Below are positions 1 to 64,000 of a stretch of 64,000 nucleotides of DNA, piece after piece. The DNA comes from Bacteroidaceae bacterium. Its GTDB lineage: Bacteria > Bacteroidota > Bacteroidia > Bacteroidales > Bacteroidaceae. Each line of letters opens with the position of its first letter. The stretch's first letter is position 1. The position numbers and the translations under genes are program-made. Under the pieces are notes generated by a model. That model made no database searches, had not been told where the DNA came from, and saw nothing but the letters and a program-made list of their open reading frames with translations. Location: positions 1 to 64,000 of the forward strand of contig JAFZPZ010000075.1 of NCBI GenBank assembly GCA_017552435.1, read 5' to 3'.

Positions 1-142
1 TTCAACAATTTTTGTTGATAACTTGCCCCCGCCTGCAAAAATTTTTAGCCCCCCAAATAGTAAGTCCGTAAGTAACTACGAAAAAGCATGGTTTCTCGTC
101 AAAAAAAACATTACAAATATATTAATAACGAGAATTATTTAG

Positions 143-150
143 TAACTTTG
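143..150 (+). promoter_or_regulatory. -7 promoter box
   Basis: TAACTTTG matches the Bacteroidetes -7 consensus TAnnTTTG and lies 19 bases before the start of the nuclease fragment. I see no clear -33 TTTG. Confidence 0.45.
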
Positions 151-169
151 CAAAGGAAATACGTAAAAT

Positions 170-537
170 ATGGCAACTTACAGAGAATGGGCATTACAAA
201 CAATTCCAGTTCTTGTGCGATGGGCACAGGGAGCATGGGATGTTCCTCACTATTATTCGGATTTGGCGCAGACTGTCGGATTTGGTAGTCACAGAATGGG
301 CGGTAGGGTGTTGGAAGAAGTGAACAATATACTGAAAGAGCTAAACCCAGAAATTCCCACTCCCAATGCTCTTGTGCAAAACCAAACAACTAAATTGCCA
401 GGCCTCGGTTTTAATACTGTAAAAAATGGGTACGAAAAGTTATCCGTTGAGGAAAAGGTTATATCAACTAGACTATATAACCAAAAGGCTCATCAATATG
501 ACTGGAACTGGGTATTGAAGGCATTAAAATTGAAACT
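170..537 (+). pseudogene. 5' fragment of an HNH-type nuclease gene (tentative)
   Basis: The first ~122 residues (MATYREWALQTIPVL...) read as the start of a real protein. The segment PTPNALVQNQTTKLPGLGF resembles the 'Pxx(L/I)NxLVVNxxTGLPGxG' stretch I associate with small HNH endonuclease-like proteins of Bacteroidetes. At about base 537 the sequence passes directly into the 3' cut end of a KilA-N gene lying in the opposite direction, so the residues after ~LKALKLKL are an antisense read of that gene. The expected C-terminal HNH residues are absent. I infer a truncated, probably inactive gene; the family call rests on memory of one motif and is uncertain. Confidence 0.45.
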
Positions 538-819
538 CCACTTGGAGGGCGTCATGATGAAACGATTGAGACCGGCCTCGGTTTTAAACGTGTCGAATTG
601 CACACGGTTAAAGGACGGGTTATGGAAACTCTCCCAAAGACCAAGAAACTCTATAGTGTTGCGATTGCGCATCCAGTTTTGTATGGCAAAGCGCGGGTCA
701 TCGCTATTGCGATAGCGGGCAATGTCAGTCAGCGAGATGTACTCGTTGCGGTAGTCCTCGGTGTAGATGCCTACATCGATTCCCTTCACATGCAGAATGT
801 CGCTTTTTATCTTGCCCAT
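538..819 (-). pseudogene. KilA-N domain protein, 3'-truncated
   Basis: The start (MGKIKSDILHVKG, ITDIARYRNSDDP-like region, RNTIEFLGLWE, FKTEAGLNRFIMTPSKW) is typical of KilA-N DNA-binding proteins, found in phages and in Bacteroidetes islands, usually ~270 residues. Only ~94 residues remain: after SKW the reading frame enters the broken end of the opposing nuclease gene and stops at 493. The start codon lies 2 bases after the stop of the 52-residue gene upstream, so the two form an operon. KilA-N domains bind DNA; the catalytic or partner-binding C-terminal half is missing here. Confidence 0.7.
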
Positions 820-821
820 AG

Positions 822-980
822 CTATAACCAGTTGTTTGTCCGAAGAAAATTGGCAACAACTTCTGCTTCATGCCGATAGTCCTGCGTACCCGGATTTTGC
901 TCCGTACGCGTTGCCTCACTCTCAAACGACTTTGCCGTCTCACCGTAGAGTGTCGGAATGGCTCTAATTGCAGTTGCCAT
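822..980 (-). CDS. 52-residue protein paired with KilA-N
   Basis: A short intact gene coding for 52 residues: MATAIRAIPTLYGETAKSFE, then an acidic/Arg-rich helix and an ending ...FLRTNNWL. I recognise similar 50-55 residue proteins (start MxTAIxAIPTLYGExA) as common small Bacteroidetes genes beside KilA-N, Fic or toxin-like genes, with no assigned function that I know of. It is followed after 2 bases by the KilA-N start and preceded by a TAATTTTG box at 1016-1023. An antitoxin-like role is a guess from size and pairing. Confidence 0.6.
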   Translation of the reverse strand: MATAIRAIPTLYGETAKSFESEATRTEQNPGTQDYRHEAEVVANFLRTNNWL

Positions 981-1015
981 ATTTCTTATCTCCTATTATT
1001 GTTGATTTACAGTTG

Positions 1016-1023
1016 CAAAATTA
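1016..1023 (-). promoter_or_regulatory. -7 box for the 52-residue gene/KilA-N pair
   Basis: CAAAATTA on the plus strand is TAATTTTG on the minus strand, 36 bases before the start at 980. It suggests the pair is still transcribed. Confidence 0.5.
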
Positions 1024-1104
1024 CTACTTTATTTTGAATAATCGCATGATTGGGGCGTTAAAAGTAACGAATGGGGCTTATTTCTTGCCATCTGCTCTTG
1101 TTTC

Positions 1105-1206
1105 TTACGTCATTTCTTTGCGAGGTATGCTAAGATAGCTTGGTGTGATGTTGAGGAACGAGGCGATGTCCCATTCTCGAGCAAGTTCGCCTACCCGTAG
1201 CCTTTC
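1105..1206 (-). pseudogene. C-terminal remnant of a Crp/Fnr-family regulator
   Basis: The minus strand codes for ERLRVGELAREWDIASFLNI followed by TPSYLSIPRKE. The IASFLNITPSYLSRIRKE segment is the recognition helix region of Bacteroidetes Crp/Fnr-type cAMP-binding regulators. The sensor domain is missing and the helix end is altered (SIP in place of SRI). A TACCTTTG box (plus-strand 1315-1322) still precedes it. It is a decayed fragment. Confidence 0.6.
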
Positions 1207-1393
1207 AGCGATACCAATTGGGCTGGTGACGAATATGTTTTGAATATGGTGCCGTAATAAAAAACGACCCGCACATTTGAGCATCGTTGAGAGGCATGGC
1301 GGGTTCTGGTGGTGCAAAGGTAGCAAGAAATGTGGACATAAGCAAATCCTGCGGTGTTTTCTTTTCAGAAGACTACATTTCCTGCCAATGTAT

Positions 1394-1419
1394 CCGTAAC
1401 CCGTAACCGCCCAAAAACA
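1394..1419. repeat. 26-base dispersed repeat, copy 1
   Basis: Identical, in opposite orientation, to 51205-51230. The core GTAACCCGTAACCGCCC contains two GTAACC units. Both copies lie beside a GC-rich hairpin. Confidence 0.8.
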
Positions 1420-1456
1420 TATACATATTTACGTGTGTAAATTAAGAAAATGAATT

Positions 1457-1499
1457 ATCCCCGCCAGCGGAAACCATGAGTTCTGCGGCGGGGATTTTT
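1457..1499. terminator. GC-rich hairpin, terminator-like
   Basis: CCCCGCC pairs with GGCGGGG around a ~21-base loop and is followed by ATTTTTG on the plus strand. A related hairpin in the opposite orientation is at 28912-28950, sharing GCCGCAGAAC and TTTCCGC blocks. Confidence 0.5.
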
Positions 1500-1550
1500 G
1501 TATATCGGACACAAAACGACATAGGAAAAGACAGAATATTACACAGGTTT

Positions 1551-1581
1551 TTTGAACATCAGAAATATCTTCGTATATTTG
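1551..1581 (+). promoter_or_regulatory. promoter of the lipoprotein gene at 1601
   Basis: TTTG (1551-1554), a 19-base spacer and TATATTTG (1574-1581): a full Bacteroidetes -33/-7 promoter 19 bases before the start codon. Confidence 0.7.
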
Positions 1582-1600
1582 CAGAGTAAAATGCAATAAG

Positions 1601-2554
1601 ATGAAGCAAATAATGAAAAAGGCTAGTTTATGGGTGCTCGCCGCTGCCTTAATCTGTGGGATGGTGTCCTGTACCAGCACCGAAGAGCAACTACGCAAAC
1701 GCGCAGCCGAATTGTGTAAATATATTCCAGACCACGAACTGCTGGAACAGTCGAAGAACTATCTGACAGATGATTTCTATGCCTTGCTGGACACGATGTT
1801 CAACCATCTGCCCGAACATGAGGCAATGGATCATGAGTGGCTCTACTATTTCGTGACCGGTAACGGCGGAACAATCGCTGATTATGAAGTAGTCGGTGTC
1901 GAACTGACTGACCCGTCACATGCAGTAGCCACCATCAGTGTGCGGCAGAAGTGGGAAGACGGTTCCTTTGATCCGGAAAGTGACATTGAAGAGCATCGCC
2001 TCTATATGGAGAAGGTGAACGGGCTGTGGCTGATGTCGGACTTCGATGAACACAAGGCTGACTGCATTCAGTATATCGCCAACAACCGCAAGGAACAGGC
2101 TGTGCGTGATGCCATCAGCGATTATCTTGTAAAAGAGATTGGGGTGTATTACCAGCAAGGCGAACTCTGTATTCCTACGCTGATGATGGTCGCTGAGGAG
2201 GACATTGATTCTGTTCAAGCTCGCGTGTGGGGCGACTTCTGGATTTCGTGGTACAATATCGCAGGCGATACGCTCAAAACTGTCTCCGGAGGCAATCATG
2301 CCGGGTGTATGACTTTGGAGAGACAAGAAGGGGTGCTACGGATTACAGCCTTTGAACAGACTGAAGATGGTGCAGGCAATGATGCCAGCGCCAAACGTAT
2401 ATTCGGGCAGCACTACGATGTCTATCAGAACATGCATTCCAGTCAAGATGTTCGTGAAGCTGTCCGGAGGGAGCAGCTACAGGAATATATCAGCCGTCAT
2501 CAACTCCCGATACGTTACTATCAGGACTACGGCTGGGATGCAGTTGAACTATAA
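1601..2554 (+). CDS. secreted lipoprotein of unknown function
   Basis: 317 residues. The N-terminus has a Lys start, a hydrophobic core and a lipobox ending GMVSC, so it should be exported and lipid-anchored. A second ATG at 1613 (MKKASLW) is possible; the promoter at 1551-1581 allows either. The rest is acidic and Trp/Tyr-rich (DEHKADCIQYIANN, WGDFWISWYNIAGDTLK), with no motif I recognise. The next gene, also a lipoprotein, starts 30 bases downstream, so they may be co-transcribed. No function assigned. Confidence 0.85.
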   Translation: MKQIMKKASLWVLAAALICGMVSCTSTEEQLRKRAAELCKYIPDHELLEQSKNYLTDDFYALLDTMFNHLPEHEAMDHEWLYYFVTGNGGTIADYEVVGVELTDPSHAVATISVRQKWEDGSFDPESDIEEHRLYMEKVNGLWLMSDFDEHKADCIQYIANNRKEQAVRDAISDYLVKEIGVYYQQGELCIPTLMMVAEEDIDSVQARVWGDFWISWYNIAGDTLKTVSGGNHAGCMTLERQEGVLRITAFEQTEDGAGNDASAKRIFGQHYDVYQNMHSSQDVREAVRREQLQEYISRHQLPIRYYQDYGWDAVEL

Positions 2555-2584
2555 ACCATAACAATCCGATAACTTTCATACTTT

Positions 2585-3406
2585 ATGAAGAATCTATTAT
2601 CTTTGCTAACATTTTGTCTTCTCATGCTGTCCTGCTCTACGAAGAGCACGGAGGTTTGTCCAGAGGAAGATTCAAGCCAGTTTGTAACCCTGACCGAAGT
2701 TGTCCCCGATGCCATTCTGGAGATACGATACTTTGGCACATACAATTTTGTGGGAACCCGCATCGACGGCTATGAGGAGCCGACGGCATTACTCACCCGT
2801 CAGGCTGCTGACAGTCTGAAGGCTGTGAGCGATGACGTGAAAGCCCGGGGCTATCGCCTGAAGATCTACGATGCCTACCGCCCGCAGAAGGGCGTTGACC
2901 ACTTCGTGCGCTGGGCTGAGAACATCGCCGACACACTGATGAAGCCCTACTTCTATCCCGACCTCGACAAGAGTGTGCTATTCGACCAAGAGTATATCTG
3001 TGCGAAGAGCGGTCATACTCGCGGTAGCACCGTTGACCTGACACTCTTCGATATGGCGACGGAGAAGGAACTCGACATGGGCGGCACCTTCGACTGGTTC
3101 GGTCCTGAGAGCCATCCCGACTTCTGCGGTAATCCAGAAACGGGAGAGTACACTGGTGGTTTAGGGGACTCGTCGTTTAGTGGTTTAGGAACAAATGTAA
3201 CATCCCCAAACGACCAAACGACCAATCACCCAATCTCCCAGAGAGCTATCACTCCCGAGCAGTTTCAGAACCGCATGGTTCTCCGTCAGGCAATGCTGCG
3301 TCATGGCTTTAAGCCTTTCGATACCGAGTGGTGGCACTTCACGCTGAAGGACGAACCATTCCCCGACACCTACTTCACTTTCCCTGTGAAGCAACTGAGT
3401 AAATGA
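2585..3406 (+). CDS. VanX-like D-Ala-D-Ala dipeptidase lipoprotein (peptidase family M15D)
   Basis: 273 residues with a lipobox (LMLSC, Cys17). The zinc site of VanX/DdpX dipeptidases is complete: SGHTRGSTVDLTL gives His144 and Asp151, and EWWH gives the catalytic Glu248 and His251; YDAYRP (95-100) is the conserved Arg region. The family cleaves D-alanyl-D-alanine, for wall recycling or nutrition; in species without van genes it is not a resistance marker. Residues ~188-219 are a Gly/Thr/Asn-rich insert encoded by short octamer repeats (3155-3240), between the zinc-binding Asp and the catalytic Glu. The end is convergent with the outer-membrane protein gene. Confidence 0.9.
   Translation: MKNLLSLLTFCLLMLSCSTKSTEVCPEEDSSQFVTLTEVVPDAILEIRYFGTYNFVGTRIDGYEEPTALLTRQAADSLKAVSDDVKARGYRLKIYDAYRPQKGVDHFVRWAENIADTLMKPYFYPDLDKSVLFDQEYICAKSGHTRGSTVDLTLFDMATEKELDMGGTFDWFGPESHPDFCGNPETGEYTGGLGDSSFSGLGTNVTSPNDQTTNHPISQRAITPEQFQNRMVLRQAMLRHGFKPFDTEWWHFTLKDEPFPDTYFTFPVKQLSK
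3155..3240. repeat. octamer repeats in frame inside the vanX-like gene
   Basis: Degenerate 8-base units: GTTTAGTG/GTTTAGGA in the first half, and AAACGACC twice then AATCACCC and AATCTCCC in the second. Related GGTCGT/TTAGTCGT units occur upstream of ruvC (13846-13877). Confidence 0.6.
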
Positions 3407-3423
3407 ACAGACGCATGAAAAAG

Positions 3424-3468
3424 CTGGATAAAACGTCAAGAGCTCGTTTTTCAGAATCGTTTTATCAG
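3424..3468. terminator. bidirectional terminator-like inverted repeat
   Basis: GATAAAACG (3427-3435) and CGTTTTATC (3458-3466) face each other between two converging genes. The right arm lies in the last codons of the minus-strand gene. Confidence 0.5.
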
Positions 3469-4659
3469 TAGGGTGGGGCTGACGCGCAGGTAGATGCCGA
3501 AGGAGAAACTGAGGTCGCCCTTGCCGGAGAGCCAGGTCTGGTAGCCCTCAACGTCGGCGCCCAGGGTATAGCCCGGCGCAAATGTGTGGTGGAAGCGAAC
3601 ATGTGCCGCTGCCGTCTGCAAGCGCCCGTAGTCCAGCCCGTCCTTCACGCTGACGCTGGAATAGAAATGACTCCCGTAGAGGCTGACGAAATGCTTCGGA
3701 CTGAAGAAGTACGACACGCCGGCATCGAGGAAGCTCCACAGCCCCAGCTCCACACTGGCATAGCCGGCAGCGCCGCTCCGGAACGGCCACAGATCGCCTG
3801 TCTGCTGATAGGCCAGCAGTCCGTCTGCCTCTGCCGTGAGGCGCCTGAGTGCCCGCCTTCCGATGTTCCACTGTGCCCCCATGCCGGCCGACGCATTCCA
3901 GATGGTCTGCACCGAGCGTTGTGCCACATTCTGCTCGCCCCCGCGATGCTGCAGGATCAGCTGAACGGGTACGTACCAATGCAGCCTGGACTGGGGCGCA
4001 TTCAGCAGGGTGCGCCATGTCGTCCCGGCGGTAAAAGCCTCCTGATGTGTGTCCTCTCGGAAGATATAGCTCTGCCAGTTCAACCACACGTCGGCATGCA
4101 GGTGCGGCCTGTCCCACAGGAGTTGGAAACCCATCTCAGGGTCCTGCGACAGGTTGGTCTCGGGATTGAAAAGTGGCGCTATGAGGCCATGATTCTGCCC
4201 GCCGTAGATGTCGCCCAGCACGATGGTGAGGTGGCGGAAGTCGGCCTGGGCACGGAACCAGGGCAACAGATGGGCGCCGCTGGTGTACTGGTTGCCCTTC
4301 CAGACGCTGATGTCGTGATAGACGTAGTTCGGGTAGCGGTTGGCCCCATTGAAGATGAGCGCCTGCAGGCCCAGCTCCAGCTTCACCTGTCTCAGTGGCA
4401 TGTAGGTCAGCTTGGGCTGCACCCATAGTCCCGGCAGCGTGTATCCGTCCGCCAGGGGGCTCGAGAACTCATTGTCGCGGAAGAAGCTGATGCTCTCCAA
4501 CTCCACTCTGAGCGCCCGCACCTGGGCCGTATCCAGACGATAGGGCGACTTCGCCAGCTGCTCCCACATGGGCTCGTTCCCCCCCTGGGGGAGTGTTTCT
4601 CCGACAACCTCCAAAGAGAACAAGGAGCAGATGACAAGGAGTCTGGCGAAAAGCTTCAT
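3451..4659 (-). CDS. predicted outer-membrane beta-barrel protein
   Basis: 402 residues: a signal peptide (MKLFARLLVICSLFSLEVVG), then alternating polar/hydrophobic strands rich in Trp, Tyr and Gly (GFQLLWDRPHLHADVWLNWQ, DAGVSYFFSPKHFVSLYGSH) and a C-terminal aromatic ending LLIKRF, all typical of an outer-membrane barrel. I do not recognise the family. A palindromic CCCCCTGGGGG element (4575-4604) is in frame just after the signal peptide (GETLPQGGNEP). Its start overlaps the DedA stop by 4 bases (ATGA), so the two are translationally coupled. Confidence 0.75.
   Translation of the reverse strand: MKLFARLLVICSLFSLEVVGETLPQGGNEPMWEQLAKSPYRLDTAQVRALRVELESISFFRDNEFSSPLADGYTLPGLWVQPKLTYMPLRQVKLELGLQALIFNGANRYPNYVYHDISVWKGNQYTSGAHLLPWFRAQADFRHLTIVLGDIYGGQNHGLIAPLFNPETNLSQDPEMGFQLLWDRPHLHADVWLNWQSYIFREDTHQEAFTAGTTWRTLLNAPQSRLHWYVPVQLILQHRGGEQNVAQRSVQTIWNASAGMGAQWNIGRRALRRLTAEADGLLAYQQTGDLWPFRSGAAGYASVELGLWSFLDAGVSYFFSPKHFVSLYGSHFYSSVSVKDGLDYGRLQTAAAHVRFHHTFAPGYTLGADVEGYQTWLSGKGDLSFSFGIYLRVSPTLLIKRF
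4575..4604. repeat. palindromic C/G element in the outer-membrane protein gene
   Basis: CCCCCCCTGGGGGAGTG within the coding sequence, giving the residues LPQGG just past the signal peptide. Confidence 0.6.
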
Positions 4660-5279
4660 TTCTTTACGCCCTTATATATAAGGTAAAGGACGACAGTCAC
4701 GCCGAGGACGAGCATCGCAATCTTCAGCTCACCGCTGTACTGCGCTACCTTCTCCTCCAGCTGACCGCTGTAGTAATGGCCTATGTACCAGCCCATCCCG
4801 GCCAGGATGGAGTTCCAAAGGCTGGCGCCCAAGGTGGTGTAGAGAAGGAATCGGCCCAGACCCATGCGTGCCAGGCCCGCCGGAATGCTGATGAGCTGCC
4901 GCACGGCCGGAACAAGGCGTCCGAAGAATGTCCCCACGGCTCCATGCTCGTCGAAATAACGCTCTGCCCGTTCCACCTTGGCACTGTCGATGAGACACAT
5001 GTGCCCCAGCCGGCTCTCCGCAAACTTATATACGAGCGGACGGCCCAGGTAGCGCGCCATATAGTAGTTGACAAGGGCGCCGATGCATGCTCCCACGGAG
5101 GCACAGAGCACCACGAGGAAGACATTCAGCTCGCCCGTCGTAGCCGCCTTATAGGCAGCAGGCGGCACTACCACCTCGCTGGGGAAGGGGATGAAACTAC
5201 TCTCGATGGCCATCAGCAGGGTGATGACCCAGTAGTTGAGGTGCTCCAGGCACCACGCTATGAAAGGAATGGACTGCAT
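4656..5279 (-). CDS. DedA family (VTT domain) membrane protein
   Basis: 207 residues, all four or five hydrophobic segments of the DedA family, and both hallmark motifs: ESSFIPFPSEVVVPPAAY near the N-terminus and GRLVPAVRQLISIPAGLARM in the middle, with the charged residues linked to ion-coupled lipid scrambling/undecaprenyl-phosphate or phospholipid translocation in this family. It acts in the inner membrane. It lies in the same minus-strand run as lysA and a glycosyltransferase gene, 36 bases after the latter, with a heptamer array in the gap. Specific substrate cannot be told. Confidence 0.93.
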   Translation of the reverse strand: MQSIPFIAWCLEHLNYWVITLLMAIESSFIPFPSEVVVPPAAYKAATTGELNVFLVVLCASVGACIGALVNYYMARYLGRPLVYKFAESRLGHMCLIDSAKVERAERYFDEHGAVGTFFGRLVPAVRQLISIPAGLARMGLGRFLLYTTLGASLWNSILAGMGWYIGHYYSGQLEEKVAQYSGELKIAMLVLGVTVVLYLIYKGVKK

Positions 5280-5285
5280 GTTTTA

Positions 5286-5313
5286 AGTGAAGAGTGAAAA
5301 GTGAAGAGTGAAG
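5286..5313. repeat. heptamer array, 4 x AGTGAAR
   Basis: AGTGAAG AGTGAAA AGTGAAG AGTGAAG, filling the gap between the glycosyltransferase stop and the dedA start. Confidence 0.9.
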
Positions 5314-5315
5314 AA

Positions 5316-5861
5316 TTATAGGGGAACGCGGGTAATTCTTTGCTTGGGGATCTGTGGGCCGTTCTGCAGGGGAATGCTGCGGCGGCAGAGGATGATGGAA
5401 CTCGTGGGATAGAAGATGGAGAATTTTTGTCTGTGACGGAATATGCTGAGTGCCGACCATCTCCTCTGGCGGGTCTTGCCTATCACGACATCAACGCCCT
5501 CGCCACAGCTGGCCGTGAGACGCGGAAGCCAGTCGCCGCCCGGCGTCTCCATTCCGGCCGACAGGAAGACCAGCCATTCGTAGTTGGCCGCTTTGGCTCC
5601 CAGCGTGAGTGCAAGCTTGCGGAGGTCGATGCCCCGGGCCGAAACCGGACAGAAGGTATGGCTCAGGTTCGGGTAGTGTACCATCATCTCCTCCAGCCAC
5701 TCGTCGGTGTCCTTGTCGTGCATCATATCCACGACAATCACCTCGTATTCGCCCTCATAGTGTTGGGAAAGCAGGCTGGGGAGCAATTGCCCCAGCTGGG
5801 AACGCTGCTCCTGGCACGTCACGATGATGCTGACGCTGACTGGTGAAACAGGGGATATCAT
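5316..5861 (-). CDS. short family 2 glycosyltransferase-like protein
   Basis: 181 residues. VSIIVTCQEQRSQLGQLLPSLLSQ is the GT2 nucleotide-binding start, followed by YEVIVVDMMHDKDTDEWLEE (the strand with the first acidic motif) and a typical GT-A segment ARGIDLRKLALTLGAKAANYEWLVFLSAGMETPGGDWL. The C-terminal half of a usual GT2 enzyme and any membrane helix are missing, and the last ~15 residues (NGPQIPKQRITRVPL) look unlike the family, so the 3' end may be truncated or replaced near the heptamer array. The start overlaps the lysA stop by 4 bases. Confidence 0.75.
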   Translation of the reverse strand: MISPVSPVSVSIIVTCQEQRSQLGQLLPSLLSQHYEGEYEVIVVDMMHDKDTDEWLEEMMVHYPNLSHTFCPVSARGIDLRKLALTLGAKAANYEWLVFLSAGMETPGGDWLPRLTASCGEGVDVVIGKTRQRRWSALSIFRHRQKFSIFYPTSSIILCRRSIPLQNGPQIPKQRITRVPL

Positions 5862-7018
5862 ATCTCCTCCGTTGTATATGAGCGAGGCAACTCGCGGCAG
5901 TTATAGCGGCTGGCCATCGTCTCGCCGTATGCTCCGGCCGAACGGATAGCAATCAGGTCGCCACGCTTCGTCTCCGGCAGCTGGCAGTCCTTCGCAAAGA
6001 CATCGCTGCTCTCGCAGATGGGCCCGACGACGTCGTAGGTCTGTGCCGGCGCTGTGCTGCTGAGGTTCTGGATGCAGTGGTAGGCCCCATAGAGCGCGGG
6101 ACGGATGAGGTCCGTCATGCCGGCATCGATGATGACGAATTGCTTGGTGGCTGTCTGCTTGACGTAGAGGCAGCGCGCAATGAGCGAGCCGCACTGTGCC
6201 ACCACAGCCCGGCCAAGCTCGAAGTGGAGCCGCTGTCCCGGGCGCAGCTTCAGATGCCGCGCATAGGTCTCGAAGTAAGCCTTGAAGTTGGGCACCGGAT
6301 GCTCATCGGGATTCTCATAGTCGATGCCCAGACCGCCGCCTACGTTGATGTTCCGGACGTCGGTGATGCCCTCGGCCTCCAGCTCGTCCTGCATCTCGTT
6401 GATGCGATAGCAGAGCGCCTCGAAGTCATCCATCCGCAATATCTGGCTGCCAATATGGAAATGCAGACCCACGAAACGGACGCTGGGCATCTGCTTGGCG
6501 ATGCGGATGACACGCACCATGTCCTCCTTCGCTATGCCGAACTTGTTCTCGGCCAGTCCCGTCGTGATGTGGGCATGTGTGTGAGCCCCCACATCGGGGT
6601 TGATGCGAAAGCTGACGTTCGCCACCTTGCCCATCCGCTGGGCAATCTCGGCGATAACCTCCAGCTCGGGGATGCTCTCCACATTGAAGTACTGTATGCC
6701 AGCCTCCAGGGCCAGTTCAATCTCCCAATCCGCCTTGCCCACACCGGCAAATACAATCTCCCCCGCAGGGAAACCGTTCTCCAGACAGGTCCTGATCTCG
6801 CCTCCGCTCACGCAATCCGCACCGAAGCCAGCCTGCTGTATCTGGCGCAGAACCTTCGGATTGGCACACGCCTTCACGGCATAGTGGAGGTGGAAACCCT
6901 CGTATCTGTCCGTTTCGTGCCGGATAGCATCCAGCGTCCTGGCCAGGAGTACCGTATCATAGTAGTAGAAGGGCGTCCGGAGCCCCTCGAAACACTTCTT
7001 CATATTTGCTATATCCAT
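5858..7018 (-). CDS. lysA: diaminopimelate decarboxylase
   Basis: 386 residues, fold-type III PLP enzyme that converts meso-diaminopimelate to L-lysine. HLHYAVKACANPKVL carries the PLP lysine (Lys49); NVGGGLGIDYEN is the phosphate-binding glycine loop; ELGRAVVAQCGSLIARCLYVK and GPICESSDVFAKD supply the substrate-binding Arg and the conserved Cys of the active site. Length is a little short but complete. It follows lysC by 37 bases, so the first and last enzymes of lysine synthesis are made together. The stop overlaps the start of the glycosyltransferase gene. Confidence 0.97.
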   Translation of the reverse strand: MDIANMKKCFEGLRTPFYYYDTVLLARTLDAIRHETDRYEGFHLHYAVKACANPKVLRQIQQAGFGADCVSGGEIRTCLENGFPAGEIVFAGVGKADWEIELALEAGIQYFNVESIPELEVIAEIAQRMGKVANVSFRINPDVGAHTHAHITTGLAENKFGIAKEDMVRVIRIAKQMPSVRFVGLHFHIGSQILRMDDFEALCYRINEMQDELEAEGITDVRNINVGGGLGIDYENPDEHPVPNFKAYFETYARHLKLRPGQRLHFELGRAVVAQCGSLIARCLYVKQTATKQFVIIDAGMTDLIRPALYGAYHCIQNLSSTAPAQTYDVVGPICESSDVFAKDCQLPETKRGDLIAIRSAGAYGETMASRYNCRELPRSYTTEEI

Positions 7019-7055
7019 GTCAACAATCTTTCTTTATGTGAGGCAGGAGGAGCGT

Positions 7056-8369
7056 TCAGAACAATGCCAGGCTGAGTGCCTGGAGCGTACGCTTCTTGTC
7101 CCCGGCCTTGACGACGAACGAGATATTATGCGGCGATCCGCCATAGCTGATCATGCGGACGGGGATATCCTTCAGGGCCTGAATGGCCTTCGATTCGAAG
7201 CCGACGTTATCGCTGGCCAAGTCGCCCACTACGCAGACGATACACATATCCTCCTCCACAGCCACCGTGCCGTACTTCTTCAGCTCGTTCACGATGTCCT
7301 GGAGATGGCTACGGTTATCGATGGTGACGCTGACGCCCACCTCGCTGGTGCAGACCATGTCGATACTGGTCTTGTAGGTCTCGAAGATCTCGAACACCTT
7401 GCGCAGGAAACCGTAGGCCAGCAACATACGGCTGCTGTTTATCTGGATGCAGATATTCCCGTCGCGGGCCGCCACAGCCTTGATAGTGCCGCGCTGGAAG
7501 TCATTGTTGATGATAGTGCCTGGAGCCGTGGGGTCCATCGTGTTGAGCAGGCGGACCGGCACCCGTGCGAACTTGGCCGGCTGGATGCATGTGGGATGCA
7601 GTATCTTGGCCCCGAAATAAGCCAGTTCGGCAGCCTCCTCGAAGTACAGTTGGCGTACCGGTTCCGTATGCTCCACGAAGCGCGGATCGTTGTTATGCAT
7701 GCCGTCTATGTCGGTCCATATTTGTATCTCCTCGGCTCCGATGGCAGCTCCCACCAGACATGCCGTATAGTCGCTGCCACCGCGCAGCAGGTTGTCAATC
7801 TCGCCGTATGCATTGCGGCAGATGAAGCCCTGTGTGACGTATATCTGGTAGCCGGGATTAGCCTCCAGTGCCTTTGTCACCTTCTCCTTGATGTAGTTCA
7901 TGTCGGGCTCGGAATTCTTGTCGGTCCGGATGATGTCCAGGGCATTGATGAGCAGCGCCTTCACGCCGCATTCCTGCAGGTAGTTCACCACCATATTGGT
8001 GCTGATGATCTCTCCCTGGGCCAGGATAACCTTCTCCTCGAACGAGGTGAAGTGGACCTTGGTGAACGAGCGCAGGTAGTCGAACTCCTCGTGCAGGAAC
8101 GTCCTGGTCTTCGCCTTGGTCGCTTCTGTGCTATACAGTTTCTCCACATGTTCGGCATAGGTTTGTTCAAGCCGGTTCAGGATGGTATTCGCCCCCTCGG
8201 GGTTCTTTTTGTAGAGGTAATCCGCGATTTCCACCAGGGTATTGGTGGTGCCAGACATGGCAGAGAGGACGACGAACCGCGTGGTTTCGTCCTGTGTGAT
8301 CAGTCTGGACACGTCCTGCATTCTCTGCGGTGACCCAACGGAAGTGCCACCAAACTTCAGTACTTTCAT
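7056..8369 (-). CDS. lysC: aspartate kinase (monofunctional)
   Basis: 437 residues. KVLKFGGTSVGSPQRM is the kinase signature; GGSDYTACLVGAAIGAEEIQIWTDIDGM is the nucleotide/aspartate site; the last ~140 residues form the paired ACT domains (e.g. LRKVFEIFETYKTSIDMVCTSEVGVSVTIDN) that usually bind lysine for feedback control. It makes aspartyl phosphate, the entry to the Lys/Thr/Met family and DAP for the cell wall. There is no homoserine dehydrogenase domain. I saw no lysine riboswitch in the 22-base gap after the FtsE-like gene; the gap is filled by a heptamer array. Confidence 0.97.
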   Translation of the reverse strand: MKVLKFGGTSVGSPQRMQDVSRLITQDETTRFVVLSAMSGTTNTLVEIADYLYKKNPEGANTILNRLEQTYAEHVEKLYSTEATKAKTRTFLHEEFDYLRSFTKVHFTSFEEKVILAQGEIISTNMVVNYLQECGVKALLINALDIIRTDKNSEPDMNYIKEKVTKALEANPGYQIYVTQGFICRNAYGEIDNLLRGGSDYTACLVGAAIGAEEIQIWTDIDGMHNNDPRFVEHTEPVRQLYFEEAAELAYFGAKILHPTCIQPAKFARVPVRLLNTMDPTAPGTIINNDFQRGTIKAVAARDGNICIQINSSRMLLAYGFLRKVFEIFETYKTSIDMVCTSEVGVSVTIDNRSHLQDIVNELKKYGTVAVEEDMCIVCVVGDLASDNVGFESKAIQALKDIPVRMISYGGSPHNISFVVKAGDKKRTLQALSLALF

Positions 8370-8372
8370 ATG

Positions 8373-8405
8373 TTAAGTTAAGAGTTAAGAATTAAGAGTT
8401 AAGAA
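8373..8405. repeat. heptamer array, TTAAGAG/TTAAGAA
   Basis: TTAAG then TTAAGAG TTAAGAA TTAAGAG TTAAGAA between lysC and the ftsE-like gene; it supplies the latter's stop codon. Read on the minus strand it gives TAA every 7 bases, hence stops in all three frames. Confidence 0.9.
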
Positions 8406-9057
8406 TCAGGGAAGCATTTTCGCAGCGATATACCGTCCCGGGGAAGTACTCGGGCCACTGCATATTATGCGTGCTTAGAATAACGGCAGTATGGTTCTGC
8501 CTTCGTATCTCATCGAGCAAAGCCAAGATAAGTTCGCCGTTCTCGGCATCGAGGTTACCTGTCGGCTCATCTGCCAGAATGACCTTGGGATTGTTCAAAA
8601 TAGCCCGAGCGATACAAATGCGTTGCTGTTCGCCGCCCGAAAGTTCAAATATGTATTTATCTTTCTTGTCTGCAAGCTTTACCATCTCGAGTGCCTCGTC
8701 GATGCGCTTTGTACGGTCTTCCTGTCGCTTCCACCCGGTGGAGCGGAGCACGAAATCGAGGTTACGGTTGACGGTACGGTCTGGCAGCAGTTGGAAGTCC
8801 TGAAAGACAATACCCATCTGCCGGCGGAGTGTAGGCTGATTCTTGGTCTTAAGATGAGTCATATCGAAGCTCAGCACTTCAGCGCTAGCACCTTCTACAG
8901 GTACTTCTCCGTAAATGCTTTTGAGAAGCGACGACTTGCCGCTGCCTACGGGTCCGGTGAGATAGACCATCTCGCCTTCCTCTACGCAGAAATTCACCTT
9001 GCCCAGAACCAGATGTTCGCCCTGATAGATGTCGATGTCGGTGTAGTTTAGTATCAT
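8392..9057 (-). CDS. ftsE: FtsE-like ABC transporter ATP-binding protein
   Basis: 221 residues, single ABC ATPase: Walker A GPVGSGKSS (35-43), Q-loop FQDFQLLPD, signature LSGGEQQ (139-145), Walker B VILADEPTGNLD (159-170) and a switch His in LSTHNMQW. The sequence matches the FtsE/LolD clade; LLPDRTVNRNLDFVLRSTGW is typical of FtsE, which works with FtsX at the septum to activate wall hydrolases. No ftsX is adjacent; in Bacteroidetes the two are often apart. It follows hisIE by 18 bases. The last residues (LILNS) are encoded by the heptamer array. Confidence 0.85.
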   Translation of the reverse strand: MILNYTDIDIYQGEHLVLGKVNFCVEEGEMVYLTGPVGSGKSSLLKSIYGEVPVEGASAEVLSFDMTHLKTKNQPTLRRQMGIVFQDFQLLPDRTVNRNLDFVLRSTGWKRQEDRTKRIDEALEMVKLADKKDKYIFELSGGEQQRICIARAILNNPKVILADEPTGNLDAENGELILALLDEIRRQNHTAVILSTHNMQWPEYFPGTVYRCENASLILNS

Positions 9058-9075
9058 CTCACTATTTACAATTTA

Positions 9076-9690
9076 TCAATGTTTTTTCCAACCTGGATTG
9101 TGGCGTTCCATCAGTTCAGCCGCCATATCCTCGATGCGCAGGCCTTTACTGGTAAGCAATACAATGAGGTGATACAGCATATCGGAACCCTCGTAGATGA
9201 GGCGCTCGTTTGTGCCGTTGGTGGCTTCTATGACGAGTTCAAGCGCTTCCTCTCCCACTTTCTGTGCCATACGGTTCAGACCGTCTTTGAAGAGCGAAGT
9301 GGTGTAACTGCCCTCCGGCATCTCGCGGTGACGCTTCTCTATGAAGTCGCTGAGCTCGGAAAGGAAAAGCAACGGATTGGGACGGTTTTCTTCGCCCCAG
9401 CAGGTATCGGTGCCTGTGTGGCATGTTGGGCCGTCGGGGGTTGCCTGAATCAGTAGCGTGTCGTTGTCGCAGTCACTCTTGATGCTGACTACATGCAGGT
9501 AGTTGCCACTTGTCTCACCCTTTGTCCAGAGGCATTGCCGAGAACGGCTATAGAAAGTAACGAGGCCTGTCTCCCGGGTCTTCTTTAATGATTCCTCGTT
9601 CATGTATCCGAGCATAAGCACGGTCTTTGTCTGTGCATCTTGGATGATGGCCGGTACCAGGCCACCACACTTCTGGAAATCAATATTCAT
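9076..9690 (-). CDS. hisIE: bifunctional phosphoribosyl-AMP cyclohydrolase / phosphoribosyl-ATP pyrophosphatase
   Basis: 204 residues. Residues 1-~108 are His[37 protein letters not shown], and the zinc/magnesium site region [11 protein letters not shown]...CHTGTDTCW. Residues ~110-204 are HisE: a four-helix MazG-like domain with [13 protein letters not shown] and [13 protein letters not shown]. It carries out steps 2 and 3 of histidine synthesis. The start overlaps the hisF stop by 4 bases, so translation is coupled. Confidence 0.97.
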
Positions 9691-10445
9691 ATCCTTATAT
9701 TTATCTTCTCTTTTCTTAAGTACTCTTTTAGTTCCGGAATGCTTATCTGTCCAAAGTGGAAGACACTGGCTGCAAGGGCCGCATCGGCATGTCCCTGGGC
9801 AAAGACATCGCGGAAATCCTCCATTCGGCCTGCACCTCCACTTGCAATAACAGGAATGGTGAGGAACGAGGCGAGCTGGCTGAGGGCATCGCAGGCAAAG
9901 CCTTGTTTAACGCCATCATGGTTCATGCTGGTAAAAAGTATCTCACCGGCTCCGCGATCGTTCACTTCTTTCGCCCACTCGAAGAGACCACGCTCCGTTG
10001 GGATTCGACCTCCGTTGAGGTAACAGGTCCATGTCCCCTTCTCGTCCTGCTGGGCATCTATAGCGACCACGCAAACCTGACTGCCAAAGTGACTGACTAT
10101 CTCATCGATAAGTTCCGGCCGGCGAAGGGCCGCACTGTTGATGCTAATCTTGTCGGCTCCAGCCGAGAGCATACGCTCCACATCAGCCAATTCGCTGATG
10201 CCTCCGCCTACGGTGAAAGGAATGTCTATTTCCGCAGCTACCTTCTGAACCATATCTGTGAAGGTCTTGCGCCCCTCGTGACTGGCTGTGATATCAAGGA
10301 AGACAAGCTCATCGGCTCCCTGGCTGCTATAAATCTTTCCGAGTTCTACGGGGTCGCCAGCCTGTCTGAGCTGCAGGAAGTTGGTGCCCTTGACGGTCTG
10401 TCCGTCCTTAACATCAAGGCAGGGTATGATTCGCTTTGCTAACAT
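9687..10445 (-). CDS. hisF: imidazole glycerol phosphate synthase, cyclase subunit
   Basis: 252 residues, TIM barrel. [16 protein letters not shown] holds the catalytic Asp11; VVAIDAQQ the second catalytic Asp; [14 protein letters not shown] and [11 protein letters not shown] are the phosphate-binding loops. It works with HisH, encoded two genes upstream, to make imidazole glycerol phosphate and AICAR. The start lies within the last codons of hisA (7-base overlap). Confidence 0.98.
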
Positions 10446-11158
10446 ATCTTAAGTCGCGGGTCTTTCAAGTTGATATTCCCTTCGTAGAAGGCTTTTCCGA
10501 AGACGACTGCAGGGATTCCTGCAGAATCGAGGGCCAGGATATCTTCTGTGCTTCCCACGCCGCCACTTGCGATGAGATGGCACTGGGGGTAGTGATCCAT
10601 AATGCTGCGATAAAGGTCAATGGCAGGACCTGTCAGTGTACCGTCTTTGCTGATTTCTGTGCAAAGGACATTCCGCGTGCCCTGCTTCATGTAGCGAGAC
10701 AAGAAAACCTCGAGCCGGACATCCGAGTCCTCTTTCCATCCATTGATCGAGACACATCCATTCCGCACGTCGGCACCGAGAATAAGCCGGTCGGCCCCGT
10801 ACTTTTCGAGCCAGCCGAGGAAGAGGTCGGGATCGGTTACGGCAATGCTGCCAACCGTAACGAGCGATGCTCCGGCATCGAAAGCCTTTTCCAGATCCTC
10901 GTCGGTCTTGACTCCACCTCCGAAATCAACAATGAGATTCGTACATGTGGTAATGGCTTTAAGGGTAGAGTGATTGACCACGTGCTTACTTTTGGCGCCA
11001 TCCAAGTCGACCACATGAAGGCGGCGCATGCCCAAGTCTTCAAACTGCCGAGCCATTTCAAGCGGGTCGCCATAGACCTTCTTCGTGTCATAGTCGCCCT
11101 TGGTCAGGCGAACGCACTTGCCTTCGATGATGTCTATTGCAGGAATTAATTCTATCAT
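10439..11158 (-). CDS. hisA: ProFAR isomerase (1-(5-phosphoribosyl)-5-[(5-phosphoribosylamino)methylideneamino]imidazole-4-carboxamide isomerase)
   Basis: 239 residues. I start it at [20 protein letters not shown] because that is the HisA N-terminus with catalytic Asp8, and because ATG at 11158 overlaps the hisH stop by 4 bases (ATGA); the open frame upstream is only an alternate-frame read of his[15 protein letters not shown] holds the second Asp; [12 protein letters not shown] is the second phosphate loop. Fourth step of histidine synthesis. Confidence 0.97.
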
Positions 11159-11748
11159 GTGGTCATTTCCAAGAAATTCTTCAGTATCTGCTGTCCCACT
11201 TTGCCGCTTTTCTCGGGATGGAACTGGGTGGCATAGAAATTGTCTTTTTGCATAGCAGAACTGAAGGGATGAATATATTCGGTAACAGTTGCCGTATGCT
11301 CGCAGAGAGGAACGTAGTAGCTGTGCACGAAATAGACAAACTCTCCATCCAAACCTTCCCAAATGGAGGGTTTTGAATTCTGAATTGAGTTCCACCCCAT
11401 GTGCGGAATTTTGTCTTCGTGGCAGACAGGAATAAAACGCTTAACCTCCGCGTCGAAGATACCGAGACAATCCACATCGCCTTCCTCTGAATGGCGGCAC
11501 ATGAGTTGTTGCCCGATACATATACCTAGAACAGGTTGCCTGAGGGAGGGAATAATTTTGTCCAGGCCATGCTCGCGCAGGTAATGCATCGCATTACTTG
11601 CTTCGCCCTGACCAGGGAAGATGACCCTGTCGGCACTACGCAACTCCTCGGCAGAATCAGTTAGAAGCGGTTCCACGCCCATCCGTTGCAAAGCATGAAT
11701 AACAGAAAAAATATTCCCTGCATTGTATTTCACTACAGCAACCTTCAT
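11155..11748 (-). CDS. hisH: imidazole glycerol phosphate synthase, glutaminase subunit
   Basis: 197 residues, class I glutamine amidotransferase. PVLGICIGQQLM carries the nucleophile Cys; TQFHPEKSGKVGQQIL carries the His-Glu pair. It feeds ammonia to HisF. It is first in the compact hisH-hisA-hisF-hisIE unit, with a TATCTTTG box (plus-strand 11770-11777) 22 bases upstream; other his genes are not in the window. The operon may read on through ftsE, lysC and lysA, since gaps are under 40 bases. Confidence 0.97.
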   Translation of the reverse strand: MKVAVVKYNAGNIFSVIHALQRMGVEPLLTDSAEELRSADRVIFPGQGEASNAMHYLREHGLDKIIPSLRQPVLGICIGQQLMCRHSEEGDVDCLGIFDAEVKRFIPVCHEDKIPHMGWNSIQNSKPSIWEGLDGEFVYFVHSYYVPLCEHTATVTEYIHPFSSAMQKDNFYATQFHPEKSGKVGQQILKNFLEMTT

Positions 11749-11769
11749 CGCAGTCTATCATTTGGGCTG

Positions 11770-11777
11770 CAAAGATA
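11770..11777 (-). promoter_or_regulatory. -7 box of the his operon
   Basis: CAAAGATA on the plus strand is TATCTTTG on the minus strand, 22 bases before the hisH start, in the only gap over 50 bases between modF-like and lysA genes. Confidence 0.6.
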
Positions 11778-11833
11778 CGCATTTTATATCATAAAAGGAA
11801 GCGAAATGCGGGAAAAGAATGCTATTTTGTTAA

Positions 11834-13294
11834 TTATAGACCCAGCGAGAGCCTGTGTGTGATACAGTCGGGGAGTTCCTCTTCGTAGTGTGTGACCATT
11901 ACGAGTGTTTTATGAGGCCTCTGACAGAAATGCTTGATAATCTGGCGCACCAGGCTGCGGTGTCTGTCATCGAGGCCATGCAGGGGCTCGTCCAGGATAA
12001 GCAATTCCGGGTCTTTCACAAAGGCACGAGCCAACAAGCAGAGACGTTGCTCGCCACTGCTGAGGTGCAGGAAGGTGGTATCTGCCAATGCCTCCACTCC
12101 GAATACGCGCATCCAGTCGAGACAGATTTGCTTCTGCTCGGGTCTGGGACGAACATAGAGGCCAACGGAATCATTCAGACCACTTGCCACGACATCGATG
12201 GCAGGGATGTCCTTGAGGTAAGCGCGATGCATTTCGGGGCTGACATAGCCGATGTGCCGTTTGATCTCCCAAATGCTCTCGCCAGAACCACGCCGGTGTC
12301 CGAATAGTTCGATGTCGCAGGCGTATGCTTGTGGATTGTCGGCGCAAACAAGGCTGAGCAGAGTGCTCTTGCCCGAACCATTAGGACCAGTCAGTGCCCA
12401 TCGCTCTCCCTCGTGAACGGTCCAATTGAGGGAACGCAGAATGGTATGCTCGCCATAGCGGATGCTGACATCTCGAAAACGCAGTATCTCGCCACCATCA
12501 GCAGGATAGAAACCGGATTCCGAGAGGTTCCGGACAGGCAGGTTCGTTATCCAGCGCTTCACTTCATCACTCAGCTCGGGAGCAGGGGGGGCGGCATACA
12601 CCCTCCGGTACTCGGCGAGAGGCATCTTGGGAAGCAGCCGAAGCCTCTCGACAGGTAGGACATGCGTGATAAAGTTGGGAATATCGTTGCGCCCAGCCAG
12701 AATGAGAATTATGAGGAGTTCCGTCTCATGCGCCAATGTCTCCAGCAGATGGCGGAACTCCCGGCGGGTAGGGGCATCCAGGCCAATAAAGGGGTTGTCC
12801 AGGATAAGGACACGTGGATTTGTGCCCAAGGCTTTGGCCATCTGGAACTTGCGCAGTTCTCCACTACTCAACGAGATGATGTGCTTCGGGGCCAGTTCAT
12901 CCAGGCCGAACATCTTGGAGAAAGGAAATTCCGGGAGAAGCTGTCCTACTGTCGGAGCATCGTCGGCGATGTCGTGCTGATTCCATCTTTGCTGATAATA
13001 GTAGGTGCTGTCTTGCACGCCATAAGAATCACGAAACGAGATATACTTCAGGTTCTCGCTGACAAGACGAGAATCGTTGGGCGAGAAGCCGTAATGTACC
13101 TCATTGAGCAGCAGAGGATAATGACCAGTCAGGATTTCCACCAATCGTGTCTTTCCTGCAGCATTGTCGCCCACAATAGCAATCTGTTCACCTCGCTTTA
13201 TTTCCAAGTTGATAGGCTCCGCCATCCTCCAAAGAGGGTGACGGGGAACGCCATCAGTGACACTTATTATTGTTCCGTATTCTTCACTCTTCAT
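11834..13294 (-). CDS. tandem ABC ATPase, ModF-like
   Basis: 486 residues with two ABC ATPase domains and no membrane segment. Domain 1: Walker A VGDNAAGKTR (41-50), signature LSSGELRK (142-149), Walker B VLILDNPFIGLD (162-173) in which the catalytic Glu is replaced by Asn. Domain 2: Walker A GPNGSGKST (303-311), signature LSSGEQRL, Walker B LLILDEPLHGLD intact. The architecture matches ModF (PhrA), linked by name to molybdate transport but of unproven role. Start and first residues (MKSEEY) come from a heptamer array that overlaps the ruvC stop by 11 bases. Confidence 0.85.
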   Translation of the reverse strand: MKSEEYGTIISVTDGVPRHPLWRMAEPINLEIKRGEQIAIVGDNAAGKTRLVEILTGHYPLLLNEVHYGFSPNDSRLVSENLKYISFRDSYGVQDSTYYYQQRWNQHDIADDAPTVGQLLPEFPFSKMFGLDELAPKHIISLSSGELRKFQMAKALGTNPRVLILDNPFIGLDAPTRREFRHLLETLAHETELLIILILAGRNDIPNFITHVLPVERLRLLPKMPLAEYRRVYAAPPAPELSDEVKRWITNLPVRNLSESGFYPADGGEILRFRDVSIRYGEHTILRSLNWTVHEGERWALTGPNGSGKSTLLSLVCADNPQAYACDIELFGHRRGSGESIWEIKRHIGYVSPEMHRAYLKDIPAIDVVASGLNDSVGLYVRPRPEQKQICLDWMRVFGVEALADTTFLHLSSGEQRLCLLARAFVKDPELLILDEPLHGLDDRHRSLVRQIIKHFCQRPHKTLVMVTHYEEELPDCITHRLSLGL

Positions 13295-13302
13295 TCTTCA
13301 CT
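13279..13302. repeat. heptamer array at the ruvC/modF-like junction
   Basis: ATTCTTC ACTCTTC ATTCTTC then ACTCTAT (minus: GAAGAGT/GAAGAAT). It encodes both the RuvC C-terminus and the start codon and first residues of the next gene. Confidence 0.85.
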
Positions 13303-13844
13303 CTATCTTTGTTCTTCTTGACGAAGTCGGCCCAACCGCGATACTTGTGGTCGCTCTCGGGCTTGCCCATCTGCAGAAAATGGCAGTAAGCCGCTCCGAG
13401 AGCATCTGTTGCATCGAGGAACTTACCCATCTCTTCCTTCTCGACATGGAGCATACGTCGCAGCATATCTGCCACTTGTTCCTTACTGGCATTGCCGTTG
13501 CCTGTGATTGCCATTTTTATCTTTGACGGTGCATACTCGGTGATAGGCACTTGCCGCTGGATAGCAGCTGCAATAGCAACGCCCTGGGCTCGTCCCAACT
13601 TGAGCATACTCTGTATATTCTTGCCGAAGAATGGCGCCTCGATAGCCATACAATCGGGCAAATATCCCTCGATGATGCTGCAGATGCGTTCGTGAATATG
13701 TCCTAACTTGAGGTAGGGATCTGGATACTTGCGTAGGTCTATGACGCCCAACGCGAGCATCTCAGCCTTTTTGCTTTCCACACGCAATACGCCATAGCCC
13801 ATGATATTGGTTCCTGGGTCAATGCCCAGAATGATTTGCTCCAT
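13284..13844 (-). CDS. ruvC: Holliday junction resolvase RuvC
   Basis: 186 residues. ILGIDPGTNIMGYGV supplies the first catalytic Asp (Asp9), MAIEAPFFGKN the Glu, and FLDATDALGAAYCH the final Asp pair. It cuts four-way junctions with RuvAB; ruvA is in this window at 49716, unlinked. The C-terminal tail (RVKNEE) is encoded by heptamer repeats that overlap the next gene. Confidence 0.96.
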   Translation of the reverse strand: MEQIILGIDPGTNIMGYGVLRVESKKAEMLALGVIDLRKYPDPYLKLGHIHERICSIIEGYLPDCMAIEAPFFGKNIQSMLKLGRAQGVAIAAAIQRQVPITEYAPSKIKMAITGNGNASKEQVADMLRRMLHVEKEEMGKFLDATDALGAAYCHFLQMGKPESDHKYRGWADFVKKNKDRVKNEE

Positions 13845-13902
13845 TTGGTCGTTTTGCAGATTAGTCGTTTAGGGATTTCTTTCGTGCAAAAGTACAAAGA
13901 AA

Positions 13903-13930
13903 TTGAGAAATGAGAAATGAGAATTAAGAA
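13903..13930. repeat. heptamer array, ATGAGAA type
   Basis: ATTGAGA-A, ATGAGAA, ATGAGAA, TTAAGAA upstream of ruvC and before the divergent DUF1573 gene. Octamer-like TTAGTCGT units lie next to it at 13846-13877. Confidence 0.8.
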
Positions 13931-14000
13931 TTTATGTAAAAAAACATGCTTTTAATGTGAAAAAATGCAATCAAATGCATGTCATTTAATGAATAAGGTG

Positions 14001-14008
14001 TATCTTTG
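14001..14008 (+). promoter_or_regulatory. -7 box of the DUF1573 gene
   Basis: TATCTTTG, 18 bases before the start codon at 14026. Confidence 0.65.
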
Positions 14009-14025
14009 CAGAAAAATTTTAAGGA

Positions 14026-14466
14026 ATGATGAAACAGTTTTTCCTCTTCGCCCTGGCTGCAATCTTTGGCTTGCAGGCTCAGGCTCAGACCCAGAAGCAG
14101 AAAGTTAATGTCAGTGAGATACAAGCTGTCGCCACTACAAAGGCAGAAAACTATGCAGAATTGACATTCGACACATTGCGCCACGACTTCGGAAAGTTCT
14201 CGAAGGACGAGCCTTTGGTGCATTGCGCATTTGCCTTTACTAACACCGGCACGGCACCTTTGATTATCCATCAGGCTTTTGCCAGTTGCGGCTGCACCAT
14301 CCCTACCTACACAAAGGAACCTATCAAACCAGGCGAAAAGGGCACTATCGATGTGACATACGACGGAACAAACAAGTTCCCCGGACACTTCCAGAAAACC
14401 ATTACCATTCGCTCGAACGCCATCAACGAGGTGGTGCGACTGACCATCGAGGGTTTGATGGAGTAA
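14026..14466 (+). CDS. DUF1573 secreted protein
   Basis: 146 residues: signal peptide (MMKQFFLFALAAIFGLQAQAQ), then one DUF1573 immunoglobulin-like domain with the family pattern FDTLRHDFGKFSKDEPLVHCAFAFTNTGTAPLIIHQAFASCGCTIP, where the CGC pair and the following PTYTKEPIKPGEKG are conserved. Such ASPM/SPD-2/Hydin-like domains are abundant in Bacteroidetes exported proteins; role unknown. A second ATG three bases in is equally possible. It is monocistronic and converges on the CotH gene. Confidence 0.92.
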   Translation: MMKQFFLFALAAIFGLQAQAQTQKQKVNVSEIQAVATTKAENYAELTFDTLRHDFGKFSKDEPLVHCAFAFTNTGTAPLIIHQAFASCGCTIPTYTKEPIKPGEKGTIDVTYDGTNKFPGHFQKTITIRSNAINEVVRLTIEGLME

Positions 14467-14478
14467 GCGCTCCTGAAA

Positions 14479-17400
14479 CTATTTAACCTTTACCAGACGT
14501 TTTTTTCCATTAATGATATAAACGCCTGTTGTCGTGATGTGGTTTAATCGAGTGCCACTGAGTGTATAGATACCCTCTTCATTGTTGATTTGTCCATTCT
14601 CAATTTCCCGAATGGCATCCTCGTCGCTATAGACCGTTACAAGGACTGTGGCTTGTTTGTTGGAGCCGTCTGTGGCCTTGGCTGTAATGGTGGCTGTGCC
14701 GGCTGCGACAGCTGAGATGATGCCGTCGCTGGCAGTAGCGACTTTCGCATCGGAGGTCAGCCAGTTAAGTTCCTTGGTAGTCGCTGTCTCTGGCAGAATG
14801 GTGATGGTCAGGACGGAATCGTTACCGGCAACCATATCGATGTCGTTGGGTTCCAGGAGGATTGAGCTGACGTAGGTCTTGGCCAGGGTGACGTCATAGT
14901 TGACATTCTCCGGCGCGCAGACTACGCCATCAGCAGTAATGAAGTGCTGGTGCTGTATCTGATAGTTGCCGCCCGTGAAGTCGTTCCCTCCGACAAGGGT
15001 GAAAGTGAGTGCGGTACCAGTGGTAGATGAGAAGTTCTCATTGCCAGAAGCATAGACGATAAGGTGTGCACCATTGTCCTGGATGAGGGCGTGTGCGATG
15101 TGCGAGGCACTATTGACCTTCGAACCAAAAGCAATACTACTTTCCTGTATCGACAGACCTTGTGAGAGAACAATGTCGGCTTCGTAGGCTGTGGCAGGCC
15201 TACTCATATTAACCCATGCAGTCACCTTGCGCGTGCCGCCTGCCTTGACGGAAGCGTTGCTCGAATACAATGTAGCGGTGAGAGGCTCTTCACCGAGAGG
15301 TATGTTACGAATGAGACGACGCACGGTAACAACGTCTTCCACATCTATGTGGCTATCCAAATTAGCATCAGCATTGACTTCCTGGAAACCTTCCGGTGCT
15401 TCACCAATCAGGTATGTTGCTATCCAGAGGGCATCAGTCTCCTCCAAGATACCATTACCATCTACATCGCCAGCCAGATGGGTGATATTGTAGTAGGTAC
15501 CGTCATCTGCTTTGAGGACGACATGGTGGGTGGCATCGAAGACGGGATAGGCATCCTGTCCGATGGTCTGGTACCAAATGGGGCCCATTGTCTTTCCGCC
15601 ATTGAGTTGATAGCAGAGCTTGCCGCTCTCAACATCTTCGACTGTGATGCGGGTGACCTGTGTGGTCGATGTGCTGTAGCAGTTCAGAGCAGTAGCACCG
15701 CCTCGATAGAAGTCGTTGCGGTAGCTATAGCCCTCGACAGTGCCGATGTTGTAGCAGTTCTGCATGGTTGCATTCGTGCCCAGCCAGCCACACATGGCTG
15801 CACTCTCGCTTTTGCCGGAGATATTGCCTGCGTTATAGCAATCATAGAGATAGAAGGAACAGTTAGAGCCTTTGTTGCAACCGATAATACCAGCTACATT
15901 GATTCCGGAACCCTTTACACTTGCCTCGTTGCCGACGCACGAGAAGGTAATACTGCCGGCACCCGTGGAACCACCAGCCAGTCCGACATAATTGCTGCCA
16001 CTGATTGAGCATGAACTGTCGAGGACGAGGTTGCTGATGGTCGCACCACCGCCAAGAGCACCGAACAGGCCGGTGTAGTCCCCACCTGTGATATGCAGGT
16101 TCAGGATCCGATGACCCTGGCCGTCGAAGATACCCCGGAAGGTACTTTTTTGAGCACCTATCGGCTTGAACAGATTGTTGTAACCCTCCATATCTATGTC
16201 TGCTTCGAGGTATGCATTGCTGAATTGTGCTCCTCCGTTGACGGCTGTACTGAACTCGATAAGCTGCTGGGGCGTGGAGATGTAGTAGGTGGAGTCTGAA
16301 TAGAGGGAACCGGGATTGTAACCAAGGTAGTCGTCGATCCAGGTGAGACGGGTTGGAATATAGCTCCGCAACACATCCACTTCTGCCTGGAAGGAACCGA
16401 GCGCAGAAACGTTCTGATGCACCCTGCTATTGAGGATTGGCCAGCGAATGAAATTGAGATTTGCGGAAGCAGTCATTTCCCGGGCCATACTGTCAACCCA
16501 TGCTACGAGGGTCTTCTCGTCGAGTAGGCCTTCTTTTCGGTTGTTTTTCCAAAGTTGATTGAGCAGTTGGTCTGCTGCATTGTCGCCGAGCAGACGCGAT
16601 ACAAACGACTTCATGTTGCCTGCAGCACTGCCACCCAGATATGCCCAGGTGCTTCGCCCGTTGACGGGATAGATGCGCTGGTCGTTGTCGAAGGCTAGGT
16701 CGAAATCCCAGCTGGGGGCGACATGGAACTGACTCTCCTCCCGATCCTTATACATATAGACACTCCAATATGTATCCATGTTCCCCGAGAACTCGCCTAT
16801 AAGGAAATGCTTGAGGAAGGACTCGATGTCCAGGTACTTGCGATAGCCGTTTTCTGGGTCGGTGTAGTTGCTGGCAAAGACGGCCGACTCCATCAGATTG
16901 AAATAGCCCCGGATGTAGCTGTGTTGCTGGGTGGTAATGTCTTCGTCGCCCGGATGCTTGATAGTCACCGGGTTGCCACGACTGCTGCTGAACCAACTTG
17001 CCTCCTGGCTGGCATAGGCATCGACCTCGACAAGGTAGCCGCCTGTCAGTTCAGGTTCCTCGTTGTCCCAGGGTTCCATCTCGGTGATGGGGACGCGCTT
17101 GGGATCAGGCGATATCTGGTCGCAGAGCTGGTAGCATCCCTTGTACTCGCCGTTCATGATGACATCGACGGGTTGGCAGTAAGGAGTGTAGAGAGCGCCG
17201 ATGCGCTTGCTCACCTCGAAGGCCAGGCAGTTGCGCATCAGGGTCTTGTCGCCGTAGTTATTGATAAGGGTCCATTTCTTGGCCTTTGCCGGGCTTTCCA
17301 TCGGCGAGTCCTTGAGCATGTGGTGGCTCTTGCCGTCGGCGAACTTGATGCGCCAAGGTTTTTTCGGGAACCCCCACGAAGCATTGCCACGGCCTCGGGT

Positions 17401-18057
17401 GGTGATGGGGTATTCCTGGATGCGGGTGCCGCCATCGTAGGTGATAGTGATGTTCGAGGGCAACTCGGTCACCTTGTCCTTCGGATCATAGCCTGCGTAT
17501 GTGTGGATGCTTATCGTAGGCAGGTTTGTCACCTGATACCAGATGGAATCCTTGCCCTCGCCCTCATAGCCGTAGAACTCCAACTCGGCGATATTGCAAC
17601 GGGCATCGGCAGGGCCTACGTATCGCACATAGCGGAAGCCGCGAGTCACGGGTACATCGGCATAGTCCATTTTTTTTGCAGTACCTGTCTTCGGGATGAG
17701 ATAGAGCGGTACGGCATCGAGGAAGTCAGGGCTGTTGCTACCCTCGAAAAGTGCCAGTTGCACGCGCCCTGTCTGGCTGGTACGGGGGCTCCATCCCACC
17801 TTAGTTATGACATGAGCCGTACCAAGGTCAAGGCCTACCCAAGTGCGGGCGCGGTCCATCGAGGCATAGAAGGTGTCGTAGTCGCCATCGAAGGCATGAG
17901 CTGGCGTATTGACCGTCGAACTCGACTGGTTGGTGCTGTAATCAACATTGGACGACCCAATAGGTGTGCCGCTGAGTTTCGCTGAGGTTGGGACATTCTG
18001 CCCGTAACTGCACAACGCCGACACAAGCAGAGACAGAATTATAATAGCTCTTTTCAT
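14479..18057 (-). CDS. multidomain CotH-family secreted protein with discoidin, dockerin-like, cohesin-like and Ig-like domains
   Basis: 1192 residues from ATG 18057; an upstream ATG at 18078 is rejected because the TATCTTTG box (18083-18090) would put transcription start next to it. Order: signal peptide; F5/8 (discoidin-like) domain (~40-150: AFDGDYDTFYASMDRARTWVGLDLG); CotH kinase-like domain (~180-560: WRIKFADGKSHHMLKDSP, LVEVDAYASQE, WDFDLAFDND); GLUG-like repeats (~650-800: YTGLFGALGGGATISNL); dockerin-like pair (DVDGNGILEETDAL, DANLDSHIDVEDVV); cohesin-like domain; Big_2 Ig-like domain; then a short C-terminal sorting-type domain ending VYIINGKKRLVKVK. Likely exported by T9SS and surface-attached. 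The linker before the last domain (EIENGQINNEEG) is made of heptamer repeats. Confidence 0.85.
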   Translation of the reverse strand: MKRAIIILSLLVSALCSYGQNVPTSAKLSGTPIGSSNVDYSTNQSSSTVNTPAHAFDGDYDTFYASMDRARTWVGLDLGTAHVITKVGWSPRTSQTGRVQLALFEGSNSPDFLDAVPLYLIPKTGTAKKMDYADVPVTRGFRYVRYVGPADARCNIAELEFYGYEGEGKDSIWYQVTNLPTISIHTYAGYDPKDKVTELPSNITITYDGGTRIQEYPITTRGRGNASWGFPKKPWRIKFADGKSHHMLKDSPMESPAKAKKWTLINNYGDKTLMRNCLAFEVSKRIGALYTPYCQPVDVIMNGEYKGCYQLCDQISPDPKRVPITEMEPWDNEEPELTGGYLVEVDAYASQEASWFSSSRGNPVTIKHPGDEDITTQQHSYIRGYFNLMESAVFASNYTDPENGYRKYLDIESFLKHFLIGEFSGNMDTYWSVYMYKDREESQFHVAPSWDFDLAFDNDQRIYPVNGRSTWAYLGGSAAGNMKSFVSRLLGDNAADQLLNQLWKNNRKEGLLDEKTLVAWVDSMAREMTASANLNFIRWPILNSRVHQNVSALGSFQAEVDVLRSYIPTRLTWIDDYLGYNPGSLYSDSTYYISTPQQLIEFSTAVNGGAQFSNAYLEADIDMEGYNNLFKPIGAQKSTFRGIFDGQGHRILNLHITGGDYTGLFGALGGGATISNLVLDSSCSISGSNYVGLAGGSTGAGSITFSCVGNEASVKGSGINVAGIIGCNKGSNCSFYLYDCYNAGNISGKSESAAMCGWLGTNATMQNCYNIGTVEGYSYRNDFYRGGATALNCYSTSTTQVTRITVEDVESGKLCYQLNGGKTMGPIWYQTIGQDAYPVFDATHHVVLKADDGTYYNITHLAGDVDGNGILEETDALWIATYLIGEAPEGFQEVNADANLDSHIDVEDVVTVRRLIRNIPLGEEPLTATLYSSNASVKAGGTRKVTAWVNMSRPATAYEADIVLSQGLSIQESSIAFGSKVNSASHIAHALIQDNGAHLIVYASGNENFSSTTGTALTFTLVGGNDFTGGNYQIQHQHFITADGVVCAPENVNYDVTLAKTYVSSILLEPNDIDMVAGNDSVLTITILPETATTKELNWLTSDAKVATASDGIISAVAAGTATITAKATDGSNKQATVLVTVYSDEDAIREIENGQINNEEGIYTLSGTRLNHITTTGVYIINGKKRLVKVK
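14575..14607. repeat. heptamer units in frame in the CotH gene
   Basis: On the minus strand ATTGAGA ATGGACA AATCAAC AATGAAG, coding for the linker EIENGQINNEEG just before the C-terminal sorting-type domain. Confidence 0.55.
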
Positions 18058-18082
18058 ACTGTGTATTCTATATTCCAAACTG

Positions 18083-18090
18083 CAAAGATA
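18083..18090 (-). promoter_or_regulatory. -7 box of the CotH gene
   Basis: CAAAGATA (minus TATCTTTG), 26 bases before ATG 18057; it decides the start. Confidence 0.65.
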
Positions 18091-18196
18091 GGTTTATTTG
18101 CCATAATATACAAGTCCAAACAAGTCTTTTTAATATAATAAGGTAAGAATATGATTTTTAATTGCAATTATGTATCAATAATAGACAAGAAAAAGC

Positions 18197-18204
18197 TACT
18201 TTTG
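18197..18204 (+). promoter_or_regulatory. -7 box of the gene at 18220
   Basis: TACTTTTG, 16 bases before ATG 18220. It rules out the ATG at 18151. Confidence 0.6.
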
Positions 18205-18219
18205 TACTCAAATAACCCG

Positions 18220-19575
18220 ATGAATTGTATGAGACGACTTCTCTTTACTTTCGTATGCTTTCTTGCCTTTGGTCTTGTGTCTGCCCAAGGCGACTTGACG
18301 CACGAGGTTGCTGCCAATACGGAACGCTGGCCCGTGCCTCAAACTGATTCGAACTGGAAGTTGGAATACCTTCCGCACAACAATGCCAACCACAACGTCT
18401 ATGTTTATAAGGACAAGCTCTACGACGGCCTCTTCACCCGCACGCTTGGCTGGAATGGAGGCGATGGCGTACAGACGACGGCATTGCCAGACGGCAACGT
18501 TTTCTGGAGCTTCAACGACAGCTTCTATGGCAAAGCCACATCTGCCTCTACACGCATCCGCCAGTCCTGCAATTTTCCGCGCAACAGCATTATGGTGCAG
18601 ACACCAGGCGAAGACGGACTGCCCGGCACGAAAAGCAGCAACCAGAAATGGCTCGCCGACTGGGTGCAGCGTTCAAACTCATCGGGCAGTGGCTATTACC
18701 ACTGTCGCACGCACCTGCGCCATCCCAAAGGAGAAAAGACAGATGCCCAGATCAGGAATGGCGAAATAGACCAGACCTACCTCTACTGGGCAGGAGACGG
18801 CACGGTGGTTGATGGACAGCTACAGGTACTTTGGGCTGGTGTCTATAACGGCACTGAGAACCTGATGCAGAGCGACAACAGGGCACTTGCCATCTATTCG
18901 CTCGAAGGCACACCAGGCGATGCTACCTACCTCAAACTCCTGAGCGTTGACCACAGCTTCTTCGAGAAAGACCCCATCGGCTATGGTGCCACACTTTGGG
19001 AGGACGAGGACGGACACACCTACCTTTATTCCTGCAACCAGTTCAAGAAGAACCCCGACGACATACTCAGTACTTCTTCGCCTGTTGTAGCTCGCTCCAC
19101 GACACACGACCTTCGTTCGCCCTGGGAATACTATATCGCCGACAAGAACGGCACGTTCCATTGGCAGAATACCTACCCCACCAGCGAGGAAGTGAACCGC
19201 TCGGCCATCAGTTCGCGCAGCGTTTCAACTGCCTGGGTCTTCAAGGACGGAGACTGGTACTACATGACAGCACAGGGCTATGTCTTCGGCAAACAGGTGT
19301 ATATCATGCGCAGCCGCAACCCTTGGGGGCCTTTCGAGGAGTGTCACCAGCTCTGGACAATGCCCTGGGTGCTCGACAAAGTGGGCACACGCACCTACGG
19401 CAAATTCTACATGCCGCACCTCCACCAGGCACTCTCCCGTGAGGGCGAACTGGTCTTCTCCACCAATACCGACTGCGAGAAGTGGGAAGACAACTTCAAC
19501 AGCAAGGGCTCGGCTGACTTCTACCGCCCCTACTTCTTCCGCATCTATAACTGGAAAGCGGTGTTTGATGATTAG
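18220..19575 (+). CDS. secreted DUF5005/DUF4185-like beta-propeller protein
   Basis: 451 residues from ATG 18220 (MNCMRRLLFTFVCFLAFGLVSAQG is a signal peptide; ATG 18229 is an alternative). The body has repeated blade-like strands with Trp/Asp turns (GDGVQTTALPDGNVFWSFNDSFYG, YLYWAGDGTVVDGQLQVLWAGVYN, GATLWEDEDGHTYLYSC, TAWVFKDGDWYYMTAQ, YMPHLHQALSREGELVFSTNTD), like five-bladed propellers of the GH43/DUF4185 sort found in Bacteroidetes polysaccharide systems. I cannot identify catalytic residues or substrate. It lies divergently to the CotH gene and is followed after a heptamer array by a lipoprotein gene. Confidence 0.75.
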   Translation: MNCMRRLLFTFVCFLAFGLVSAQGDLTHEVAANTERWPVPQTDSNWKLEYLPHNNANHNVYVYKDKLYDGLFTRTLGWNGGDGVQTTALPDGNVFWSFNDSFYGKATSASTRIRQSCNFPRNSIMVQTPGEDGLPGTKSSNQKWLADWVQRSNSSGSGYYHCRTHLRHPKGEKTDAQIRNGEIDQTYLYWAGDGTVVDGQLQVLWAGVYNGTENLMQSDNRALAIYSLEGTPGDATYLKLLSVDHSFFEKDPIGYGATLWEDEDGHTYLYSCNQFKKNPDDILSTSSPVVARSTTHDLRSPWEYYIADKNGTFHWQNTYPTSEEVNRSAISSRSVSTAWVFKDGDWYYMTAQGYVFGKQVYIMRSRNPWGPFEECHQLWTMPWVLDKVGTRTYGKFYMPHLHQALSREGELVFSTNTDCEKWEDNFNSKGSADFYRPYFFRIYNWKAVFDD

Positions 19576-19577
19576 GC

Positions 19578-19626
19578 ATTAAACATTGAATATCGAAAAT
19601 AGAACATTTATTATTGAATATGAAAT
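19578..19626. repeat. degenerate heptamer array, 7 units
   Basis: ATTAAAC ATTGAAT ATCGAAA ATAGAAC ATTTATT ATTGAAT ATGAAAT. The seventh unit supplies the start codon of the next gene (ATG 19620). Confidence 0.7.
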
Positions 19627-20432
19627 ATAAACTTTTTCTTTTTAATTTTTTACTTTTAATATTACTGACCTCCTGCTACAAACTCATCTCCACCTTTGCG
19701 CCGAGCGAAGTAGAACCCGGGCAGACTTTCGAGGTCAGTTTCACTGTTGTCGACGACGGCTCGGAGACACAGAACTTTGTGACCGATTGGAGTTATGCCG
19801 GCGTTCGTGTCCCAAAGGGATGGACTGTGACGGTGCCCGATGGCGCACACCAGCAGTTTGCCGAGGACTGGGTCTATTACAGCGACGGATCGAAGGTGAA
19901 CAGTTCGCACAACATGGAACCCTGTGACAAGCTGACGCAGTTCTACAATGCCGCCTGTCCCAAGTCGAATTACACTTGGGCGGGCTTCAAAAGCGTTAAG
20001 AAGATCCCCAAAAACATCTCTGCTTGTTGGCGCAACGGCTGCGACAGCATCCGCGTCACTTTCCTCGTCACGGTGCCGGAAGATGCAAAGCCAGGGCGCT
20101 ACCAGATTGACTTCATGGGGGGCGATGAGGAGGATGATGCCGGCATCGACAAGTATGGTAGCTACACCGATGCCAAGGACTCACGCCTCTTCCACGTCAG
20201 TACCGCTTCGGGCTCCTACGTCGATAACCGCAATGCCTCCCTCGCTCGCACCGTTATCGTAACCGATGCAACCCGCATCACGGAAATTGAAAATGAAAAA
20301 TCAGAAAATAAGAATAGGGGAGCCTATGACCTTCAAGGCCGGAAGATTCCCACTGATGCACTCCACCCAGGGACGAGCGGAAGGGGGGCTCGCATCATCA
20401 TTAGGAACGGCAATAAAATCATTCGGAAATAA
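19620..20432 (+). CDS. secreted lipoprotein with C-terminal sorting-type domain
   Basis: 270 residues from ATG 19620 (the TTG six bases earlier lies in the heptamer array and is less likely). Lipobox ILLTSC. The middle is an all-beta domain starting STFAPSEVEPGQTFEVSFTV, of a kind used in surface glycan-binding proteins; I do not recognise the family. The last ~35 residues (GAYDLQGRKIP...IIIRNGNKIIRK) resemble a T9SS-type C-terminal domain, joined by a heptamer-coded linker (TEIENEKSENKN). The lipobox plus a sorting domain is an odd combination. It probably forms an operon with the propeller protein before it; the stop abuts the kdgA stop. Confidence 0.75.
   Translation: MKYKLFLFNFLLLILLTSCYKLISTFAPSEVEPGQTFEVSFTVVDDGSETQNFVTDWSYAGVRVPKGWTVTVPDGAHQQFAEDWVYYSDGSKVNSSHNMEPCDKLTQFYNAACPKSNYTWAGFKSVKKIPKNISACWRNGCDSIRVTFLVTVPEDAKPGRYQIDFMGGDEEDDAGIDKYGSYTDAKDSRLFHVSTASGSYVDNRNASLARTVIVTDATRITEIENEKSENKNRGAYDLQGRKIPTDALHPGTSGRGARIIIRNGNKIIRK
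20284..20312. repeat. heptamer units in frame before a sorting domain
   Basis: ATTGAAA ATGAAAA ATCAGAA AATAAGA, coding for the linker EIENEKSENKN. Confidence 0.6.
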
Positions 20433-21104
20433 TCAGCATGCTTTCGCCCGGGCAATATATCCAAGCGCGCTTCGGCACTGGTCAGTGATGTACTGCCAGT
20501 CCTGAGCCTGCACTTTGTCCTTTGGGAAGAGCTTGCTGCCCATGCCGACGCAGAAGGCTCCGGCCTTGAACCAGGCAGTCAGATTCGCCTCATCGGGAGA
20601 GACACCGCCTGTGACCATAATCTTGCTCCAGGGACAGGGAGCCATCGTGTTCTTGACGAAAGCAGGCCCATAGACATCGCCGGGGAAGACTTTTGTCAGG
20701 TCGCAACCCAGTTCTTGAGCTGTACCAATCTCGCTTACCGAACCACATCCGGGACAATAGGGAACGAGGCGGCGGTTGCAGACGCGGGCTATCTCGGAAT
20801 TGAGAAGCGGTCCCACAACAAAGCAGGCTCCGAGCTGGATATATAGGGCTGCTGTCGATGCATCAACAACAGAGCCTACACCCATCGCCATCTCGGGACA
20901 CTCTTTAGCAGCAAACTTCACGCACTCGCCAAAAACCTCGTGGGCGAAATCGCCGCGATTGGTAAACTCGAAGGCACGAACACCGCCTTCATAACAGGCC
21001 TTTATCACTTGCTTGGCCATCTCAGCATCGCTATGGTAGAAGACAGGCACCATGCCCGTCTGCTGCATTTTCTGAAGAACTTGTATCTTATCAAATTTAG
21101 CCAT
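20433..21104 (-). CDS. kdgA: KDPG/KHG aldolase
   Basis: 223 residues, class I aldolase that splits 2-keto-3-deoxy-6-phosphogluconate to pyruvate and glyceraldehyde 3-phosphate. [17 protein letters not shown] holds the conserved Glu; [27 protein letters not shown] holds the region of the catalytic lysine (LTKVFP); [11 protein letters not shown] is the phosphate loop. It follows kdgK by 39 bases and completes 2-keto-3-deoxygluconate breakdown, the end of pectin/uronate use. Confidence 0.95.
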
Positions 21105-21143
21105 AGTTCCTAATCTCTAATCTGAAGTCCGATAAAACGGGCT

Positions 21144-22166
21144 TCACCTTTCCACCCTTCCGTTTCCGTTACCGTTCATGAGGCTTTCCACCTCGGCAAG
21201 AGAGACCATATTGACATCACCCGGAATCGTATGCTTCAGGGCACTTGCCGCTACAGCAAATTCCAATGCCCACTCCTGCGGCTTGCCATTTGCCAGGCCA
21301 TGAATAATTCCGGCGCTGAAGCTGTCACCGCCGCCAACGCGGTCCACGATGGGATTTATCTCATAACGACGACTCACATAGAACTCCTTGCCGTTATAGA
21401 TCATTGCCTTCCATCCATTGTCCGAAGCGCTGAAGCTCTCGCGCAAAGTAGTCACGAGATACTTGAAACCGAACTCCTCTACGCCCCTGCGGTATATTTC
21501 CTTATAGCCATCAGCATCGGTCTTGCCGCTATTCACATCAGCATCGGGCTGATACCCCAGGCACATCTGGGCGTCTTCCTCATTACCGATGCAGACATCG
21601 ACATACTGCATCAGGGGGCGCATGATGCTCTGTGCCTTCTCCGGAGTCCAGAGCTTCTTGCGGTAGTTGAGGTCGCAACTGATAATGACGCCAGCCTTTT
21701 TGGCTGCGATACAAGCCTGACGAACACACTCGGCTGCGTTGTCGCTCAGGGCAGGAGTGATACCACTCCAATGGAATCCTTTCGCACCGCGGAATATAGC
21801 ATCGAAATCAAAATCCGAGGGTAGTGCCTCGCTGATGCTGCTATGGGCGCGGTCGTAGATAACCTTACTGGGACGCAGGCTGCAGCCGGTTTCCAGATAA
21901 TAGATGCCCAGGCGTTCTCCGCCGCGGACGATGTGCTCCGTGTGCACACCGAAACGGCGCAGACTGTTGATAGCCGCCTGGCCTATCTCACTCTCAGGCA
22001 CCTTGCTCACAAAGTACGCTTCGTTACCATAGTTCTGAAGGCTGACGGCCACATTTGCCTCGCCGCCGCCATAGTTGACATCGAAACTGTCGGACTGAAT
22101 GAACCTGCTGTTGCCCGGGGTGGAGAGGCGCAGCATTATCTCGCCCATTGTTACTATTTTTGCCAT
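21144..22166 (-). CDS. kdgK: 2-keto-3-deoxygluconate kinase (PfkB family)
   Basis: 340 residues, ribokinase fold: N-terminal GEIMLRLSTPGN, the substrate motif GGGEANVAVSLQNYG, and the C-terminal anion-hole/catalytic motif DRVGGGDSFSAGIIHGL with the catalytic Asp. It phosphorylates KDG to KDPG, the substrate of KdgA encoded next. A TAATTTTG box (plus 22207-22214) lies 41 bases before the start. Confidence 0.93.
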   Translation of the reverse strand: MAKIVTMGEIMLRLSTPGNSRFIQSDSFDVNYGGGEANVAVSLQNYGNEAYFVSKVPESEIGQAAINSLRRFGVHTEHIVRGGERLGIYYLETGCSLRPSKVIYDRAHSSISEALPSDFDFDAIFRGAKGFHWSGITPALSDNAAECVRQACIAAKKAGVIISCDLNYRKKLWTPEKAQSIMRPLMQYVDVCIGNEEDAQMCLGYQPDADVNSGKTDADGYKEIYRRGVEEFGFKYLVTTLRESFSASDNGWKAMIYNGKEFYVSRRYEINPIVDRVGGGDSFSAGIIHGLANGKPQEWALEFAVAASALKHTIPGDVNMVSLAEVESLMNGNGNGRVER

Positions 22167-22206
22167 GCTTCTGTATTTTATTGTCTTTATTTGCTTTTGT
22201 CGGCTG

Positions 22207-22214
22207 CAAAATTA
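22207..22214 (-). promoter_or_regulatory. -7 box of kdgK-kdgA
   Basis: CAAAATTA (minus TAATTTTG) upstream of kdgK. Confidence 0.55.
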
Positions 22215-22321
22215 CAAAAAAAATAAGGAAAGGCGAATGAAGAAAGAAGAAATATTTATGGAAAGACGTGTTTTTCATGCAAAAAAAGTGATTATTGAGG
22301 AAAAAACCGTAACTTCGCGGC

Positions 22322-23644
22322 ATGAAAGATGCCATTTCTGCCCGAAAAGGACTTCTCGCATTGAGTCCGCTTATTGTCTTCCTGCTGCTCTACTTGCTGT
22401 TGAGCCTTGTTGCGGACGACTTCTACGCGGTTCCACTCACGGTGGCCTTCCTTGCGGCTTCCCTCTACAGTCTGTTTATCATCAGAGGCGAATCCATAAG
22501 TCGGCGATTCGCCCATCTCGCAGAAGGCGCAGCCCAGCCAGGCGTGATGCAGATGCTCTGGATTTTCATTCTGGCAGGAGCCTTTGCAGCGACAGCCAAG
22601 CAAATGGGAGCCATCGATGCCACAATAAGCTTGGCCCTGACGTCAGTACCGCCGGGTTTTGTCCTGAGCAGCCTCTTTCTGGCCTCATGTTTCATCTCGC
22701 TCGCTACAGGTACCTCTGTCGGTACCATTGCAGCCCTCGTCCCTATTGCCGGCAGTATGGCCGAACAGACGGGAGCCAGCACTGCGATGATGGTGGCGAT
22801 TGTGGTTGGCGGAGCATACTTCGGAGACAACCTGAGCTTCATTTCCGACACGACGATTGTGGCGACACAGACGCAAGGATGCGAGATGAAGGACAAGTTC
22901 CGCGCCAACATCTGGATTGCCATGCCTGCTGCTCTCATCTGTCTGGCACTCTACGCCTGTTTGCCCGGCGTCAATGTGGAGCAGGGACATCCGGGCGAGG
23001 TTTCCTATCCTGCCATCATACCATATATATATATTATAGTGGCGGCGCTCTGCGGCATGAATGTGATGCTGGTGCTGGCTTCGGCAACGGTTCTGGCCGG
23101 TGCGATAGGCATAGTTTCCGGTGCCCTGACACCTTTCGGTTGGCTGCGGGCGATGAACGACGGCATCATGGGTATGAGCGAACTCATCATCGTGACGCTC
23201 CTGGCAGCAGGCCTGATGCAGGTTATCCGTCGAGCAGGTGGTATCGACTGGCTCATGCAACTGTTCAACCGTCGCAAGGGCAGCCGCAGGAAAGCTGAAT
23301 TGAGTATGGCGACGATGGTGGTGCTGACGGACTTCTGCACGGCAAACAATACGATTGCCATCCTGAGTGTCGGCCCCTTGGCGAAGCAGTTGGCCGAGCG
23401 CTACGGGATTCCTGCAAAGCGGGCAGCCAGCATCCTCGATACCTTCAGCTGCTTGGCTCAGGGCATCATTCCCTACGGCGCACAGATGCTCATCGCCAGC
23501 GGACTGGCAGCCGTCAATCCCCTCGACATCATCCCCTACCTCTATTATCCCTACATATTAGGAGCAGTGGCAATAGTGTATATAATAGTGGACCCCCTAA
23601 CCCCCTTTAGGGGGAATAACGTGAAAATGAAAAATGAAAAATGA
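22322..23644 (+). CDS. NhaC-family Na+/H+ antiporter
   Basis: 440 residues with 10-12 hydrophobic segments. The NhaC-type signatures are present: SLATGTSVGTIAALVPIAGSMAEQ, GGAYFGDNLSFISDTTIVATQTQG and, in the second half, VLTDFCTANNTIAILSVGPLAKQLAERYGI, the inverted repeat partner. It exchanges cations across the inner membrane. A TAACTTCG element (22310-22317) ends only 4 bases before ATG, so if it is the promoter the message would be nearly leaderless. The last residues (DPLTPFRGNNVKMKNEK) come from a palindromic element and a heptamer array, and the stop overlaps the rsmG start. Confidence 0.9.
   Translation: MKDAISARKGLLALSPLIVFLLLYLLLSLVADDFYAVPLTVAFLAASLYSLFIIRGESISRRFAHLAEGAAQPGVMQMLWIFILAGAFAATAKQMGAIDATISLALTSVPPGFVLSSLFLASCFISLATGTSVGTIAALVPIAGSMAEQTGASTAMMVAIVVGGAYFGDNLSFISDTTIVATQTQGCEMKDKFRANIWIAMPAALICLALYACLPGVNVEQGHPGEVSYPAIIPYIYIIVAALCGMNVMLVLASATVLAGAIGIVSGALTPFGWLRAMNDGIMGMSELIIVTLLAAGLMQVIRRAGGIDWLMQLFNRRKGSRRKAELSMATMVVLTDFCTANNTIAILSVGPLAKQLAERYGIPAKRAASILDTFSCLAQGIIPYGAQMLIASGLAAVNPLDIIPYLYYPYILGAVAIVYIIVDPLTPFRGNNVKMKNEK
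23591..23615. repeat. palindromic element at the nhaC 3' end
   Basis: CCCCCTAACCCCCTTTAGGGGG type, in frame (DPLTPFRG). Confidence 0.8.
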
Positions 23645-23648
23645 AAAA
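23621..23648. repeat. heptamer array at the nhaC/rsmG overlap
   Basis: GTGAAAA then three TGAAAAA units. Each unit offers ATG and TGA, giving the nhaC stop (23642-23644) and the rsmG start (23634). Confidence 0.85.
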
Positions 23649-24326
23649 TTGAATGATGAAACCTATCTCCCCCTAAAGGGGGGTGGGGGGTCTTTAATAC
23701 TTAAGTATTTCCCCGCTCTGACGGAGCGGCAGCAGGAGCAGTTTGCTGCCCTCGATGCGCTCTATCGCGACTGGAACAGCAAGATAAACGTCATCTCGCG
23801 CCGTGACATCGACAACCTCTACGAGCACCATGTCCTGCACTCCCTCGCCATTGCCGAATTGATTCGCTTCAAGCCCGGCACCAGCATCATGGATCTTGGC
23901 ACTGGCGGCGGTTTCCCAGGAATCCCCCTTGCCATCATGTTCCCCGAGGCGAGGTTCCACCTCGTCGATTCCATCGGCAAGAAGATTCGCGTCTGCGAGG
24001 AGGTCTGCCGGGCACTCGGACTGGAGAACGTCACTACCCAGTGGTGTCGTGCAGAGGAGGTCAAGCAGCAGTTCCATTTCGTGGTCTCCAGGGCCGTCAT
24101 GCCTCTTCCCGACCTCGTGAAGATAGTTCGGGTGAAAATCAGCAAGGAGCAGTTCAATGGGCTGCCCAATGGGCTCATCTGCCTCAAGGGCGGAGAACTT
24201 GAACAGGAGGCAAAGCCCTTCGGCCATGCTGCCCAAATCACATCCCTCAGCGAATACTTCCAGGAGGAATTCTTCCAAACAAAGAAACTCATCTATTTGC
24301 CCATAGGGCAAAACAATTCAAAATAA
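23634..24326 (+). CDS. rsmG: 16S rRNA (guanine-527-N7)-methyltransferase
   Basis: 230 residues. NSKINVISRRDIDNLYEHHVLHSLAI and SIMDLGTGGGFPGIPLAI (SAM-binding loop), HLVDSIGKK and VVSRAVMPLPDLV are the RsmG hallmarks. It methylates G527 of 16S rRNA; loss gives low-level streptomycin resistance in other bacteria. The first ~22 residues (MKNEKLNDETYLPLKGGGGS) are encoded by a heptamer array and a palindromic element; the family domain begins at about LILKYFPALTERQQEQF. An internal start is not evident, so the extension is probably translated. Confidence 0.93.
   Translation: MKNEKLNDETYLPLKGGGGSLILKYFPALTERQQEQFAALDALYRDWNSKINVISRRDIDNLYEHHVLHSLAIAELIRFKPGTSIMDLGTGGGFPGIPLAIMFPEARFHLVDSIGKKIRVCEEVCRALGLENVTTQWCRAEEVKQQFHFVVSRAVMPLPDLVKIVRVKISKEQFNGLPNGLICLKGGELEQEAKPFGHAAQITSLSEYFQEEFFQTKKLIYLPIGQNNSK
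23667..23693. repeat. palindromic element in the rsmG 5' end
   Basis: CCCCCTAAAGGGGGG followed by TGGGGGG, in frame as LPLKGGGGS. Confidence 0.8.
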
Positions 24327-24342
24327 CTTAATTCAAAACCTA

Positions 24343-24369
24343 TTCCCCTTAAAGGGGGTTAGGGGGTCG
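24343..24369. repeat. palindromic element between rsmG and the hydrolase gene
   Basis: TCCCCTTAAAGGGGGTTAGG type, ending 3 bases before the next ATG. Confidence 0.8.
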
Positions 24370-24372
24370 CTT

Positions 24373-25008
24373 ATGAAATACCAATCATTCACATTCAATC
24401 CTATTCAAGAGAACACCTACCTGCTTTGGGACGAAGAGACGCTCGAAGCAGCAATCATAGACACCGGTACATGGAACAGACAGGAGGAACAAATGCTGGA
24501 AGGCAGCATCAAGGCGCTCGGACTGAAGATGAAGTACGCCCTACAGACGCACGCCCACTTCGACCACACCTTCGGCCTGCCCTTCATCTATCGCACTTAC
24601 GGGCTGAAGCCCATCTTCCATGTGGATGATGCCGAGACCTACCGCGATATGCCGAAACTGGGCGTTCGCTTCGGCCTCACGATATCGGGCATGCCCCCCA
24701 TCGGTCAGCTCCTGAACGATGGTGCCGAACTGATTCTCGGAACCACCGTTATCCGCCTCATACACACGCCCGGCCACACCCCAGGCTCCGCTGCATTCTA
24801 CGTTCCCGCAGATGGACTAGTGTTTAGCGGCGACACATTGTTCCGGCAGAGCATCGGGCGAACCGACCTCCCCGGCGGCAACTACGAGACCGAGTTGAAC
24901 AGCATCCACGACAAGCTCTTCGCCCTGCCCGATGACACCGTTGTCCTCTCCGGCCACGGTCCCGCCACCACCATCGGTTGGGAAAAGAAGCACAACTACT
25001 GCGTGTAA
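24373..25008 (+). CDS. metallo-beta-lactamase-fold hydrolase (glyoxalase II-like)
   Basis: 211 residues. The dinuclear metal site is complete: THAHFDHTFG (HxHxDH), HTPGHTPGSAAFY and FSGDTLF (bridging Asp), and a C-terminal SGHGPATTIGWEK His. Size and layout match small YcbL/glyoxalase II-like thioesterases, not beta-lactamases. Substrate unknown; S-acylglutathione-type thioesters are only a family guess. It follows rsmG by 46 bases, most of it a palindromic element. Confidence 0.9.
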   Translation: MKYQSFTFNPIQENTYLLWDEETLEAAIIDTGTWNRQEEQMLEGSIKALGLKMKYALQTHAHFDHTFGLPFIYRTYGLKPIFHVDDAETYRDMPKLGVRFGLTISGMPPIGQLLNDGAELILGTTVIRLIHTPGHTPGSAAFYVPADGLVFSGDTLFRQSIGRTDLPGGNYETELNSIHDKLFALPDDTVVLSGHGPATTIGWEKKHNYCV

Positions 25009-25030
25009 GGTAGCTTTCGATAACTGGCAG

Positions 25031-26206
25031 CTATTGCTTGGCGGCGATGCGCTCCAGGGCCTGGTACACTTGCATCAGGCCACGAGGAACGTGGAAACAT
25101 CCCTTCCATTTACCGCCCTTCAAGGTGAGCAGCACTTCACCTCTGCGGTTCAGGTAGCCGTACCATTCGGGATATTCGGGGTCCATGAAGTGGCTCCAGA
25201 CATATTCGTGAACCTTCATGAACCAGTCGAGACATTCCTGGCTACCGGTCAGTTCGTAGCCTTTTATCATGGTGATGAGCGTCTCGATGTGAACCCACCA
25301 AAGCTTTTGATCCCATTCCAGTTGTTGCAAAGGGCGTCCCAGACGGTCCATGAAGTAGAAGATGCCACCGTACTCCTTGTCCCAGCCATATTCAGCTTCG
25401 CGCAAGGCGATATGAACAGCTTTCTCGATGAGGTCCTTGCGACCTAAACGCTTGCCCAAATCCATAATGAACCACATGGCTTCGATGGCGTGGCCGGGAT
25501 TCAGCAGACGGCCTTCGTGACAATCGACGAGCTTACCGTCCTTGCTCACGTTCTCGACAATCAGGTCGAGCTCGGGACGATAGAAAACGTCGAGTACTTC
25601 GTGGAGGCAGATGTCGATGGTCTCCTTCAGGAAGTCGGCGGGGAGCAGGTCCTCAATCTCCAGAGCTACGTTACAGAGAATCATAGGCAGGGCGAAGTCC
25701 TTCAGGGCGCGTGCTCCGGGTGCGGCTTTGCTCCATTTGCCTTTGGGGTTCTGGCGCTTGGAAAGCACGATGTCGAAGGTCTTCTTGGCGATGTCGGCAT
25801 ATTCCTGGATGCCCGTTGCCTTGTATAGTTGTCCGAAGGCGATGACGGCAAAGGTGTAGGAGAAGATGTTATAAGGCTCAACGAGAGGACGGCCCTGTCG
25901 GTCGAGCGAGAAGTACCAATTGAGGTTGCCGTCGTGACCGTACTTCTTCAGGAACTCGGCTCCCTGTATGGCGGCGTCGAGCCATTCCTGCCGCTTCTCT
26001 ACCTTATTATATAGTGTAGCGAGCATCCATACCTCGCGGCCCTGGAGCCAGATGAACTTGTCGGTGTCATAGACCTCTCCGTTGCGTTCGATGCAGGTGA
26101 AGTACCCGCCGTATTCCATGTCTATACTGTTCTGCATCCAGAAGGGCATCACCCTGTCCAGCAGCTCGCTCTTGTACTGAGCAGCAAGAAGATTGAAATC
26201 AACCAT
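25031..26206 (-). CDS. N-acylglucosamine 2-epimerase (AGE family)
   Basis: 391 residues, (alpha/alpha)6 barrel. Conserved AGE motifs: KFIWLQGREVWMLATLYN, LNPGHAIEAMWFIMD (catalytic His region), WVHIETLITMIKGYE and a C-terminal WKGCFHVPRGLMQ as in renin-binding protein/GlcNAc 2-epimerases. It should interconvert ManNAc and GlcNAc, a step of sialic acid breakdown; cellobiose 2-epimerase shares the fold, but the FHVPR ending and the neighbour (mutarotase/symporter fusion) favour the amino-sugar role. A heptamer array fills the 24 bases to the upstream gene. Confidence 0.88.
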   Translation of the reverse strand: MVDFNLLAAQYKSELLDRVMPFWMQNSIDMEYGGYFTCIERNGEVYDTDKFIWLQGREVWMLATLYNKVEKRQEWLDAAIQGAEFLKKYGHDGNLNWYFSLDRQGRPLVEPYNIFSYTFAVIAFGQLYKATGIQEYADIAKKTFDIVLSKRQNPKGKWSKAAPGARALKDFALPMILCNVALEIEDLLPADFLKETIDICLHEVLDVFYRPELDLIVENVSKDGKLVDCHEGRLLNPGHAIEAMWFIMDLGKRLGRKDLIEKAVHIALREAEYGWDKEYGGIFYFMDRLGRPLQQLEWDQKLWWVHIETLITMIKGYELTGSQECLDWFMKVHEYVWSHFMDPEYPEWYGYLNRRGEVLLTLKGGKWKGCFHVPRGLMQVYQALERIAAKQ

Positions 26207-26210
26207 ATTT

Positions 26211-26244
26211 ATTTTGAATTTTGAATTTAGTTATTTTGAATTGT
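26211..26244. repeat. heptamer array, ATTTTGA type
   Basis: ATTTTGA ATTTTGA ATTTAGT then ATTTTGA, between the epimerase start and the symporter stop; it includes the latter's stop codon. Confidence 0.75.
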
Positions 26245-28735
26245 TGAGGCTCAAAAGCCATGCTGTGATGACACTTACCACGATTCCTGTGGCGCCGAAG
26301 AGGAAGAAGTTGGCGTCGGTGAAGAGGTACATCAGGAGCACTACTACCTCGCCTGCGATGAAGCCAGTCAGAGCCGACCAGCCCTTGATGCGCGGGATGA
26401 AGACTGCCATCACGAAGAGGCCACCCAGGCCGCTGGTCAGCAAGCCCAGTATGGTGTTGAAGTAATCCAGCAGCGAGGTGATGTCCCACGTTGCCATCAG
26501 CAGGGCAATGCCCAGACCTATCAAACCGCTGACGATACACGTCCAGCGGGCCACACGAAGGAGTGCAGCGTCCTTGATGCTTGGGCGGAATCGTTGTATA
26601 AAATCGACGCTGAAGGCGGTGCTGACGCTGTTGATGTTGCTGGAGATGGTACTCATTGTGGCAGCGAAGATGGCGGCAATGAGGAGACCCGCTATGCCTG
26701 CGGGCATCTGGCTCATCATGAAGAAGGGGAAGATGGCATCGCCCTGTTGCATCGTGATGTCCAGGCTTTGTGGATGCGTCTTGTAGAAGGTGTAGAGACC
26801 TGTGCCGATGAAGTAGAAGGCTACGGAGATGAAGACGCTCATGAAGCCGTTCACCAGGATGCTGCGGCCTGCACTCTTCTCATCTTTTGTCGTCATGTAG
26901 CGCTGGATGACGGTCTGGTCGCTGGTGTAGGAGATGAGGTTATTGGCAATGCCGCCGCCCAGGATGGCAACCCAGAAGGTGACGCGCCGGTAGTCCCAGC
27001 TCCAAACGAAGAGGCGCAACTTGTCGTTATCCACTGCCAGTTGCCAGGCTCCGGAGAAACCACCCTCGGTGTTGCTCCACAGGTACAAGGCTGCGAAGAT
27101 GGCACCGCCCACCAGGATGCAACCCTGTACCACGTCGCCCCAGATGACGGCCTCCACACCGCCCATCGTACAATAGATGATGGTGACGAGGCCCATCAGC
27201 ACGATGCATAGGTAGATGTCGATGCCCGTGACGGCTGTCAGAGCCAGCGAAGGCAGGTAGAGCACCAGTGCCATACGTGCCACCATGAAGATGCAGAACA
27301 ATGCCGATGCCATCAGACGGGTGGCCGTGTTGAAGCGCTCCTCCAGTATGGCGTAGGCTGATGCTGCCTTGCTCCGGCGGAAGTAGGGTAGGTAGTACCA
27401 GATGACAGGAAAGCCCACAATCGGTATCATCCAGAGCATCGGGTAGTAGGTCCAGTCGGTGGCGTAGGCTTTGGCGGGAATTGCCATATAGGTGATGGCG
27501 CTGAGCATCGTGGCATAGATGCTGATACCTGCTGCCCACCAAGGCACACGACCGCCGCCCTTGAAGAAATCCTCTGCTCCGTTCTCGCGACGCATGAAGT
27601 AGATGCCCATTCCCAGCATCGCCATCAGGTAGAAAGCTAGCACCGTCCAGTTGAGCCAACCGAAGTGGGTGTCGCGCTTCGTTTCGATGCGAGAAACCTG
27701 TGCCGACCTGATGCCTGGCATCGTCTCGCCGCCGCTGTAGAACCAGCCTCCGTCATAGGGCGTGAGGGCTGCTCCGGCCCGCGCCAATGCACTATCCCCC
27801 GGGATGGTCATCCACGAGTCGGTGATGGTATGATAGGCCAGCACATCCTGGCGGAACTTGTACCAGGCCGGTTCGTGGCGCAGGTATAGGCTGTCCTGCT
27901 TGCCCTGTATGGCAGAAAGGAAGATATCGTAATCCACGCCTCCGAAGAAGAGGATATGGCTGTAGCCGCAGGTCGTGGCGCAGGAGCCGACGAGAGCAAG
28001 ATGCCCGGCACCGGACCCTCTCCCAACCTCTCCCTTGTAGGGAGAGGAGTATATAGTTGAGGGAGTTGTTTCTTTCCATTCGAGGGTTTTTAGGTTAAGC
28101 TTTAAGCCTTTTGTGTAAACAACTCCCTCTCCTTTGGAGAGGGTTGGGGTGAGGCTGCCTCCGAATATGTACAGCGCCTTCCCTTCCGGCGCGTTCTGTA
28201 CCGCCATGCAGGGTTGCAGCCGGCCTTCGTCGGGAATCTCACAGAGCTTCACCCATTCCTTGCCGTCTGGCCAGTCGAGGGCATAGACATCCTTGTTTAG
28301 AACGCCGTTGCTCTGACCTCCAGCCACGAAGATCCTGTCCGTCCCATAGCAGGCAGCAAAGTTGTCGAGTCCTTTGGGCAGGTTTGGGAGAGAGCTTTTG
28401 AATTTTGAATTTATTGATTTTGAATTCTCGAAAGTGGTTTCGGTTTCCGAACCATTTTCGGAAGTACCTCCAATATACACCGTCCCCTCCGGCACTGTCA
28501 CGCTGGCTCCGTAGGCTTTGGGATAGAACACTTTCTGCCCGCCGTCGGCACAGGGGACATCGGGGAAGTTGCAGCCTCCCCAGGTCACAAGCTGCCCGTC
28601 CTGGATGCTGGCAAAGTGGCCCGAGACAGCGCGGGGCATGTCCGGCGCTCTCGTGACAACAATATTGTTTTGTGCGTGGCAAAGTCCGACCGACAGAGTG
28701 AGGAGAACGGAGAAAAGATAGAGTCGTATTTTCAT
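26231..28735 (-). CDS. kelch-type mutarotase fused to a sodium:solute symporter
   Basis: 834 residues from ATG 28735; the ATG at 28789 is rejected since a TATTTTTG box (plus 28757-28764) lies inside that stretch. After a signal peptide (MKIRLYLFSVLLTLSVGLCHAQ), residues ~25-365 form a kelch beta-propeller (APDMPRAVSGHFASIQDGQLVTWGG, DRIFVAGGQSNG, CGYSHILFFGG, YDGGWFYSGGETMPG) like cyclically permuted sialic acid mutarotases (NanM type). Residues ~385-834 are a 13-helix SSS transporter. Predicted to present and import sialic acid, passing it to the pathway of the adjacent epimerase; no lyase gene is in the window. Three inserts in the propeller come from palindromic and heptamer repeats. Confidence 0.87.
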   Translation of the reverse strand: MKIRLYLFSVLLTLSVGLCHAQNNIVVTRAPDMPRAVSGHFASIQDGQLVTWGGCNFPDVPCADGGQKVFYPKAYGASVTVPEGTVYIGGTSENGSETETTFENSKSINSKFKSSLPNLPKGLDNFAACYGTDRIFVAGGQSNGVLNKDVYALDWPDGKEWVKLCEIPDEGRLQPCMAVQNAPEGKALYIFGGSLTPTLSKGEGVVYTKGLKLNLKTLEWKETTPSTIYSSPYKGEVGRGSGAGHLALVGSCATTCGYSHILFFGGVDYDIFLSAIQGKQDSLYLRHEPAWYKFRQDVLAYHTITDSWMTIPGDSALARAGAALTPYDGGWFYSGGETMPGIRSAQVSRIETKRDTHFGWLNWTVLAFYLMAMLGMGIYFMRRENGAEDFFKGGGRVPWWAAGISIYATMLSAITYMAIPAKAYATDWTYYPMLWMIPIVGFPVIWYYLPYFRRSKAASAYAILEERFNTATRLMASALFCIFMVARMALVLYLPSLALTAVTGIDIYLCIVLMGLVTIIYCTMGGVEAVIWGDVVQGCILVGGAIFAALYLWSNTEGGFSGAWQLAVDNDKLRLFVWSWDYRRVTFWVAILGGGIANNLISYTSDQTVIQRYMTTKDEKSAGRSILVNGFMSVFISVAFYFIGTGLYTFYKTHPQSLDITMQQGDAIFPFFMMSQMPAGIAGLLIAAIFAATMSTISSNINSVSTAFSVDFIQRFRPSIKDAALLRVARWTCIVSGLIGLGIALLMATWDITSLLDYFNTILGLLTSGLGGLFVMAVFIPRIKGWSALTGFIAGEVVVLLMYLFTDANFFLFGATGIVVSVITAWLLSLNNSK
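28014..28049. repeat. palindromic element inside the propeller domain (1)
   Basis: ACCCTCTCCCAACCTCTCCC with GGGAGAGG, in frame as SSPYKGEVGRGSG. Confidence 0.8.
28122..28154. repeat. palindromic element inside the propeller domain (2)
   Basis: CTCCCTCTCCTTTGGAGAGG then GTTGGGGTGAGG, in frame as LTPTLSKGEGV. Inverted relative to the element at 28014. Confidence 0.8.
28395..28428. repeat. heptamer units in frame in the propeller domain
   Basis: AATTTTG-type units, in frame as ENSKSINSKFKSS. Confidence 0.65.
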
Positions 28736-28756
28736 GGGATTATCCGTTTTGCAGTA

Positions 28757-28764
28757 CAAAAATA
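28757..28764 (-). promoter_or_regulatory. -7 box of the symporter gene
   Basis: CAAAAATA (minus TATTTTTG), 22 bases before ATG 28735; it decides the start. Confidence 0.6.
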
Positions 28765-28911
28765 CAAATAATTTCTGAAATATCAACATGTTTTATGGGA
28801 AGTATATCCCACATGCTTGTTTTTTGCAACTTTAATGCCGGGAATTGCATGAATCTTCATTGAAAATAGCAGGAATAGCACCCACATCGCAATACAATAA
28901 ACAAAAAAGTC

Positions 28912-28950
28912 CCCGCCGCAGAACGCATGTTTCCGCAGCGAGGACTTTCA
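28912..28950. terminator. hairpin related to the one at 1457-1499
   Basis: AAAGTCCCCGC pairs with GCGAGGACTTT allowing two mismatches; shares GCCGCAGAAC and TTTCCGC with the hairpin at 1457 read on the other strand. Confidence 0.5.
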
Positions 28951-29002
28951 TTTCTAATTTTTTTATTTTCTAATTTCTCATTTAGCGAAGCACTTTAGAG
29001 CA

Positions 29003-29039
29003 GTCCTTCTTCGCAAGTTCCCCACTTGCGAAGAAGGAC
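29003..29039. repeat. perfect 16-bp stem-loop
   Basis: GTCCTTCTTCGCAAGT (29003-29018), loop TCCCC, and its exact complement at 29024-29039. No T-tract follows, so it is not a standard terminator. Confidence 0.85.
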
Positions 29040-29080
29040 CGGGTAGGTCTGGGTTAATAATAAGTTTTGTTTTCTCTATT

Positions 29081-29114
29081 TTGCACCGCGCCTTAGCAGC
29101 GCGCCTTGGTGCAA
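29081..29114. repeat. GC-rich stem-loop
   Basis: TTGCACC (29081-29087) pairs with GGTGCAA (29108-29114); inner GCGC blocks at 29088 and 29099 can pair too. Confidence 0.6.
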
Positions 29115-29163
29115 GAGCATCCAAGAACCGGTACTTTTCTGCTTTTGTAAAGATATTTCTATA

Positions 29164-29191
29164 TCCCCCCCCTAAAGGGGGCTGGGGGGGC
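29164..29191. repeat. palindromic C/G element at the truncated ATPase gene
   Basis: CCCCCCCCTAAAGGGGGCTG type, about 30 bases before the first recognisable codons of the gene fragment. Confidence 0.8.
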
Positions 29192-29220
29192 TCACTTCTC
29201 CGTAGGAGAATTTAATCTCT

Positions 29221-29964
29221 TCCGCAGACGGTCGTTGGGAGAACAACCTGTATCAGTTCCTGCATTTAGTCATCCCCAAACTTACAATGGACCTGCCACG
29301 TCCGTTCCGTATGCCAAAGTTGAAGCGCGAGGAGGACACACCGCAGATGAAAGCAGTTCGCGAGGCTTTTGCCAATGCCATCATTCATTCGGATGTATTT
29401 TTGTCAGGGGGAGTTCTGCGTATCGACAAATATGACGATAGGCTTTGTCTGCGAAATCCAGGTACGCTGAAACTGCCTATCGAGCAGATATACGAAGGAG
29501 GCACATCGAGGGCACGTAACCCCAGAATGCAGATGATAGGCTATGGAGAAAACTTGGGTTCTGGCTTCCCGCTGATACTCACCGCTTGGAAAGATGCCGG
29601 CTGGGGAAAGCCTGTGTTGAAGAACAAGGTGGAGATAGATGAGGTAGAGCAGGAATTGCCAATAAAGAAACTCATTGAGAATCCAAAGAAAATTAATGAG
29701 GAGAACAAAGGTGATTTGTCAGATGTCCTAAAGAATGTCCTAAAAGATGACCTAAAAAATGTCCTAAAAGAACTGTCTGAACGTCAGCTTCTTATATTGT
29801 ACTATATAAAAGGTAATGACCGAATAACCATTCAGCAAATGAGCCAAAAGGTTAAATTGTCTGAGAAAACAGTAAGGCGCGAAGTAGAAATCCTCAAGGA
29901 AAAGGGTGTCCTCCTTCGTGAAGGTGGTCGCAAAGAGGGCCGTTGGGTCATAGTGACTAAGTAG
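29221..29964 (+). pseudogene. C-terminal part of an AlbA_2-type ATP-binding/HTH protein
   Basis: Recognisable protein begins at SADGRWENNLYQFLHLVIPKL, before the first ATG (29287), and continues MDLPRPFRM..., LREAFANAIIHSDV-like GHKL segment, NPRMQMIGYGENLGSGFPLIL, then a winged-helix end (SERQLLILYYIKGNDRITIQQMSQKVKLSEKTVRREVEILKEKG). This is the second half of COG2865-type putative regulators (divergent AAA/AlbA_2 domain plus HATPase-like domain plus HTH), usually 450-600 residues. The N-terminal half is gone and a palindromic element sits at the break. If translated from 29287 it would give 225 residues, but I call it a remnant. An insert of repeated (D/N)VLKN(V/D)L(K) units lies at ~150-165. 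Confidence 0.75.
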
Positions 29965-30137
29965 ATAGGAAATATTGGCAATATTACACAAGAACTGCTG
30001 CAATAACAAACAATAACAATTGGGATTATGTGGCCATTTACAGTTACATGTATGTCCCTGAGATTGACAAGAAGTCAACCCAGAGGCATATAAACATTGC
30101 CCATCTGTTGCTGAAAAACAAAAATGATAAGGGATGA
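29961..30137 (+). pseudogene. short open frame, possible gene remnant
   Basis: The frame ending in TGA at 30135 reads KYWQYYTRTAAITNNNNWDY then VAIYSYMYVPEIDKKSTQRH and INIAHLLLKNKNDKG, protein-like in composition, but with no start codon before ATG 30048. The stop overlaps the ATG of the next gene by 4 bases, as between real neighbouring genes. I suspect the 3' end of a lost gene; family unknown. Confidence 0.4.
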
Positions 30138-30769
30138 AATACATTTGGCCAATATGTTATATAGTTATAAGCTGCCTTACGTCTTGTTCCAATCAAGGTG
30201 GCAGAGGATGCACTTGGACTGACCCCCATAATAAACTGTTTCGATTAGAGCAAATGAAGCAAAACTTGACGAATTGCTTAGACTCGGCAGAAATAATATC
30301 TTATATAGACACGACATATAATGTAAAGGTGTTATATCCAGATTGTTTTCATGCTGGCAAAAACAAACCTGGGAAAGCAACTTTCTATGCATATTTTCCA
30401 GAACATACGTCGTTGTCCTTATGTCTGACAGTAGGCACAAACAATGAGGGATGGGATATAAAGAAAGCTATAGAGTATCAATTGTTCATATCAGCCGATT
30501 CTGCAACGATGTGCATCACTGAAGGCAAAGACTTTTTTATAGTTTCAGGAAATCATTATGTTAAGAAAATATATCTTTATAATAACCATTGGATTGAATA
30601 CAAATTCAGTTATAATGAAAATGCCTCGGAGGTTGTAGACAGAATAGCTAATCTGGTGAGAGAATGGAATCCAAAAATTGGTTTCTTTGGCGTATTGCTC
30701 TGTAACTATCCCTTCTATTTGCAGGTTGTTTGCATGGTTTTCGCCATCTCGAAGTTGTGCTTCATATAA
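30134..30769 (+). CDS. AT-rich lipoprotein of unknown function
   Basis: 211 residues: signal peptide with lipobox (IVISCLTSCSN), then a compact domain with several Cys and Tyr. Base composition is clearly more AT-rich than the flanks, which suggests transfer. The natural end may be near LVREWNPK (~30675); the last ~35 residues run antisense over the 3' end of the opposing small gene and look unlike the rest, so the 3' end may be a junction. No family recognised. Confidence 0.65.
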   Translation: MKYIWPICYIVISCLTSCSNQGGRGCTWTDPHNKLFRLEQMKQNLTNCLDSAEIISYIDTTYNVKVLYPDCFHAGKNKPGKATFYAYFPEHTSLSLCLTVGTNNEGWDIKKAIEYQLFISADSATMCITEGKDFFIVSGNHYVKKIYLYNNHWIEYKFSYNENASEVVDRIANLVREWNPKIGFFGVLLCNYPFYLQVVCMVFAISKLCFI

Positions 30770-30870
30770 TTGGCAGCGTCTTCGGAGCTCATTGGCGATT
30801 GCTGCGATGCGGCTATTTTCCGCATCTTGCGCTCCGTCACTTCCTTGTGGAACTGGTTGAGAAATGTCAT
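30715..30870 (-). CDS. 51-residue protein of unknown function
   Basis: Starts MTFLNQFHKEVTERKMRKIA and ends ...MKHNFEMAKTMQTTCK: a short, charged, helical protein. It lies 43 bases after the 68-residue gene in the same direction, so it may be the last gene of the lspA operon; it may also be a truncated gene at the edge of the accessory patch. ATG 30870 is chosen over an upstream frame extension that reads antisense-like sequence. Confidence 0.4.
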   Translation of the reverse strand: MTFLNQFHKEVTERKMRKIAASQQSPMSSEDAANYMKHNFEMAKTMQTTCK

Positions 30871-30913
30871 GACTCGTAGATGGCTGAGGTATGAAGTAGG
30901 ATGGCTGATAAGT

Positions 30914-31120
30914 CTATAATATGTAGGTACCGCCAATCCACTCGGTCTGGGGTTCTTCGGTGCTCGAGCACCAAATGCCCGGCACCTCAGGCGCAGGCGG
31001 TGCTTCTTCCTCGAGGAGATGCCATCCGAGGAAACGGCCGTCGCCATCGGTCTCTACAACGACGGGGCCGTGCTGCAGGGTTCCGTCGGGCAGGAGAATG
31101 TCGTGGTAGGCGCGCTTCAT
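30914..31120 (-). CDS. small conserved protein of the lspA operon
   Basis: 68 residues, MKRAYHDILLPDGTLQHGPVVVETDGDGRF... ending EWIGGTYIL. The pattern (LPDGT, a valine-rich strand, W/GG near the end) is what I recall of short beta-rich proteins next to DUF4296 lipoproteins and amidohydrolases in Bacteroidales. The start codon directly follows the upstream stop, so it is co-translated. Function unknown. Residues ~38-57 are a Glu/Pro-rich stretch. Confidence 0.65.
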   Translation of the reverse strand: MKRAYHDILLPDGTLQHGPVVVETDGDGRFLGWHLLEEEAPPAPEVPGIWCSSTEEPQTEWIGGTYIL

Positions 31121-32113
31121 CTATTTTTTGTTTCTCCTGATTCGCTGAGGAATGCCGCGCTGCGGATGGATGGGGTTCGGGTTCTCCTTTACGACGTTTA
31201 TCTTGCGCTCGCGAGGCTGATTCTCGCGCATCTGTTGCGGTGTGAGGCGTTGATTGGGAGCAAAAGGCAAGGAATCGAGGTCGAGTGAGTCGGCAGCGAG
31301 AGAGTCACTTTTAATTTTTAATTCTTCCTTTTTAACTTCCTTGTGCATGCGAACGAGCTTTATCTCGCTGACCAAGAGGGGCTTTGGCGGGTCGGCGTTG
31401 TTGACCATCGGCAGATAGATGAAGCCTGTGATGGAGCGCAGGTTTAGGGTGTCGAGCCCTTTTCCGGGAGTGTGCTTCATCTCGTTCTTCAGACTGTTGC
31501 GAAGGAGGTCGGTTACTGCAGCAACGGTGTCTTTGTCGTAGTAGAAGTTGAGCAGAGCGATGGCTTCGTTGTTCATGGAACGTCCCACAAACTGCGTCTT
31601 GAAGCGCCAAATGAAGCTGTCGCCTGGTCGGAACGTGGTGTCGGCCTTCATTTGGAAAGAATAGACACACCCGACGCGGTTGGGTAAAACACAAGCGAAG
31701 TCCTTGCCCAGCCAGATATTGGCGGTGTCGCCTTCGTTGGTGAGGGTTGCGAAACGGTCCCGGTTGGCCGCTGCTGCCTCCAGTCCCATGCGTTCGGCCT
31801 GCGCTTGTACGCGATTTACCACATTATTGTATATGAACGTGAATTGCTCTGCGCGACCAGAATAATAAATCATCGACGAGTCGAACTCCGCTTCCGTGAT
31901 GCGGTGCTTCTTGAATACCGCCTGAATGTATTTGTAGCGTGTGATATCAGGGTTTTCGCCCTGTGCCTCGGCCATTCCCTGAGCCAGATGGAAATCTACG
32001 AGCACATCCGTCATCTTGTCCTCGTCCAGAATGCCACTCGGCAAAGACGGAGAACAGGCCTGTAGGCATAGGATTAAGGAAAAGAGAATAAGGATTAGAT
32101 GGGCTTTCTTCAT
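31121..32113 (-). CDS. DUF4296-domain lipoprotein
   Basis: 330 residues from ATG 32113, which overlaps the lspA stop by 4 bases; the longer frame upstream is only lspA read in another frame. Lipobox LCLQAC. The N-terminal domain (GILDEDKMTDVLVDFHLAQGMAE...YKYIQAVFKKHRITEAEFDSSMIYYSGRAEQF) is the helical DUF4296 domain. The C-terminal half is beta-rich, then a charged tail that includes heptamer-coded EVKKEELKIKSDS. As it follows the lipoprotein signal peptidase gene, it may be processed by it; its role is unknown. Confidence 0.88.
   Translation of the reverse strand: MKKAHLILILFSLILCLQACSPSLPSGILDEDKMTDVLVDFHLAQGMAEAQGENPDITRYKYIQAVFKKHRITEAEFDSSMIYYSGRAEQFTFIYNNVVNRVQAQAERMGLEAAAANRDRFATLTNEGDTANIWLGKDFACVLPNRVGCVYSFQMKADTTFRPGDSFIWRFKTQFVGRSMNNEAIALLNFYYDKDTVAAVTDLLRNSLKNEMKHTPGKGLDTLNLRSITGFIYLPMVNNADPPKPLLVSEIKLVRMHKEVKKEELKIKSDSLAADSLDLDSLPFAPNQRLTPQQMRENQPRERKINVVKENPNPIHPQRGIPQRIRRNKK
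31308..31336. repeat. heptamer units in frame in the DUF4296 lipoprotein
   Basis: CTTTTAA TTTTTAA TTCTTCC TTTTTAA C, coding on the minus strand for EVKKEELKIKS. Confidence 0.55.
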
Positions 32114-32715
32114 CTGAGCACCTTCTGGTTGTAGAAGAGGATGAGTGCAATCACACCGCATGAGATGCTGGCGTCGGCAAAATTAAAGATGGGGCTGAAG
32201 AAGATGAAATGCTCGCCGCCGATATAGGGCAGGCTTGCCGGCCAGTCCCATTCAACAAGGGGGAAGTAGAACATGTCCACCACACGGCCCAGCATCAGCT
32301 GCCCATAGCCTGTGCCCCAAGGCACGAGTTCGGCTATTATGGGAGCTGGCGGGTTGTTGAATATCATACCGTAGAACATGCAGTCGAAGATGTTGCCTGC
32401 AGCTCCGGCCGTTATCATCGTCATGCAGATGAGGTAGCCCCAGTCCATGCCCCTCTTGATCTGGCGACAGATGTACCAGACGAGGAAAGCGACTGCAACG
32501 ATGCGGAACGAAGTGAGGAACCATTTGTTGAAAACCTCCATGCCGAAAGCCATTCCATCGTTCTCGGTAAATAGAATCTGGAACCAGTCGGTGACACGTA
32601 TGCTCTGGTGCAAGTACATGCCGGTCTTGACGGCCACCTTGATGGCTTGGTCGATAGCAATAATACCAAGCCCAAGGACAGCGGAGGCTAATGCCTGCTT
32701 GCTCTTAGTATTCAA
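32110..32715 (-). CDS. lspA: lipoprotein signal peptidase (signal peptidase II)
   Basis: 201 residues, four membrane helices. Catalytic aspartates are in GNIFDCMFYG and FNFADASIS; the early IAIDQAIKVAV and ENDGMAFG segments are also conserved. It cleaves before the lipidated Cys of prolipoproteins, of which this window has at least six. The start is TTG: an in-frame TAA lies two codons upstream, and no ATG fits the N-terminus. Overlaps the next gene's start. Confidence 0.95.
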   Translation of the reverse strand: MNTKSKQALASAVLGLGIIAIDQAIKVAVKTGMYLHQSIRVTDWFQILFTENDGMAFGMEVFNKWFLTSFRIVAVAFLVWYICRQIKRGMDWGYLICMTMITAGAAGNIFDCMFYGMIFNNPPAPIIAELVPWGTGYGQLMLGRVVDMFYFPLVEWDWPASLPYIGGEHFIFFSPIFNFADASISCGVIALILFYNQKVLR

Positions 32716-32721
32716 ATCCTT

Positions 32722-33108
32722 TTATTTTTTCTTGTCGCGTGCTTGCTTGGCTTCGATGGAAAGTGTGGCATGTGGCACAGCGCGCAGGCGTTCCTTGGGA
32801 ATCAGCTTGCCTGTCTCGCGGCAGATGCCGTAGGTCTTGTTCTGGATGCGCACCAAAGCGGCCTGCAGACCGGTGATGAACTTTTGGGCACGCTGGCACT
32901 CGTTCATGAGCGATTCCTTGGAAAGTGTCTCCGAGCCTTCCTCCAGGGTGTGATAGGTGGAGTGGGTTTCATCATCGTTCACACCGTCCCCATTGATTTT
33001 TTTAATGAGGATCTCGTAATCGCTCTGGGCGGTAGCGAGTTTCTCGTTGATGAGTTGGCGGAACTCCTCGAGCTCTTCGTCGGAGTACCTGACTTTGTTT
33101 TCTTCCAT
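32722..33108 (-). CDS. DksA/TraR-family protein without a complete zinc finger
   Basis: 128 residues: coiled-coil N-terminal half, then a DksA-like C-terminal segment YGICRETGKLIPKERLRAVPHATLSIEAK. DksA/TraR proteins have C-x2-C...C-x2-C; here only the first Cys remains, the others being Thr, His-Ala and Ala positions. It could still bind RNA polymerase's secondary channel via the coiled coil, like Cys-poor DksA2 proteins. It sits between ileS (12 bases) and lspA (6 bases). Confidence 0.9.
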   Translation of the reverse strand: MEENKVRYSDEELEEFRQLINEKLATAQSDYEILIKKINGDGVNDDETHSTYHTLEEGSETLSKESLMNECQRAQKFITGLQAALVRIQNKTYGICRETGKLIPKERLRAVPHATLSIEAKQARDKKK

Positions 33109-33120
33109 ATTTTTATTTAA

Positions 33121-36100
33121 TTAGTTTTTGCTGACGGAAAGTTCTGTGCCGAGGCTGATGCTGTCGGCCAATACTTGTGATGCGATATAGTCGCGGAACT
33201 TGCTGAGGCAAGTGCGGTTGTCGTCGCTGTCGGGCAGCGTGACGCTGATGCGGTCGGTTATCTCGAAGCCGCTGTCCTTGCGAAGCGTCTGAATGCTGCG
33301 GATGAGTTCGCGGGCAATGCCTTCCAGGCGCAGGTCCTCGGTGATGGTCAGGTCGAGGGCAACGGTCAGCGTGCCTTCGTTGGCAACACTCCATCCCGGG
33401 ATGTCCTGGCTGAAGATTTCGATGTCCTCGTGGTCAACGGTCACCTGTTCGCCTGTGTCGAGTGTGAGAGGCAGGTGCTCCTTGGCCTCCAGCTCGGCAA
33501 TCTGCTCTTGACTCATGGCCAGAACTGCGGCATTGACGCTCTTCATCAGTTTGCCGAACTTCTTGCCCATCGTGCGGAAGTTGCACTTCACCTGCTTGAC
33601 GAGCATTCCCTGTGCTTCTACAAACTCCATCTCCTTGACGTTCACTTCGTCCAGAATGAGTTGTTGCATGGCCTGGATGCGCTGCTGCTGTTCGGCGCTG
33701 GTGGCGGGGATGGCGATGCGCTGCAAGGGTTGCTTCACGACGATCTGCTCCTTCTTGCGGAGCGAGAGAATCATACTTGTCACCTGCTGAGCAAGTGCCA
33801 TCCGCTGTTCCTGCTCCTGGTCGATCTTGGCATCGTCGTAAGTGGGGAACTTGGCCAGATGTACGCTCTTGCCGTCGCCTCTGCCGGTTGCCTCACAAAG
33901 GTCGCGCCAAAGGCGGTCGGCATAGTAGGGAGCGATGGGAGCCATGAGGCGAGCCACCGTCTCCAGGCAGGTATATAGTGTCTGGTAGGCACTCAGTTTG
34001 TCGAGGCTCATAGCAGAACCCCAGAAACGCTTCTTGCTGAGGCGCACAAACCAGTTGCTGACGTTATCTACCACGAAGGTCTGAATGAGACGACCGGCCC
34101 GTGTGGGCTCGTAGTCCTCGTAGCACTGATCCACCTCGCGGATGAGACTGTTCAGGCAAGAGAGAATCCAGCGGTCCATCTCCGGGCGCTCGTTCATCGG
34201 CACGTCCGGCTCTTCGTAGCACCAGCCATCCACGTTGGCGTACATCGTCAGGAAGGAATAGGTCTGGAAGAGCTTGCCGAAGAAGGTGCGGGTCACCTCC
34301 TGCACGCCTTCTACGTCGAATTTCAGGTTGTCCCAAGGTGCGCTGTTCGTAATCATGTACCAACGTACTGCATCGCTGCCGTACTGTTCGATGGCACCAA
34401 AGGGATCAACGGCATTACCCAGACGCTTCGACATCTTCATGCCGTTCTTGTCCAATACGAGTCCGTTGCTGATGACTGCCTTGTAGGAAACGCTATCGAA
34501 GACCATTGTGGCAATAGCATGCAATGTATAGAACCAGCCGCGTGTCTGGTCAACACCTTCCGCGATAAAGTCGGCGGGAAATGCTATGCCCTTGTCGAGC
34601 AGTTCCTTATTTTCGAAAGGATAATGTATCTGAGCGTATGGCATAGCGCCCGAGTCGAACCAAACGTCAATGAGGTCGAGTTCGCGCTTCAAAACGGCTC
34701 CGCTTTCACCCACGAGCCAAATCTGGTCAACGTATGGGCGGTGCAGGTCGATGCGGTCGTAGTTCTCCTGGCTCATATCGCCAGGCACGAAGCCACGTTC
34801 CTTTAATGGGTTGCTTGGCATCACGCCGGCTGCAACAGCCTTTTCTATTTCATTGTAAAGTTCCTCTACGGAACCGATGCATATCTCTTCACGAGTGTCT
34901 TTGTTGCGCCAAATTGGCAACGGAGTGCCCCAATAGCGGGAACGTGAGAGGTTCCAGTCGTTGAGGTTCTCGAGCCACTTGCCAAAGCGACCTGTACCGG
35001 TACTCTCGGGCTTCCATAGAATAGTGTTATTGAGTTCCATCATGCGCTCCTTAGCCGCCGAAGAACGGATGAACCAGGAGTCGAGGGGATAGTAGAGGAC
35101 GGGCTTGTCGGTACGCCAGCAATGGGGATAATTGTGGACGTGCTTCTCGATGCGGAAGGCTGTGCCTTCGTCTTTCATCTCGATACACATCTTCACATTG
35201 AGGTCCATCTCCTTGTTCGCTGCCTTCTCATCGTACTTTCCACCCACGTTGAACTTGGGGTCGTATGCATTCTTGACGAAGTCGCCGGAATGATGCCAAT
35301 AGCTTTCATTCACGGAGGTCTGCACGAATTCGGCATCCATATCGTCCTTCACAAAATACTTGCCTGTGAAGTCAACCATAGGACGTGTATCACCAGCCTT
35401 GTCGATGATGAAGAGGCTTGGGATGCCAGCATCTTTAGCCACCTTGGCATCGTCTGCACCAAAGGTTGGAGCGATGTGTACGATGCCCGTACCGTCCTCG
35501 GTGGTAACATAGTCGCCGGGAATAACACGGAAAGCTTCTGCACTCTTATCAACAACCTTTCCGTCCTCCAAAGCACAGGGTTTTACCCAAGGGAAGAGTT
35601 GTTCGTACTTCATGCCGACAAGGTCAGTACCCTTTCCTCGCCACAGAATCTCAAGCTCCTTGCCTTCCTCTGCTTGGAAGTATGCAGAGAGGCGAGCCTC
35701 TGCCAAGATGTAGATAGCCTCCTCGCCACTATAGGGATTGTTGCCCTTAATGGCAACATAGTCAATCTTTGGCCCAACGCAAAGGGCAGTATTCGAGGGC
35801 AAAGTCCAAGGGGTTGTCGTCCAAGCCAAAATGTAGACAGGCAGAGCCTCGGAATTTTGAATTTTGAATTTTGAATTGTTTTGAACTGTGCCGTTACCGT
35901 CGTGTCCTTCACATCGCGATAGCAGCCGGGCTGGTTCAGCTCATGACTGGAGAGGCCTGTTCCGGCAGCAGGAGAATAGGGCTGGATGGTGTAACCCTTA
36001 TAAAGGAGGTCTTTCTGGTAGAGTTGCTTCAGCAGCCACCAGAGTGTCTCGATGTATTTGTTATCGTAGGTGATGTAGGGGTGTTCCATATCCACCCAAT

Positions 36101-36524
36101 AGCCCATCTTGTGGCTGAGGTCGGCCCACTCGCTGGTGTACATCATCACATTCTCGCGGCACTTGCGGTTATATTCCTCGATACTGATGCTCTTGCCGAT
36201 GTCTTCCTTCGTGATGCCGAGTTCCTTCTCTACACCAAGTTCTACAGGGAGTCCATGTGTGTCCCAACCGGCTTTACGCTTCACTAGGAAGCCCTTCATC
36301 GTCTTGAAGCGGCAGAAGGTGTCCTTGATGCTGCGTGCCAGGACATGATGAATGCCTGGGTGACCGTTTGCAGATGGGGGACCTTCGTAGAAGATGAACG
36401 AGGGACATCCCTCTCGTTCGGACATGCTCAGATGGAATACATCTTCGGCATCCCATTGCTGCAGCACTTCCTTGTTGACATCGCTTAGGTTGAGCTTGTC
36501 GCGTTCGGTGAATTTTATGCTCAT
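33121..36524 (-). CDS. ileS: isoleucyl-tRNA synthetase, frameshifted in this sequence
   Basis: About 1134 codons. From ATG 36524 (MSIKFTERDKLNLSDV): the HIGH-like motif GPPSANGHPGIHH, the editing domain (AWTTTPWTLPSNTALCVG), KMSKS-like KNGMKMSKRLGNAVDP, anticodon-binding and C-terminal domains to FRDYIASQVL. This is the eukaryote-like (IleS2) class usual in Bacteroidetes, a class known for low mupirocin sensitivity. The reading frame breaks at 35853-35878, where AATTTTG is repeated three times: before it the frame ends in ...AQFKTIQNSKFKI and after it continues one base out as ...ALPVYILAWTTTP. One unit more, or two fewer, would restore it. As ileS is essential, a sequencing error or array-length variant is likely. 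Confidence 0.9.
35853..35878. repeat. heptamer array at the ileS frameshift
   Basis: AATTTTG x 3 then AATTG, at the start of the editing domain of ileS. Confidence 0.9.
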
Positions 36525-36561
36525 ATTGCGTGTTTTGTTATGTTCTTTTCTATTTGGGCTG

Positions 36562-36569
36562 CAAAGGTA
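36562..36569 (-). promoter_or_regulatory. -7 box of the ileS operon
   Basis: CAAAGGTA (minus TACCTTTG), 38 bases before the ileS start. Confidence 0.65.
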
Positions 36570-36607
36570 CGAAAAAGCAATCAATTAACCAAATAAAGAC
36601 GAAAAAA

Positions 36608-36637
36608 AACGCCGTTCGAGTTTTTTCTCGAGCGGCG
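36608..36637 (-). terminator. intrinsic terminator of the porin gene
   Basis: CGCCGTTCGAG and CTCGAGCGGCG pair (one wobble) around TTTTTT; on the minus strand a run of eight T follows. It lies 29 bases after the stop of the gene at 36666. Confidence 0.8.
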
Positions 36638-36665
36638 CGCTTTGTTATTGTGGTTAGGTTATTTC

Positions 36666-38105
36666 TTAAAAGTCGAAGTTGACACCGATACCGAAGGTAT
36701 GATTCTTGCGGGTGTAGAGATCTGTCTTCGGGCCTGCTGCTGTCTGTTTTGTAACTTCCCTGCTATTGTAGAAGGTACACATGTAGCCGAGGTCGATGTT
36801 AAAGCGCTTTGTAGCGTGAATACGCACACCGCCACCAACCATGTTGTTGGAAAGGCTGTATGAAAGGTCGTTCATGAAATCATCACTCAGACCATAGTTG
36901 GTATATTCCCACGAGCCGGAAATGGTGATGAGTTTGCAGATGTCGTACTCGGCACCAAGGATGAACTCATGGGTGTTATGGTCGATATAGTTCTGCTTGT
37001 CACCATATTTCTTGGAGGCTTTGTCGAAGAACTGATGGTAAGCTGCGTCAATGCGTACCTTTTCAATGGGAGAGTACTCTGCGCCCAGAGCCAAAAGGGC
37101 AGGAGAATCCTCGCGAACCTTGTTGCCGTCCTCAAACTGGCCGATGATGGGGGCAGCCTGTGCCTTGACAACATTGTCTGCGATGTTAATCTCGCTTTTG
37201 TTCTTTAGATTAAGCTTTGTTCGGAACTCATATTTGGCTGACACGTTCCAGTGCTTGTTAATCTTCCAGTCTACACCGATGATGGGGCTAACTCCGAAGC
37301 CTGTCTGGTCGCAATTCATGTCAATGCCGTAATTGTTCAGAGCTTGCGTGTTGTTGACGACTCCTGCTGGGGTAGTAAGGCTGTAATTAATGTAGGGGTT
37401 GACATAGCCATTATAGTTACAGTTGGCGTAAAGGGCACGAAGTCCAAGATAGCCGGAAAGATTGTCTAAGAACTTGTAAGTACCACCGAGTTGCAGGCCG
37501 AAGTAGTATGAGCGACCCTTCATGAAACTATTGAGGTAATAACCCTTGAACTGCCCTGTAGCTGCGAGACCAGAAGCGGTCGTAGCATCATATCCTTTTG
37601 CTAAGAGTCCTTGTGTCAGCAAGACTTTCAAGACTTCGGGAGTACTCATCTTCGGGACAATCATTCCAGAATATGCAGCCTCGAAGGAACCGATGCCATT
37701 GTCGAACTCACACTTACCGCCACCGCCACTGATAGCGAAGTGAGCTGAAACGCTCCACTTGTCTTTGTTGTAAGAAACGGTAAAGGAGGGAACTAACGGA
37801 GCAACAGCATCACCTTCGAACTTGTGCGTCTCGTTGGGGTTTTGTGTATTGTACTTGAAAAGTGGGAAAGTTGTGGTGATGTCTCGTGACTGAAATGCTG
37901 TCTGGACGTTAAGGCTCAGATGCCATCCGTTGTTTAGGAATGCACCGCCTGCAGGATTGGCGTAAATGCTTGTCAAGTCGATTTTACCTTCCTGGGCAAA
38001 GTTGCGAACGAAGGCTGCGTTTTGATTGGTGTTGGTCAGGAGACCACCGGCAAATGCGTTACATACTGCGGCAAATGCCATTAAACTAAGGATTTTTTTC
38101 TTCAT
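36666..38105 (-). CDS. OmpP1/FadL-family outer-membrane transport protein
   Basis: 479 residues from ATG 38105; an ATG at 38147 is rejected as it lies upstream of the TACCTTTG box (plus 38136-38143). Signal peptide MKKKILSLMAFAAVCNAFAGG, then the FadL plug start (TNTNQNAAFVRNFAQEGKIDLTSIYANPAGGAFLNNGWHL), ~14 beta strands, and a C-terminal YTRKNHTFGIGVNFDF with terminal Phe. The family carries hydrophobic molecules across the outer membrane. Single gene with its own promoter and terminator. Confidence 0.93.
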   Translation of the reverse strand: MKKKILSLMAFAAVCNAFAGGLLTNTNQNAAFVRNFAQEGKIDLTSIYANPAGGAFLNNGWHLSLNVQTAFQSRDITTTFPLFKYNTQNPNETHKFEGDAVAPLVPSFTVSYNKDKWSVSAHFAISGGGGKCEFDNGIGSFEAAYSGMIVPKMSTPEVLKVLLTQGLLAKGYDATTASGLAATGQFKGYYLNSFMKGRSYYFGLQLGGTYKFLDNLSGYLGLRALYANCNYNGYVNPYINYSLTTPAGVVNNTQALNNYGIDMNCDQTGFGVSPIIGVDWKINKHWNVSAKYEFRTKLNLKNKSEINIADNVVKAQAAPIIGQFEDGNKVREDSPALLALGAEYSPIEKVRIDAAYHQFFDKASKKYGDKQNYIDHNTHEFILGAEYDICKLITISGSWEYTNYGLSDDFMNDLSYSLSNNMVGGGVRIHATKRFNIDLGYMCTFYNSREVTKQTAAGPKTDLYTRKNHTFGIGVNFDF

Positions 38106-38135
38106 TTTTTTACCTGTATTGGTTAAAATCGGCCG

Positions 38136-38143
38136 CAAAGGTA
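38136..38143 (-). promoter_or_regulatory. -7 box of the FadL-type gene
   Basis: CAAAGGTA (minus TACCTTTG), 31 bases before ATG 38105. Confidence 0.65.
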
Positions 38144-38212
38144 ACACAATTTCACATTTTGTGCAAGTTTTTTAAAGAAAAATGCACACAAAACCCCGAA
38201 TTTGTGCAATAA

Positions 38213-39547
38213 TTAGTGCCCGGCGATAGCATAGATTGTCTTCTGACCCTTAATTTTGAGCCCTTTTATGCGACCGAGCAGAGCACTTGCAGAGGCTCTT
38301 TCTACAGCTACATATGACCAATGAGGCAACACATCTATCCTGCCTATCTGATTGCTCTCCAATCCGCCTTGTTTTGTGAGGAAGCCCACGATGTCACCGC
38401 GACTGATTTTGTCCTTCTTTCCCTTACCTATATATAATGTAACCCAAAGCGGTTTTGTTGGGGGTGGAACTTTCGCGGGTAGGGAATAGAGCTCAACCTC
38501 GTTCGCGGGAATGTAGTCGGGCAGTTGTTCCTCGGGACCGAGGATGAAGTAGGCGCTGCCCTGCATGTCCCATCTGGCGGTTCGGCCGTTGCGGTGCGTA
38601 CAGGCCTCTTGGCTCGATGGTAAATGATAGTGGATGATGTTATCGACGGCAGTGATGTCGAGGCCCCGGGAAGCGAGGTCGGTACTGACGAATACGTTGC
38701 ACGAGGAATTCATGAAGCGGTAGAGTGCCCTTTCGCGGTCGCGTTGCTCCATGCCACCGTGGAAGATGTCTGCCATCACACCCTGTTGCTCCAGGAAGTT
38801 GCCTACGCGCTCTACACTCTCGCGGTAACCCACAAAGACCAGGCTTTTCTGTGTACCCAGCGTACAAAGCAGGCGATATAGTGTCTGCAACTTGTCTTTC
38901 TCGGGCGACTTGACCAGGCGGAGGCTGATGCGGTCGTCGCTTTCTTCTTTGTCGAGAAAGTCGAGGCGCACGTAGTTGTTGCTCCCTACGAAGGCAGGAA
39001 TCTCGTCTGTATCTGTGGCGGAAAGCAGGATGCGTTGCTGCAAAGAGGGTAGGAGAGTGATGATGCCCTGCATCTGTTCGCGGAAACCCAGTTCGAGCGA
39101 CTTGTCGAACTCGTCGATAACAAGCGTGCTGACATTATCCGTCAACAGATTGCCTTTCTGCAGGTGGTCGAGCAGCCGGCCGGGGGTAGCTGCCACAACA
39201 TGCGGACGAAGACCTCGCATCTGCTGGTGTTCCTCCATGGCAGGCCGACCTCCATAACAGGCTGCAATTCGCAACTCAGAGCAGATTCGGCGCGCCACAT
39301 CGACCGTCTGTATGGCTAGTTCACGAGAAGGAACAATAACAAGTGCCTGTAGATTGTCGTTTGCAGGATCAAGCTTTTGAAGCAATGGTAAAAGGTACGC
39401 CAGTGTCTTGCCCGAGCCTGTCGGGCTGAGAAGCACTACAGATGTACCCTTGCGAACCGTCTGCAGCGTATCTTGCTGCATCGCATTGAGAACGAACGAC
39501 CCCCCATCCCCCTTTAGGAGGAGCATTTTACTTAAGTCTATTACCAT
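38213..39547 (-). CDS. DEAD-box RNA helicase, DbpA-like
   Basis: 444 residues. Motif I SPTGSGKT (41-48), Ia PSRELAIQT, Ib TPGRLLD, II DEFD (145-148, where most have DEAD), III SAT, IV-VI ending HRNGRTAR, and a C-terminal RNA-binding domain (GDIVGFLTKQGGLESNQIGRIDVLPHWSYVAVER) like DbpA, which remodels 23S rRNA. I recall DEFD as common in the Bacteroidetes members. The N-terminal Q-motif region is short, and residues ~9-18 (LLLKGDGGS) come from a palindromic element just before NAMQQDTLQ. Confidence 0.9.
   Translation of the reverse strand: MVIDLSKMLLLKGDGGSFVLNAMQQDTLQTVRKGTSVVLLSPTGSGKTLAYLLPLLQKLDPANDNLQALVIVPSRELAIQTVDVARRICSELRIAACYGGRPAMEEHQQMRGLRPHVVAATPGRLLDHLQKGNLLTDNVSTLVIDEFDKSLELGFREQMQGIITLLPSLQQRILLSATDTDEIPAFVGSNNYVRLDFLDKEESDDRISLRLVKSPEKDKLQTLYRLLCTLGTQKSLVFVGYRESVERVGNFLEQQGVMADIFHGGMEQRDRERALYRFMNSSCNVFVSTDLASRGLDITAVDNIIHYHLPSSQEACTHRNGRTARWDMQGSAYFILGPEEQLPDYIPANEVELYSLPAKVPPPTKPLWVTLYIGKGKKDKISRGDIVGFLTKQGGLESNQIGRIDVLPHWSYVAVERASASALLGRIKGLKIKGQKTIYAIAGH
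39500..39524. repeat. palindromic element in the helicase 5' end
   Basis: CCCCCCATCCCCCTTTAGGA type, in frame as LLLKGDGGS. Confidence 0.75.
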
Positions 39548-39573
39548 CGTGCCGCTATCATAATTATTTAATA

Positions 39574-39600
39574 TTCCCCCTAAAGGGGGTTAGGGGGTCT
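39574..39600. repeat. palindromic element between nhaD and the helicase gene
   Basis: TCCCCCTAAAGGGGGTTAGG type; it ends at the nhaD stop codon. Confidence 0.85.
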
Positions 39601-40998
39601 TTATCTCAGAAAGTAATCCACCAGAAAGTAGATGATGAGAGCGCAGAACCAGCCGAAGAGTACCTTCACGGTGATGTGCTTGAAGTACCACCAGATGCTA
39701 ACGTCCTCCGCTTTCATCAGTGCGTAGCCGGCTGTGTTGCCGATGGGCAGTAGACAACCGCCTACGCATCCACTCAGAGTGATGAGATGCCAGTACTGGC
39801 CGTTCTGTACGAAACTCTGCATATAGTCGGTCATAGCGCCCACGTTGTCCAGGACGGGATAAATGGAGATGCCGCTCATGACTAGGGCGATATTGTCCAT
39901 TGCCGCGCTGACGGCTCCCAAGGCGAGCGAAAGGGCGTATATGTTGTGGATGTATTGGTCGCACCAGTTGGCGACGCTGTCCATTGCCCCGACCTCAATG
40001 AGGATATCTACGCTGAGCCCTACGCCGAGGAAGAACATAATCATCTGTATCACTTCATATTGCAAGCTGCGGTTGGTCCGTGTGGTGATGGGCTGGTCGG
40101 AGAGGATGCGCTTGCGGTTGATGACCTCGTTCACTACCCAAAGAACGCCGAGCACGCACAGGGCACCGAGGAACGGGGGCAGGTTCGTGAGGCGGTAGAA
40201 GGTGGGGACGAACCAGAGTCCGGCCATACCGAGGAAGAACATGAGCAGTTGCTGCCAGAGCTTGATGTCGGCATCGTATCCGCGGAACATCACGCTGCTG
40301 CGCTTCAGGTCGAGATGGCTAGGGAGTTTCCGGCCGATGAGGTAGGTCGGGATGGCTGTGGCGAAAAGAGCTGGCAGGACGAGAGCCGCGGTGTAGTTTG
40401 TCGGGGTCACGGCACCGCGTGTCCATACGAGCAACGAGGTGACGTCGCCGATGACGGTGAAGCAGCCACCGCAGTTGGTGGCGATGACAATGATGGCGCC
40501 CAACAGCATCCTTTGCCGGTGGTTCACCACGAGGCGGTTCATAACCATAAGCATTACTACCGCTGACGTCAGGTTGTCCAGGTTGGCGCTGAGCAGGAAG
40601 CTGCACAAAGCCAGCATCCATATCGTCACCCACGAGCTGCGCGACCGGCAAATTTTGGCCACCAGATCAAAGCAGCCGTTGTTCTCCAGGACCTCCACGA
40701 TTGCCATTGTTGCGAGGAGGTACATCACGATACTGGTGAGTTGGGCGATGTGGCTGGCGAAGACATTCTGGCGGATGTATTCGTTCACAGCCTGGATGCT
40801 GTAGTCCTTACTGCCCAGAAACTCATGAAAACCGCTGTCATGGAGCGTCTCAATGTAATAAGGTCCTACGCAGACGTACAGAACCCATCCCCAGACACCA
40901 CAGAACAGTGCTACAGTAGCCTTGTTGATGCGGGTCATGTGCTCTGTGCAGATGAGCACATAGCCGAGCAACATCAGAATAACAATCGCAATGGTCAT
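39601..40998 (-). CDS. nhaD: NhaD-type Na+/H+ antiporter
   Basis: 465 residues, 12-13 membrane helices of the ion transporter superfamily. NhaD features: an early RINKATVALFCGVWGWVLY, SANLDNLTSAVVMLMVMNRL and ATNCGGCFTVIGDVTSLLVW, then ALGAVSAAMDNIALVMSG in the second half. It expels Na+ (or Li+) at alkaline pH. It precedes the helicase gene with a palindromic element between. The 5' side carries a heptamer array right before the ATG. Confidence 0.93.
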   Translation of the reverse strand: MTIAIVILMLLGYVLICTEHMTRINKATVALFCGVWGWVLYVCVGPYYIETLHDSGFHEFLGSKDYSIQAVNEYIRQNVFASHIAQLTSIVMYLLATMAIVEVLENNGCFDLVAKICRSRSSWVTIWMLALCSFLLSANLDNLTSAVVMLMVMNRLVVNHRQRMLLGAIIVIATNCGGCFTVIGDVTSLLVWTRGAVTPTNYTAALVLPALFATAIPTYLIGRKLPSHLDLKRSSVMFRGYDADIKLWQQLLMFFLGMAGLWFVPTFYRLTNLPPFLGALCVLGVLWVVNEVINRKRILSDQPITTRTNRSLQYEVIQMIMFFLGVGLSVDILIEVGAMDSVANWCDQYIHNIYALSLALGAVSAAMDNIALVMSGISIYPVLDNVGAMTDYMQSFVQNGQYWHLITLSGCVGGCLLPIGNTAGYALMKAEDVSIWWYFKHITVKVLFGWFCALIIYFLVDYFLR

Positions 40999-41007
40999 AG
41001 CTTTGAG

Positions 41008-41035
41008 TTAAGAGTTAAGAATTAAGAGTTAAGAA
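41008..41035. repeat. heptamer array upstream of nhaD
   Basis: TTAAGAG TTAAGAA TTAAGAG TTAAGAA, the same pattern as at 8378-8405, 10 bases from the nhaD start codon. Confidence 0.9.
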
Positions 41036-41130
41036 TTAAATTCCTGCTCTTAGGCCTTCATTTTGAGGACAAAATTAGTTAAAAAACATCAAAACCACAA
41101 AGAATTCATTGCTATTTCTCACAAAAGTCC

Positions 41131-41138
41131 TAATTTTG
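41131..41138 (+). promoter_or_regulatory. -7 box of the gene at 41146
   Basis: TAATTTTG, 7 bases before the ATG; the leader would be very short. Confidence 0.5.
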
Positions 41139-41145
41139 TGCCGTT

Positions 41146-41664
41146 ATGAAGAAGATATTGAGTCTTTTCCTGTTCCTCGTTCCATTTTCAATATCCCATA
41201 TTTGGGCACAAAAGGTCGAGATGCTTGTTGCCGGCACTTGGGTGGATATTCCCACCCAGCAGACACAGAGTGAACTGAAGCCTGGGTGGAAAATAGTGGA
41301 TTATCAGATGAAGAGCCGCCTCGTGCATTACCTGTCTGGAGGTCGGGCCACCCAGTTAGCGGATGACAACTGCCCCGCGTTGCGCGTTACCCCAGGTCCC
41401 GACGAAGTGCTGGTGGACTATGCTCTGATTCGCCTCAAGCGTTATACTGATTATCGTAAGTTGCCCAAGGCGAAGCTGACGGACAACGAATACCGGCGTC
41501 TGGAACTTGACGGATTTCATGTCCGTGCCGAGGGCGATGCCTTTGTCTGCCAGTCCCGCCAACCGCTTCAGCCCGGCGAATACATCTTGGTTCACCTCTT
41601 GCAGAAACCCATCGGCGAACTCCAGGACTTTCTTGTCTATCCGTTTTGTGTGATAAGAGAGTAG
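41146..41664 (+). CDS. secreted protein of unknown function
   Basis: 172 residues with a clear signal peptide (MKKILSLFLFLVPFSISHIWAQ). The mature part is mostly beta (VEMLVAGTWVDIPTQQTQSELKPGWKIVDYQMKSRL...QPGEYILVHLLQKPIGELQDFLVYPFCVI), consistent with a small periplasmic or surface domain. I do not recognise the family. It converges on sprA. Confidence 0.75.
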   Translation: MKKILSLFLFLVPFSISHIWAQKVEMLVAGTWVDIPTQQTQSELKPGWKIVDYQMKSRLVHYLSGGRATQLADDNCPALRVTPGPDEVLVDYALIRLKRYTDYRKLPKAKLTDNEYRRLELDGFHVRAEGDAFVCQSRQPLQPGEYILVHLLQKPIGELQDFLVYPFCVIRE

Positions 41665-41701
41665 TCGGTTAGAGAGTAGGGCGGAAGACTTCTGTTATAC
41701 C

Positions 41702-44700
41702 TTATCTTGTCAGCGAGAACTTCATTGTCATACCGAAGTCCTGCGTAATCGTAGGATAGCTGCTGCTGGAAAGAAGGGGCTCTGAACGCTGACGGTCGTA
41801 GAAAAGGCTCAGGGTAACCATTCGGCTCATGGTGTAATCTACTTGAGCACTTGTCTTGATGGCCATATTACCGCTGGTAGCTTCGCAAAGGTTTGTCTGC
41901 AGGTCACGCTTGATGGCGCTTTGGTTGCGGATGCTGAAGTCGAAGCGAAGATTCAGGTCGTGGGCTATCTTTTGCTTGGAACCACTTCTTCCACTCTGTG
42001 TGGCAGCATTGCTGTTTTCCCTTTCATTGGAGTTAGGAGTTTTACCCTTTGCTTTAGTGTTTTTTGCTACTTGCTCGCTGGCTTTCTTGCTACGTAAAAG
42101 GCTGGATAGGTTGAAATCATTGATCTTATAGCCCCAACCGATGACGAAATCCTTGGAGCCTGTCTCGGTAAGTTGTGCACTGGTCATGCTCAGGTTGAGC
42201 ACACGTGTAGTCTTGTACTCCAACTTGAACGTCATGTTGTTGTTGAGGGTGGCGTTGAGGCCGATGAGGGGCGAGAAGCTTTCGTTGATGCTGACGGTGC
42301 TGACATCATACAGGCTGTTGGGCGAGTAGGAACCGGAGGTGGTGTTCTGTATGAAACCTAATCCGCCTGTGCCCATGCACTCTACCCAAGAACTGTAGGA
42401 ATTGTAGGAGCCTACAGCGTAAATGCTCTTGTAGGCGTGTGTTAGGTTGACACTCTTGAAGTGGTCACGAACCCAGGGCAGGGTACTCAGACCTTTGTAG
42501 TTGATACTCCAGTTAGGCAGCATTTTGAGGAGTGAAGGGAAGATGTCGAGCGATCCGCTTGTGCCGCCACCGGTATAGGCGGCAAGGAATGCAGGAACCA
42601 TGACATCGGCGCTGTATTTGTTGACGGTGCCGTTCTCCGGGTTGAACGTGCCGTTTATGCCGGTTCCGGCGGGATACTGCACACCTTGGTAGCGGCTTTC
42701 TACGCGCTGCTGGTAGACGTCTAGATATTCGCGGAACTTTTGGAATGTCTTGTTGTAATAGCCGTCGCTGGCTGAACCCGGGCTGGCGAAGGCAGAGCCG
42801 ATACTGATGGTTGTCATGTTGAAAGAACCACTATGTGTGGGTGGTGTGCCGTACATGTATTGGATGCTCTTGTTGCGGTTGTCGGTACGACTCATATTGA
42901 GATCGATCTTGAAGTCGGAGAAGGGCTCCAATGTCATTTTTACCTGCACGTCTTCTGTTTGGGCAATCGTTGCTGGTGTGGCAACACTATCGCTGCCGAT
43001 GAGCCATCCGCGTTCTTTTGCGTGATCCAGATATGAGTCGCCCACAAAACCGAATGCAAAGTCAACGCCTGGGGTGAACATTCCGTTCATCCGTTTCTGA
43101 CCGAGCATGTCGCCGATTTCAGGCAGGAATCCGGGAACAGAGAGGTTGTAGGTGTTGCGGTAGCTGATGCTGACGTTGCGTACCATCATCAGGAAGCGTG
43201 CTGCAGTTTGTGCCAGGCCGTACCAATTCTGCTCCGACAACTTTGGAAGGGCCACTACATTCAGGCGCACATTGGTCGTGTCAACTGGTGTCTTGACAAT
43301 GCGGATGTTGTTCTCGTCCACCTTCTTGAATTTGATGTTGTATGCAAAGCCGCTACTGTCGCGCGCAGTAACTCGGATGCGCTTGGATTTCTGTCCGTGG
43401 GCGATGACGAGGTCGGAGTCGGGATAAAGCGTAATCTCCTGCACGAAACCCTTGTTTTCGGGTTTTTTCTTCGTGCTGATGCCAGCAGCGTTGCTTTGCT
43501 TGCCTGGCAGGTTCTGTCCCTTACCCTTAGCCAGGATGCTATCCACGGGCTCGCCCGTTTCCATCGACTCCTGTTCCGCTTTCTTGCGGTTATCTTTTTC
43601 CTTCTCCTTGGCCGCCTTCTTGGCCTTGTTCTCATTCTCCTTTTCTGTACGTTTCTGGTTGGCTCCGGCACGGGCATTGGCAGCAGAGAATCGTTTGTTT
43701 GCTTCCCGTAGGAAAGGACTGTGGTTGTAGAGCTTCTCCAAGTCGAGCTTACCGTTTACGTTGATATTGCGTTGCGTACCGATGGTGTTGCCGAGTGAAG
43801 GACGGCCAACTCTTTCTGCGCCACGTTTCCACGTATAGTTGGAAGTATAGGAGATGTCACTGGAAGTCCAGTCGAGAGCTGGAATCTTCTCCAATGGAAT
43901 CTTGTAACTGATTTGTACATTTTGGCTGTAATCGAGGGGACGCCCAAAGTGGAGCAGGCTATGTTTCACGGAGTCCTTCCAGGCCTGGTAATGATCTGGA
44001 TAGAGGTCTTTGTTGATTTGCGTGTATGGCTCTTCTATCTCGGCCCTAGTACCGCTCTGGAAAGAGAAGTGCAGCGCCTTGAAGATATCCCACTTGAGCG
44101 AGAAGTTACGGTTCCATGTCCAGTTCTGGCTGAATGTGGCGGGCAGAGAGGAGAGGTCGTCCGGATTCTCCAAGTCGCGTTCCTGCAATTCGTAGTAGTT
44201 GCGGTTCATGTCGGTAGAGAACGTAATGCTCTGCGGCGCGAATGCGAGGTTCTGTGCCTTGATGATGTCCAGCCATTTGCTTTTGCCTTTGAGGTTCTTG
44301 AAAGGCTCCCAGGCTTTCCAATTGGGGCTCCATGAGTAGTTTATATTGGCCTTCCAATTCAACTCATGCTCATAGACGGTTGTCTCGCCTTCAGTGGATT
44401 GTGTGGAGCGGCTATATCCAAAGGTGAAGTTGGCGGGGTCGTAGGGCATCGGGTGCTTAGGTGTGCTGATGTTGAGCCGAACACCGCTGAAAGAGAGGTT
44501 CTTGCTGGTCTCGGTGTGTGTGGTGAGGCTGCGCAAAGAGTCGCGCTGATGATCGTCGGCCAGAGCATCGAATGCATCGTCCAGAAGCATGTCTGTATCG
44601 AAGGGATTGTACTTGGGCGAGATCTTCTCCTTGCTGTAGCTGTAGTACATTGGGAAGGTAAGCTTTGCTTTCTCGGGAAGGAGACGTCCAAGGTCGAAGT

Positions 44701-47700
44701 TTGTGGTGATGGAGTAATTGAGATTGTCTTCGTTCTTGCGTTGTTCCACGCTCTGTTCGATGCCGCCAAAGCCAGCGGTGATGATCTTGGCCGAAGCATT
44801 GACCGAACCTAGGTCGGAGAGCTGAACCTGCAGGTTGCCTTGTGCTGCCCAACCGCCGCTGTTGCTGAATTCCTGCAGTCGGAGCTCGTTGGCCCAAACT
44901 TCCACGCTCTTTGTCTTACCGCTGTTATTGCGTATGCCTATCATGATGGTCTTTACCTCGCCCAACGTGGGATTACCCATGATGGAAATGCGGTTGTTGG
45001 GGTGGTTGTCATCGTAGGTCGAGAAGAGGCGGTTCATTGCGGCAACACCGATGCTTGCTTGGGAATTGCGTTGCTTCTTGAGCGACGTGAAGATGTCGAA
45101 GTTGATGTCGATCATGTTCTCCGAGGGCCATACAGCCAGACAGCCGTTTGCGCTGTATGTGTCGTAGTATCCTTCCGGCGTGAGTTTCAAGGGCACCTCG
45201 TACTCGTAGTAATTGCTCTTGTAGTCCGATCCAAGTCGGATGAAGACGCTGCATTCACCGTCGGTGGTCGATGTGATGTTCTCGGCGAGGGCATTGGCGT
45301 GGACGTACATCTGCAGGTGCTTGTACTGTCGCATGTCATAGTTGCAGTTCTTATAGACGGCCTTTGATTCGTTCCCGGAGAGGTTGCGAGCCACCATGCA
45401 CATGGCCTGTTCGTTGGCTTCCACAAGTTGAGCCTGCGACGGGTCTGTGATACGGGTGATTCCAGGAGGCAGGACGTAGTTGACGGGTTTCTTGTCGTTG
45501 TTTTCCTCGATGCAGACGGTGCTTACTTCCAGCGTTCCGCTCTCGCCAGTATGTGCTTCGCCCGAGTAAAGGGGCTGCTGGTAGGTGCGCCAGTTGCCTT
45601 GTACCAGGTCGAGTGTGGCAAGTCGTAGGACGGTCTCTTCGCGGAAGCCAGTCATGAAGATACGCATGAAGCGGATACTCGTAAAGTCACGGATATTGCC
45701 TTCCTTGCTCTCATATTCTTCCAGGGGGATGCGGAAGAGATACCAAGTACACTCTTCGGTGTTTCCGTTGCGCAGTTTGACGCTTGCCGTTCGCATATCG
45801 GCGATGTGGTTGCGGCCGACAACCATGTCCTCCGGACGGATGCTGACGTGATACTGGTAGTATTTCTCGTATTCGTTCAGGGTGTAGTCCTGATTGATGT
45901 CCTCGACGTCTGGTGTTACCTTCCAGGCGGTCTCGTAGGCTTCCGGTCTGGTGTCGGAGTCGGCGCTGTTGCCCTGAGGCATGTTGATGCGCTTGTAGCG
46001 GTTCAGAATCGACATCTGAAGATTGTCGAAGTCTGTGCCCCGATAGTAGTGGTAGTTGTCGTTGGCAGGGTCGTTGTAAATGCTGTCGAAAACGGTTTGC
46101 GAAACCTTTCCCTGCATCTGCTGTATGTAGTTGGCATAAAGCCCGAAGTTACGTTCTTCTTCGTCATTGAGGCCGTTCAGGCCGACGTCTTGTTTTGCGC
46201 GCGCGCCTCCTTCGTTATTGAAGGCGTAGGTCACGCTGCTACTGTTAGGAATGCGGCCCCAGTATCCCTCGGTGTAGTATTGTGGGTTGCCGTCCACAGG
46301 CATTCCGCTTTCGAAGAATTTCTTGCCGTCCTTGAGGATATCTTCCGACACTTCACCCAGATTGAAGTAGAGGTCGCCGCCGTGATCGCCTGGCTGGTTA
46401 TGCTTGTAGATGAATGGGTCCATCATCCAGAACTCGATATACTCGATGTTCTGTGCTTCGAAGTCCGTGTTGTCGAGTTTGCGCATCATGCCGCCCCACG
46501 ATTCTTCGGGGTGCAGGAGGTGACCGTTTTGGTCAACGTCTGTCGTGAGGTTGTAGGGACCTCGTTCCTGCGGATAGAAGGCGAGGTTCAGTACATTAAG
46601 TCCGCTCGTGCTTGTGTAGGTGTTCAGAGACTTTTGCGGGTAGAGCTCGCGTTCATATACTTCACGTACGTAGTGGCTGGAGAGTTGTTCTAGGTCGCTT
46701 TTGATGTGTGAAGGCGTAAGGGTACTGCTGCGGCGTGTAAAGATGGGGTCAACATAGTACCACGCCAGCAACGAGCGGTTGTATCCGTATGTGGCATCTG
46801 CTGTCAATTTGCTTTCGGCAAACATGCTCGGCGTGCTGGAGATGCTCCAGTAGGTGGGCTGTGTCAGGCTGCTCTTGATGCTGCTGCTCTCGAAATCGTC
46901 CAGATAGGAGGCATCTCCCTGAACGCTATGATTCTGTCCTGCAACCAGTTGTGCAAACTCGCCGTTAAAGGAGATAAAGCTGGGCTGTGTGCATTGGATG
47001 AGGGGTAATTTGTCAATGATGTTGGTGAGCCATTGACTTTCCTTTTTCCAGCTGATATGGAGGCCCCACAGCGTGTTCTTCAGCGGTTCGTTGCCCATGC
47101 TGACCTTTGTGGTGAGCGGTTGTTCGCTCAGGTACATGAGTGTTCCGCCGATGGTGAAGTTCTTGTTGATTTCGTAATCCACATTAAAACCGAGCATCGT
47201 CTTGCGTTGCATGCCGTAGGTATCGTTGCTTTCTACGGAGGCGCTGATGTTGGTGCCGGCATCCAGTAGGCTCTGGTTGATGATGGTCACGCGCCCCATG
47301 TTGTAGTCTACGGTGTAATCGGTGTTTTCTGTGAGCGTTGTTCCGCCGGCGGTGACGATGACGGAGCCTCTTGCTACGTTTGTGACACCCAGGTCGATTT
47401 CGCCGGCATTGGTACCCTTGTAGCGTCCCGTCAGCATGAATTTGTCGTGCTCTGCAATCTGTTTTGCGACCGTCTTGGTGCTGTCGTAGAGTTCACGGAA
47501 GCAGTATTTGTCGGCCAGAACGGGGTCGCCAATCCATTTCGCCAGGTGTTCGCCGAAGGGTTCGACTACGGGGAAGATGATGCGTCCTTTGCTGATGGTG
47601 TATCCTTCCACGAAGTCAAACTGACCGTTCGGGTGCTCATTATTCTTTGCATCCAGGCGGTCCAGGTTCATGGCTCTCAGGAGTATGGTGTTCTTGAGGC

Positions 47701-49537
47701 TCTCTTCGGGCAGGTAGCTCAGGTAAACGCCTGTCGAGTCGCTTTGGTACTTGATGTCGAGGCGGAATTTGTCGCTCATCACTCTCTGCGTGCCCAGATA
47801 ATAGACATTCTTCATCATCAGGCGCCATGTTGGCAGAATCGGACTGCCGGAAGTGCCCTTCAACAGTTTGACGAAGAGTGCTTTCGAGTTGTCTGTGAGG
47901 TCGCTGGCGAATTCACCCACCTGATAGGTCGTTCCCATGTAGGTGTATTCGTAGGCAACGGCCAGGACATCATCGACTTGCAGGGTGCTGGAGAGGCTGA
48001 CATAACCTAGGGCGTTGTTGACGGTATATTCGCTGGTGGCGAGCTTTCGTGCAGACTGCAGTTTCTCATAGTCAATGCTACCGTGGAATTCATCTCCGCC
48101 TCCGATACCGTCCAGGACGGTTGTGGCCTGTGAGATGTCACGCGCATCGGGATAACTGTTGACGAGGGTCTCGTACTCGTCGTTCGAGCGGTTGCTGGGC
48201 ACGTTGATGCCATTGTTTATCCATAGGCCATTGTAGATGTAGGTCGGTTCGCCCAGGTCGGCCAAAGCGATGAGGTTGCGGTTGTTGTCGGTCTTGCCGC
48301 TCTTGTTGGTGACCCAGATCTCGACGCGCTTGATGTTGATACCGCTGGAGATTGTAGGTAGCGTCTCCATGTTCTTGTCGTACTTCTCGCGGAAGAAGTG
48401 CGAGAGGAAGAAGTGCCGGTTCTCTTCGTAGTTCGTTGCGCTGAATTCGTAGTTGGTGGTTTGCGCGCCGCCTTTGCTGTTGACGCTGCTGGTGGCACTC
48501 TTCTTCTGGCTGACAACCGACTGGATCTTCAGCTTTCCGAACTGCACGTCTGTACGCAAGCCGAAAAGGCTGCTGACGCCTGGCACGAGGCTGATGTTAC
48601 TGGGGAAGGAGACATTGCCGGCCTCGATGAGCTTGACGATTTCGTCCTCTTTACCGTCGTATTTGAGCTTGAGGTTCTGTTGGTCGTAGTTGAAGGTGGC
48701 CTGGGTGTTATAGTTCAGGTTCAGGTTGATCTTGTCGCCCACTTTACCGTTCAGGCTGAGGTTGATTTTTTCGTCGAAGTCGAATCCGACGGTCTTGCGG
48801 CGCGAAGCGGCCAGGGCAGGGTTGTTTACCTTTTTTGAGTTGATGCCTATTTTGAGTTCGGCACTGCCCTGTGTCTTGATTTGTACACCGCCAGGACCGA
48901 AAATCTTCTCTGCCGGTCCCAGGTCGAAGTGCATGTCGGTAAAGTCGAACTTGTTCTTTCCCGATGTCTCGAAGGCCTCCTCGTTCTTTTGCTTCCAGTA
49001 CTGTTGCATACTGTTTTGCAACGACCATTTCTGGTATTCCTCGGGTGTCATCAGTACCGGAGCATTCAGGAAGCTGGTTGCTGTACCCAGGGTGTAGCCG
49101 GACCTGCCCGGCAGAAGGCTGCCGGAGGTGGCTCCTGCTGCGCCAGTCGAAGAGGCTTGTCCCGTTGTGCTTTGGTTCCGGGTGCCGGTATTTCTGTTGG
49201 TGCTTGCGCTCTTGCTGGCACCTTGACCTTTTCCGGTGGTTTCACCGGAATTGGAAAACGAAGTGCCGATTGTGTAGGTGTTGTCCTTCTCGTCGTAGAT
49301 GACTTCGGTCTTCAGGTTGTCCGGGTCATTCAGGTCGGCTGTCTTCTTGCGAACGGACTTCTCGTCCGGAGTACCGGTCTTGCGAACCGAGTAGCGAGGC
49401 TTACCGTTAGTGACAGTATCAGCCGGAGCAACAGACTCATTTGCCATTGATCGTTGACCATTGACCATTCCCATTGCTCCCAGCATATTGATGGCCAGCA
49501 GAATCGCTAGAACTAATATGACTTTTCGCGCGCTCAT
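41702..49537 (-). CDS. sprA: T9SS outer-membrane translocon SprA (Sov)
   Basis: 2611 residues. Length and sequence (PGRSGYTLGTATSFLNAPVLMTPEEYQKWSLQ, FDLGPAEKIFGPGGVQIKTQGSAELKIG, GKVGDKINLNLNYNTQATFNYDQQNLKLKYDGKEDEIVKLIEAGNVSFP, and repeated barrel strands to the C-terminus DFGMTMKFSLTR) identify SprA/Sov, the 36-strand barrel that carries type IX cargo across the outer membrane. Residues ~1830-1900 are a Lys/Glu-rich insert (KRTEKENENKAKKAAKEKEK). Heptamer repeats (TGGTCAA) code for GMVNGQRSMANES right after the signal peptide. It is divergent from ruvA, a neighbour pair I recall from other Bacteroidetes. Confidence 0.97.
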   Translation of the reverse strand: MSARKVILVLAILLAINMLGAMGMVNGQRSMANESVAPADTVTNGKPRYSVRKTGTPDEKSVRKKTADLNDPDNLKTEVIYDEKDNTYTIGTSFSNSGETTGKGQGASKSASTNRNTGTRNQSTTGQASSTGAAGATSGSLLPGRSGYTLGTATSFLNAPVLMTPEEYQKWSLQNSMQQYWKQKNEEAFETSGKNKFDFTDMHFDLGPAEKIFGPGGVQIKTQGSAELKIGINSKKVNNPALAASRRKTVGFDFDEKINLSLNGKVGDKINLNLNYNTQATFNYDQQNLKLKYDGKEDEIVKLIEAGNVSFPSNISLVPGVSSLFGLRTDVQFGKLKIQSVVSQKKSATSSVNSKGGAQTTNYEFSATNYEENRHFFLSHFFREKYDKNMETLPTISSGINIKRVEIWVTNKSGKTDNNRNLIALADLGEPTYIYNGLWINNGINVPSNRSNDEYETLVNSYPDARDISQATTVLDGIGGGDEFHGSIDYEKLQSARKLATSEYTVNNALGYVSLSSTLQVDDVLAVAYEYTYMGTTYQVGEFASDLTDNSKALFVKLLKGTSGSPILPTWRLMMKNVYYLGTQRVMSDKFRLDIKYQSDSTGVYLSYLPEESLKNTILLRAMNLDRLDAKNNEHPNGQFDFVEGYTISKGRIIFPVVEPFGEHLAKWIGDPVLADKYCFRELYDSTKTVAKQIAEHDKFMLTGRYKGTNAGEIDLGVTNVARGSVIVTAGGTTLTENTDYTVDYNMGRVTIINQSLLDAGTNISASVESNDTYGMQRKTMLGFNVDYEINKNFTIGGTLMYLSEQPLTTKVSMGNEPLKNTLWGLHISWKKESQWLTNIIDKLPLIQCTQPSFISFNGEFAQLVAGQNHSVQGDASYLDDFESSSIKSSLTQPTYWSISSTPSMFAESKLTADATYGYNRSLLAWYYVDPIFTRRSSTLTPSHIKSDLEQLSSHYVREVYERELYPQKSLNTYTSTSGLNVLNLAFYPQERGPYNLTTDVDQNGHLLHPEESWGGMMRKLDNTDFEAQNIEYIEFWMMDPFIYKHNQPGDHGGDLYFNLGEVSEDILKDGKKFFESGMPVDGNPQYYTEGYWGRIPNSSSVTYAFNNEGGARAKQDVGLNGLNDEEERNFGLYANYIQQMQGKVSQTVFDSIYNDPANDNYHYYRGTDFDNLQMSILNRYKRINMPQGNSADSDTRPEAYETAWKVTPDVEDINQDYTLNEYEKYYQYHVSIRPEDMVVGRNHIADMRTASVKLRNGNTEECTWYLFRIPLEEYESKEGNIRDFTSIRFMRIFMTGFREETVLRLATLDLVQGNWRTYQQPLYSGEAHTGESGTLEVSTVCIEENNDKKPVNYVLPPGITRITDPSQAQLVEANEQAMCMVARNLSGNESKAVYKNCNYDMRQYKHLQMYVHANALAENITSTTDGECSVFIRLGSDYKSNYYEYEVPLKLTPEGYYDTYSANGCLAVWPSENMIDINFDIFTSLKKQRNSQASIGVAAMNRLFSTYDDNHPNNRISIMGNPTLGEVKTIMIGIRNNSGKTKSVEVWANELRLQEFSNSGGWAAQGNLQVQLSDLGSVNASAKIITAGFGGIEQSVEQRKNEDNLNYSITTNFDLGRLLPEKAKLTFPMYYSYSKEKISPKYNPFDTDMLLDDAFDALADDHQRDSLRSLTTHTETSKNLSFSGVRLNISTPKHPMPYDPANFTFGYSRSTQSTEGETTVYEHELNWKANINYSWSPNWKAWEPFKNLKGKSKWLDIIKAQNLAFAPQSITFSTDMNRNYYELQERDLENPDDLSSLPATFSQNWTWNRNFSLKWDIFKALHFSFQSGTRAEIEEPYTQINKDLYPDHYQAWKDSVKHSLLHFGRPLDYSQNVQISYKIPLEKIPALDWTSSDISYTSNYTWKRGAERVGRPSLGNTIGTQRNINVNGKLDLEKLYNHSPFLREANKRFSAANARAGANQKRTEKENENKAKKAAKEKEKDNRKKAEQESMETGEPVDSILAKGKGQNLPGKQSNAAGISTKKKPENKGFVQEITLYPDSDLVIAHGQKSKRIRVTARDSSGFAYNIKFKKVDENNIRIVKTPVDTTNVRLNVVALPKLSEQNWYGLAQTAARFLMMVRNVSISYRNTYNLSVPGFLPEIGDMLGQKRMNGMFTPGVDFAFGFVGDSYLDHAKERGWLIGSDSVATPATIAQTEDVQVKMTLEPFSDFKIDLNMSRTDNRNKSIQYMYGTPPTHSGSFNMTTISIGSAFASPGSASDGYYNKTFQKFREYLDVYQQRVESRYQGVQYPAGTGINGTFNPENGTVNKYSADVMVPAFLAAYTGGGTSGSLDIFPSLLKMLPNWSINYKGLSTLPWVRDHFKSVNLTHAYKSIYAVGSYNSYSSWVECMGTGGLGFIQNTTSGSYSPNSLYDVSTVSINESFSPLIGLNATLNNNMTFKLEYKTTRVLNLSMTSAQLTETGSKDFVIGWGYKINDFNLSSLLRSKKASEQVAKNTKAKGKTPNSNERENSNAATQSGRSGSKQKIAHDLNLRFDFSIRNQSAIKRDLQTNLCEATSGNMAIKTSAQVDYTMSRMVTLSLFYDRQRSEPLLSSSSYPTITQDFGMTMKFSLTR
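49441..49473. repeat. heptamer units in frame at the SprA N-terminus
   Basis: Minus strand: TGGTCAA TGGTCAA CGATCAA TGGCAAA, coding GMVNGQRSMANES after the signal peptide. The same TGGTCAA unit occurs in ruvA. Confidence 0.8.
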
Positions 49538-49620
49538 GTCTTAATATTAACGTATGCGCCACATAATTTATTGTATTAATAGCAGTATTTCTGCATGTTT
49601 TTGTCGATTTTGCCAAATCT

Positions 49621-49651
49621 TTAACCATTAACCATTAACCATTAACCATTA
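49621..49651. repeat. heptamer array, TTAACCA x 4
   Basis: Four exact TTAACCA units between sprA and the ruvA promoter. Confidence 0.9.
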
Positions 49652-49656
49652 TTTCG

Positions 49657-49664
49657 TACCTTTG
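49657..49664 (+). promoter_or_regulatory. -7 box of ruvA
   Basis: TACCTTTG, 51 bases before the ruvA start, between two heptamer arrays. Confidence 0.6.
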
Positions 49665-49674
49665 CAAAAATATT

Positions 49675-49710
49675 TCTTAACTCTTAATTCTTAATTTTAA
49701 TTCTTAATTC
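49675..49710. repeat. heptamer array in the ruvA leader
   Basis: TTAACTC TTAATTC TTAATTT TAATTC TTAATTC, ending 5 bases before the ruvA ATG. Confidence 0.8.
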
Positions 49711-49715
49711 AATAC

Positions 49716-50318
49716 ATGATTGAATATCTCAAAGGAACTCTTGCCGACCTCACGCCCACTCTTGCTGTTGTCGAGTGTCATGGGGTAGGGTATGGCGTAA
49801 ATATCTCCCTGAATACTTTTTCTGCCATCCAGGGCAAACAGGAGGTGAAACTGTGGATTAGCGAGTCGATTCGTGAGGATGCCTACCAGCTCTGGGGCTT
49901 CAGCACTCGGGCCGAGCGCGAGCTTTTCGTGCTCCTTACGAGTGTGAGCGGCATCGGCGCAAGTACCAGCCGCGTGATTCTCTCATCTATGACTGTTTCT
50001 GAACTGGCGGGCGTTATCAGCGAGGGAAACGACAAGATGCTCAAGTCGGTAAAAGGTATAGGTCCGAAAGCCGCACAGCGCATTATTGTTGACCTCCGCG
50101 ACAAGATTGGCTCTCTTGGCATCCAGGCAGCATCGCCTTCAATGGTCAATGGTCAATGTTCAATGATTAATAAGGAAGTGATGGACGAAGCTGTCGCAGC
50201 TCTCACGATGCTTGGATTCAGCCCTGCTCCTGTCCACAAAGCCGTTCAGCATATACTTACCGAAGAGCCCGATGCACCCGTCGAGCGCGTCATCAAACTG
50301 GGCTTGAAAATGCTGTAA
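49716..50318 (+). CDS. ruvA: Holliday junction branch-migration protein RuvA
   Basis: 200 residues: OB-fold N-terminus ([32 protein letters not shown]), double HhH motifs ([15 protein letters not shown] and [19 protein letters not shown]), and the RuvB-contacting C-terminal domain ([24 protein letters not shown]). It binds four-way junctions with RuvB. The flexible linker between domains II and III ([15 protein letters not shown]) is encoded by a TGGTCAA heptamer array. Confidence 0.97.
50143..50170. repeat. heptamer array in frame in ruvA
   Basis: TGGTCAA TGGTCAA TGTTCAA TGATTAA; encodes part of the domain II-III linker. Confidence 0.85.
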
Positions 50319-50345
50319 GGACCCTCCAACGCCCTTTAGGGGGAG
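50319..50345. repeat. palindromic element between ruvA and cysQ
   Basis: GGACCCTCCAACGCCCTTTAGGGGGA type, starting at the ruvA stop. Confidence 0.7.
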
Positions 50346-50353
50346 TTTTCTGA

Positions 50354-50388
50354 TTTTTCAATTTTCAATTCTCAATGTTCAATGTTCA
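50354..50388. repeat. heptamer array at the cysQ start
   Basis: TTTTTCA ATTTTCA ATTCTCA ATGTTCA ATGTTCA. The last unit gives the cysQ start codon (50382). Confidence 0.85.
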
Positions 50389-51191
50389 ATCTCCTAAATC
50401 TTGCCGTCGCTGCTGCTCTTGAAGCCGGAGCCGAGATTATGCGCATTTATCTCGACCCCAAGCAGGATTTTGGAATAGAGAAAAAAGCTGACAATAGTCC
50501 TCTGACGCTTGCCGACAAGGCTGCACATAACTGCATCGTTCGTCACCTCGCTCCGACCAATATTCCCATCCTGAGCGAGGAGGGTGCTCATCTGCCCTAC
50601 GAAGAGCGGCGGAAGTGGCATCGGCTTTGGGTGGTTGACCCGCTCGACGGCACCAAAGAGTTTATCAAGAAGAATGGCGAGTTTACCGTCAATATTGCCC
50701 TTGTGGAAGACGGTTCGCCCATCCTAGGCGTCATCTATGTCCCTGCAACCGAAGTCCTTTATACCGCCATCGTAGGAGAAGGAGCCTGGAAAGCCCCCTT
50801 CCCGCTCCCCCCCTTGGGGAGTGATTCAAAGAGTGAGTGCCGTGAAGAGAATATAATGGCACTCCCCAAAAGGGGGAGCGGGGAGGGGGCTTTTACTGTT
50901 GTTGCCAGCCGTTCCCATATGAATCCCGAGACTGAAGAATTTGTTGAAAATCTACGAAAAATCCACGACAATGTCGAACTCATCAGCAGCGGTAGCAGCC
51001 TGAAGATCTGTCTCGTTGCAGAAGGTACCGCCGATGTCTATCCACGTTTTGCTCCCACGATGGAGTGGGATACCGCAGCCGGTGATGCCATTGCCCGCGC
51101 AGCCGGCCGGAAAGTCACCGATGCCCAAACAGGACAACCCCTTACCTACAACAAACCCGACCTCCACAACCCCTGGTTCATCGTAAGTTGA
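50382..51191 (+). CDS. cysQ: 3'(2'),5'-bisphosphate nucleotidase CysQ
   Basis: 269 residues, inositol monophosphatase-like fold. Metal site: LSEEGAH (Glu66/67), VVDPLDGTKEF (Asp86, Asp89), and a C-terminal EWDTAAGDAIARAAG (Asp). It removes the 3'-phosphate of PAP in sulfate assimilation. Residues ~139-170 (APFPLPPLGS...LPKRGSGEGA) are an in-frame insert between two conserved strands (GEGAWK and FTVVASRSHMN), made by a 98-base inverted repeat. Active site residues are not touched. Confidence 0.95.
   Translation: MFNLLNLAVAAALEAGAEIMRIYLDPKQDFGIEKKADNSPLTLADKAAHNCIVRHLAPTNIPILSEEGAHLPYEERRKWHRLWVVDPLDGTKEFIKKNGEFTVNIALVEDGSPILGVIYVPATEVLYTAIVGEGAWKAPFPLPPLGSDSKSECREENIMALPKRGSGEGAFTVVASRSHMNPETEEFVENLRKIHDNVELISSGSSLKICLVAEGTADVYPRFAPTMEWDTAAGDAIARAAGRKVTDAQTGQPLTYNKPDLHNPWFIVS
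50793..50890. repeat. 98-base inverted repeat inside cysQ
   Basis: Imperfect ~31-base arms (50793-50823, starting GCCCCCTTCCCGCTCCCC, and 50860-50890, ending GGGGGAGCGGGGAGGGGGC) around a 36-base middle. It adds about 32 residues without a stop. Confidence 0.85.
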
Positions 51192-51204
51192 ACCAGTTTA
51201 TATT

Positions 51205-51230
51205 TGTTTTTGGGCGGTTACGGGTTACGG
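51205..51230. repeat. 26-base dispersed repeat, copy 2
   Basis: Exact inverted match of 1394-1419, directly before the terminator-like hairpin. Confidence 0.8.
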
Positions 51231-51237
51231 TTACGCA

Positions 51238-51275
51238 AAGGCGGCAACCATTCAGTATTGAGTGAATGCCGCCTT
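51238..51275 (+). terminator. terminator-like hairpin after cysQ
   Basis: AAGGCGGC...ATTCA and TGAAT...GCCGCCTT form a long stem around ~8 bases; the trailing T-run is weak. Confidence 0.6.
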
Positions 51276-51289
51276 CATTATCAAGTTTT

Positions 51290-51311
51290 CCCCTTAAAGG
51301 GCGACTAGGGT
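51290..51311. repeat. palindromic C/G element, degenerate
   Basis: CCCCTTAAAGGGCGACTAGG type in the gap after cysQ. Confidence 0.65.
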
Positions 51312-51357
51312 TTGGAATGATGAAATGAAATATAATATAATATAATCTGATTTCGCT

Positions 51358-51552
51358 TTACCAGTCATCACCCCATATATTATTCTCCTTTACAAGGGCA
51401 TCATAGTCTGTGCTTGCCTTTTCCGATGTTGTATATACATCTGGAGCACCATCACTATTGGCAAGCATTCGGGCAGGTGCCAAACAGAGAATAAACATGC
51501 TCGGCGCTTCATAGGGCCGTTTCTGAATGGTTTTCATAATGTCTTGTTTCAT
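51358..51552 (-). CDS. 64-residue peptide of unknown function
   Basis: MKQDIMKTIQKRPYEAPSMF then a hydrophobic stretch (ILCLAPARMLA), an acidic Ser/Asp-rich half and the end NIWGDDW. I recall many Prevotella/Bacteroides genes for ~60-residue proteins with this plan: basic start, Y-(K/E)-(A/K)-P motif, hydrophobic core, and an acidic tail ending in Trp, often beside secreted proteins. I know of no assigned function; a RiPP-like precursor or small surface protein are possibilities. It lies 18 bases after the dockerin-protein gene, in the same direction. Confidence 0.65.
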   Translation of the reverse strand: MKQDIMKTIQKRPYEAPSMFILCLAPARMLANSDGAPDVYTTSEKASTDYDALVKENNIWGDDW

Positions 51553-51570
51553 ATATTTTCCTATTTTATT

Positions 51571-52401
51571 TCAATTTGCATTTAGATACAGGTTGATGAT
51601 AGCCACAGCGTCTGTGATGTCTATGACACCATCCTTGTTCACATCCGCCAAACTCACGTTGATACCACTTGTATCATTCGTCAGATAGGCATTGATAACC
51701 GCTACGGCATCCGTCACATCCACACTTCCGTCTTCGTTGGCATCGCCTGTTGGGTGAGTCTGGGGATTGGCACCATCGGGTGATGATGGGTCATCTGGGT
51801 CTGCCGGGTCATAGACAAAGCGGGTTGTAAGAGTGGTGTTCTCGTTTGGCATCAAGTAGCTAAATGATATGACATCACTTACCTTCGTTTCGCCGTTATA
51901 CCAACCTCTGAATACATAACCCTGACTGGCATAAGCATTCAGGCTGACGTAGGTGTCATAATCTACCTTAGCACCGCTCGTACGATTGAAGGAGCAGGCT
52001 CCCTCTGGTGAACTGACGAGGTACAAGCGATGCTGGTTGATGATCACGGGGTCAGCAGGGTCTTCGGGCGTGTAGGTATAGTACGCCACGAACGCCACAT
52101 TCTCACTATCAATCGTATAGGTGAAGGTGGCGGGCTGATCGATACGCACGCCATTCTTCGTCCAGTAACTGAAGGTGTAGTCTGTCGATTTCGCCGAACT
52201 GCTGATGGTCACATTCGTACCAGTCACATACTGTCCTGTGCCACTGACATTACAAGCTGTGCTGTTTGCCGCCGTCACCGTCACCTTGTATTTCAGCCAC
52301 GGTTCGGGCGGATCAACCCCAGGATCCACAAGCGACTGTGCCTGTATACTGCCCACAACGAGCAGCAGCAGACCACAGAGCATATATTGTAAGCTTTTCA
52401 T
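51571..52401 (-). CDS. secreted protein with InlB-type repeats and a dockerin-like domain
   Basis: 276 residues. Signal peptide (MKSLQYMLCGLLLLVVGSIQAQ); two bacterial repeat (InlB B/Flg_new-like) modules (YTFSYWTKNGVRIDQPATFTY... and GYVFRGWYNGETKVSDVISFSY...); a C-terminal dockerin-like pair with both calcium loops (DANEDGSVDVTDAVAVINAYL and DVNKDGVIDITDAVAIINLYL). No T9SS domain at the end. It precedes the small peptide gene and follows the LRR gene (31 bases), so the three may be one operon. Dockerins bind cohesins; a cohesin-like protein is encoded nearby. Confidence 0.82.
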   Translation of the reverse strand: MKSLQYMLCGLLLLVVGSIQAQSLVDPGVDPPEPWLKYKVTVTAANSTACNVSGTGQYVTGTNVTISSSAKSTDYTFSYWTKNGVRIDQPATFTYTIDSENVAFVAYYTYTPEDPADPVIINQHRLYLVSSPEGACSFNRTSGAKVDYDTYVSLNAYASQGYVFRGWYNGETKVSDVISFSYLMPNENTTLTTRFVYDPADPDDPSSPDGANPQTHPTGDANEDGSVDVTDAVAVINAYLTNDTSGINVSLADVNKDGVIDITDAVAIINLYLNAN

Positions 52402-52432
52402 AAGCTAAATTCCTTAAACGTTAAACGCTTAT

Positions 52433-55400
52433 TTACTTCACACTTACCTTTGCACTCTCGCCATCCACGCTAACCACATAGATGCCACGCTTCAGGGCGA
52501 TGTATCCGTTGCCGCTGTGCTGGGCAACCTGTGCACCACTTGTGGTATAAACAACAACATTCTTGCCGTCAGCACCACCGACAGCGATACCTCCGTCCTG
52601 AGTACCTAAGCATACGCCAGTCTTTGCCGTCAGGTTGTTGATGGCTGTAGCATCGCCACTGGGACGTAACATAAAGCGACCATCAAAGGTGCCTGCAGCA
52701 GTCTCGAAGTCATACGAACCGAGCGTCAGGTCGAAGCTGATACCCAGTTGTGTATCTACCAGAATCATTGGCATATCCATACGAGAGGCAGAGATACTGA
52801 AGGTGCCAGCCTTATTAGCCACATATCCCAGACGGATGTCACCTTCCTGCGGACGCTCATTGATAGCCATCTGTATGCCATTCTCCACAGAGTAGAGCTG
52901 TACAGCAGCTTCTGTAGAAAGGAACTTGGCGGCATCACATTCCAGTTCGTAGGCGTGTTTTGCTTTCTTATTTATTACTACGCGCGTGCGATCCACCGTT
53001 TCCTCGCCATTCATGATTTCGAGATTGATGAGTCGGCGGGCAGGGTTGATGCCCTTTGCGCGACGAGCCTTGACACTTGCCACTTTCTTCTTCTCACTCT
53101 GCTGGTAGGTCTCGCGGCGCTCTGCTTCAAAACCGATACTGCTGACACCGTTCGGTTTCTGGACGAAGAAGGCCTCGTAGGGACGCAGGTGGTAATCATC
53201 ATCGCCAGGGCTGTAGGCTGTGTAGCTACTTCCATTCCACACGGTGATAGGTGCCGTGAAGTCATCTTCGTTGAACTCATAGTAGGAGCTATAGGGATTA
53301 CCCACGAAGTTCCAGCTGGCGTGCTGGGCATTCTCGCATACATGCTCTAATAGTGTCTTCGGACGGTCACCACCAAACTTAGGATGGTTAAAGGTGATTG
53401 TGAGTGTGCCTGCCGCGCTACAGCGGAAGGCATAACCCTCGTATGCAGACAGCGTCGCACTATCTACCGTTTTCCATCCCTTACCCAGTGTGGCACGCAG
53501 CAGCCCTTGATATTCCTTCCATACATAGTCGCCGGGATAGGTACAATTGGCGATAGTCACCTCATAGGGGAAGCAGAAGAAGTACCATGTGTTAGCACGT
53601 ACGCTGATTTTTACATTCAAGTTATTGATATCCAAGTTACCAATGGTTGAGCCATCATCCTTACCGATGATACTGGCACCCGTTCCATTGCCTGTAATAT
53701 TCTGATTCACGTCATCAAGGTTCTGCGTATCCTCCTCACCTTCCTTGATGAATCCACTTTCGGGTCGCAAGTCGGCATCAGGGTCGTTTCCGCCAACACC
53801 AGAGAACTGATCTTTTCCATCCCCCACTTCATAATCCTCAGTTAGGTAGAACTTATCGTATTCAGGATGATACTCTTCGTGTTTCAAGAAACCACTCCAA
53901 CCATTTGCCCAATAGTATTTCTCTTTGCTGGTGGCGAGTTCGGGGACGTAGAGGGTTGCAGAAGAGATACTAGTGGGGAATGTTCCGTCGGTGATTGTTA
54001 GAGGTTCCGGTGTTTTGACGGTGACAGAAGTAATAGCAGGACAATAGGCAAATGCTGAAGAACCGATAGATTCTATACCTTCTGGGAATTCAACAGAATT
54101 TAACTTTGCATTGGAGTAAAAAGCATTCGAATCCAAAATCTTCAGGTTTTTGGGAAGAACAATTTCAGAAAGGGGACAAGCCTCGAACGCTCGAGCTCCG
54201 ATAATTTGAACTGTGCTTGGCCAGTTAACCTCTTTTAGAGAATAATTCGCACCAAACGCATAGTTGCCTATACTTATTAAGCCTTCATTGAGTTGAACCT
54301 TTTTTAAGGAGCTTCCTCCCGTCTCACTACATGCACTACCATCGATTCTTGTTATCGTTTTTGGAACTATTAAAGAAATAAGCTTGGTTTTATATAACGC
54401 ACATGCTCCTAATACATTATCTTCTGAATGGTATCCTGTGTAATAAACGAAGTCATTTGCTACAATACTTGTTTCTGATAAATCCAGATGTCTTAGATTG
54501 GGCATTTTTTGACGTAGAATTAAGAAGTCATAGCCATTAATACTACCTTTTACTCTTAATTTAACAACATATTTCAGATTGTCTTGGCCAATTGCGTCCT
54601 GAATGCCAGAACCACTTTCTTTTGCATTAACTTCGATGGAAATATCATTCCATTCACATTCTGGAATGATGGCCGTTGAAATATCGGACCAATTTTCATC
54701 ATTTAAATAATTGTCAAGAGCCGCTACGGGAACAATATTGACGGATTCTCCAAAACGATAACGCACTCTTTCTCCAATAGAAATAGGAGTAGTCGAAGCA
54801 AACACATTCACCGTATTAGGTGTATTTTCCAAAGCGTAAATTGCGATGTTCGTGAGTGTTTTAGGGAATGATAGAGAAGTAAGATAGCTACAACTTTGAA
54901 AAGCATAATTATCAATTGTAGTTACACCTTCTGGGATAATTAATTTTGTCAGGTTAGTACAACCACTAAAAGCAAATTGTCCGATTGATGTTAAACCTGT
55001 AAAGAACTGGAGCTCATCAAAAGAAGTAATGGATTCATTATTTGTAAACAACTGGGCTAAAGAGGCCACAGCAGCTGCTTCTGCATAGCTCAGTTCGCCA
55101 TCGCTATTGGTGTCCCAGTTGGCAACGCAAATTGCCTTTACTGCAGCATCTTCAAATGCTATGCTTTGCCCCATGTCAACTACAATTTCTTTGAACTCAT
55201 TCCAGTAGTCTGCGGCCTCGTATGCTGCTTTGCAGCCGTAGGGTACATATAGCGTAGCGTTAGCACGATTAGAGAAGGTGTATTCAGAAATAGTGGGCGG
55301 TTGAGGGCACTCAATTGTCACTGTTGTGAGATTATTGCAACCGTCAAAGGCCATATTGCCAATCTCCGTTACATTATGGGGAATCACTATCGAGGTCAGG

Positions 55401-56497
55401 CCGCATCGTCCGAAGGCACTTGAACCTATGGAGGTTACACTAGACGGAATGCTAATTTCTGTCAAACCTCCATAATAAGCAAATGCATACATGTGAATGA
55501 CGGAAACCGTATTAGGGATAATAGTATTTGGGCAACCAGCAACTAAAGTGTTTGTGGCTGTTTCTATGATGGCGTTGCAATTTTCACGGGAATCGTAAAC
55601 AGGGTTTTCGCTATCTATTATTATTGAAGAAAGGTTTGCGCATCCAGAAAAGGAGTCATGGTCTATTTTGGTCACGTTGGAGGGAATTGCGATGGAAGTA
55701 AGACCTGTAAACGAGAATGCAGCTTCACTTATATAAGTTAAACCATCGGGGAGAGTTATTGAAGTCAGATTCGATATTTCTTTAAAGGCGCCATAGCCAC
55801 TAATCTTGGTTACGCTGTTAGGAATAACCGTATTCTTACAGCCAGCAATCAAAGAGTTGGTCACAGTCTCAATAATGGCGTTACAACCGTCACGTGAATC
55901 ATAATTAGGATTGCCATTTTCAACGACAATAGAAGCTAAATCATTACAGCCTGCAAAAAGGAAGTCATCTATTGATGTTACACTTTTGGGAATGGTTATG
56001 GAGGTTAAACCTGTATGATTGAAAGCACCATAGCCAATATGTGTTAAATTACTAGGTAGAGTTATTGAAGTCAAACTCACATTCCACAGAAAAGTGAATC
56101 CACCTATTGATGTTACACTATTAGGAATAGTAATTGAGGCTAACACTCCGCAACCATAGAATGCTTGGTCGGCTATTGTGGTTACAGTATTCGGTATAAC
56201 AATGGATGTCAAACTAGATCCATGGAAAGCAGCAGAACCGATGGTAGTCAGGCCCGTGAAATACTGCAGTTCATCAAATGAGGTAATAGTTGTACCCCTG
56301 AACACCTCGACCAAATCTGTAACAGCAGCTGCTTCTGCATAGCTTAGTTCGCCATCGCTATTGGTGTCCCAGTTGGAAACACAGATTGTTTTGACATTGG
56401 CATCAGCAAAGGTGATATTGCCCTCGGGCACATCAGCCGATGATTTCACGCTAGCTAAAATGGCCAGTAAGGTAAATATAAAATGTTTTGGTTTCAT
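52433..56497 (-). CDS. BspA-like leucine-rich repeat surface protein with EF-hand-like loops
   Basis: 1354 residues. Signal peptide (MKPKHFIFTLLAILASVKSSA). Two large blocks each begin with an EF-hand/dockerin-like loop (NWDTNSDGELSYAEAAAV at ~45 and again at ~465) followed by SFDELQ(Y/F)FTGLT(T/S)IG and BspA-type LRR_5 repeats (e.g. SIVIPNTVTTIADQAFYGC). A third LRR block lies at ~650-850, then a low-homology beta region (~870-1280), and a C-terminal sorting-type domain (VVVYTTSGAQVAQHSGNGYIALKRGIYVVSVDGESAKVSVK). Family members act in adhesion. Probably T9SS cargo. Confidence 0.87.
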   Translation of the reverse strand: MKPKHFIFTLLAILASVKSSADVPEGNITFADANVKTICVSNWDTNSDGELSYAEAAAVTDLVEVFRGTTITSFDELQYFTGLTTIGSAAFHGSSLTSIVIPNTVTTIADQAFYGCGVLASITIPNSVTSIGGFTFLWNVSLTSITLPSNLTHIGYGAFNHTGLTSITIPKSVTSIDDFLFAGCNDLASIVVENGNPNYDSRDGCNAIIETVTNSLIAGCKNTVIPNSVTKISGYGAFKEISNLTSITLPDGLTYISEAAFSFTGLTSIAIPSNVTKIDHDSFSGCANLSSIIIDSENPVYDSRENCNAIIETATNTLVAGCPNTIIPNTVSVIHMYAFAYYGGLTEISIPSSVTSIGSSAFGRCGLTSIVIPHNVTEIGNMAFDGCNNLTTVTIECPQPPTISEYTFSNRANATLYVPYGCKAAYEAADYWNEFKEIVVDMGQSIAFEDAAVKAICVANWDTNSDGELSYAEAAAVASLAQLFTNNESITSFDELQFFTGLTSIGQFAFSGCTNLTKLIIPEGVTTIDNYAFQSCSYLTSLSFPKTLTNIAIYALENTPNTVNVFASTTPISIGERVRYRFGESVNIVPVAALDNYLNDENWSDISTAIIPECEWNDISIEVNAKESGSGIQDAIGQDNLKYVVKLRVKGSINGYDFLILRQKMPNLRHLDLSETSIVANDFVYYTGYHSEDNVLGACALYKTKLISLIVPKTITRIDGSACSETGGSSLKKVQLNEGLISIGNYAFGANYSLKEVNWPSTVQIIGARAFEACPLSEIVLPKNLKILDSNAFYSNAKLNSVEFPEGIESIGSSAFAYCPAITSVTVKTPEPLTITDGTFPTSISSATLYVPELATSKEKYYWANGWSGFLKHEEYHPEYDKFYLTEDYEVGDGKDQFSGVGGNDPDADLRPESGFIKEGEEDTQNLDDVNQNITGNGTGASIIGKDDGSTIGNLDINNLNVKISVRANTWYFFCFPYEVTIANCTYPGDYVWKEYQGLLRATLGKGWKTVDSATLSAYEGYAFRCSAAGTLTITFNHPKFGGDRPKTLLEHVCENAQHASWNFVGNPYSSYYEFNEDDFTAPITVWNGSSYTAYSPGDDDYHLRPYEAFFVQKPNGVSSIGFEAERRETYQQSEKKKVASVKARRAKGINPARRLINLEIMNGEETVDRTRVVINKKAKHAYELECDAAKFLSTEAAVQLYSVENGIQMAINERPQEGDIRLGYVANKAGTFSISASRMDMPMILVDTQLGISFDLTLGSYDFETAAGTFDGRFMLRPSGDATAINNLTAKTGVCLGTQDGGIAVGGADGKNVVVYTTSGAQVAQHSGNGYIALKRGIYVVSVDGESAKVSVK

Positions 56498-56533
56498 AGT
56501 TGTTGTATTTTAATCCGTTTCTTTATACCAGAT

Positions 56534-57682
56534 TTATTTCACAATGACCTTTCGCGTACCTTTTATATATATACCGTTTGTTGGATTTGATACGCGACGA
56601 CCACTTAAATCATAGATTGCACCATCTTCGGACTCTCTTTTTACTATTTCGTCCATAATGCCTGTAGCATCGTCGAAACTGAAGTTGAAAGCTTTGACAG
56701 AACTGCCTGATGGCGTGAGATAGCAACGGCCGGCGGGGAGGCTGAAGGTGACACCTTCTGCATCGTAGAACAGCGGGCCGGCTCCGTTGTTCTTGTTCTG
56801 TAGGATATAACCTGTATTTACTGTGGTGCCAGTTAGCACACCTGTTAAGTAGCCATCTGTGAAGATGTCCGTCACATTGCTGGCATTGGAAAGTACTGCT
56901 GTGCCGCTGAGGTTTCCAGAATAGCCACTTGGGGCATAAACAATATAGGGCTTGCAGGCTTCGATGCTGTTTGCCTTTGTCAGTACCAGCTGGTCGCCAG
57001 AAACGCTGTTGCATGAATAAGCCTTCAAGCCTGATGGCAGATCGGTATCAAACGGCACAATCAGTGTGCCAATCTTATTGGTAGCCGAAACATTGACAGG
57101 CAAAGTTCGTGAAGTTGGAATACCCGTGGTGAAAGGACGGCAGGAGAAATCGGCAGGAACATACTTTACAGCAGCTTTTGTTGTCAGATTGAGGCCAGAG
57201 AGCTTTACAATGGGTTTGGGAGAAAAACTGGCAGCAAGTGCAGAGTTATCAAGGGTGACATAAACGGTAAAGAGAATACCAGATGTTTGTGTAAGTTCAG
57301 TACTTTCGTTTGAAGAACATGCCACTCGCAAATTACCTGAATCATCTACTTGGCCTGTGACTGTGTGACTGAATGTTTTTTTGTGCGTGATAGGATTCTC
57401 TGTATATGGGTATATTGTTCCGTCATCTTCATACATATAAGCATAGGCTACCTTTTTGCCACCAGATTCTTCATACATTACGTTTATACCTTGTGGAATT
57501 GCAATATCAAGATTATACGCTGAGTATGTTCCTGCTCCACTAAGGCTTACAGTAAATCCATAAATGTCTCCACTTAGTAAAATCAAGTCACTCACTGTGA
57601 ATGTGTCATCTGTTGGCGTTTGTGCCTGTGTTACTCTTGGCAGCAGCGCGCACATCATAAAGAGAAGTAGAATCTTTTTCAT
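56534..57682 (-). CDS. secreted cohesin-like protein with sorting-type C-terminus
   Basis: 382 residues. Signal peptide (MKKILLLFMMCALLPRVTQAQ). Residues ~25-190 look like a cohesin/carbohydrate-binding beta-sandwich (VSDLILLSGDIYGFTVSLSG...YNLDIAIPQGINVMYE...GNLRVACSSNESTELTQTSGILFTVYVTL). A second beta domain (~195-345: LPVNVSATNKIGTLIVPFDTDLPSGLKAYSCNS) resembles BspA-protein C-terminal regions. It ends in a T9SS-like domain (GAIYDLSGRRVSNPTNGIYIKGTRKVIVK). Transcribed toward the LRR gene 36 bases away. Cohesin-like status is by pattern only. Confidence 0.75.
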   Translation of the reverse strand: MKKILLLFMMCALLPRVTQAQTPTDDTFTVSDLILLSGDIYGFTVSLSGAGTYSAYNLDIAIPQGINVMYEESGGKKVAYAYMYEDDGTIYPYTENPITHKKTFSHTVTGQVDDSGNLRVACSSNESTELTQTSGILFTVYVTLDNSALAASFSPKPIVKLSGLNLTTKAAVKYVPADFSCRPFTTGIPTSRTLPVNVSATNKIGTLIVPFDTDLPSGLKAYSCNSVSGDQLVLTKANSIEACKPYIVYAPSGYSGNLSGTAVLSNASNVTDIFTDGYLTGVLTGTTVNTGYILQNKNNGAGPLFYDAEGVTFSLPAGRCYLTPSGSSVKAFNFSFDDATGIMDEIVKRESEDGAIYDLSGRRVSNPTNGIYIKGTRKVIVK

Positions 57683-58035
57683 TTTTTTTTGTTTATAAGG
57701 TTGATAAATGTTGGTTATTTAATATTTGAAATTAATCGATTTTTCAATCCGGCAATTCTGAAAATGATACAAAAAAAACGTGGACTTTATCGTCTACGCT
57801 TTCTGAGGTATCGGCAAACACCATTGCAATCATATACGAGTAAAAGCCCACGCCGAAACGACGTGAGCATTAGTCTTTTACTCTTGATTGCTTCTTTAAT
57901 TTTGCCGATTTTTCAGAAAGCAAGAATATAAGCTAACGCTTCTTTATGTAAGTCTAAATTCTTTTGTTTATGCCATTGGCAAAATCTGGTTAAGGGTTAA
58001 TGTTTAAAGGTAATGTTTCTTATTCTGTAATTAAT
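57683..58035. other. gene-free stretch with a long structured element
   Basis: No gene seen. The main content is the nested inverted-repeat element at 57779-57921; an additional AT-rich part lies up to 58035. Confidence 0.6.
57779..57921. other. nested hairpin element, possible structured RNA
   Basis: Four pairings fit in ~143 bases: CGTGGAC/GTCTACG (57779-57785, 57792-57798); GCTTTCTGA...ATCGGCAAA with TTTGCCGAT...CAGAAAGC (57798-57818, 57901-57921); GCAATC...GAGTAAAAG with CTTTTACTC...GATTGC (57826-57846, 57875-57891); and a central GCCCACG/CGTGAGC (57846-57852, 57862-57868). Such nesting suggests a folded RNA or a long palindromic mobile element. I have a feeling that related sequences recur in Prevotella genomes, but cannot check. 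Confidence 0.55.
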
Positions 58036-58293
58036 TTATGCGGCAATTCTCCCTTTATGGAGCTCGTCAATGGGGAAATACAGGTCTCTGTTCTTGCCCC
58101 ATGCAATGTTACCCATGTCATCAAGATAGAATTTCTTGAAGTTCTTTTCTTCAAGGTAACGGTTGTATTGAGGGTGAGGATGGGACGTAATCCAAGATCC
58201 AAAATCAATAGTCACCACAGCACCATCATTGAAAGTCAGCTTTACAGTCAGTTTGCCCATGTAATCGGCTTTCTCTATTCTCAAGTATTTCAT
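58036..58293 (-). CDS. DUF2442 domain protein
   Basis: 85 residues: MKYLRIEKADYMGKLTVKLTFNDGAVVTIDFGSWI...FKKFYLDDMGNIAWGKNRDLYFPIDEL, matching DUF2442 (WPSH of nitrogenase-associated/antitoxin-like small proteins; a beta-strand pair with a final DL-P-EL). DUF2442 proteins are typically encoded with a DUF4160 protein, as here, with a 4-base overlap (ATGA). The pair is thought of as a toxin-antitoxin-like module; which one is the toxin is not established to my knowledge. Confidence 0.88.
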   Translation of the reverse strand: MKYLRIEKADYMGKLTVKLTFNDGAVVTIDFGSWITSHPHPQYNRYLEEKNFKKFYLDDMGNIAWGKNRDLYFPIDELHKGRIAA

Positions 58294-58595
58294 TTCAGTC
58301 TCTTTTTAATAGTCGTACAAACCACTCTTTTCTTCTTCACGAAATAGTTGGTCCATTTGTCTATGATGTTGTCGGCATATTCTCTAACGAACTGTTCTGC
58401 CACTCTCTGATCTTTTAATGACAAGGGCGGAACCCCTTTCTTTTCTCGTATATTGATTCCTTTGACCTTTCCACTTTCCATGATGATTTCGAACACAGAT
58501 TCTTTGTGGTCATGCTGCACATGAACATGTATGGGATCATGCTCATTGGAATGGAAAAAGAATATGAATCCAAAATATCTATATATGTCAGGCAT
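58290..58595 (-). CDS. DUF4160 domain protein
   Basis: 101 residues from ATG 58595. The family core FFFHSNEHDPIHVHVQHDHKESVFEI and the end RVAEQFVREYADNIIDKW are clear. The ATG at 58625 lies at the TAACTTTG box (plus 58623-58630) and is rejected. It is the first gene of the pair with DUF2442. The His-rich HVHVQHDH suggests metal or nucleic-acid binding; unproven. Confidence 0.88.
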   Translation of the reverse strand: MPDIYRYFGFIFFFHSNEHDPIHVHVQHDHKESVFEIIMESGKVKGINIREKKGVPPLSLKDQRVAEQFVREYADNIIDKWTNYFVKKKRVVCTTIKKRLK

Positions 58596-58622
58596 TGCAA
58601 CACAGATTATGCTTTCTGCATG

Positions 58623-58630
58623 CAAAGTTA
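58623..58630 (-). promoter_or_regulatory. -7 box of the DUF4160/DUF2442 pair
   Basis: CAAAGTTA (minus TAACTTTG), 28 bases before ATG 58595. Confidence 0.6.
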
Positions 58631-58761
58631 CGAATTAAAGAGACACAAAGCAAGGATTTCGCAAAAAAGTTTGCCAGATTCTCTGAAAAACAGTGTTTTC
58701 ACAAATAGACCTCACATATTACAAAAATGCTCCTCAGGGCCGATGGATAAAGGGATTGAGG

Positions 58762-58813
58762 ACGGGAGGTCTCGTTTTCAGACCTCCCGTAAACCTCCCG
58801 TCAGACCTCCCGT
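58762..58813. repeat. hairpin with ACCTCCCGT direct repeats
   Basis: ACGGGAGGTCT (58762-58772) pairs exactly with AGACCTCCCGT (58780-58790); two more ACCTCCCGT copies follow at 58793-58801 and 58805-58813. Confidence 0.8.
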
Positions 58814-58957
58814 GTCACCTTACCTTTTTCAGAAGTGTACGCCAGAATTTGGATGTGGATAATTCGAGGGGATGCGAAAGAAATAATGTTATACTGGGGA
58901 AATAAACAATCTTGTCTTAGGGATAAAAGTCTTTTCTGCGTCAGATATAATTATTTT

Positions 58958-59035
58958 CAAGCCTTGAAAATATATAATCAAGGCTTGAAAATATATAACC
59001 AAGCCATGAAAATAAATTTTCTAAGCTTGAAAATA
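58958..59035. repeat. 21-base tandem repeat, 3.7 copies
   Basis: Each unit is a CAAGGCTTG-like palindrome plus an A/T tract (AAAATATATAA). Units start at 58958, 58979, 59000 and 59021; the first two differ by only two bases. Confidence 0.9.
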
Positions 59036-59153
59036 GTTTTGTTCGCGGTATTAAGAACTTTTATATCGGGTATTAGAATGTTTTGTCCCAAGGTGTTTGT
59101 GATATTATTGGCGAGATACTTTTGTGCTCAACAATAAAAATAAACGAATTTAT

Positions 59154-59184
59154 TTTGTATTTCTCTCACTTATTCGTACCTTTG
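59154..59184 (+). promoter_or_regulatory. promoter copy 1 (upstream)
   Basis: TTTG (59154-59157), 19-base spacer, TACCTTTG (59177-59184). Bases 59161-59184 are an exact copy of 59235-59258. Confidence 0.7.
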
Positions 59185-59226
59185 ACGTTCGTCGAAGGTT
59201 CTCTCGTTCGGAAAAAATCAAATAAA

Positions 59227-59258
59227 TTTGTTTATTCTCTCACTTATTCGTACCTTTG
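59227..59258 (+). promoter_or_regulatory. promoter copy 2 (gene-proximal)
   Basis: TTTG (59227-59230), 20-base spacer, TACCTTTG (59251-59258), 22 bases before ATG 59281. Confidence 0.75.
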
Positions 59259-59280
59259 CAAAGCAAAATATGAAAAAAGA

Positions 59281-60348
59281 ATGAAAAAAGACATGAAATA
59301 CGTTGTGAAATCTATAGCTGCTTGCTTTTTGATGCAGGCTTTTATGCTGGTTCTGGGGTGCAATTCTGCGTCGGCTCAGGCACTCTATACAAATCCCGAT
59401 ACGATTCAGCAGTACCTGAAAGACCGCATCAAGGAGGTCAAGGAGGAACAGCGCGACACACGCGCTAAACTCAAGGAAGAGGAAAAGACCCTGCGTACCC
59501 TGAATCGTGACCTTGCCAAATCGCGTGCCCAGGCTCAGAAAGACAAGGTGAAACTCAAGGAGGCCAAGCGCAACGGAAAATTCTATCAAGTGAAGCCTTA
59601 CATCCCCGAAGAGCTCCAGGGAGATGTGGAAGCAAAGATTAAAGCAGCGAAAGAAGCAAAGGCTGCTAAGGAGCGGGAAATCAAGCAGAAAGCTGCAGAG
59701 AAAAAGGCCGAAGAGAAGGCTGCTATAGCCGAAAAGAAACAGCAGGCGAAAGAGGCTAAAGCTCAGGAGAAGGAACAGCTGAAGGCATCGGCCAAGAGTC
59801 AGTCGAAGCGCGCCAAAGAGAAGAAAGCCGAACAGAAACTGGCTCAGGAAAAGGAGCCGGATGCTGAGGGCAAGGAACCGGAGGCCACAGAGAAGCCGAA
59901 AGAAAATGCCTCCGATAAAGCCGCAGAAAAGGCAAAGGATAAACCGGCTGATCCGAAGGAGAAACCCTCAGCCGATGCCAAGGAGAAGGCTGCTCCCGCA
60001 AAGGCCAAGGCTGGCGTAAAGAAGACACCCGAAGAGTTGCAGAAAGAGGCTGAACAGCAGGAAAAGGAGGCTCAACAGCAGGAAAAAGAGAAGCAGGCCG
60101 CTGTGAAAGCCGCTGTTAAAGATGCCGAAACCAAGGCCAAGGAGGCTGAACAGCGCGCCAAAGAGTCGGAAGCCAAAGCGAAAGCCAAGGTGAAAGAGCA
60201 AGAAGCGGAAAGCAAGGAGCAAAAAGAGGAAGCTGAGGCTGAGGTGGAAGAACAGGAAACCAAGCCCAAACGCAATTATAGCGTCCGTACCCAGCGCCAA
60301 AAGGCTACAAAGAAGACCGAAGAAAAAACTGACGAAAAAAGCGAGTAA
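59281..60348 (+). CDS. Lys/Glu/Ala-rich coiled-coil lipoprotein
   Basis: 355 residues from ATG 59281; longer frames upstream run through the promoters and are rejected, as is ATG 59270, which stops at once. Signal peptide with lipobox (QAFMLVLGC). Residues ~30-110 are a coiled coil (YLKDRIKEVKEEQRDTRAKL, ...RTLNRDLAKSRAQAQKD); the rest is a long low-complexity KA/EK helix (AKAAKEREIKQKAAEKKAEE), TolA-like. It may span the periplasm, but no binding domain is visible. The next gene starts 5 bases downstream. Confidence 0.8.
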   Translation: MKKDMKYVVKSIAACFLMQAFMLVLGCNSASAQALYTNPDTIQQYLKDRIKEVKEEQRDTRAKLKEEEKTLRTLNRDLAKSRAQAQKDKVKLKEAKRNGKFYQVKPYIPEELQGDVEAKIKAAKEAKAAKEREIKQKAAEKKAEEKAAIAEKKQQAKEAKAQEKEQLKASAKSQSKRAKEKKAEQKLAQEKEPDAEGKEPEATEKPKENASDKAAEKAKDKPADPKEKPSADAKEKAAPAKAKAGVKKTPEELQKEAEQQEKEAQQQEKEKQAAVKAAVKDAETKAKEAEQRAKESEAKAKAKVKEQEAESKEQKEEAEAEVEEQETKPKRNYSVRTQRQKATKKTEEKTDEKSE

Positions 60349-60353
60349 CAGTT

Positions 60354-61007
60354 ATGCAGAAACTTATCATTTCCAAATTGAATCAGAAGGTTGCTCAGGC
60401 ATCCGATATCCCATCTGCCCTTCTGGCAGCAGGTATTACCTATACGCCCATCAGTAATGTCAATTGGCCAGAGGCTTATCCCTATCTGCCAAAAGTGGAG
60501 TTTGCAGCTGCCCACACAGGTGATGCCCTGTTGCTGCACTATCGTGTGGAAGAGCAGAGTGTTCGCGCTGTGGCCAAAAAGGATCACGAACATATCTGGG
60601 AAGACGCCTGCGTCGAGTTCTTCTGCATGCCTGCCCAGGATGGCATATATTATAATGTGGAGTGCAACTGTACAGGCAAATTGCTTGTAGCAGCGGGTAA
60701 GGACCGCCATGTGCGCCAGCCAGCTCCTGCAGAGGTCATGCAACGCATCGACCGCTGGGCTTCACTCGGCACAGAACCGTTCGATACGCGGGTAGAATCC
60801 ACAAAATGGGAACTTGCCCTGCGTCTGCCCATCACCACATTCTTCCAACACAAGTTCGCCGGTTTCTCGGGCCTGACGGCAACGGGTAATTTCTATAAGT
60901 GCGGTGACGGTCTGCCTGTGCCGCATTTCATCAGTTGGAACCCCATCGCAACGCCGACACCAGACTTCCATCGCCCCGACTTCTTCGGGGAGATTAAATT
61001 TGCATGA
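60354..61007 (+). CDS. family 9-like carbohydrate-binding protein (cytoplasmic)
   Basis: 217 residues, no signal peptide. Matches the CBM9/DOMON-like fold: WPEAYPYLPKVEFAAAHTGDALLLHYRVEEQSVRAV, WEDACVEFFCMPAQDGIYYNVECNCTGKLL, TKWELALRLPITTFF, and NFYKCGDGLPVPHFISWNPI...DFHRPDFFGEIKF. These proteins in Bacteroidetes are usually annotated as carbohydrate-binding family 9-like. The stop overlaps the next start by 4 bases, tying it to the lipid-head-group genes. Confidence 0.87.
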   Translation: MQKLIISKLNQKVAQASDIPSALLAAGITYTPISNVNWPEAYPYLPKVEFAAAHTGDALLLHYRVEEQSVRAVAKKDHEHIWEDACVEFFCMPAQDGIYYNVECNCTGKLLVAAGKDRHVRQPAPAEVMQRIDRWASLGTEPFDTRVESTKWELALRLPITTFFQHKFAGFSGLTATGNFYKCGDGLPVPHFISWNPIATPTPDFHRPDFFGEIKFA

Positions 61008-61915
61008 ACGATTTCAACCTCAAGCAGCGCGTCCTTGCTACGATGAAGTCGAGAGACGTGGAGAGCAACTTCGAGCTCTACGTCACCCGCACCCCGGGCT
61101 ACCTGTGGGCGCTGCTCTTCCGTTGGCTGCATGTTCATCCCATCACGGTGACGGTGTTGAGCATCATCATCGGTGCTTCTTCCGCCATCTTCTTCGCATA
61201 CGACGACCTCCGCTACAATATCATCGGCATGCTGCTGCTCATCTGGGCGAACTGGTATGATTGTGCCGACGGACAACTGGCTCGCATGACGGGTCAGAAG
61301 ACTCTGGTAGGCCGTGTCCTGGATGGCTTTGGCGGCGAGTTCTGGTTCATCTGTATCTACATCGGTATTGCTATTCGCCTCTATCCCGTCTGGGGAATCT
61401 ACATCTTCCTGATAATCCTGTGGGCCGGCTTCTATTGCCATTCGCGCCAATGCGGCATTGCCGATTACTATCGCAACATCCATCTATGGGTAACACAAGG
61501 GCAGGAGGGCAGCGAACTGGATACCAGCGCGGAACAGCAGATGCGGATGGAGAGCCTCCATTGGAACAAAAAGGAGTGGTTCGAGAAGTTCTACCTCTTC
61601 TTCTATGTCCGATACATCCGAACCCAGGAACGACAGACGCCTGAGTTCCAGGCACTCCGGCCTCTAATCGAGAATCTGCCTGCCGACTCCCCTGTGAGAC
61701 AACAGTTCCGCCAGGAGAGCCTGCCGCTCATGCCGCTCTGCAACATTCTGACTTTCGATACCCGGGTCGGTGTACTCTTCCTTTCCATGTTCATCGGTTA
61801 TCCTTGGGTTTACTTCGTTTTCGAGATGACGGTACTCGAAGCCCTGCGCTTCTATACACTTCATCGCCACGAAGCCTTCTGCCATAAGTTACACCAAAGA
61901 CTGTGCGCCATATGA
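61004..61915 (+). CDS. CDP-alcohol phosphatidyltransferase family protein
   Basis: 303 residues. HPITVTVLSIIIGASSAIFFA and several further membrane helices. The CAPT motif D-x2-DG-x2-AR-x8-G-x3-D-x3-D starts as DCADGQLARMTG (86-97) and GRVLD (103-107), but the fourth Asp position (111) is Gly, followed by Glu112. Family members transfer a phosphoalcohol from a CDP-alcohol to an acceptor. The gene overlaps the cytidylyltransferase gene after it by 4 bases, so the CDP-alcohol donor may be made by that enzyme. The polar C-terminal half (~165-303) is longer than in most members. Confidence 0.88.
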   Translation: MNDFNLKQRVLATMKSRDVESNFELYVTRTPGYLWALLFRWLHVHPITVTVLSIIIGASSAIFFAYDDLRYNIIGMLLLIWANWYDCADGQLARMTGQKTLVGRVLDGFGGEFWFICIYIGIAIRLYPVWGIYIFLIILWAGFYCHSRQCGIADYYRNIHLWVTQGQEGSELDTSAEQQMRMESLHWNKKEWFEKFYLFFYVRYIRTQERQTPEFQALRPLIENLPADSPVRQQFRQESLPLMPLCNILTFDTRVGVLFLSMFIGYPWVYFVFEMTVLEALRFYTLHRHEAFCHKLHQRLCAI

Positions 61916-62625
61916 AACAGAGCCATAACATAGCCTTGATTCTGGCAGGCGGTACAGGCGAACGAATGCACGCCGTAGTACCCAAGCAGTTTATGGAGAT
62001 AGACGGCGAATCGGTATTGCTGCATACGATGAAAGCCTTCCAGCAGCATCCGCTCATCCACGAGATTTACATCGTCTGCACGCCCGAATGGGAAGATTTC
62101 GTCCGCAGCGAAGCAAAGCTTGGTGAAATCAATAAGTTCAAAGCCATTGTGCCGGCAGGAGAGAGCAGTTACGCTTCTGCCCGTAACGGCATAGAACACC
62201 TGCTGGATACCGTAAAAGAGCCCAATACCATCGTCCTTGTGCACGATGCGGTCAGACCGCTCATCACCCAGGATATCATCAGTCGTAATATCGCCGTTTG
62301 TCTGACCCACGGCAATGCCATCACGGCTCTGAATAGTCATGAGGCATATCTTGTGACGGCCGACGGGAACTCGGCAGATGGCTTTATGCCTCGCGAAGGC
62401 TTGATGCGTGCCCAGACGCCACATACTTTCCCCCTTGCAGCTCTTCGACAGATGTTGCAGCTGGCCGAGGAACGCGGCATCCGGGAGTCGCAGTCCATTT
62501 TCACCCTCGCTGGCGAACTCGGTATTGCACCTCTGCACATCGCTCAAGGCGACCTGTGCAATTTCAAGATTACCGAACAGTCCGACATCCTCATCTATCG
62601 CGCCCTGAAGACGCTGGAAGAATAG
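61912..62625 (+). CDS. IspD/TarI-type cytidylyltransferase
   Basis: 237 residues from ATG 61912, which overlaps the upstream stop (ATGA); an ATG at 61903 is also possible. ALILAGGTGERMHAVVPKQFMEIDGESVL is the nucleotide-binding start; SSYASARNGI, VLVHDAVRPLIT and MRAQTPHTFPL follow. IspD makes CDP-methylerythritol for isoprenoids; TarI makes CDP-ribitol. The coupling to a CDP-alcohol transferase gene and the QTPHTF and NFKIT segments lean toward a polyol-phosphate role, but IspD is not excluded. Confidence 0.85.
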   Translation: MKQSHNIALILAGGTGERMHAVVPKQFMEIDGESVLLHTMKAFQQHPLIHEIYIVCTPEWEDFVRSEAKLGEINKFKAIVPAGESSYASARNGIEHLLDTVKEPNTIVLVHDAVRPLITQDIISRNIAVCLTHGNAITALNSHEAYLVTADGNSADGFMPREGLMRAQTPHTFPLAALRQMLQLAEERGIRESQSIFTLAGELGIAPLHIAQGDLCNFKITEQSDILIYRALKTLEE

Positions 62626-62636
62626 GGTCATGGTTT

Positions 62637-63473
62637 ATGATTTATTACTTCTCAGGAACAGGAAACAGCCTGCATGTAGCTCGGCATTTGGCCGACGAAT
62701 TAGGGGAGCAGCTCTTCCCTATGACTTTAGCAGATTCAAGAAACCTCCCTCATGGGGGAGGAATGGAAGGGGCTGCTATTGGCCTCGTGTTCCCTGTTCA
62801 TGCTTGGGGTATTCCGAATGTGGTGGAGAAGGTGGCCCCACTCCTGCTTCCCCGAGGGGAAGAGACTTATTTATATACTGTGATGACTTGCGGCGATGAT
62901 ATGGGTTATACGGACCGGGTTCTGGACAAGGTTTTACACTCTGTTTGTGGTAAGACCCTCGATGCTGCTTTCTCCGTACAGATGCCCAATACGTACGTCT
63001 GTCTGCCTGGCTTTGATGTGGATAGTGATGCGTTGTGCAGGGAAAAGCTAGCAAGGGAAGAAACTGCGGTGAAGGAGATTGCGGCCTGCGTGTCAGAGAG
63101 GAAGTCTGTCCGCCGCCTCACTCGTGGAGGTTTCCCTTGGGTAAAAACGTATGTTCTCAGACCCATGTTTAACCGTTTTCTCCTGACGGACAAATACTTC
63201 CATGTAGATGCTTCAAGGTGTATTTCATGTGGGAGATGCCAGAAGATGTGTCCAGTCGGCAACATCATATTAGCCTCTCCCAGACCTTCTCCTAAAGGAA
63301 AGGGCTTAAAGTCTCCCCATCGGGGAGATATAGAGGGGGCCTTGCCTCAATGGCAATCGCATTGTGCCGGTTGCCTGGCTTGTTTTCATGCCTGTCCATA
63401 TCATGCCATCAATTTCGGCAGCATGACGCAAAAGAAGGGACAGTACAGCATCATGAAACAACTCTACGGATAA
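62637..63473 (+). CDS. EFR1-family flavodoxin-ferredoxin protein
   Basis: 278 residues from ATG 62637. Flavodoxin-like start (MIYYFSGTGNSLHVARHLAD) and GLVFPVHAWGIPNVVEK; the C-terminus has two 4Fe-4S motifs, CISCGRCQKMCPVGNI (195-210) and CAGCLACFHACPYHAI (243-258). It presumably transfers electrons in the cytoplasm between a flavin and iron-sulfur centres; partner unknown. Two in-frame inserts come from palindromic elements: residues ~33-44 (RNLPHGGGMEG), and ~213-236 exactly between the two clusters' motifs. Confidence 0.92.
   Translation: MIYYFSGTGNSLHVARHLADELGEQLFPMTLADSRNLPHGGGMEGAAIGLVFPVHAWGIPNVVEKVAPLLLPRGEETYLYTVMTCGDDMGYTDRVLDKVLHSVCGKTLDAAFSVQMPNTYVCLPGFDVDSDALCREKLAREETAVKEIAACVSERKSVRRLTRGGFPWVKTYVLRPMFNRFLLTDKYFHVDASRCISCGRCQKMCPVGNIILASPRPSPKGKGLKSPHRGDIEGALPQWQSHCAGCLACFHACPYHAINFGSMTQKKGQYSIMKQLYG
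62742..62773. repeat. palindromic element in the EFR1 gene (1)
   Basis: ACCTCCCTCATGGGGGAGG type, in frame as NLPHGGGMEG. A weaker CTTCCCCGAGGGGAAG palindrome lies at 62845-62862. Confidence 0.75.
63273..63341. repeat. palindromic element in the EFR1 gene (2)
   Basis: Two linked palindromes (TTCTCCTAAAGGAAAGG and TCTCCCCATCGGGGAGA) with flanking GCCTCTCCC and GAGGGGGC; codes for ASPRPSPKGKGLKSPHRG between two 4Fe-4S motifs. Confidence 0.8.
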
Positions 63474-64000
63474 GCTCGCAAATCGTCTCCTTGCTAAGGT
63501 CGAGCCAAGCACCCTGGAGTCCTTCGCGCCTGGCAGCTTCTACATTAATCAGCGTGTCATCAACAAAAAGGCATTGTTCAGCGGGTCTCCCTATCTGCCG
63601 AATAGCAACATGATATATCTCGGGATCGGGCTTTGCCAGATGCATTTCTTGTGAGAGAAAGATGTTGTCGAAGAGGTCGGCACAGGTATAGCCCTCTGTG
63701 GAGAAGTAGAGGCGCTTGATTTCTTCCCAGTGTAGGTCGTTTGTGTTGGAAAGCAGGTGCGTGTGGAATCCCCGACGGCGCAGATCCAGAATCATGTCCA
63801 GTCGCTCCTTCGGTATTTCCCCGATGCAAGCGTTCCAGGCATCAGTCACCATTTCACGTGTGATGTTTTCGGCACAATGACTCAGGATTAGTGTGAGGAA
63901 CTCATCGCTGGTCATCTTGCCTACTTGATAGTATGTGATGGCTCTGCTAGCAGAGATACCCTGACAGACAGTCGAAGTATTGTCGGCATCCGACTTGACA
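63451..64000 (-). CDS. HAD-superfamily phosphatase, 5' end outside the window
   Basis: The frame is open from the window edge. Visible residues include KMTSDEFLTLI (cap), RGFHTHLLSNTNDLHW (motif II Ser/Thr), LAKPDPEIYHVAI (motif III Lys) and CLFVDDTLINVEAARREG (motif IV Asp pair). The motif I DxDxT near the N-terminus is beyond the edge. Subfamily IA (YihX/GPH-like); substrate unknown. Its 3' end overlaps the EFR1 3' end by 23 bases on the opposite strand. ATG 63915 is inside the protein, not the start. Confidence 0.88.
   Translation of the reverse strand, partial: VKSDADNTSTVCQGISASRAITYYQVGKMTSDEFLTLILSHCAENITREMVTDAWNACIGEIPKERLDMILDLRRRGFHTHLLSNTNDLHWEEIKRLYFSTEGYTCADLFDNIFLSQEMHLAKPDPEIYHVAIRQIGRPAEQCLFVDDTLINVEAARREGLQGAWLDLSKETICELIRRVVS

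Follow-up and report, generated by a model that had tools for sequence, protein, structure and literature searches.

REPIN/RAYT systems are palindromic intergenic repeats that occur as dispersed short elements, and arrays of heptamers are another known kind of bacterial repeat. Among longer repeats, heptanucleotides form the largest category in most genomes (Mrazek 2007, as related in the available text of PMC4679880), and heptamer arrays have already been described in Bacteroidetes (PMC4679880). In the available parts of this literature the cause of the over-representation in bacteria is treated as open and its function is not established. TAACTGA arrays, described in Beggiatoaceae, Cyanobacteria and five Bacteroidetes (MacGregor 2015, PMC4679880, available text), resemble the arrays presented here in their 7-base units, intergenic position, stops in all frames of one strand and occasional presence in frame within genes. 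GGGNATC arrays of Xanthomonas and Nostoc (PMC4692102, available text) resemble them as intergenic heptamers which are numerous in each genome and conserved in position among relatives. According to the available sections of PMC6847099, promoters read by sigma-ABfr in Bacteroidetes carry a -33 TTTG and a -7 TAnnTTTG; Flavobacterium likewise has a weak -33 motif, and AT-rich motifs are prominent there.

In the window, that is, the whole stretch of 64,000 nucleotides analyzed, eight exact runs of at least 10 matches have period 7, none has period 6 and one has period 8, while ten order-3 Markov sequences give a mean of 0.1. Together with 20 further stretches of the same genome (G000) the window makes up a sample of 464 kb, in which period 7 accounts for 91 of the 197 short tandem arrays with a Tandem Repeats Finder (TRF) score of at least 38, period 6 for none and period 8 for 14; in one Markov control at score 38, none of 16 arrays had period 7. 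Exact runs of at least 10 matches in these 464 kb number 57, 3 and 16 for periods 7, 6 and 8, and 0 in one order-4 Markov sequence. Heptanucleotide units exceed both chance and periods 6 and 8, which is in accordance with the class of long SSRs and bears out, even more strongly across the genome, the claim of a sequence-only reading that a family of arrays with a constant period of 7 runs through this DNA. Of the 18 coordinates which it listed, 15 reappear as period-7 rows in TRF (score at least 30), 14575 and 19578 have no such row, 20284 is a weak period-8 array, and around 3155, where it let the family begin, the arrays have period 8. The arrays are mostly 24-46 bases long, with 4-5 copies. 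Among the genomes sampled the excess is limited to a part of a single genus, in which species such as G004 are free of arrays. Almost every named relative is a MAG designated 'Prevotellaceae', 'Bacteroidaceae' or 'Bacteroidales', and many are labelled as ruminant-derived.

As is usual for heptanucleotide SSRs, the arrays of G000 are mainly intergenic: with genes called by our own simple hexamer caller, not by Prodigal, 79 of the 91 lie outside genes, 33 of them overlapping a gene edge, and 12 lie inside, at least 30 bases from either end, in sequence with a coding share of 87%. Several placements are represented in the window. By TRF and Pfam, (AGTGAAG)n at 5286..5314 separates two minus-strand genes, for a glycosyltransferase 2 and a VTT-domain protein, and (TTAAGAGTTAAGAA)n at 41005..41039 lies between divergent genes, with a citrate-transporter-like gene starting 6 bases away. 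The same unit, at 8376..8406, covers the stop codon of the ABC ATPase gene 8392-9057, and a further array covers the ruvC stop codon at 13281..13304. The minus-strand gene 26231-28639 ends in (ATTTTGA)n (26211..26247) and contains (TTTTGAA)n (28396..28426), and a weak (TTTTAAT)n with a TRF score of 33 lies at 31309..31335 inside the minus-strand gene 31121-32044. The array (GAATTTT)n at 35852..35877, formerly placed within a gene, is intergenic under our calls; the minus-strand gene 33121-35802 has its called start 49 bases downstream of it. At the junction of the Na+/H+ antiporter gene and rsmG, a composite of a palindrome, (AAAATGA)n at 23624-23661 and the inverted palindrome (23593..23695) codes, judging from the translations, for the last residues of one protein and the first residues of the other. 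On the minus strand (TCAATGG)n at 49444..49469, just upstream of a trimmed gene call, gives MVNGQRSM in frame after the signal-peptide-like start of the long reading frame 41702-49537. Inverted pairs of arrays were also seen and are candidate hairpin terminators.

Within intergenic DNA start codons are not significantly preferred (31/75 arrays vs 26.4 expected, a value reached by 44 of 300 permutations) and stop codons only weakly (30/75 vs 22.2, reached by 1 of 300). The suggestion that arrays gather at gene junctions is therefore right for intergenic DNA, weakly right for stop codons and not upheld for start codons. Stop triplets are indeed built into the units, the commonest unit having one on at least one strand in 91/91 arrays, but the unit-shuffled control also reaches 91%. 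Stops in three frames of the sense strand occur mainly in arrays into which a reading frame runs, which is true by construction, and since this bias is forced wherever a reading frame enters an array, stops are not an evident purpose; a function as stop cassettes was rejected on the shuffled control and on the finding that the sense bias is carried by arrays overlapping a stop codon. The filling of gaps, also proposed earlier, was likewise found, a support that does not extend to its attribution to slippage or an enzyme. The main regularity, a phase-locked position of arrays at the -7 promoter box, had been overlooked in that reading.

The ruvA promoter in the window illustrates this position. 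Its plus-strand array (TTAACCA)n at 49621..49651 (TRF score 62) occupies offsets -36 to -5 and is followed by the -7 box TACCTTTGC at 49657..49665, a match to the TAnnTTTG consensus (PMC6847099, available text). On the same strand (TTCTTAA)n at 49674..49710 makes up most of the ruvA 5' leader, (TCAATGG)n at 50139..50165 encodes SMVNGQCSM in frame in the RuvA linker between the HHH and C-terminal domains, and the gene 50382-51191 takes its start codon from the array at 50355..50390. On the minus strand a TRF array at 13897..13932 lies upstream of the -7 box TACTTTTGC at 13886..13894, 50 bases before ruvC (RuvC by Pfam). In a comparison covering the plus-strand rows of 30 ruvA loci and 42 oriented loci, the same ruvA promoter slot is filled by an array in G000, G125, G076 and G114, with three kinds of unit, those of the last three differing from (TTAACCA)n, and is free of arrays in most relatives; among the 35 oriented loci having a -7 box it is filled in 2. 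At the position of the RuvA linker array the relatives carry other linkers, in L070 and L089 with a CCCCTTTAGGGG-type palindrome.

Genome-wide, 21 of the 75 intergenic arrays of G000 adjoin the upstream edge of a -7 box, here a match to the consensus TAnnTTTG rather than a mapped transcription start, while 4.0 are expected from permutation within gaps and 4.4 from AT-matched intergenic windows (0/300 in both). The sister species G005 (23/69 vs 2.6) and G122 (14/50 vs 3.4) gave the same outcome, each with 0/300, and are not independent of each other. Elsewhere the enrichment is weak or absent (G020 3/16 vs 1.7; G016 3/11 vs 0.9; G032 0/3), and in G000 itself 71 of the 91 arrays are away from any -7 box. 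Arrays of periods 8-11 reach the box in 1/34, 0/29 and 0/20 cases in G000, G005 and G122; at the named loci they are mildly enriched (3/32 vs 0.68). This last test kept 35 of 42 loci, 7 being dropped as coming from genomes already sampled; several of the 35 are ruvA loci that also belong to the phase set, and three of these (L205, L207, L209) supply 7 of the 8 promoter arrays at named loci.

At positions -38 to -9, arrays occupy 15-19% of promoter-like sites, and from -2 to +15 no more than 0.1%; intergenic bases as a whole average 4%. In about one fifth of these sites the array spans roughly -38 to -7, with a T at every seventh base in a fixed phase. None of 1000 rotations matches this phase in G000, G005 or G122, in counts which take some arrays at divergent promoters twice, once per strand. 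Since 13 of the 30 loci of the ruvA phase set were hand-picked, G005 and G122 are the unbiased replications. Position and phase are fixed relative to TAnnTTTG, as for an upstream element of a sigma-ABfr promoter, with the exception of short-stopping arrays in G000: among arrays ending at or before -8 the phase lock is absent in 6 from G000 (520/1000 rotations) and present in 8 from G005 and 6 from G122. The TTG of the usual -33 element, at -25 to -17 in our numbering, is found in 7% of 70 array promoters vs 44% of 250 others, and at -60 to -52 TTG is found in 27% vs 14%. Array promoters more often have a G before the -7 box (0.76 vs 0.57) and a C after it (0.87 vs 0.73); sites with only partial array coverage (5, 3 and 1 in G000, G005 and G122) are excluded from these comparisons. 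A fixed array length was rejected as a mark of promoters: arrays differ little in length between site classes, from which it follows that the -38 boundary reflects typical array length. An intrinsic 7-base periodicity of ordinary promoters was rejected as the seed, since promoters free of arrays show no rise in lag-7 identity (0.288 vs 0.309 after shuffling).

Taken together, this suggests that repeat DNA was taken over as working promoter sequence. The explanation that we prefer, to which we give an even chance, starts from the directly observed excess of arrays, their lexicon, position and phase and the lack of TTG. Arrays would be born by slippage, through tandem duplication in a 7-base register, would change slowly and would survive as filler in any free stretch, whether intergenic, at the end of a gene or within a protein linker. 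One that came to lie just upstream of TAnnTTTG would be retained to serve as the promoter's upstream half, filling about -38 to -7 counted from the first T of the box and placing sense-strand T's at -7, -14, -21, -28 and -35; a T would consequently stand near the usual -33 element, whose TTG is absent, and RNA polymerase may use this ladder. A bolder version, in which we place little confidence, is that in about one fifth of the lineage's promoters the -33 element has given way to 7-base arrays which are interchangeable and need share nothing but a T every seventh base, in phase with the -7 box, and that a lineage-wide process keeps writing such arrays from a small shared lexicon into free gaps.

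The position at the box could also be neutral, slippage favouring 7-base units, a strong extended -7 box leaving the upstream region unconstrained and the T phase coming from merging with the T tract beside the box. Array promoters do have stronger -7 flanks, which could make a -33 element needless and leave the array as a mere gap filler; arrays also occupy stops, starts and linkers, and slippage over the polymerase footprint has been proposed for 7-base units (Mrazek 2007, as related in the available text of PMC4679880). The enrichment nevertheless exceeds that of AT-matched windows and within-gap permutations, arrays of periods 8-11 lack it in G000, G005 and G122, the phase holds in arrays of G005 and G122 (not of G000) that stop short of the T tract, and a narrow lexicon is not expected from random seeds. 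We regard neutral filling as unlikely, though deserving of serious attention.

The lexicon itself is small, shared and AT-rich, with about 30 dominant units and a core of roughly NN-RTKDA that was first drawn up by eye, using G000 plus a few relatives, and then counted in G000, G005 and G122. Pairs of arrays with the same unit number 185 vs 13 expected, and units are common to other species in 35/53 arrays vs 4 expected (also in 60/88 and 40/60). The lexicon is common to all site classes, so promoter selection alone cannot explain it. Spread by copying, in which array segments or array-plus-promoter cassettes move by recombination or as mobile promoters, would account for a lexicon shared across species in this way and for the 20-base core of the array at 8376..8406, which recurs exactly at 9 places in the genome. 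Moreover, 34-63-base segments of one G005 array-plus-promoter recur in G122, G137 and G128, at many places among the matches listed, and the array family at the same site is swapped between sister species. Likeness beyond the array and the promoter consensus is, however, usually short, so that convergence can produce it, and a donor element was not found; we consider such copying rather doubtful. In G005 and G122 (92-93% identity) promoter arrays have kept length and unit family in 5/6 cases, at the species level only, and at the few sites comparable between sister species promoter arrays are mostly of equal length, while other sites swap, gain or lose arrays. A clear change of copy number was seen in one G012/G024 array, also in a species-level comparison. 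At this level and at these few sites, the pattern does not look like fast microsatellite slippage; in phase-variable microsatellites the copy number changes readily between close relatives.

It has been suggested for TAACTGA repeats that they serve on leaders as landing strips for a nucleic-acid-binding protein of cold-shock or S1 type, and the 5' leader array at 49674-49710, together with the one CspB per heptamer reported in the available text of PMC4679880, would agree with this; we find it very improbable here, since inside gaps the arrays show no significant preference for start codons, and at promoters they precede the stretch whose transcription the -7 box would direct. Least credible, and close to negligible in our estimate, is a REPIN-like mobilization of arrays in composites with CCCCCTTTAGGGGG palindromes by a RAYT (Y1) transposase, for which the composite at 23593-23695 with its relative in L028 (82.5% identity to L028:1969-2064 over 103 aligned positions) and a 66-base composite present in G005 and absent from G122 would speak, but which we rejected as the driver of spread in a genome with 0 Y1_Tnp matches (G000, assembly 88% complete), G005, G016 and G020 having none either, 30 of 61 genomes having one without tracking array abundance (by eye), and a palindrome lying within 60 bases of only 6/91, 2/88 and 3/60 arrays in G000, G005 and G122.

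With arrays whose place and phase are fixed in about one fifth of promoter-like sites, the question of heptanucleotide over-representation becomes testable: either repeat DNA has been recruited on a large scale as promoter sequence or promoters steer the birth of repeats. Such arrays also bear on promoter recognition by the RNA polymerase of Bacteroidetes where the -33 element is weak or missing.

REPIN/RAYT systems are likewise dispersed short intergenic elements, and palindromes sometimes flank the present arrays; the unit here is, in contrast, a tandem heptamer, and a RAYT was not found in the arrays' own genome. Searches that mostly left subscription papers outside returned no papers on Prevotella with heptanucleotide or 7-bp repeats and, with a promoter focus, no matching ones, and the phase-locked promoter use of arrays appears to be new. 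Array promoters have the same -7 box as sigma-ABfr promoters, but the available text of PMC6847099 does not describe a periodic 7-base ladder in place of the -33 TTG. GGGNATC arrays are G-rich quadruplex formers, whereas the present units are mostly AT-rich, and a link to a promoter element was not seen in the available text of PMC4692102. The arrays of G000 also stand apart from the TAACTGA family, their 67 listed units not including TAACTGA and their preference for start codons not being significant: TAACTGA arrays consist of a single unit and lie mostly beside start codons (PMC4679880, available text), whereas the arrays described here draw on about 30 dominant units and strongly prefer the upstream side of the -7 box.

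Short tandem arrays of a 7-base unit are in excess in the genome that the window comes from (G000; 129 contigs totalling 3.50 Mb, completeness 88%). In a sample of 464 kb, made up of the window and 20 stretches of 20 kb, we counted 57 exact runs of at least 10 matches with period 7, 3 with period 6 and 16 with period 8; a single order-4 Markov control contained no such run of period 7. At a TRF score of 38, 91 of 197 arrays in the same 464 kb had period 7, compared with none of 16 in the one Markov control, and scaling by proportion gives an extrapolated total of about 690 for the whole genome. The sequence-only reading had proposed a window-wide family of such arrays at gene junctions, and a period-7 tandem array (TRF score of at least 30) was present at 15 of its 18 coordinates; positions 14575 and 19578 carried none, and the weak array at 20284 has period 8. 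A period-8 array (CCAAACGA) is also found at window positions 3206-3240, and similar ones occur in the ruvA leaders of relatives, upstream of ruvA in loci L070 and L075.

In this sample only some members of a single genus show the excess: counts vary within the genus, and other families lack it. A search of 61 genomes with a pattern for one unit family only gave 0 to 162 matches inside the genus and 0 to 2 in 24 genomes of other families of the same order. Samples of 100 kb from G004, G016 and G020 held 0, 10 and 26 period-7 arrays, respectively, and in 66 kb of G032 period 8 outnumbers period 7 (seven arrays against two). Among 20 genomes of other families (273 kb, in pieces of 0.4 to 20 kb) period 7 made up 4 of 53 arrays, which is no excess. 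Almost all named relatives are MAGs labelled Prevotellaceae, Bacteroidaceae or Bacteroidales, and many come from ruminants.

By site, 20 of the 91 G000 arrays adjoin a -7 box (the Bacteroidetes promoter element TAnnTTTG, taken as a consensus match). A further 34 are found at stop codons, 15 of them at a start codon as well, and 17 at start codons alone; of the rest, 12 sit within genes and 8 in other intergenic DNA. When arrays were permuted inside their own intergenic gaps, start codons showed no significant excess in G000 (31 vs 26.4 expected, 44/300 permutations) and stop codons a weak one (30 vs 22.2, 1/300), while directly upstream of TAnnTTTG[CT] the excess was five-fold (21/75 vs 4.0, 0/300; 4.4 expected from AT-matched intergenic windows, 0/300). 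This was replicated in the sister species G005 (23/69 vs 2.6, 0/300) and G122 (14/50 vs 3.4, 0/300), with AT-matched controls of 2.9 and 2.6. Smaller sets gave 3/11 vs 0.6 (G012 and G024, 1/300), 5/13 vs 0.8 (pooled close-pair set, 1/300), 3/11 vs 0.9 (G016, 10/300), 3/16 vs 1.7 (G020, 60/300), none of three arrays (G032) and, in 35 named loci, 6/45 vs 1.6 (0/500). Arrays of period 8-11 showed no excess there in G000 (1/34 vs 0.6), were absent from the box in G005 (0/29) and G122 (0/20), and in the named loci reached 3/32 vs 0.7 (12/500).

Most promoter arrays span about -38 to -6, counted from the first T of the -7 box. Array promoters make up 22/117, 25/99 and 23/113 promoter-like sites in G000, G005 and G122, totals which include partly covered sites. 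In these 70 promoters T occurs at -35, -28, -21, -14 and -7 with frequencies of 80, 84, 87, 91 and 73%, a phase that is lost when each array is rotated (0/1000 rotations match in any of the three genomes). The phase is kept in arrays ending at or before -8 in G005 (n=8) and G122 (n=6); the six such arrays of G000 show no lock (520/1000). TTG occurs between -25 and -17 in 7% of the 70 array promoters compared with 44% of 250 array-free ones. Neutral filling next to strong -7 boxes is the main rival on function, and we consider it unlikely. We give about even chances to a mechanism in which arrays would arise through tandem duplication with a 7-base register, possibly by slippage, would turn over slowly and would be retained, where their phase fits, as upstream halves of promoters that RNA polymerase may use.

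At ruvA the slot just upstream of the -7 box holds arrays of three unit kinds in G000, G125, G076 and G114. In a set of 42 oriented loci, which leaves out G114, 35 show a -7 box at a distance of up to 130 bases, and two of these 35 (from G125 and G076) carry a period-7 array in the slot; other ruvA loci have a T-rich stretch or leader repeats of period 8 or 9. In the window the RuvA linker contains an in-frame array; relatives have different linkers at this place, with a CCCCTTTAGGGG-type palindrome in L070 and L089. Our estimates for the competing explanations are unchanged by this narrower ruvA evidence, since the position and phase tests rest elsewhere.

Single sites were compared between the sister species G005 and G122, which are 93% identical across 55 kb; 11 of 93 arrays were comparable, the rest mostly having no matching stretch in the sampled sequence. 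Length and family were kept in five of six promoter arrays, the sixth being exchanged for another family, and in two of five non-promoter arrays; of the remaining three non-promoter arrays, one was exchanged for another family, one replaced by a palindrome of the same length, and one belongs to a 66-base composite that G122 lacks. An additional in-gene array of G005 (L104:19191) is also missing from G122. Between G012 and G024 two arrays were kept, one differs by several copies and one diverged inside its family.

The part least well explained by duplication and retention is the narrow lexicon. Thirty dominant units serve the 91 G000 arrays, giving 185 same-unit pairs vs 13 expected from GC-matched intergenic 7-mers (at most 33 in 1000 draws), and the same units are used by 35 of 53 arrays in other species (4 expected), 60/88 in G005 and 40/60 in G122. 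A core derived by eye, NN[AG]T[TG][AGT]A, fits 76/91, 62/88 and 49/60 arrays in G000, G005 and G122, compared with 39, 35 and 24 in composition shuffles. Unit and site class are only weakly related: in G000, pairs within a class number 57 vs 44 (60/2000 shuffles), and the shuffle counts are 270/2000 in G005 and 415/2000 in G122. Copying between arrays would account for this lexicon better than duplication and retention; we consider it quite unlikely.

Other dispersed elements were also observed. The palindrome CCCCCTTTAGGGGG with its flanks occurs at 24 loci in 464 kb (window 50320-50349 and 23593-23619 among them), between genes and also within coding sequence, as LTPFRG at the C terminus of a Na+/H+ antiporter, LPLKGGGG at the RsmG N terminus and, in L070, PPTPFKG within the RuvA linker. 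A second element, some 40 bases long and containing two hairpin-like parts (GATGCTTTAGCACCAAGGCGCG...CGCGGAA), is common to G000 and G005 (L025:3850-3894, L013:4232-4274 and, in G005, L153:6971-7007), and TAGGGTCTCTGTTTTCGGTTACGTAACTATGTAACC lies in at least four places, including L021:10772-10807, L018 and L010. Inverted pairs of heptamer arrays 14-57 bases apart, which could form long hairpins, are found at L056:18128-18264, L057:9195-9294, L058:13229-13321, L059:9054-9142 and L010:15237-15332; some in G020 are GC-rich (GGGGCAAGGAGC). L106/L107 contain a 22-base tandem unit (AACTTAACGTGCCAAGTTGGGC) within intergenic sequence that is nearly all replaced between the sister species G097 and G128, and 22-base arrays are common in G020 and the named loci too.

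In the numbering used for Flavobacterium the first T of the -7 box is -12, according to an excerpt of PMC6847099, so our -21 corresponds to -33. Literature on Prevotella with heptanucleotide or 7-bp repeats yielded no report of such arrays. Heptanucleotide arrays are themselves a known class, going by excerpts of PMC4679880 (citing Mrazek 2007) and PMC4692102, and the literature excerpts consulted describe no phase-locked promoter role.
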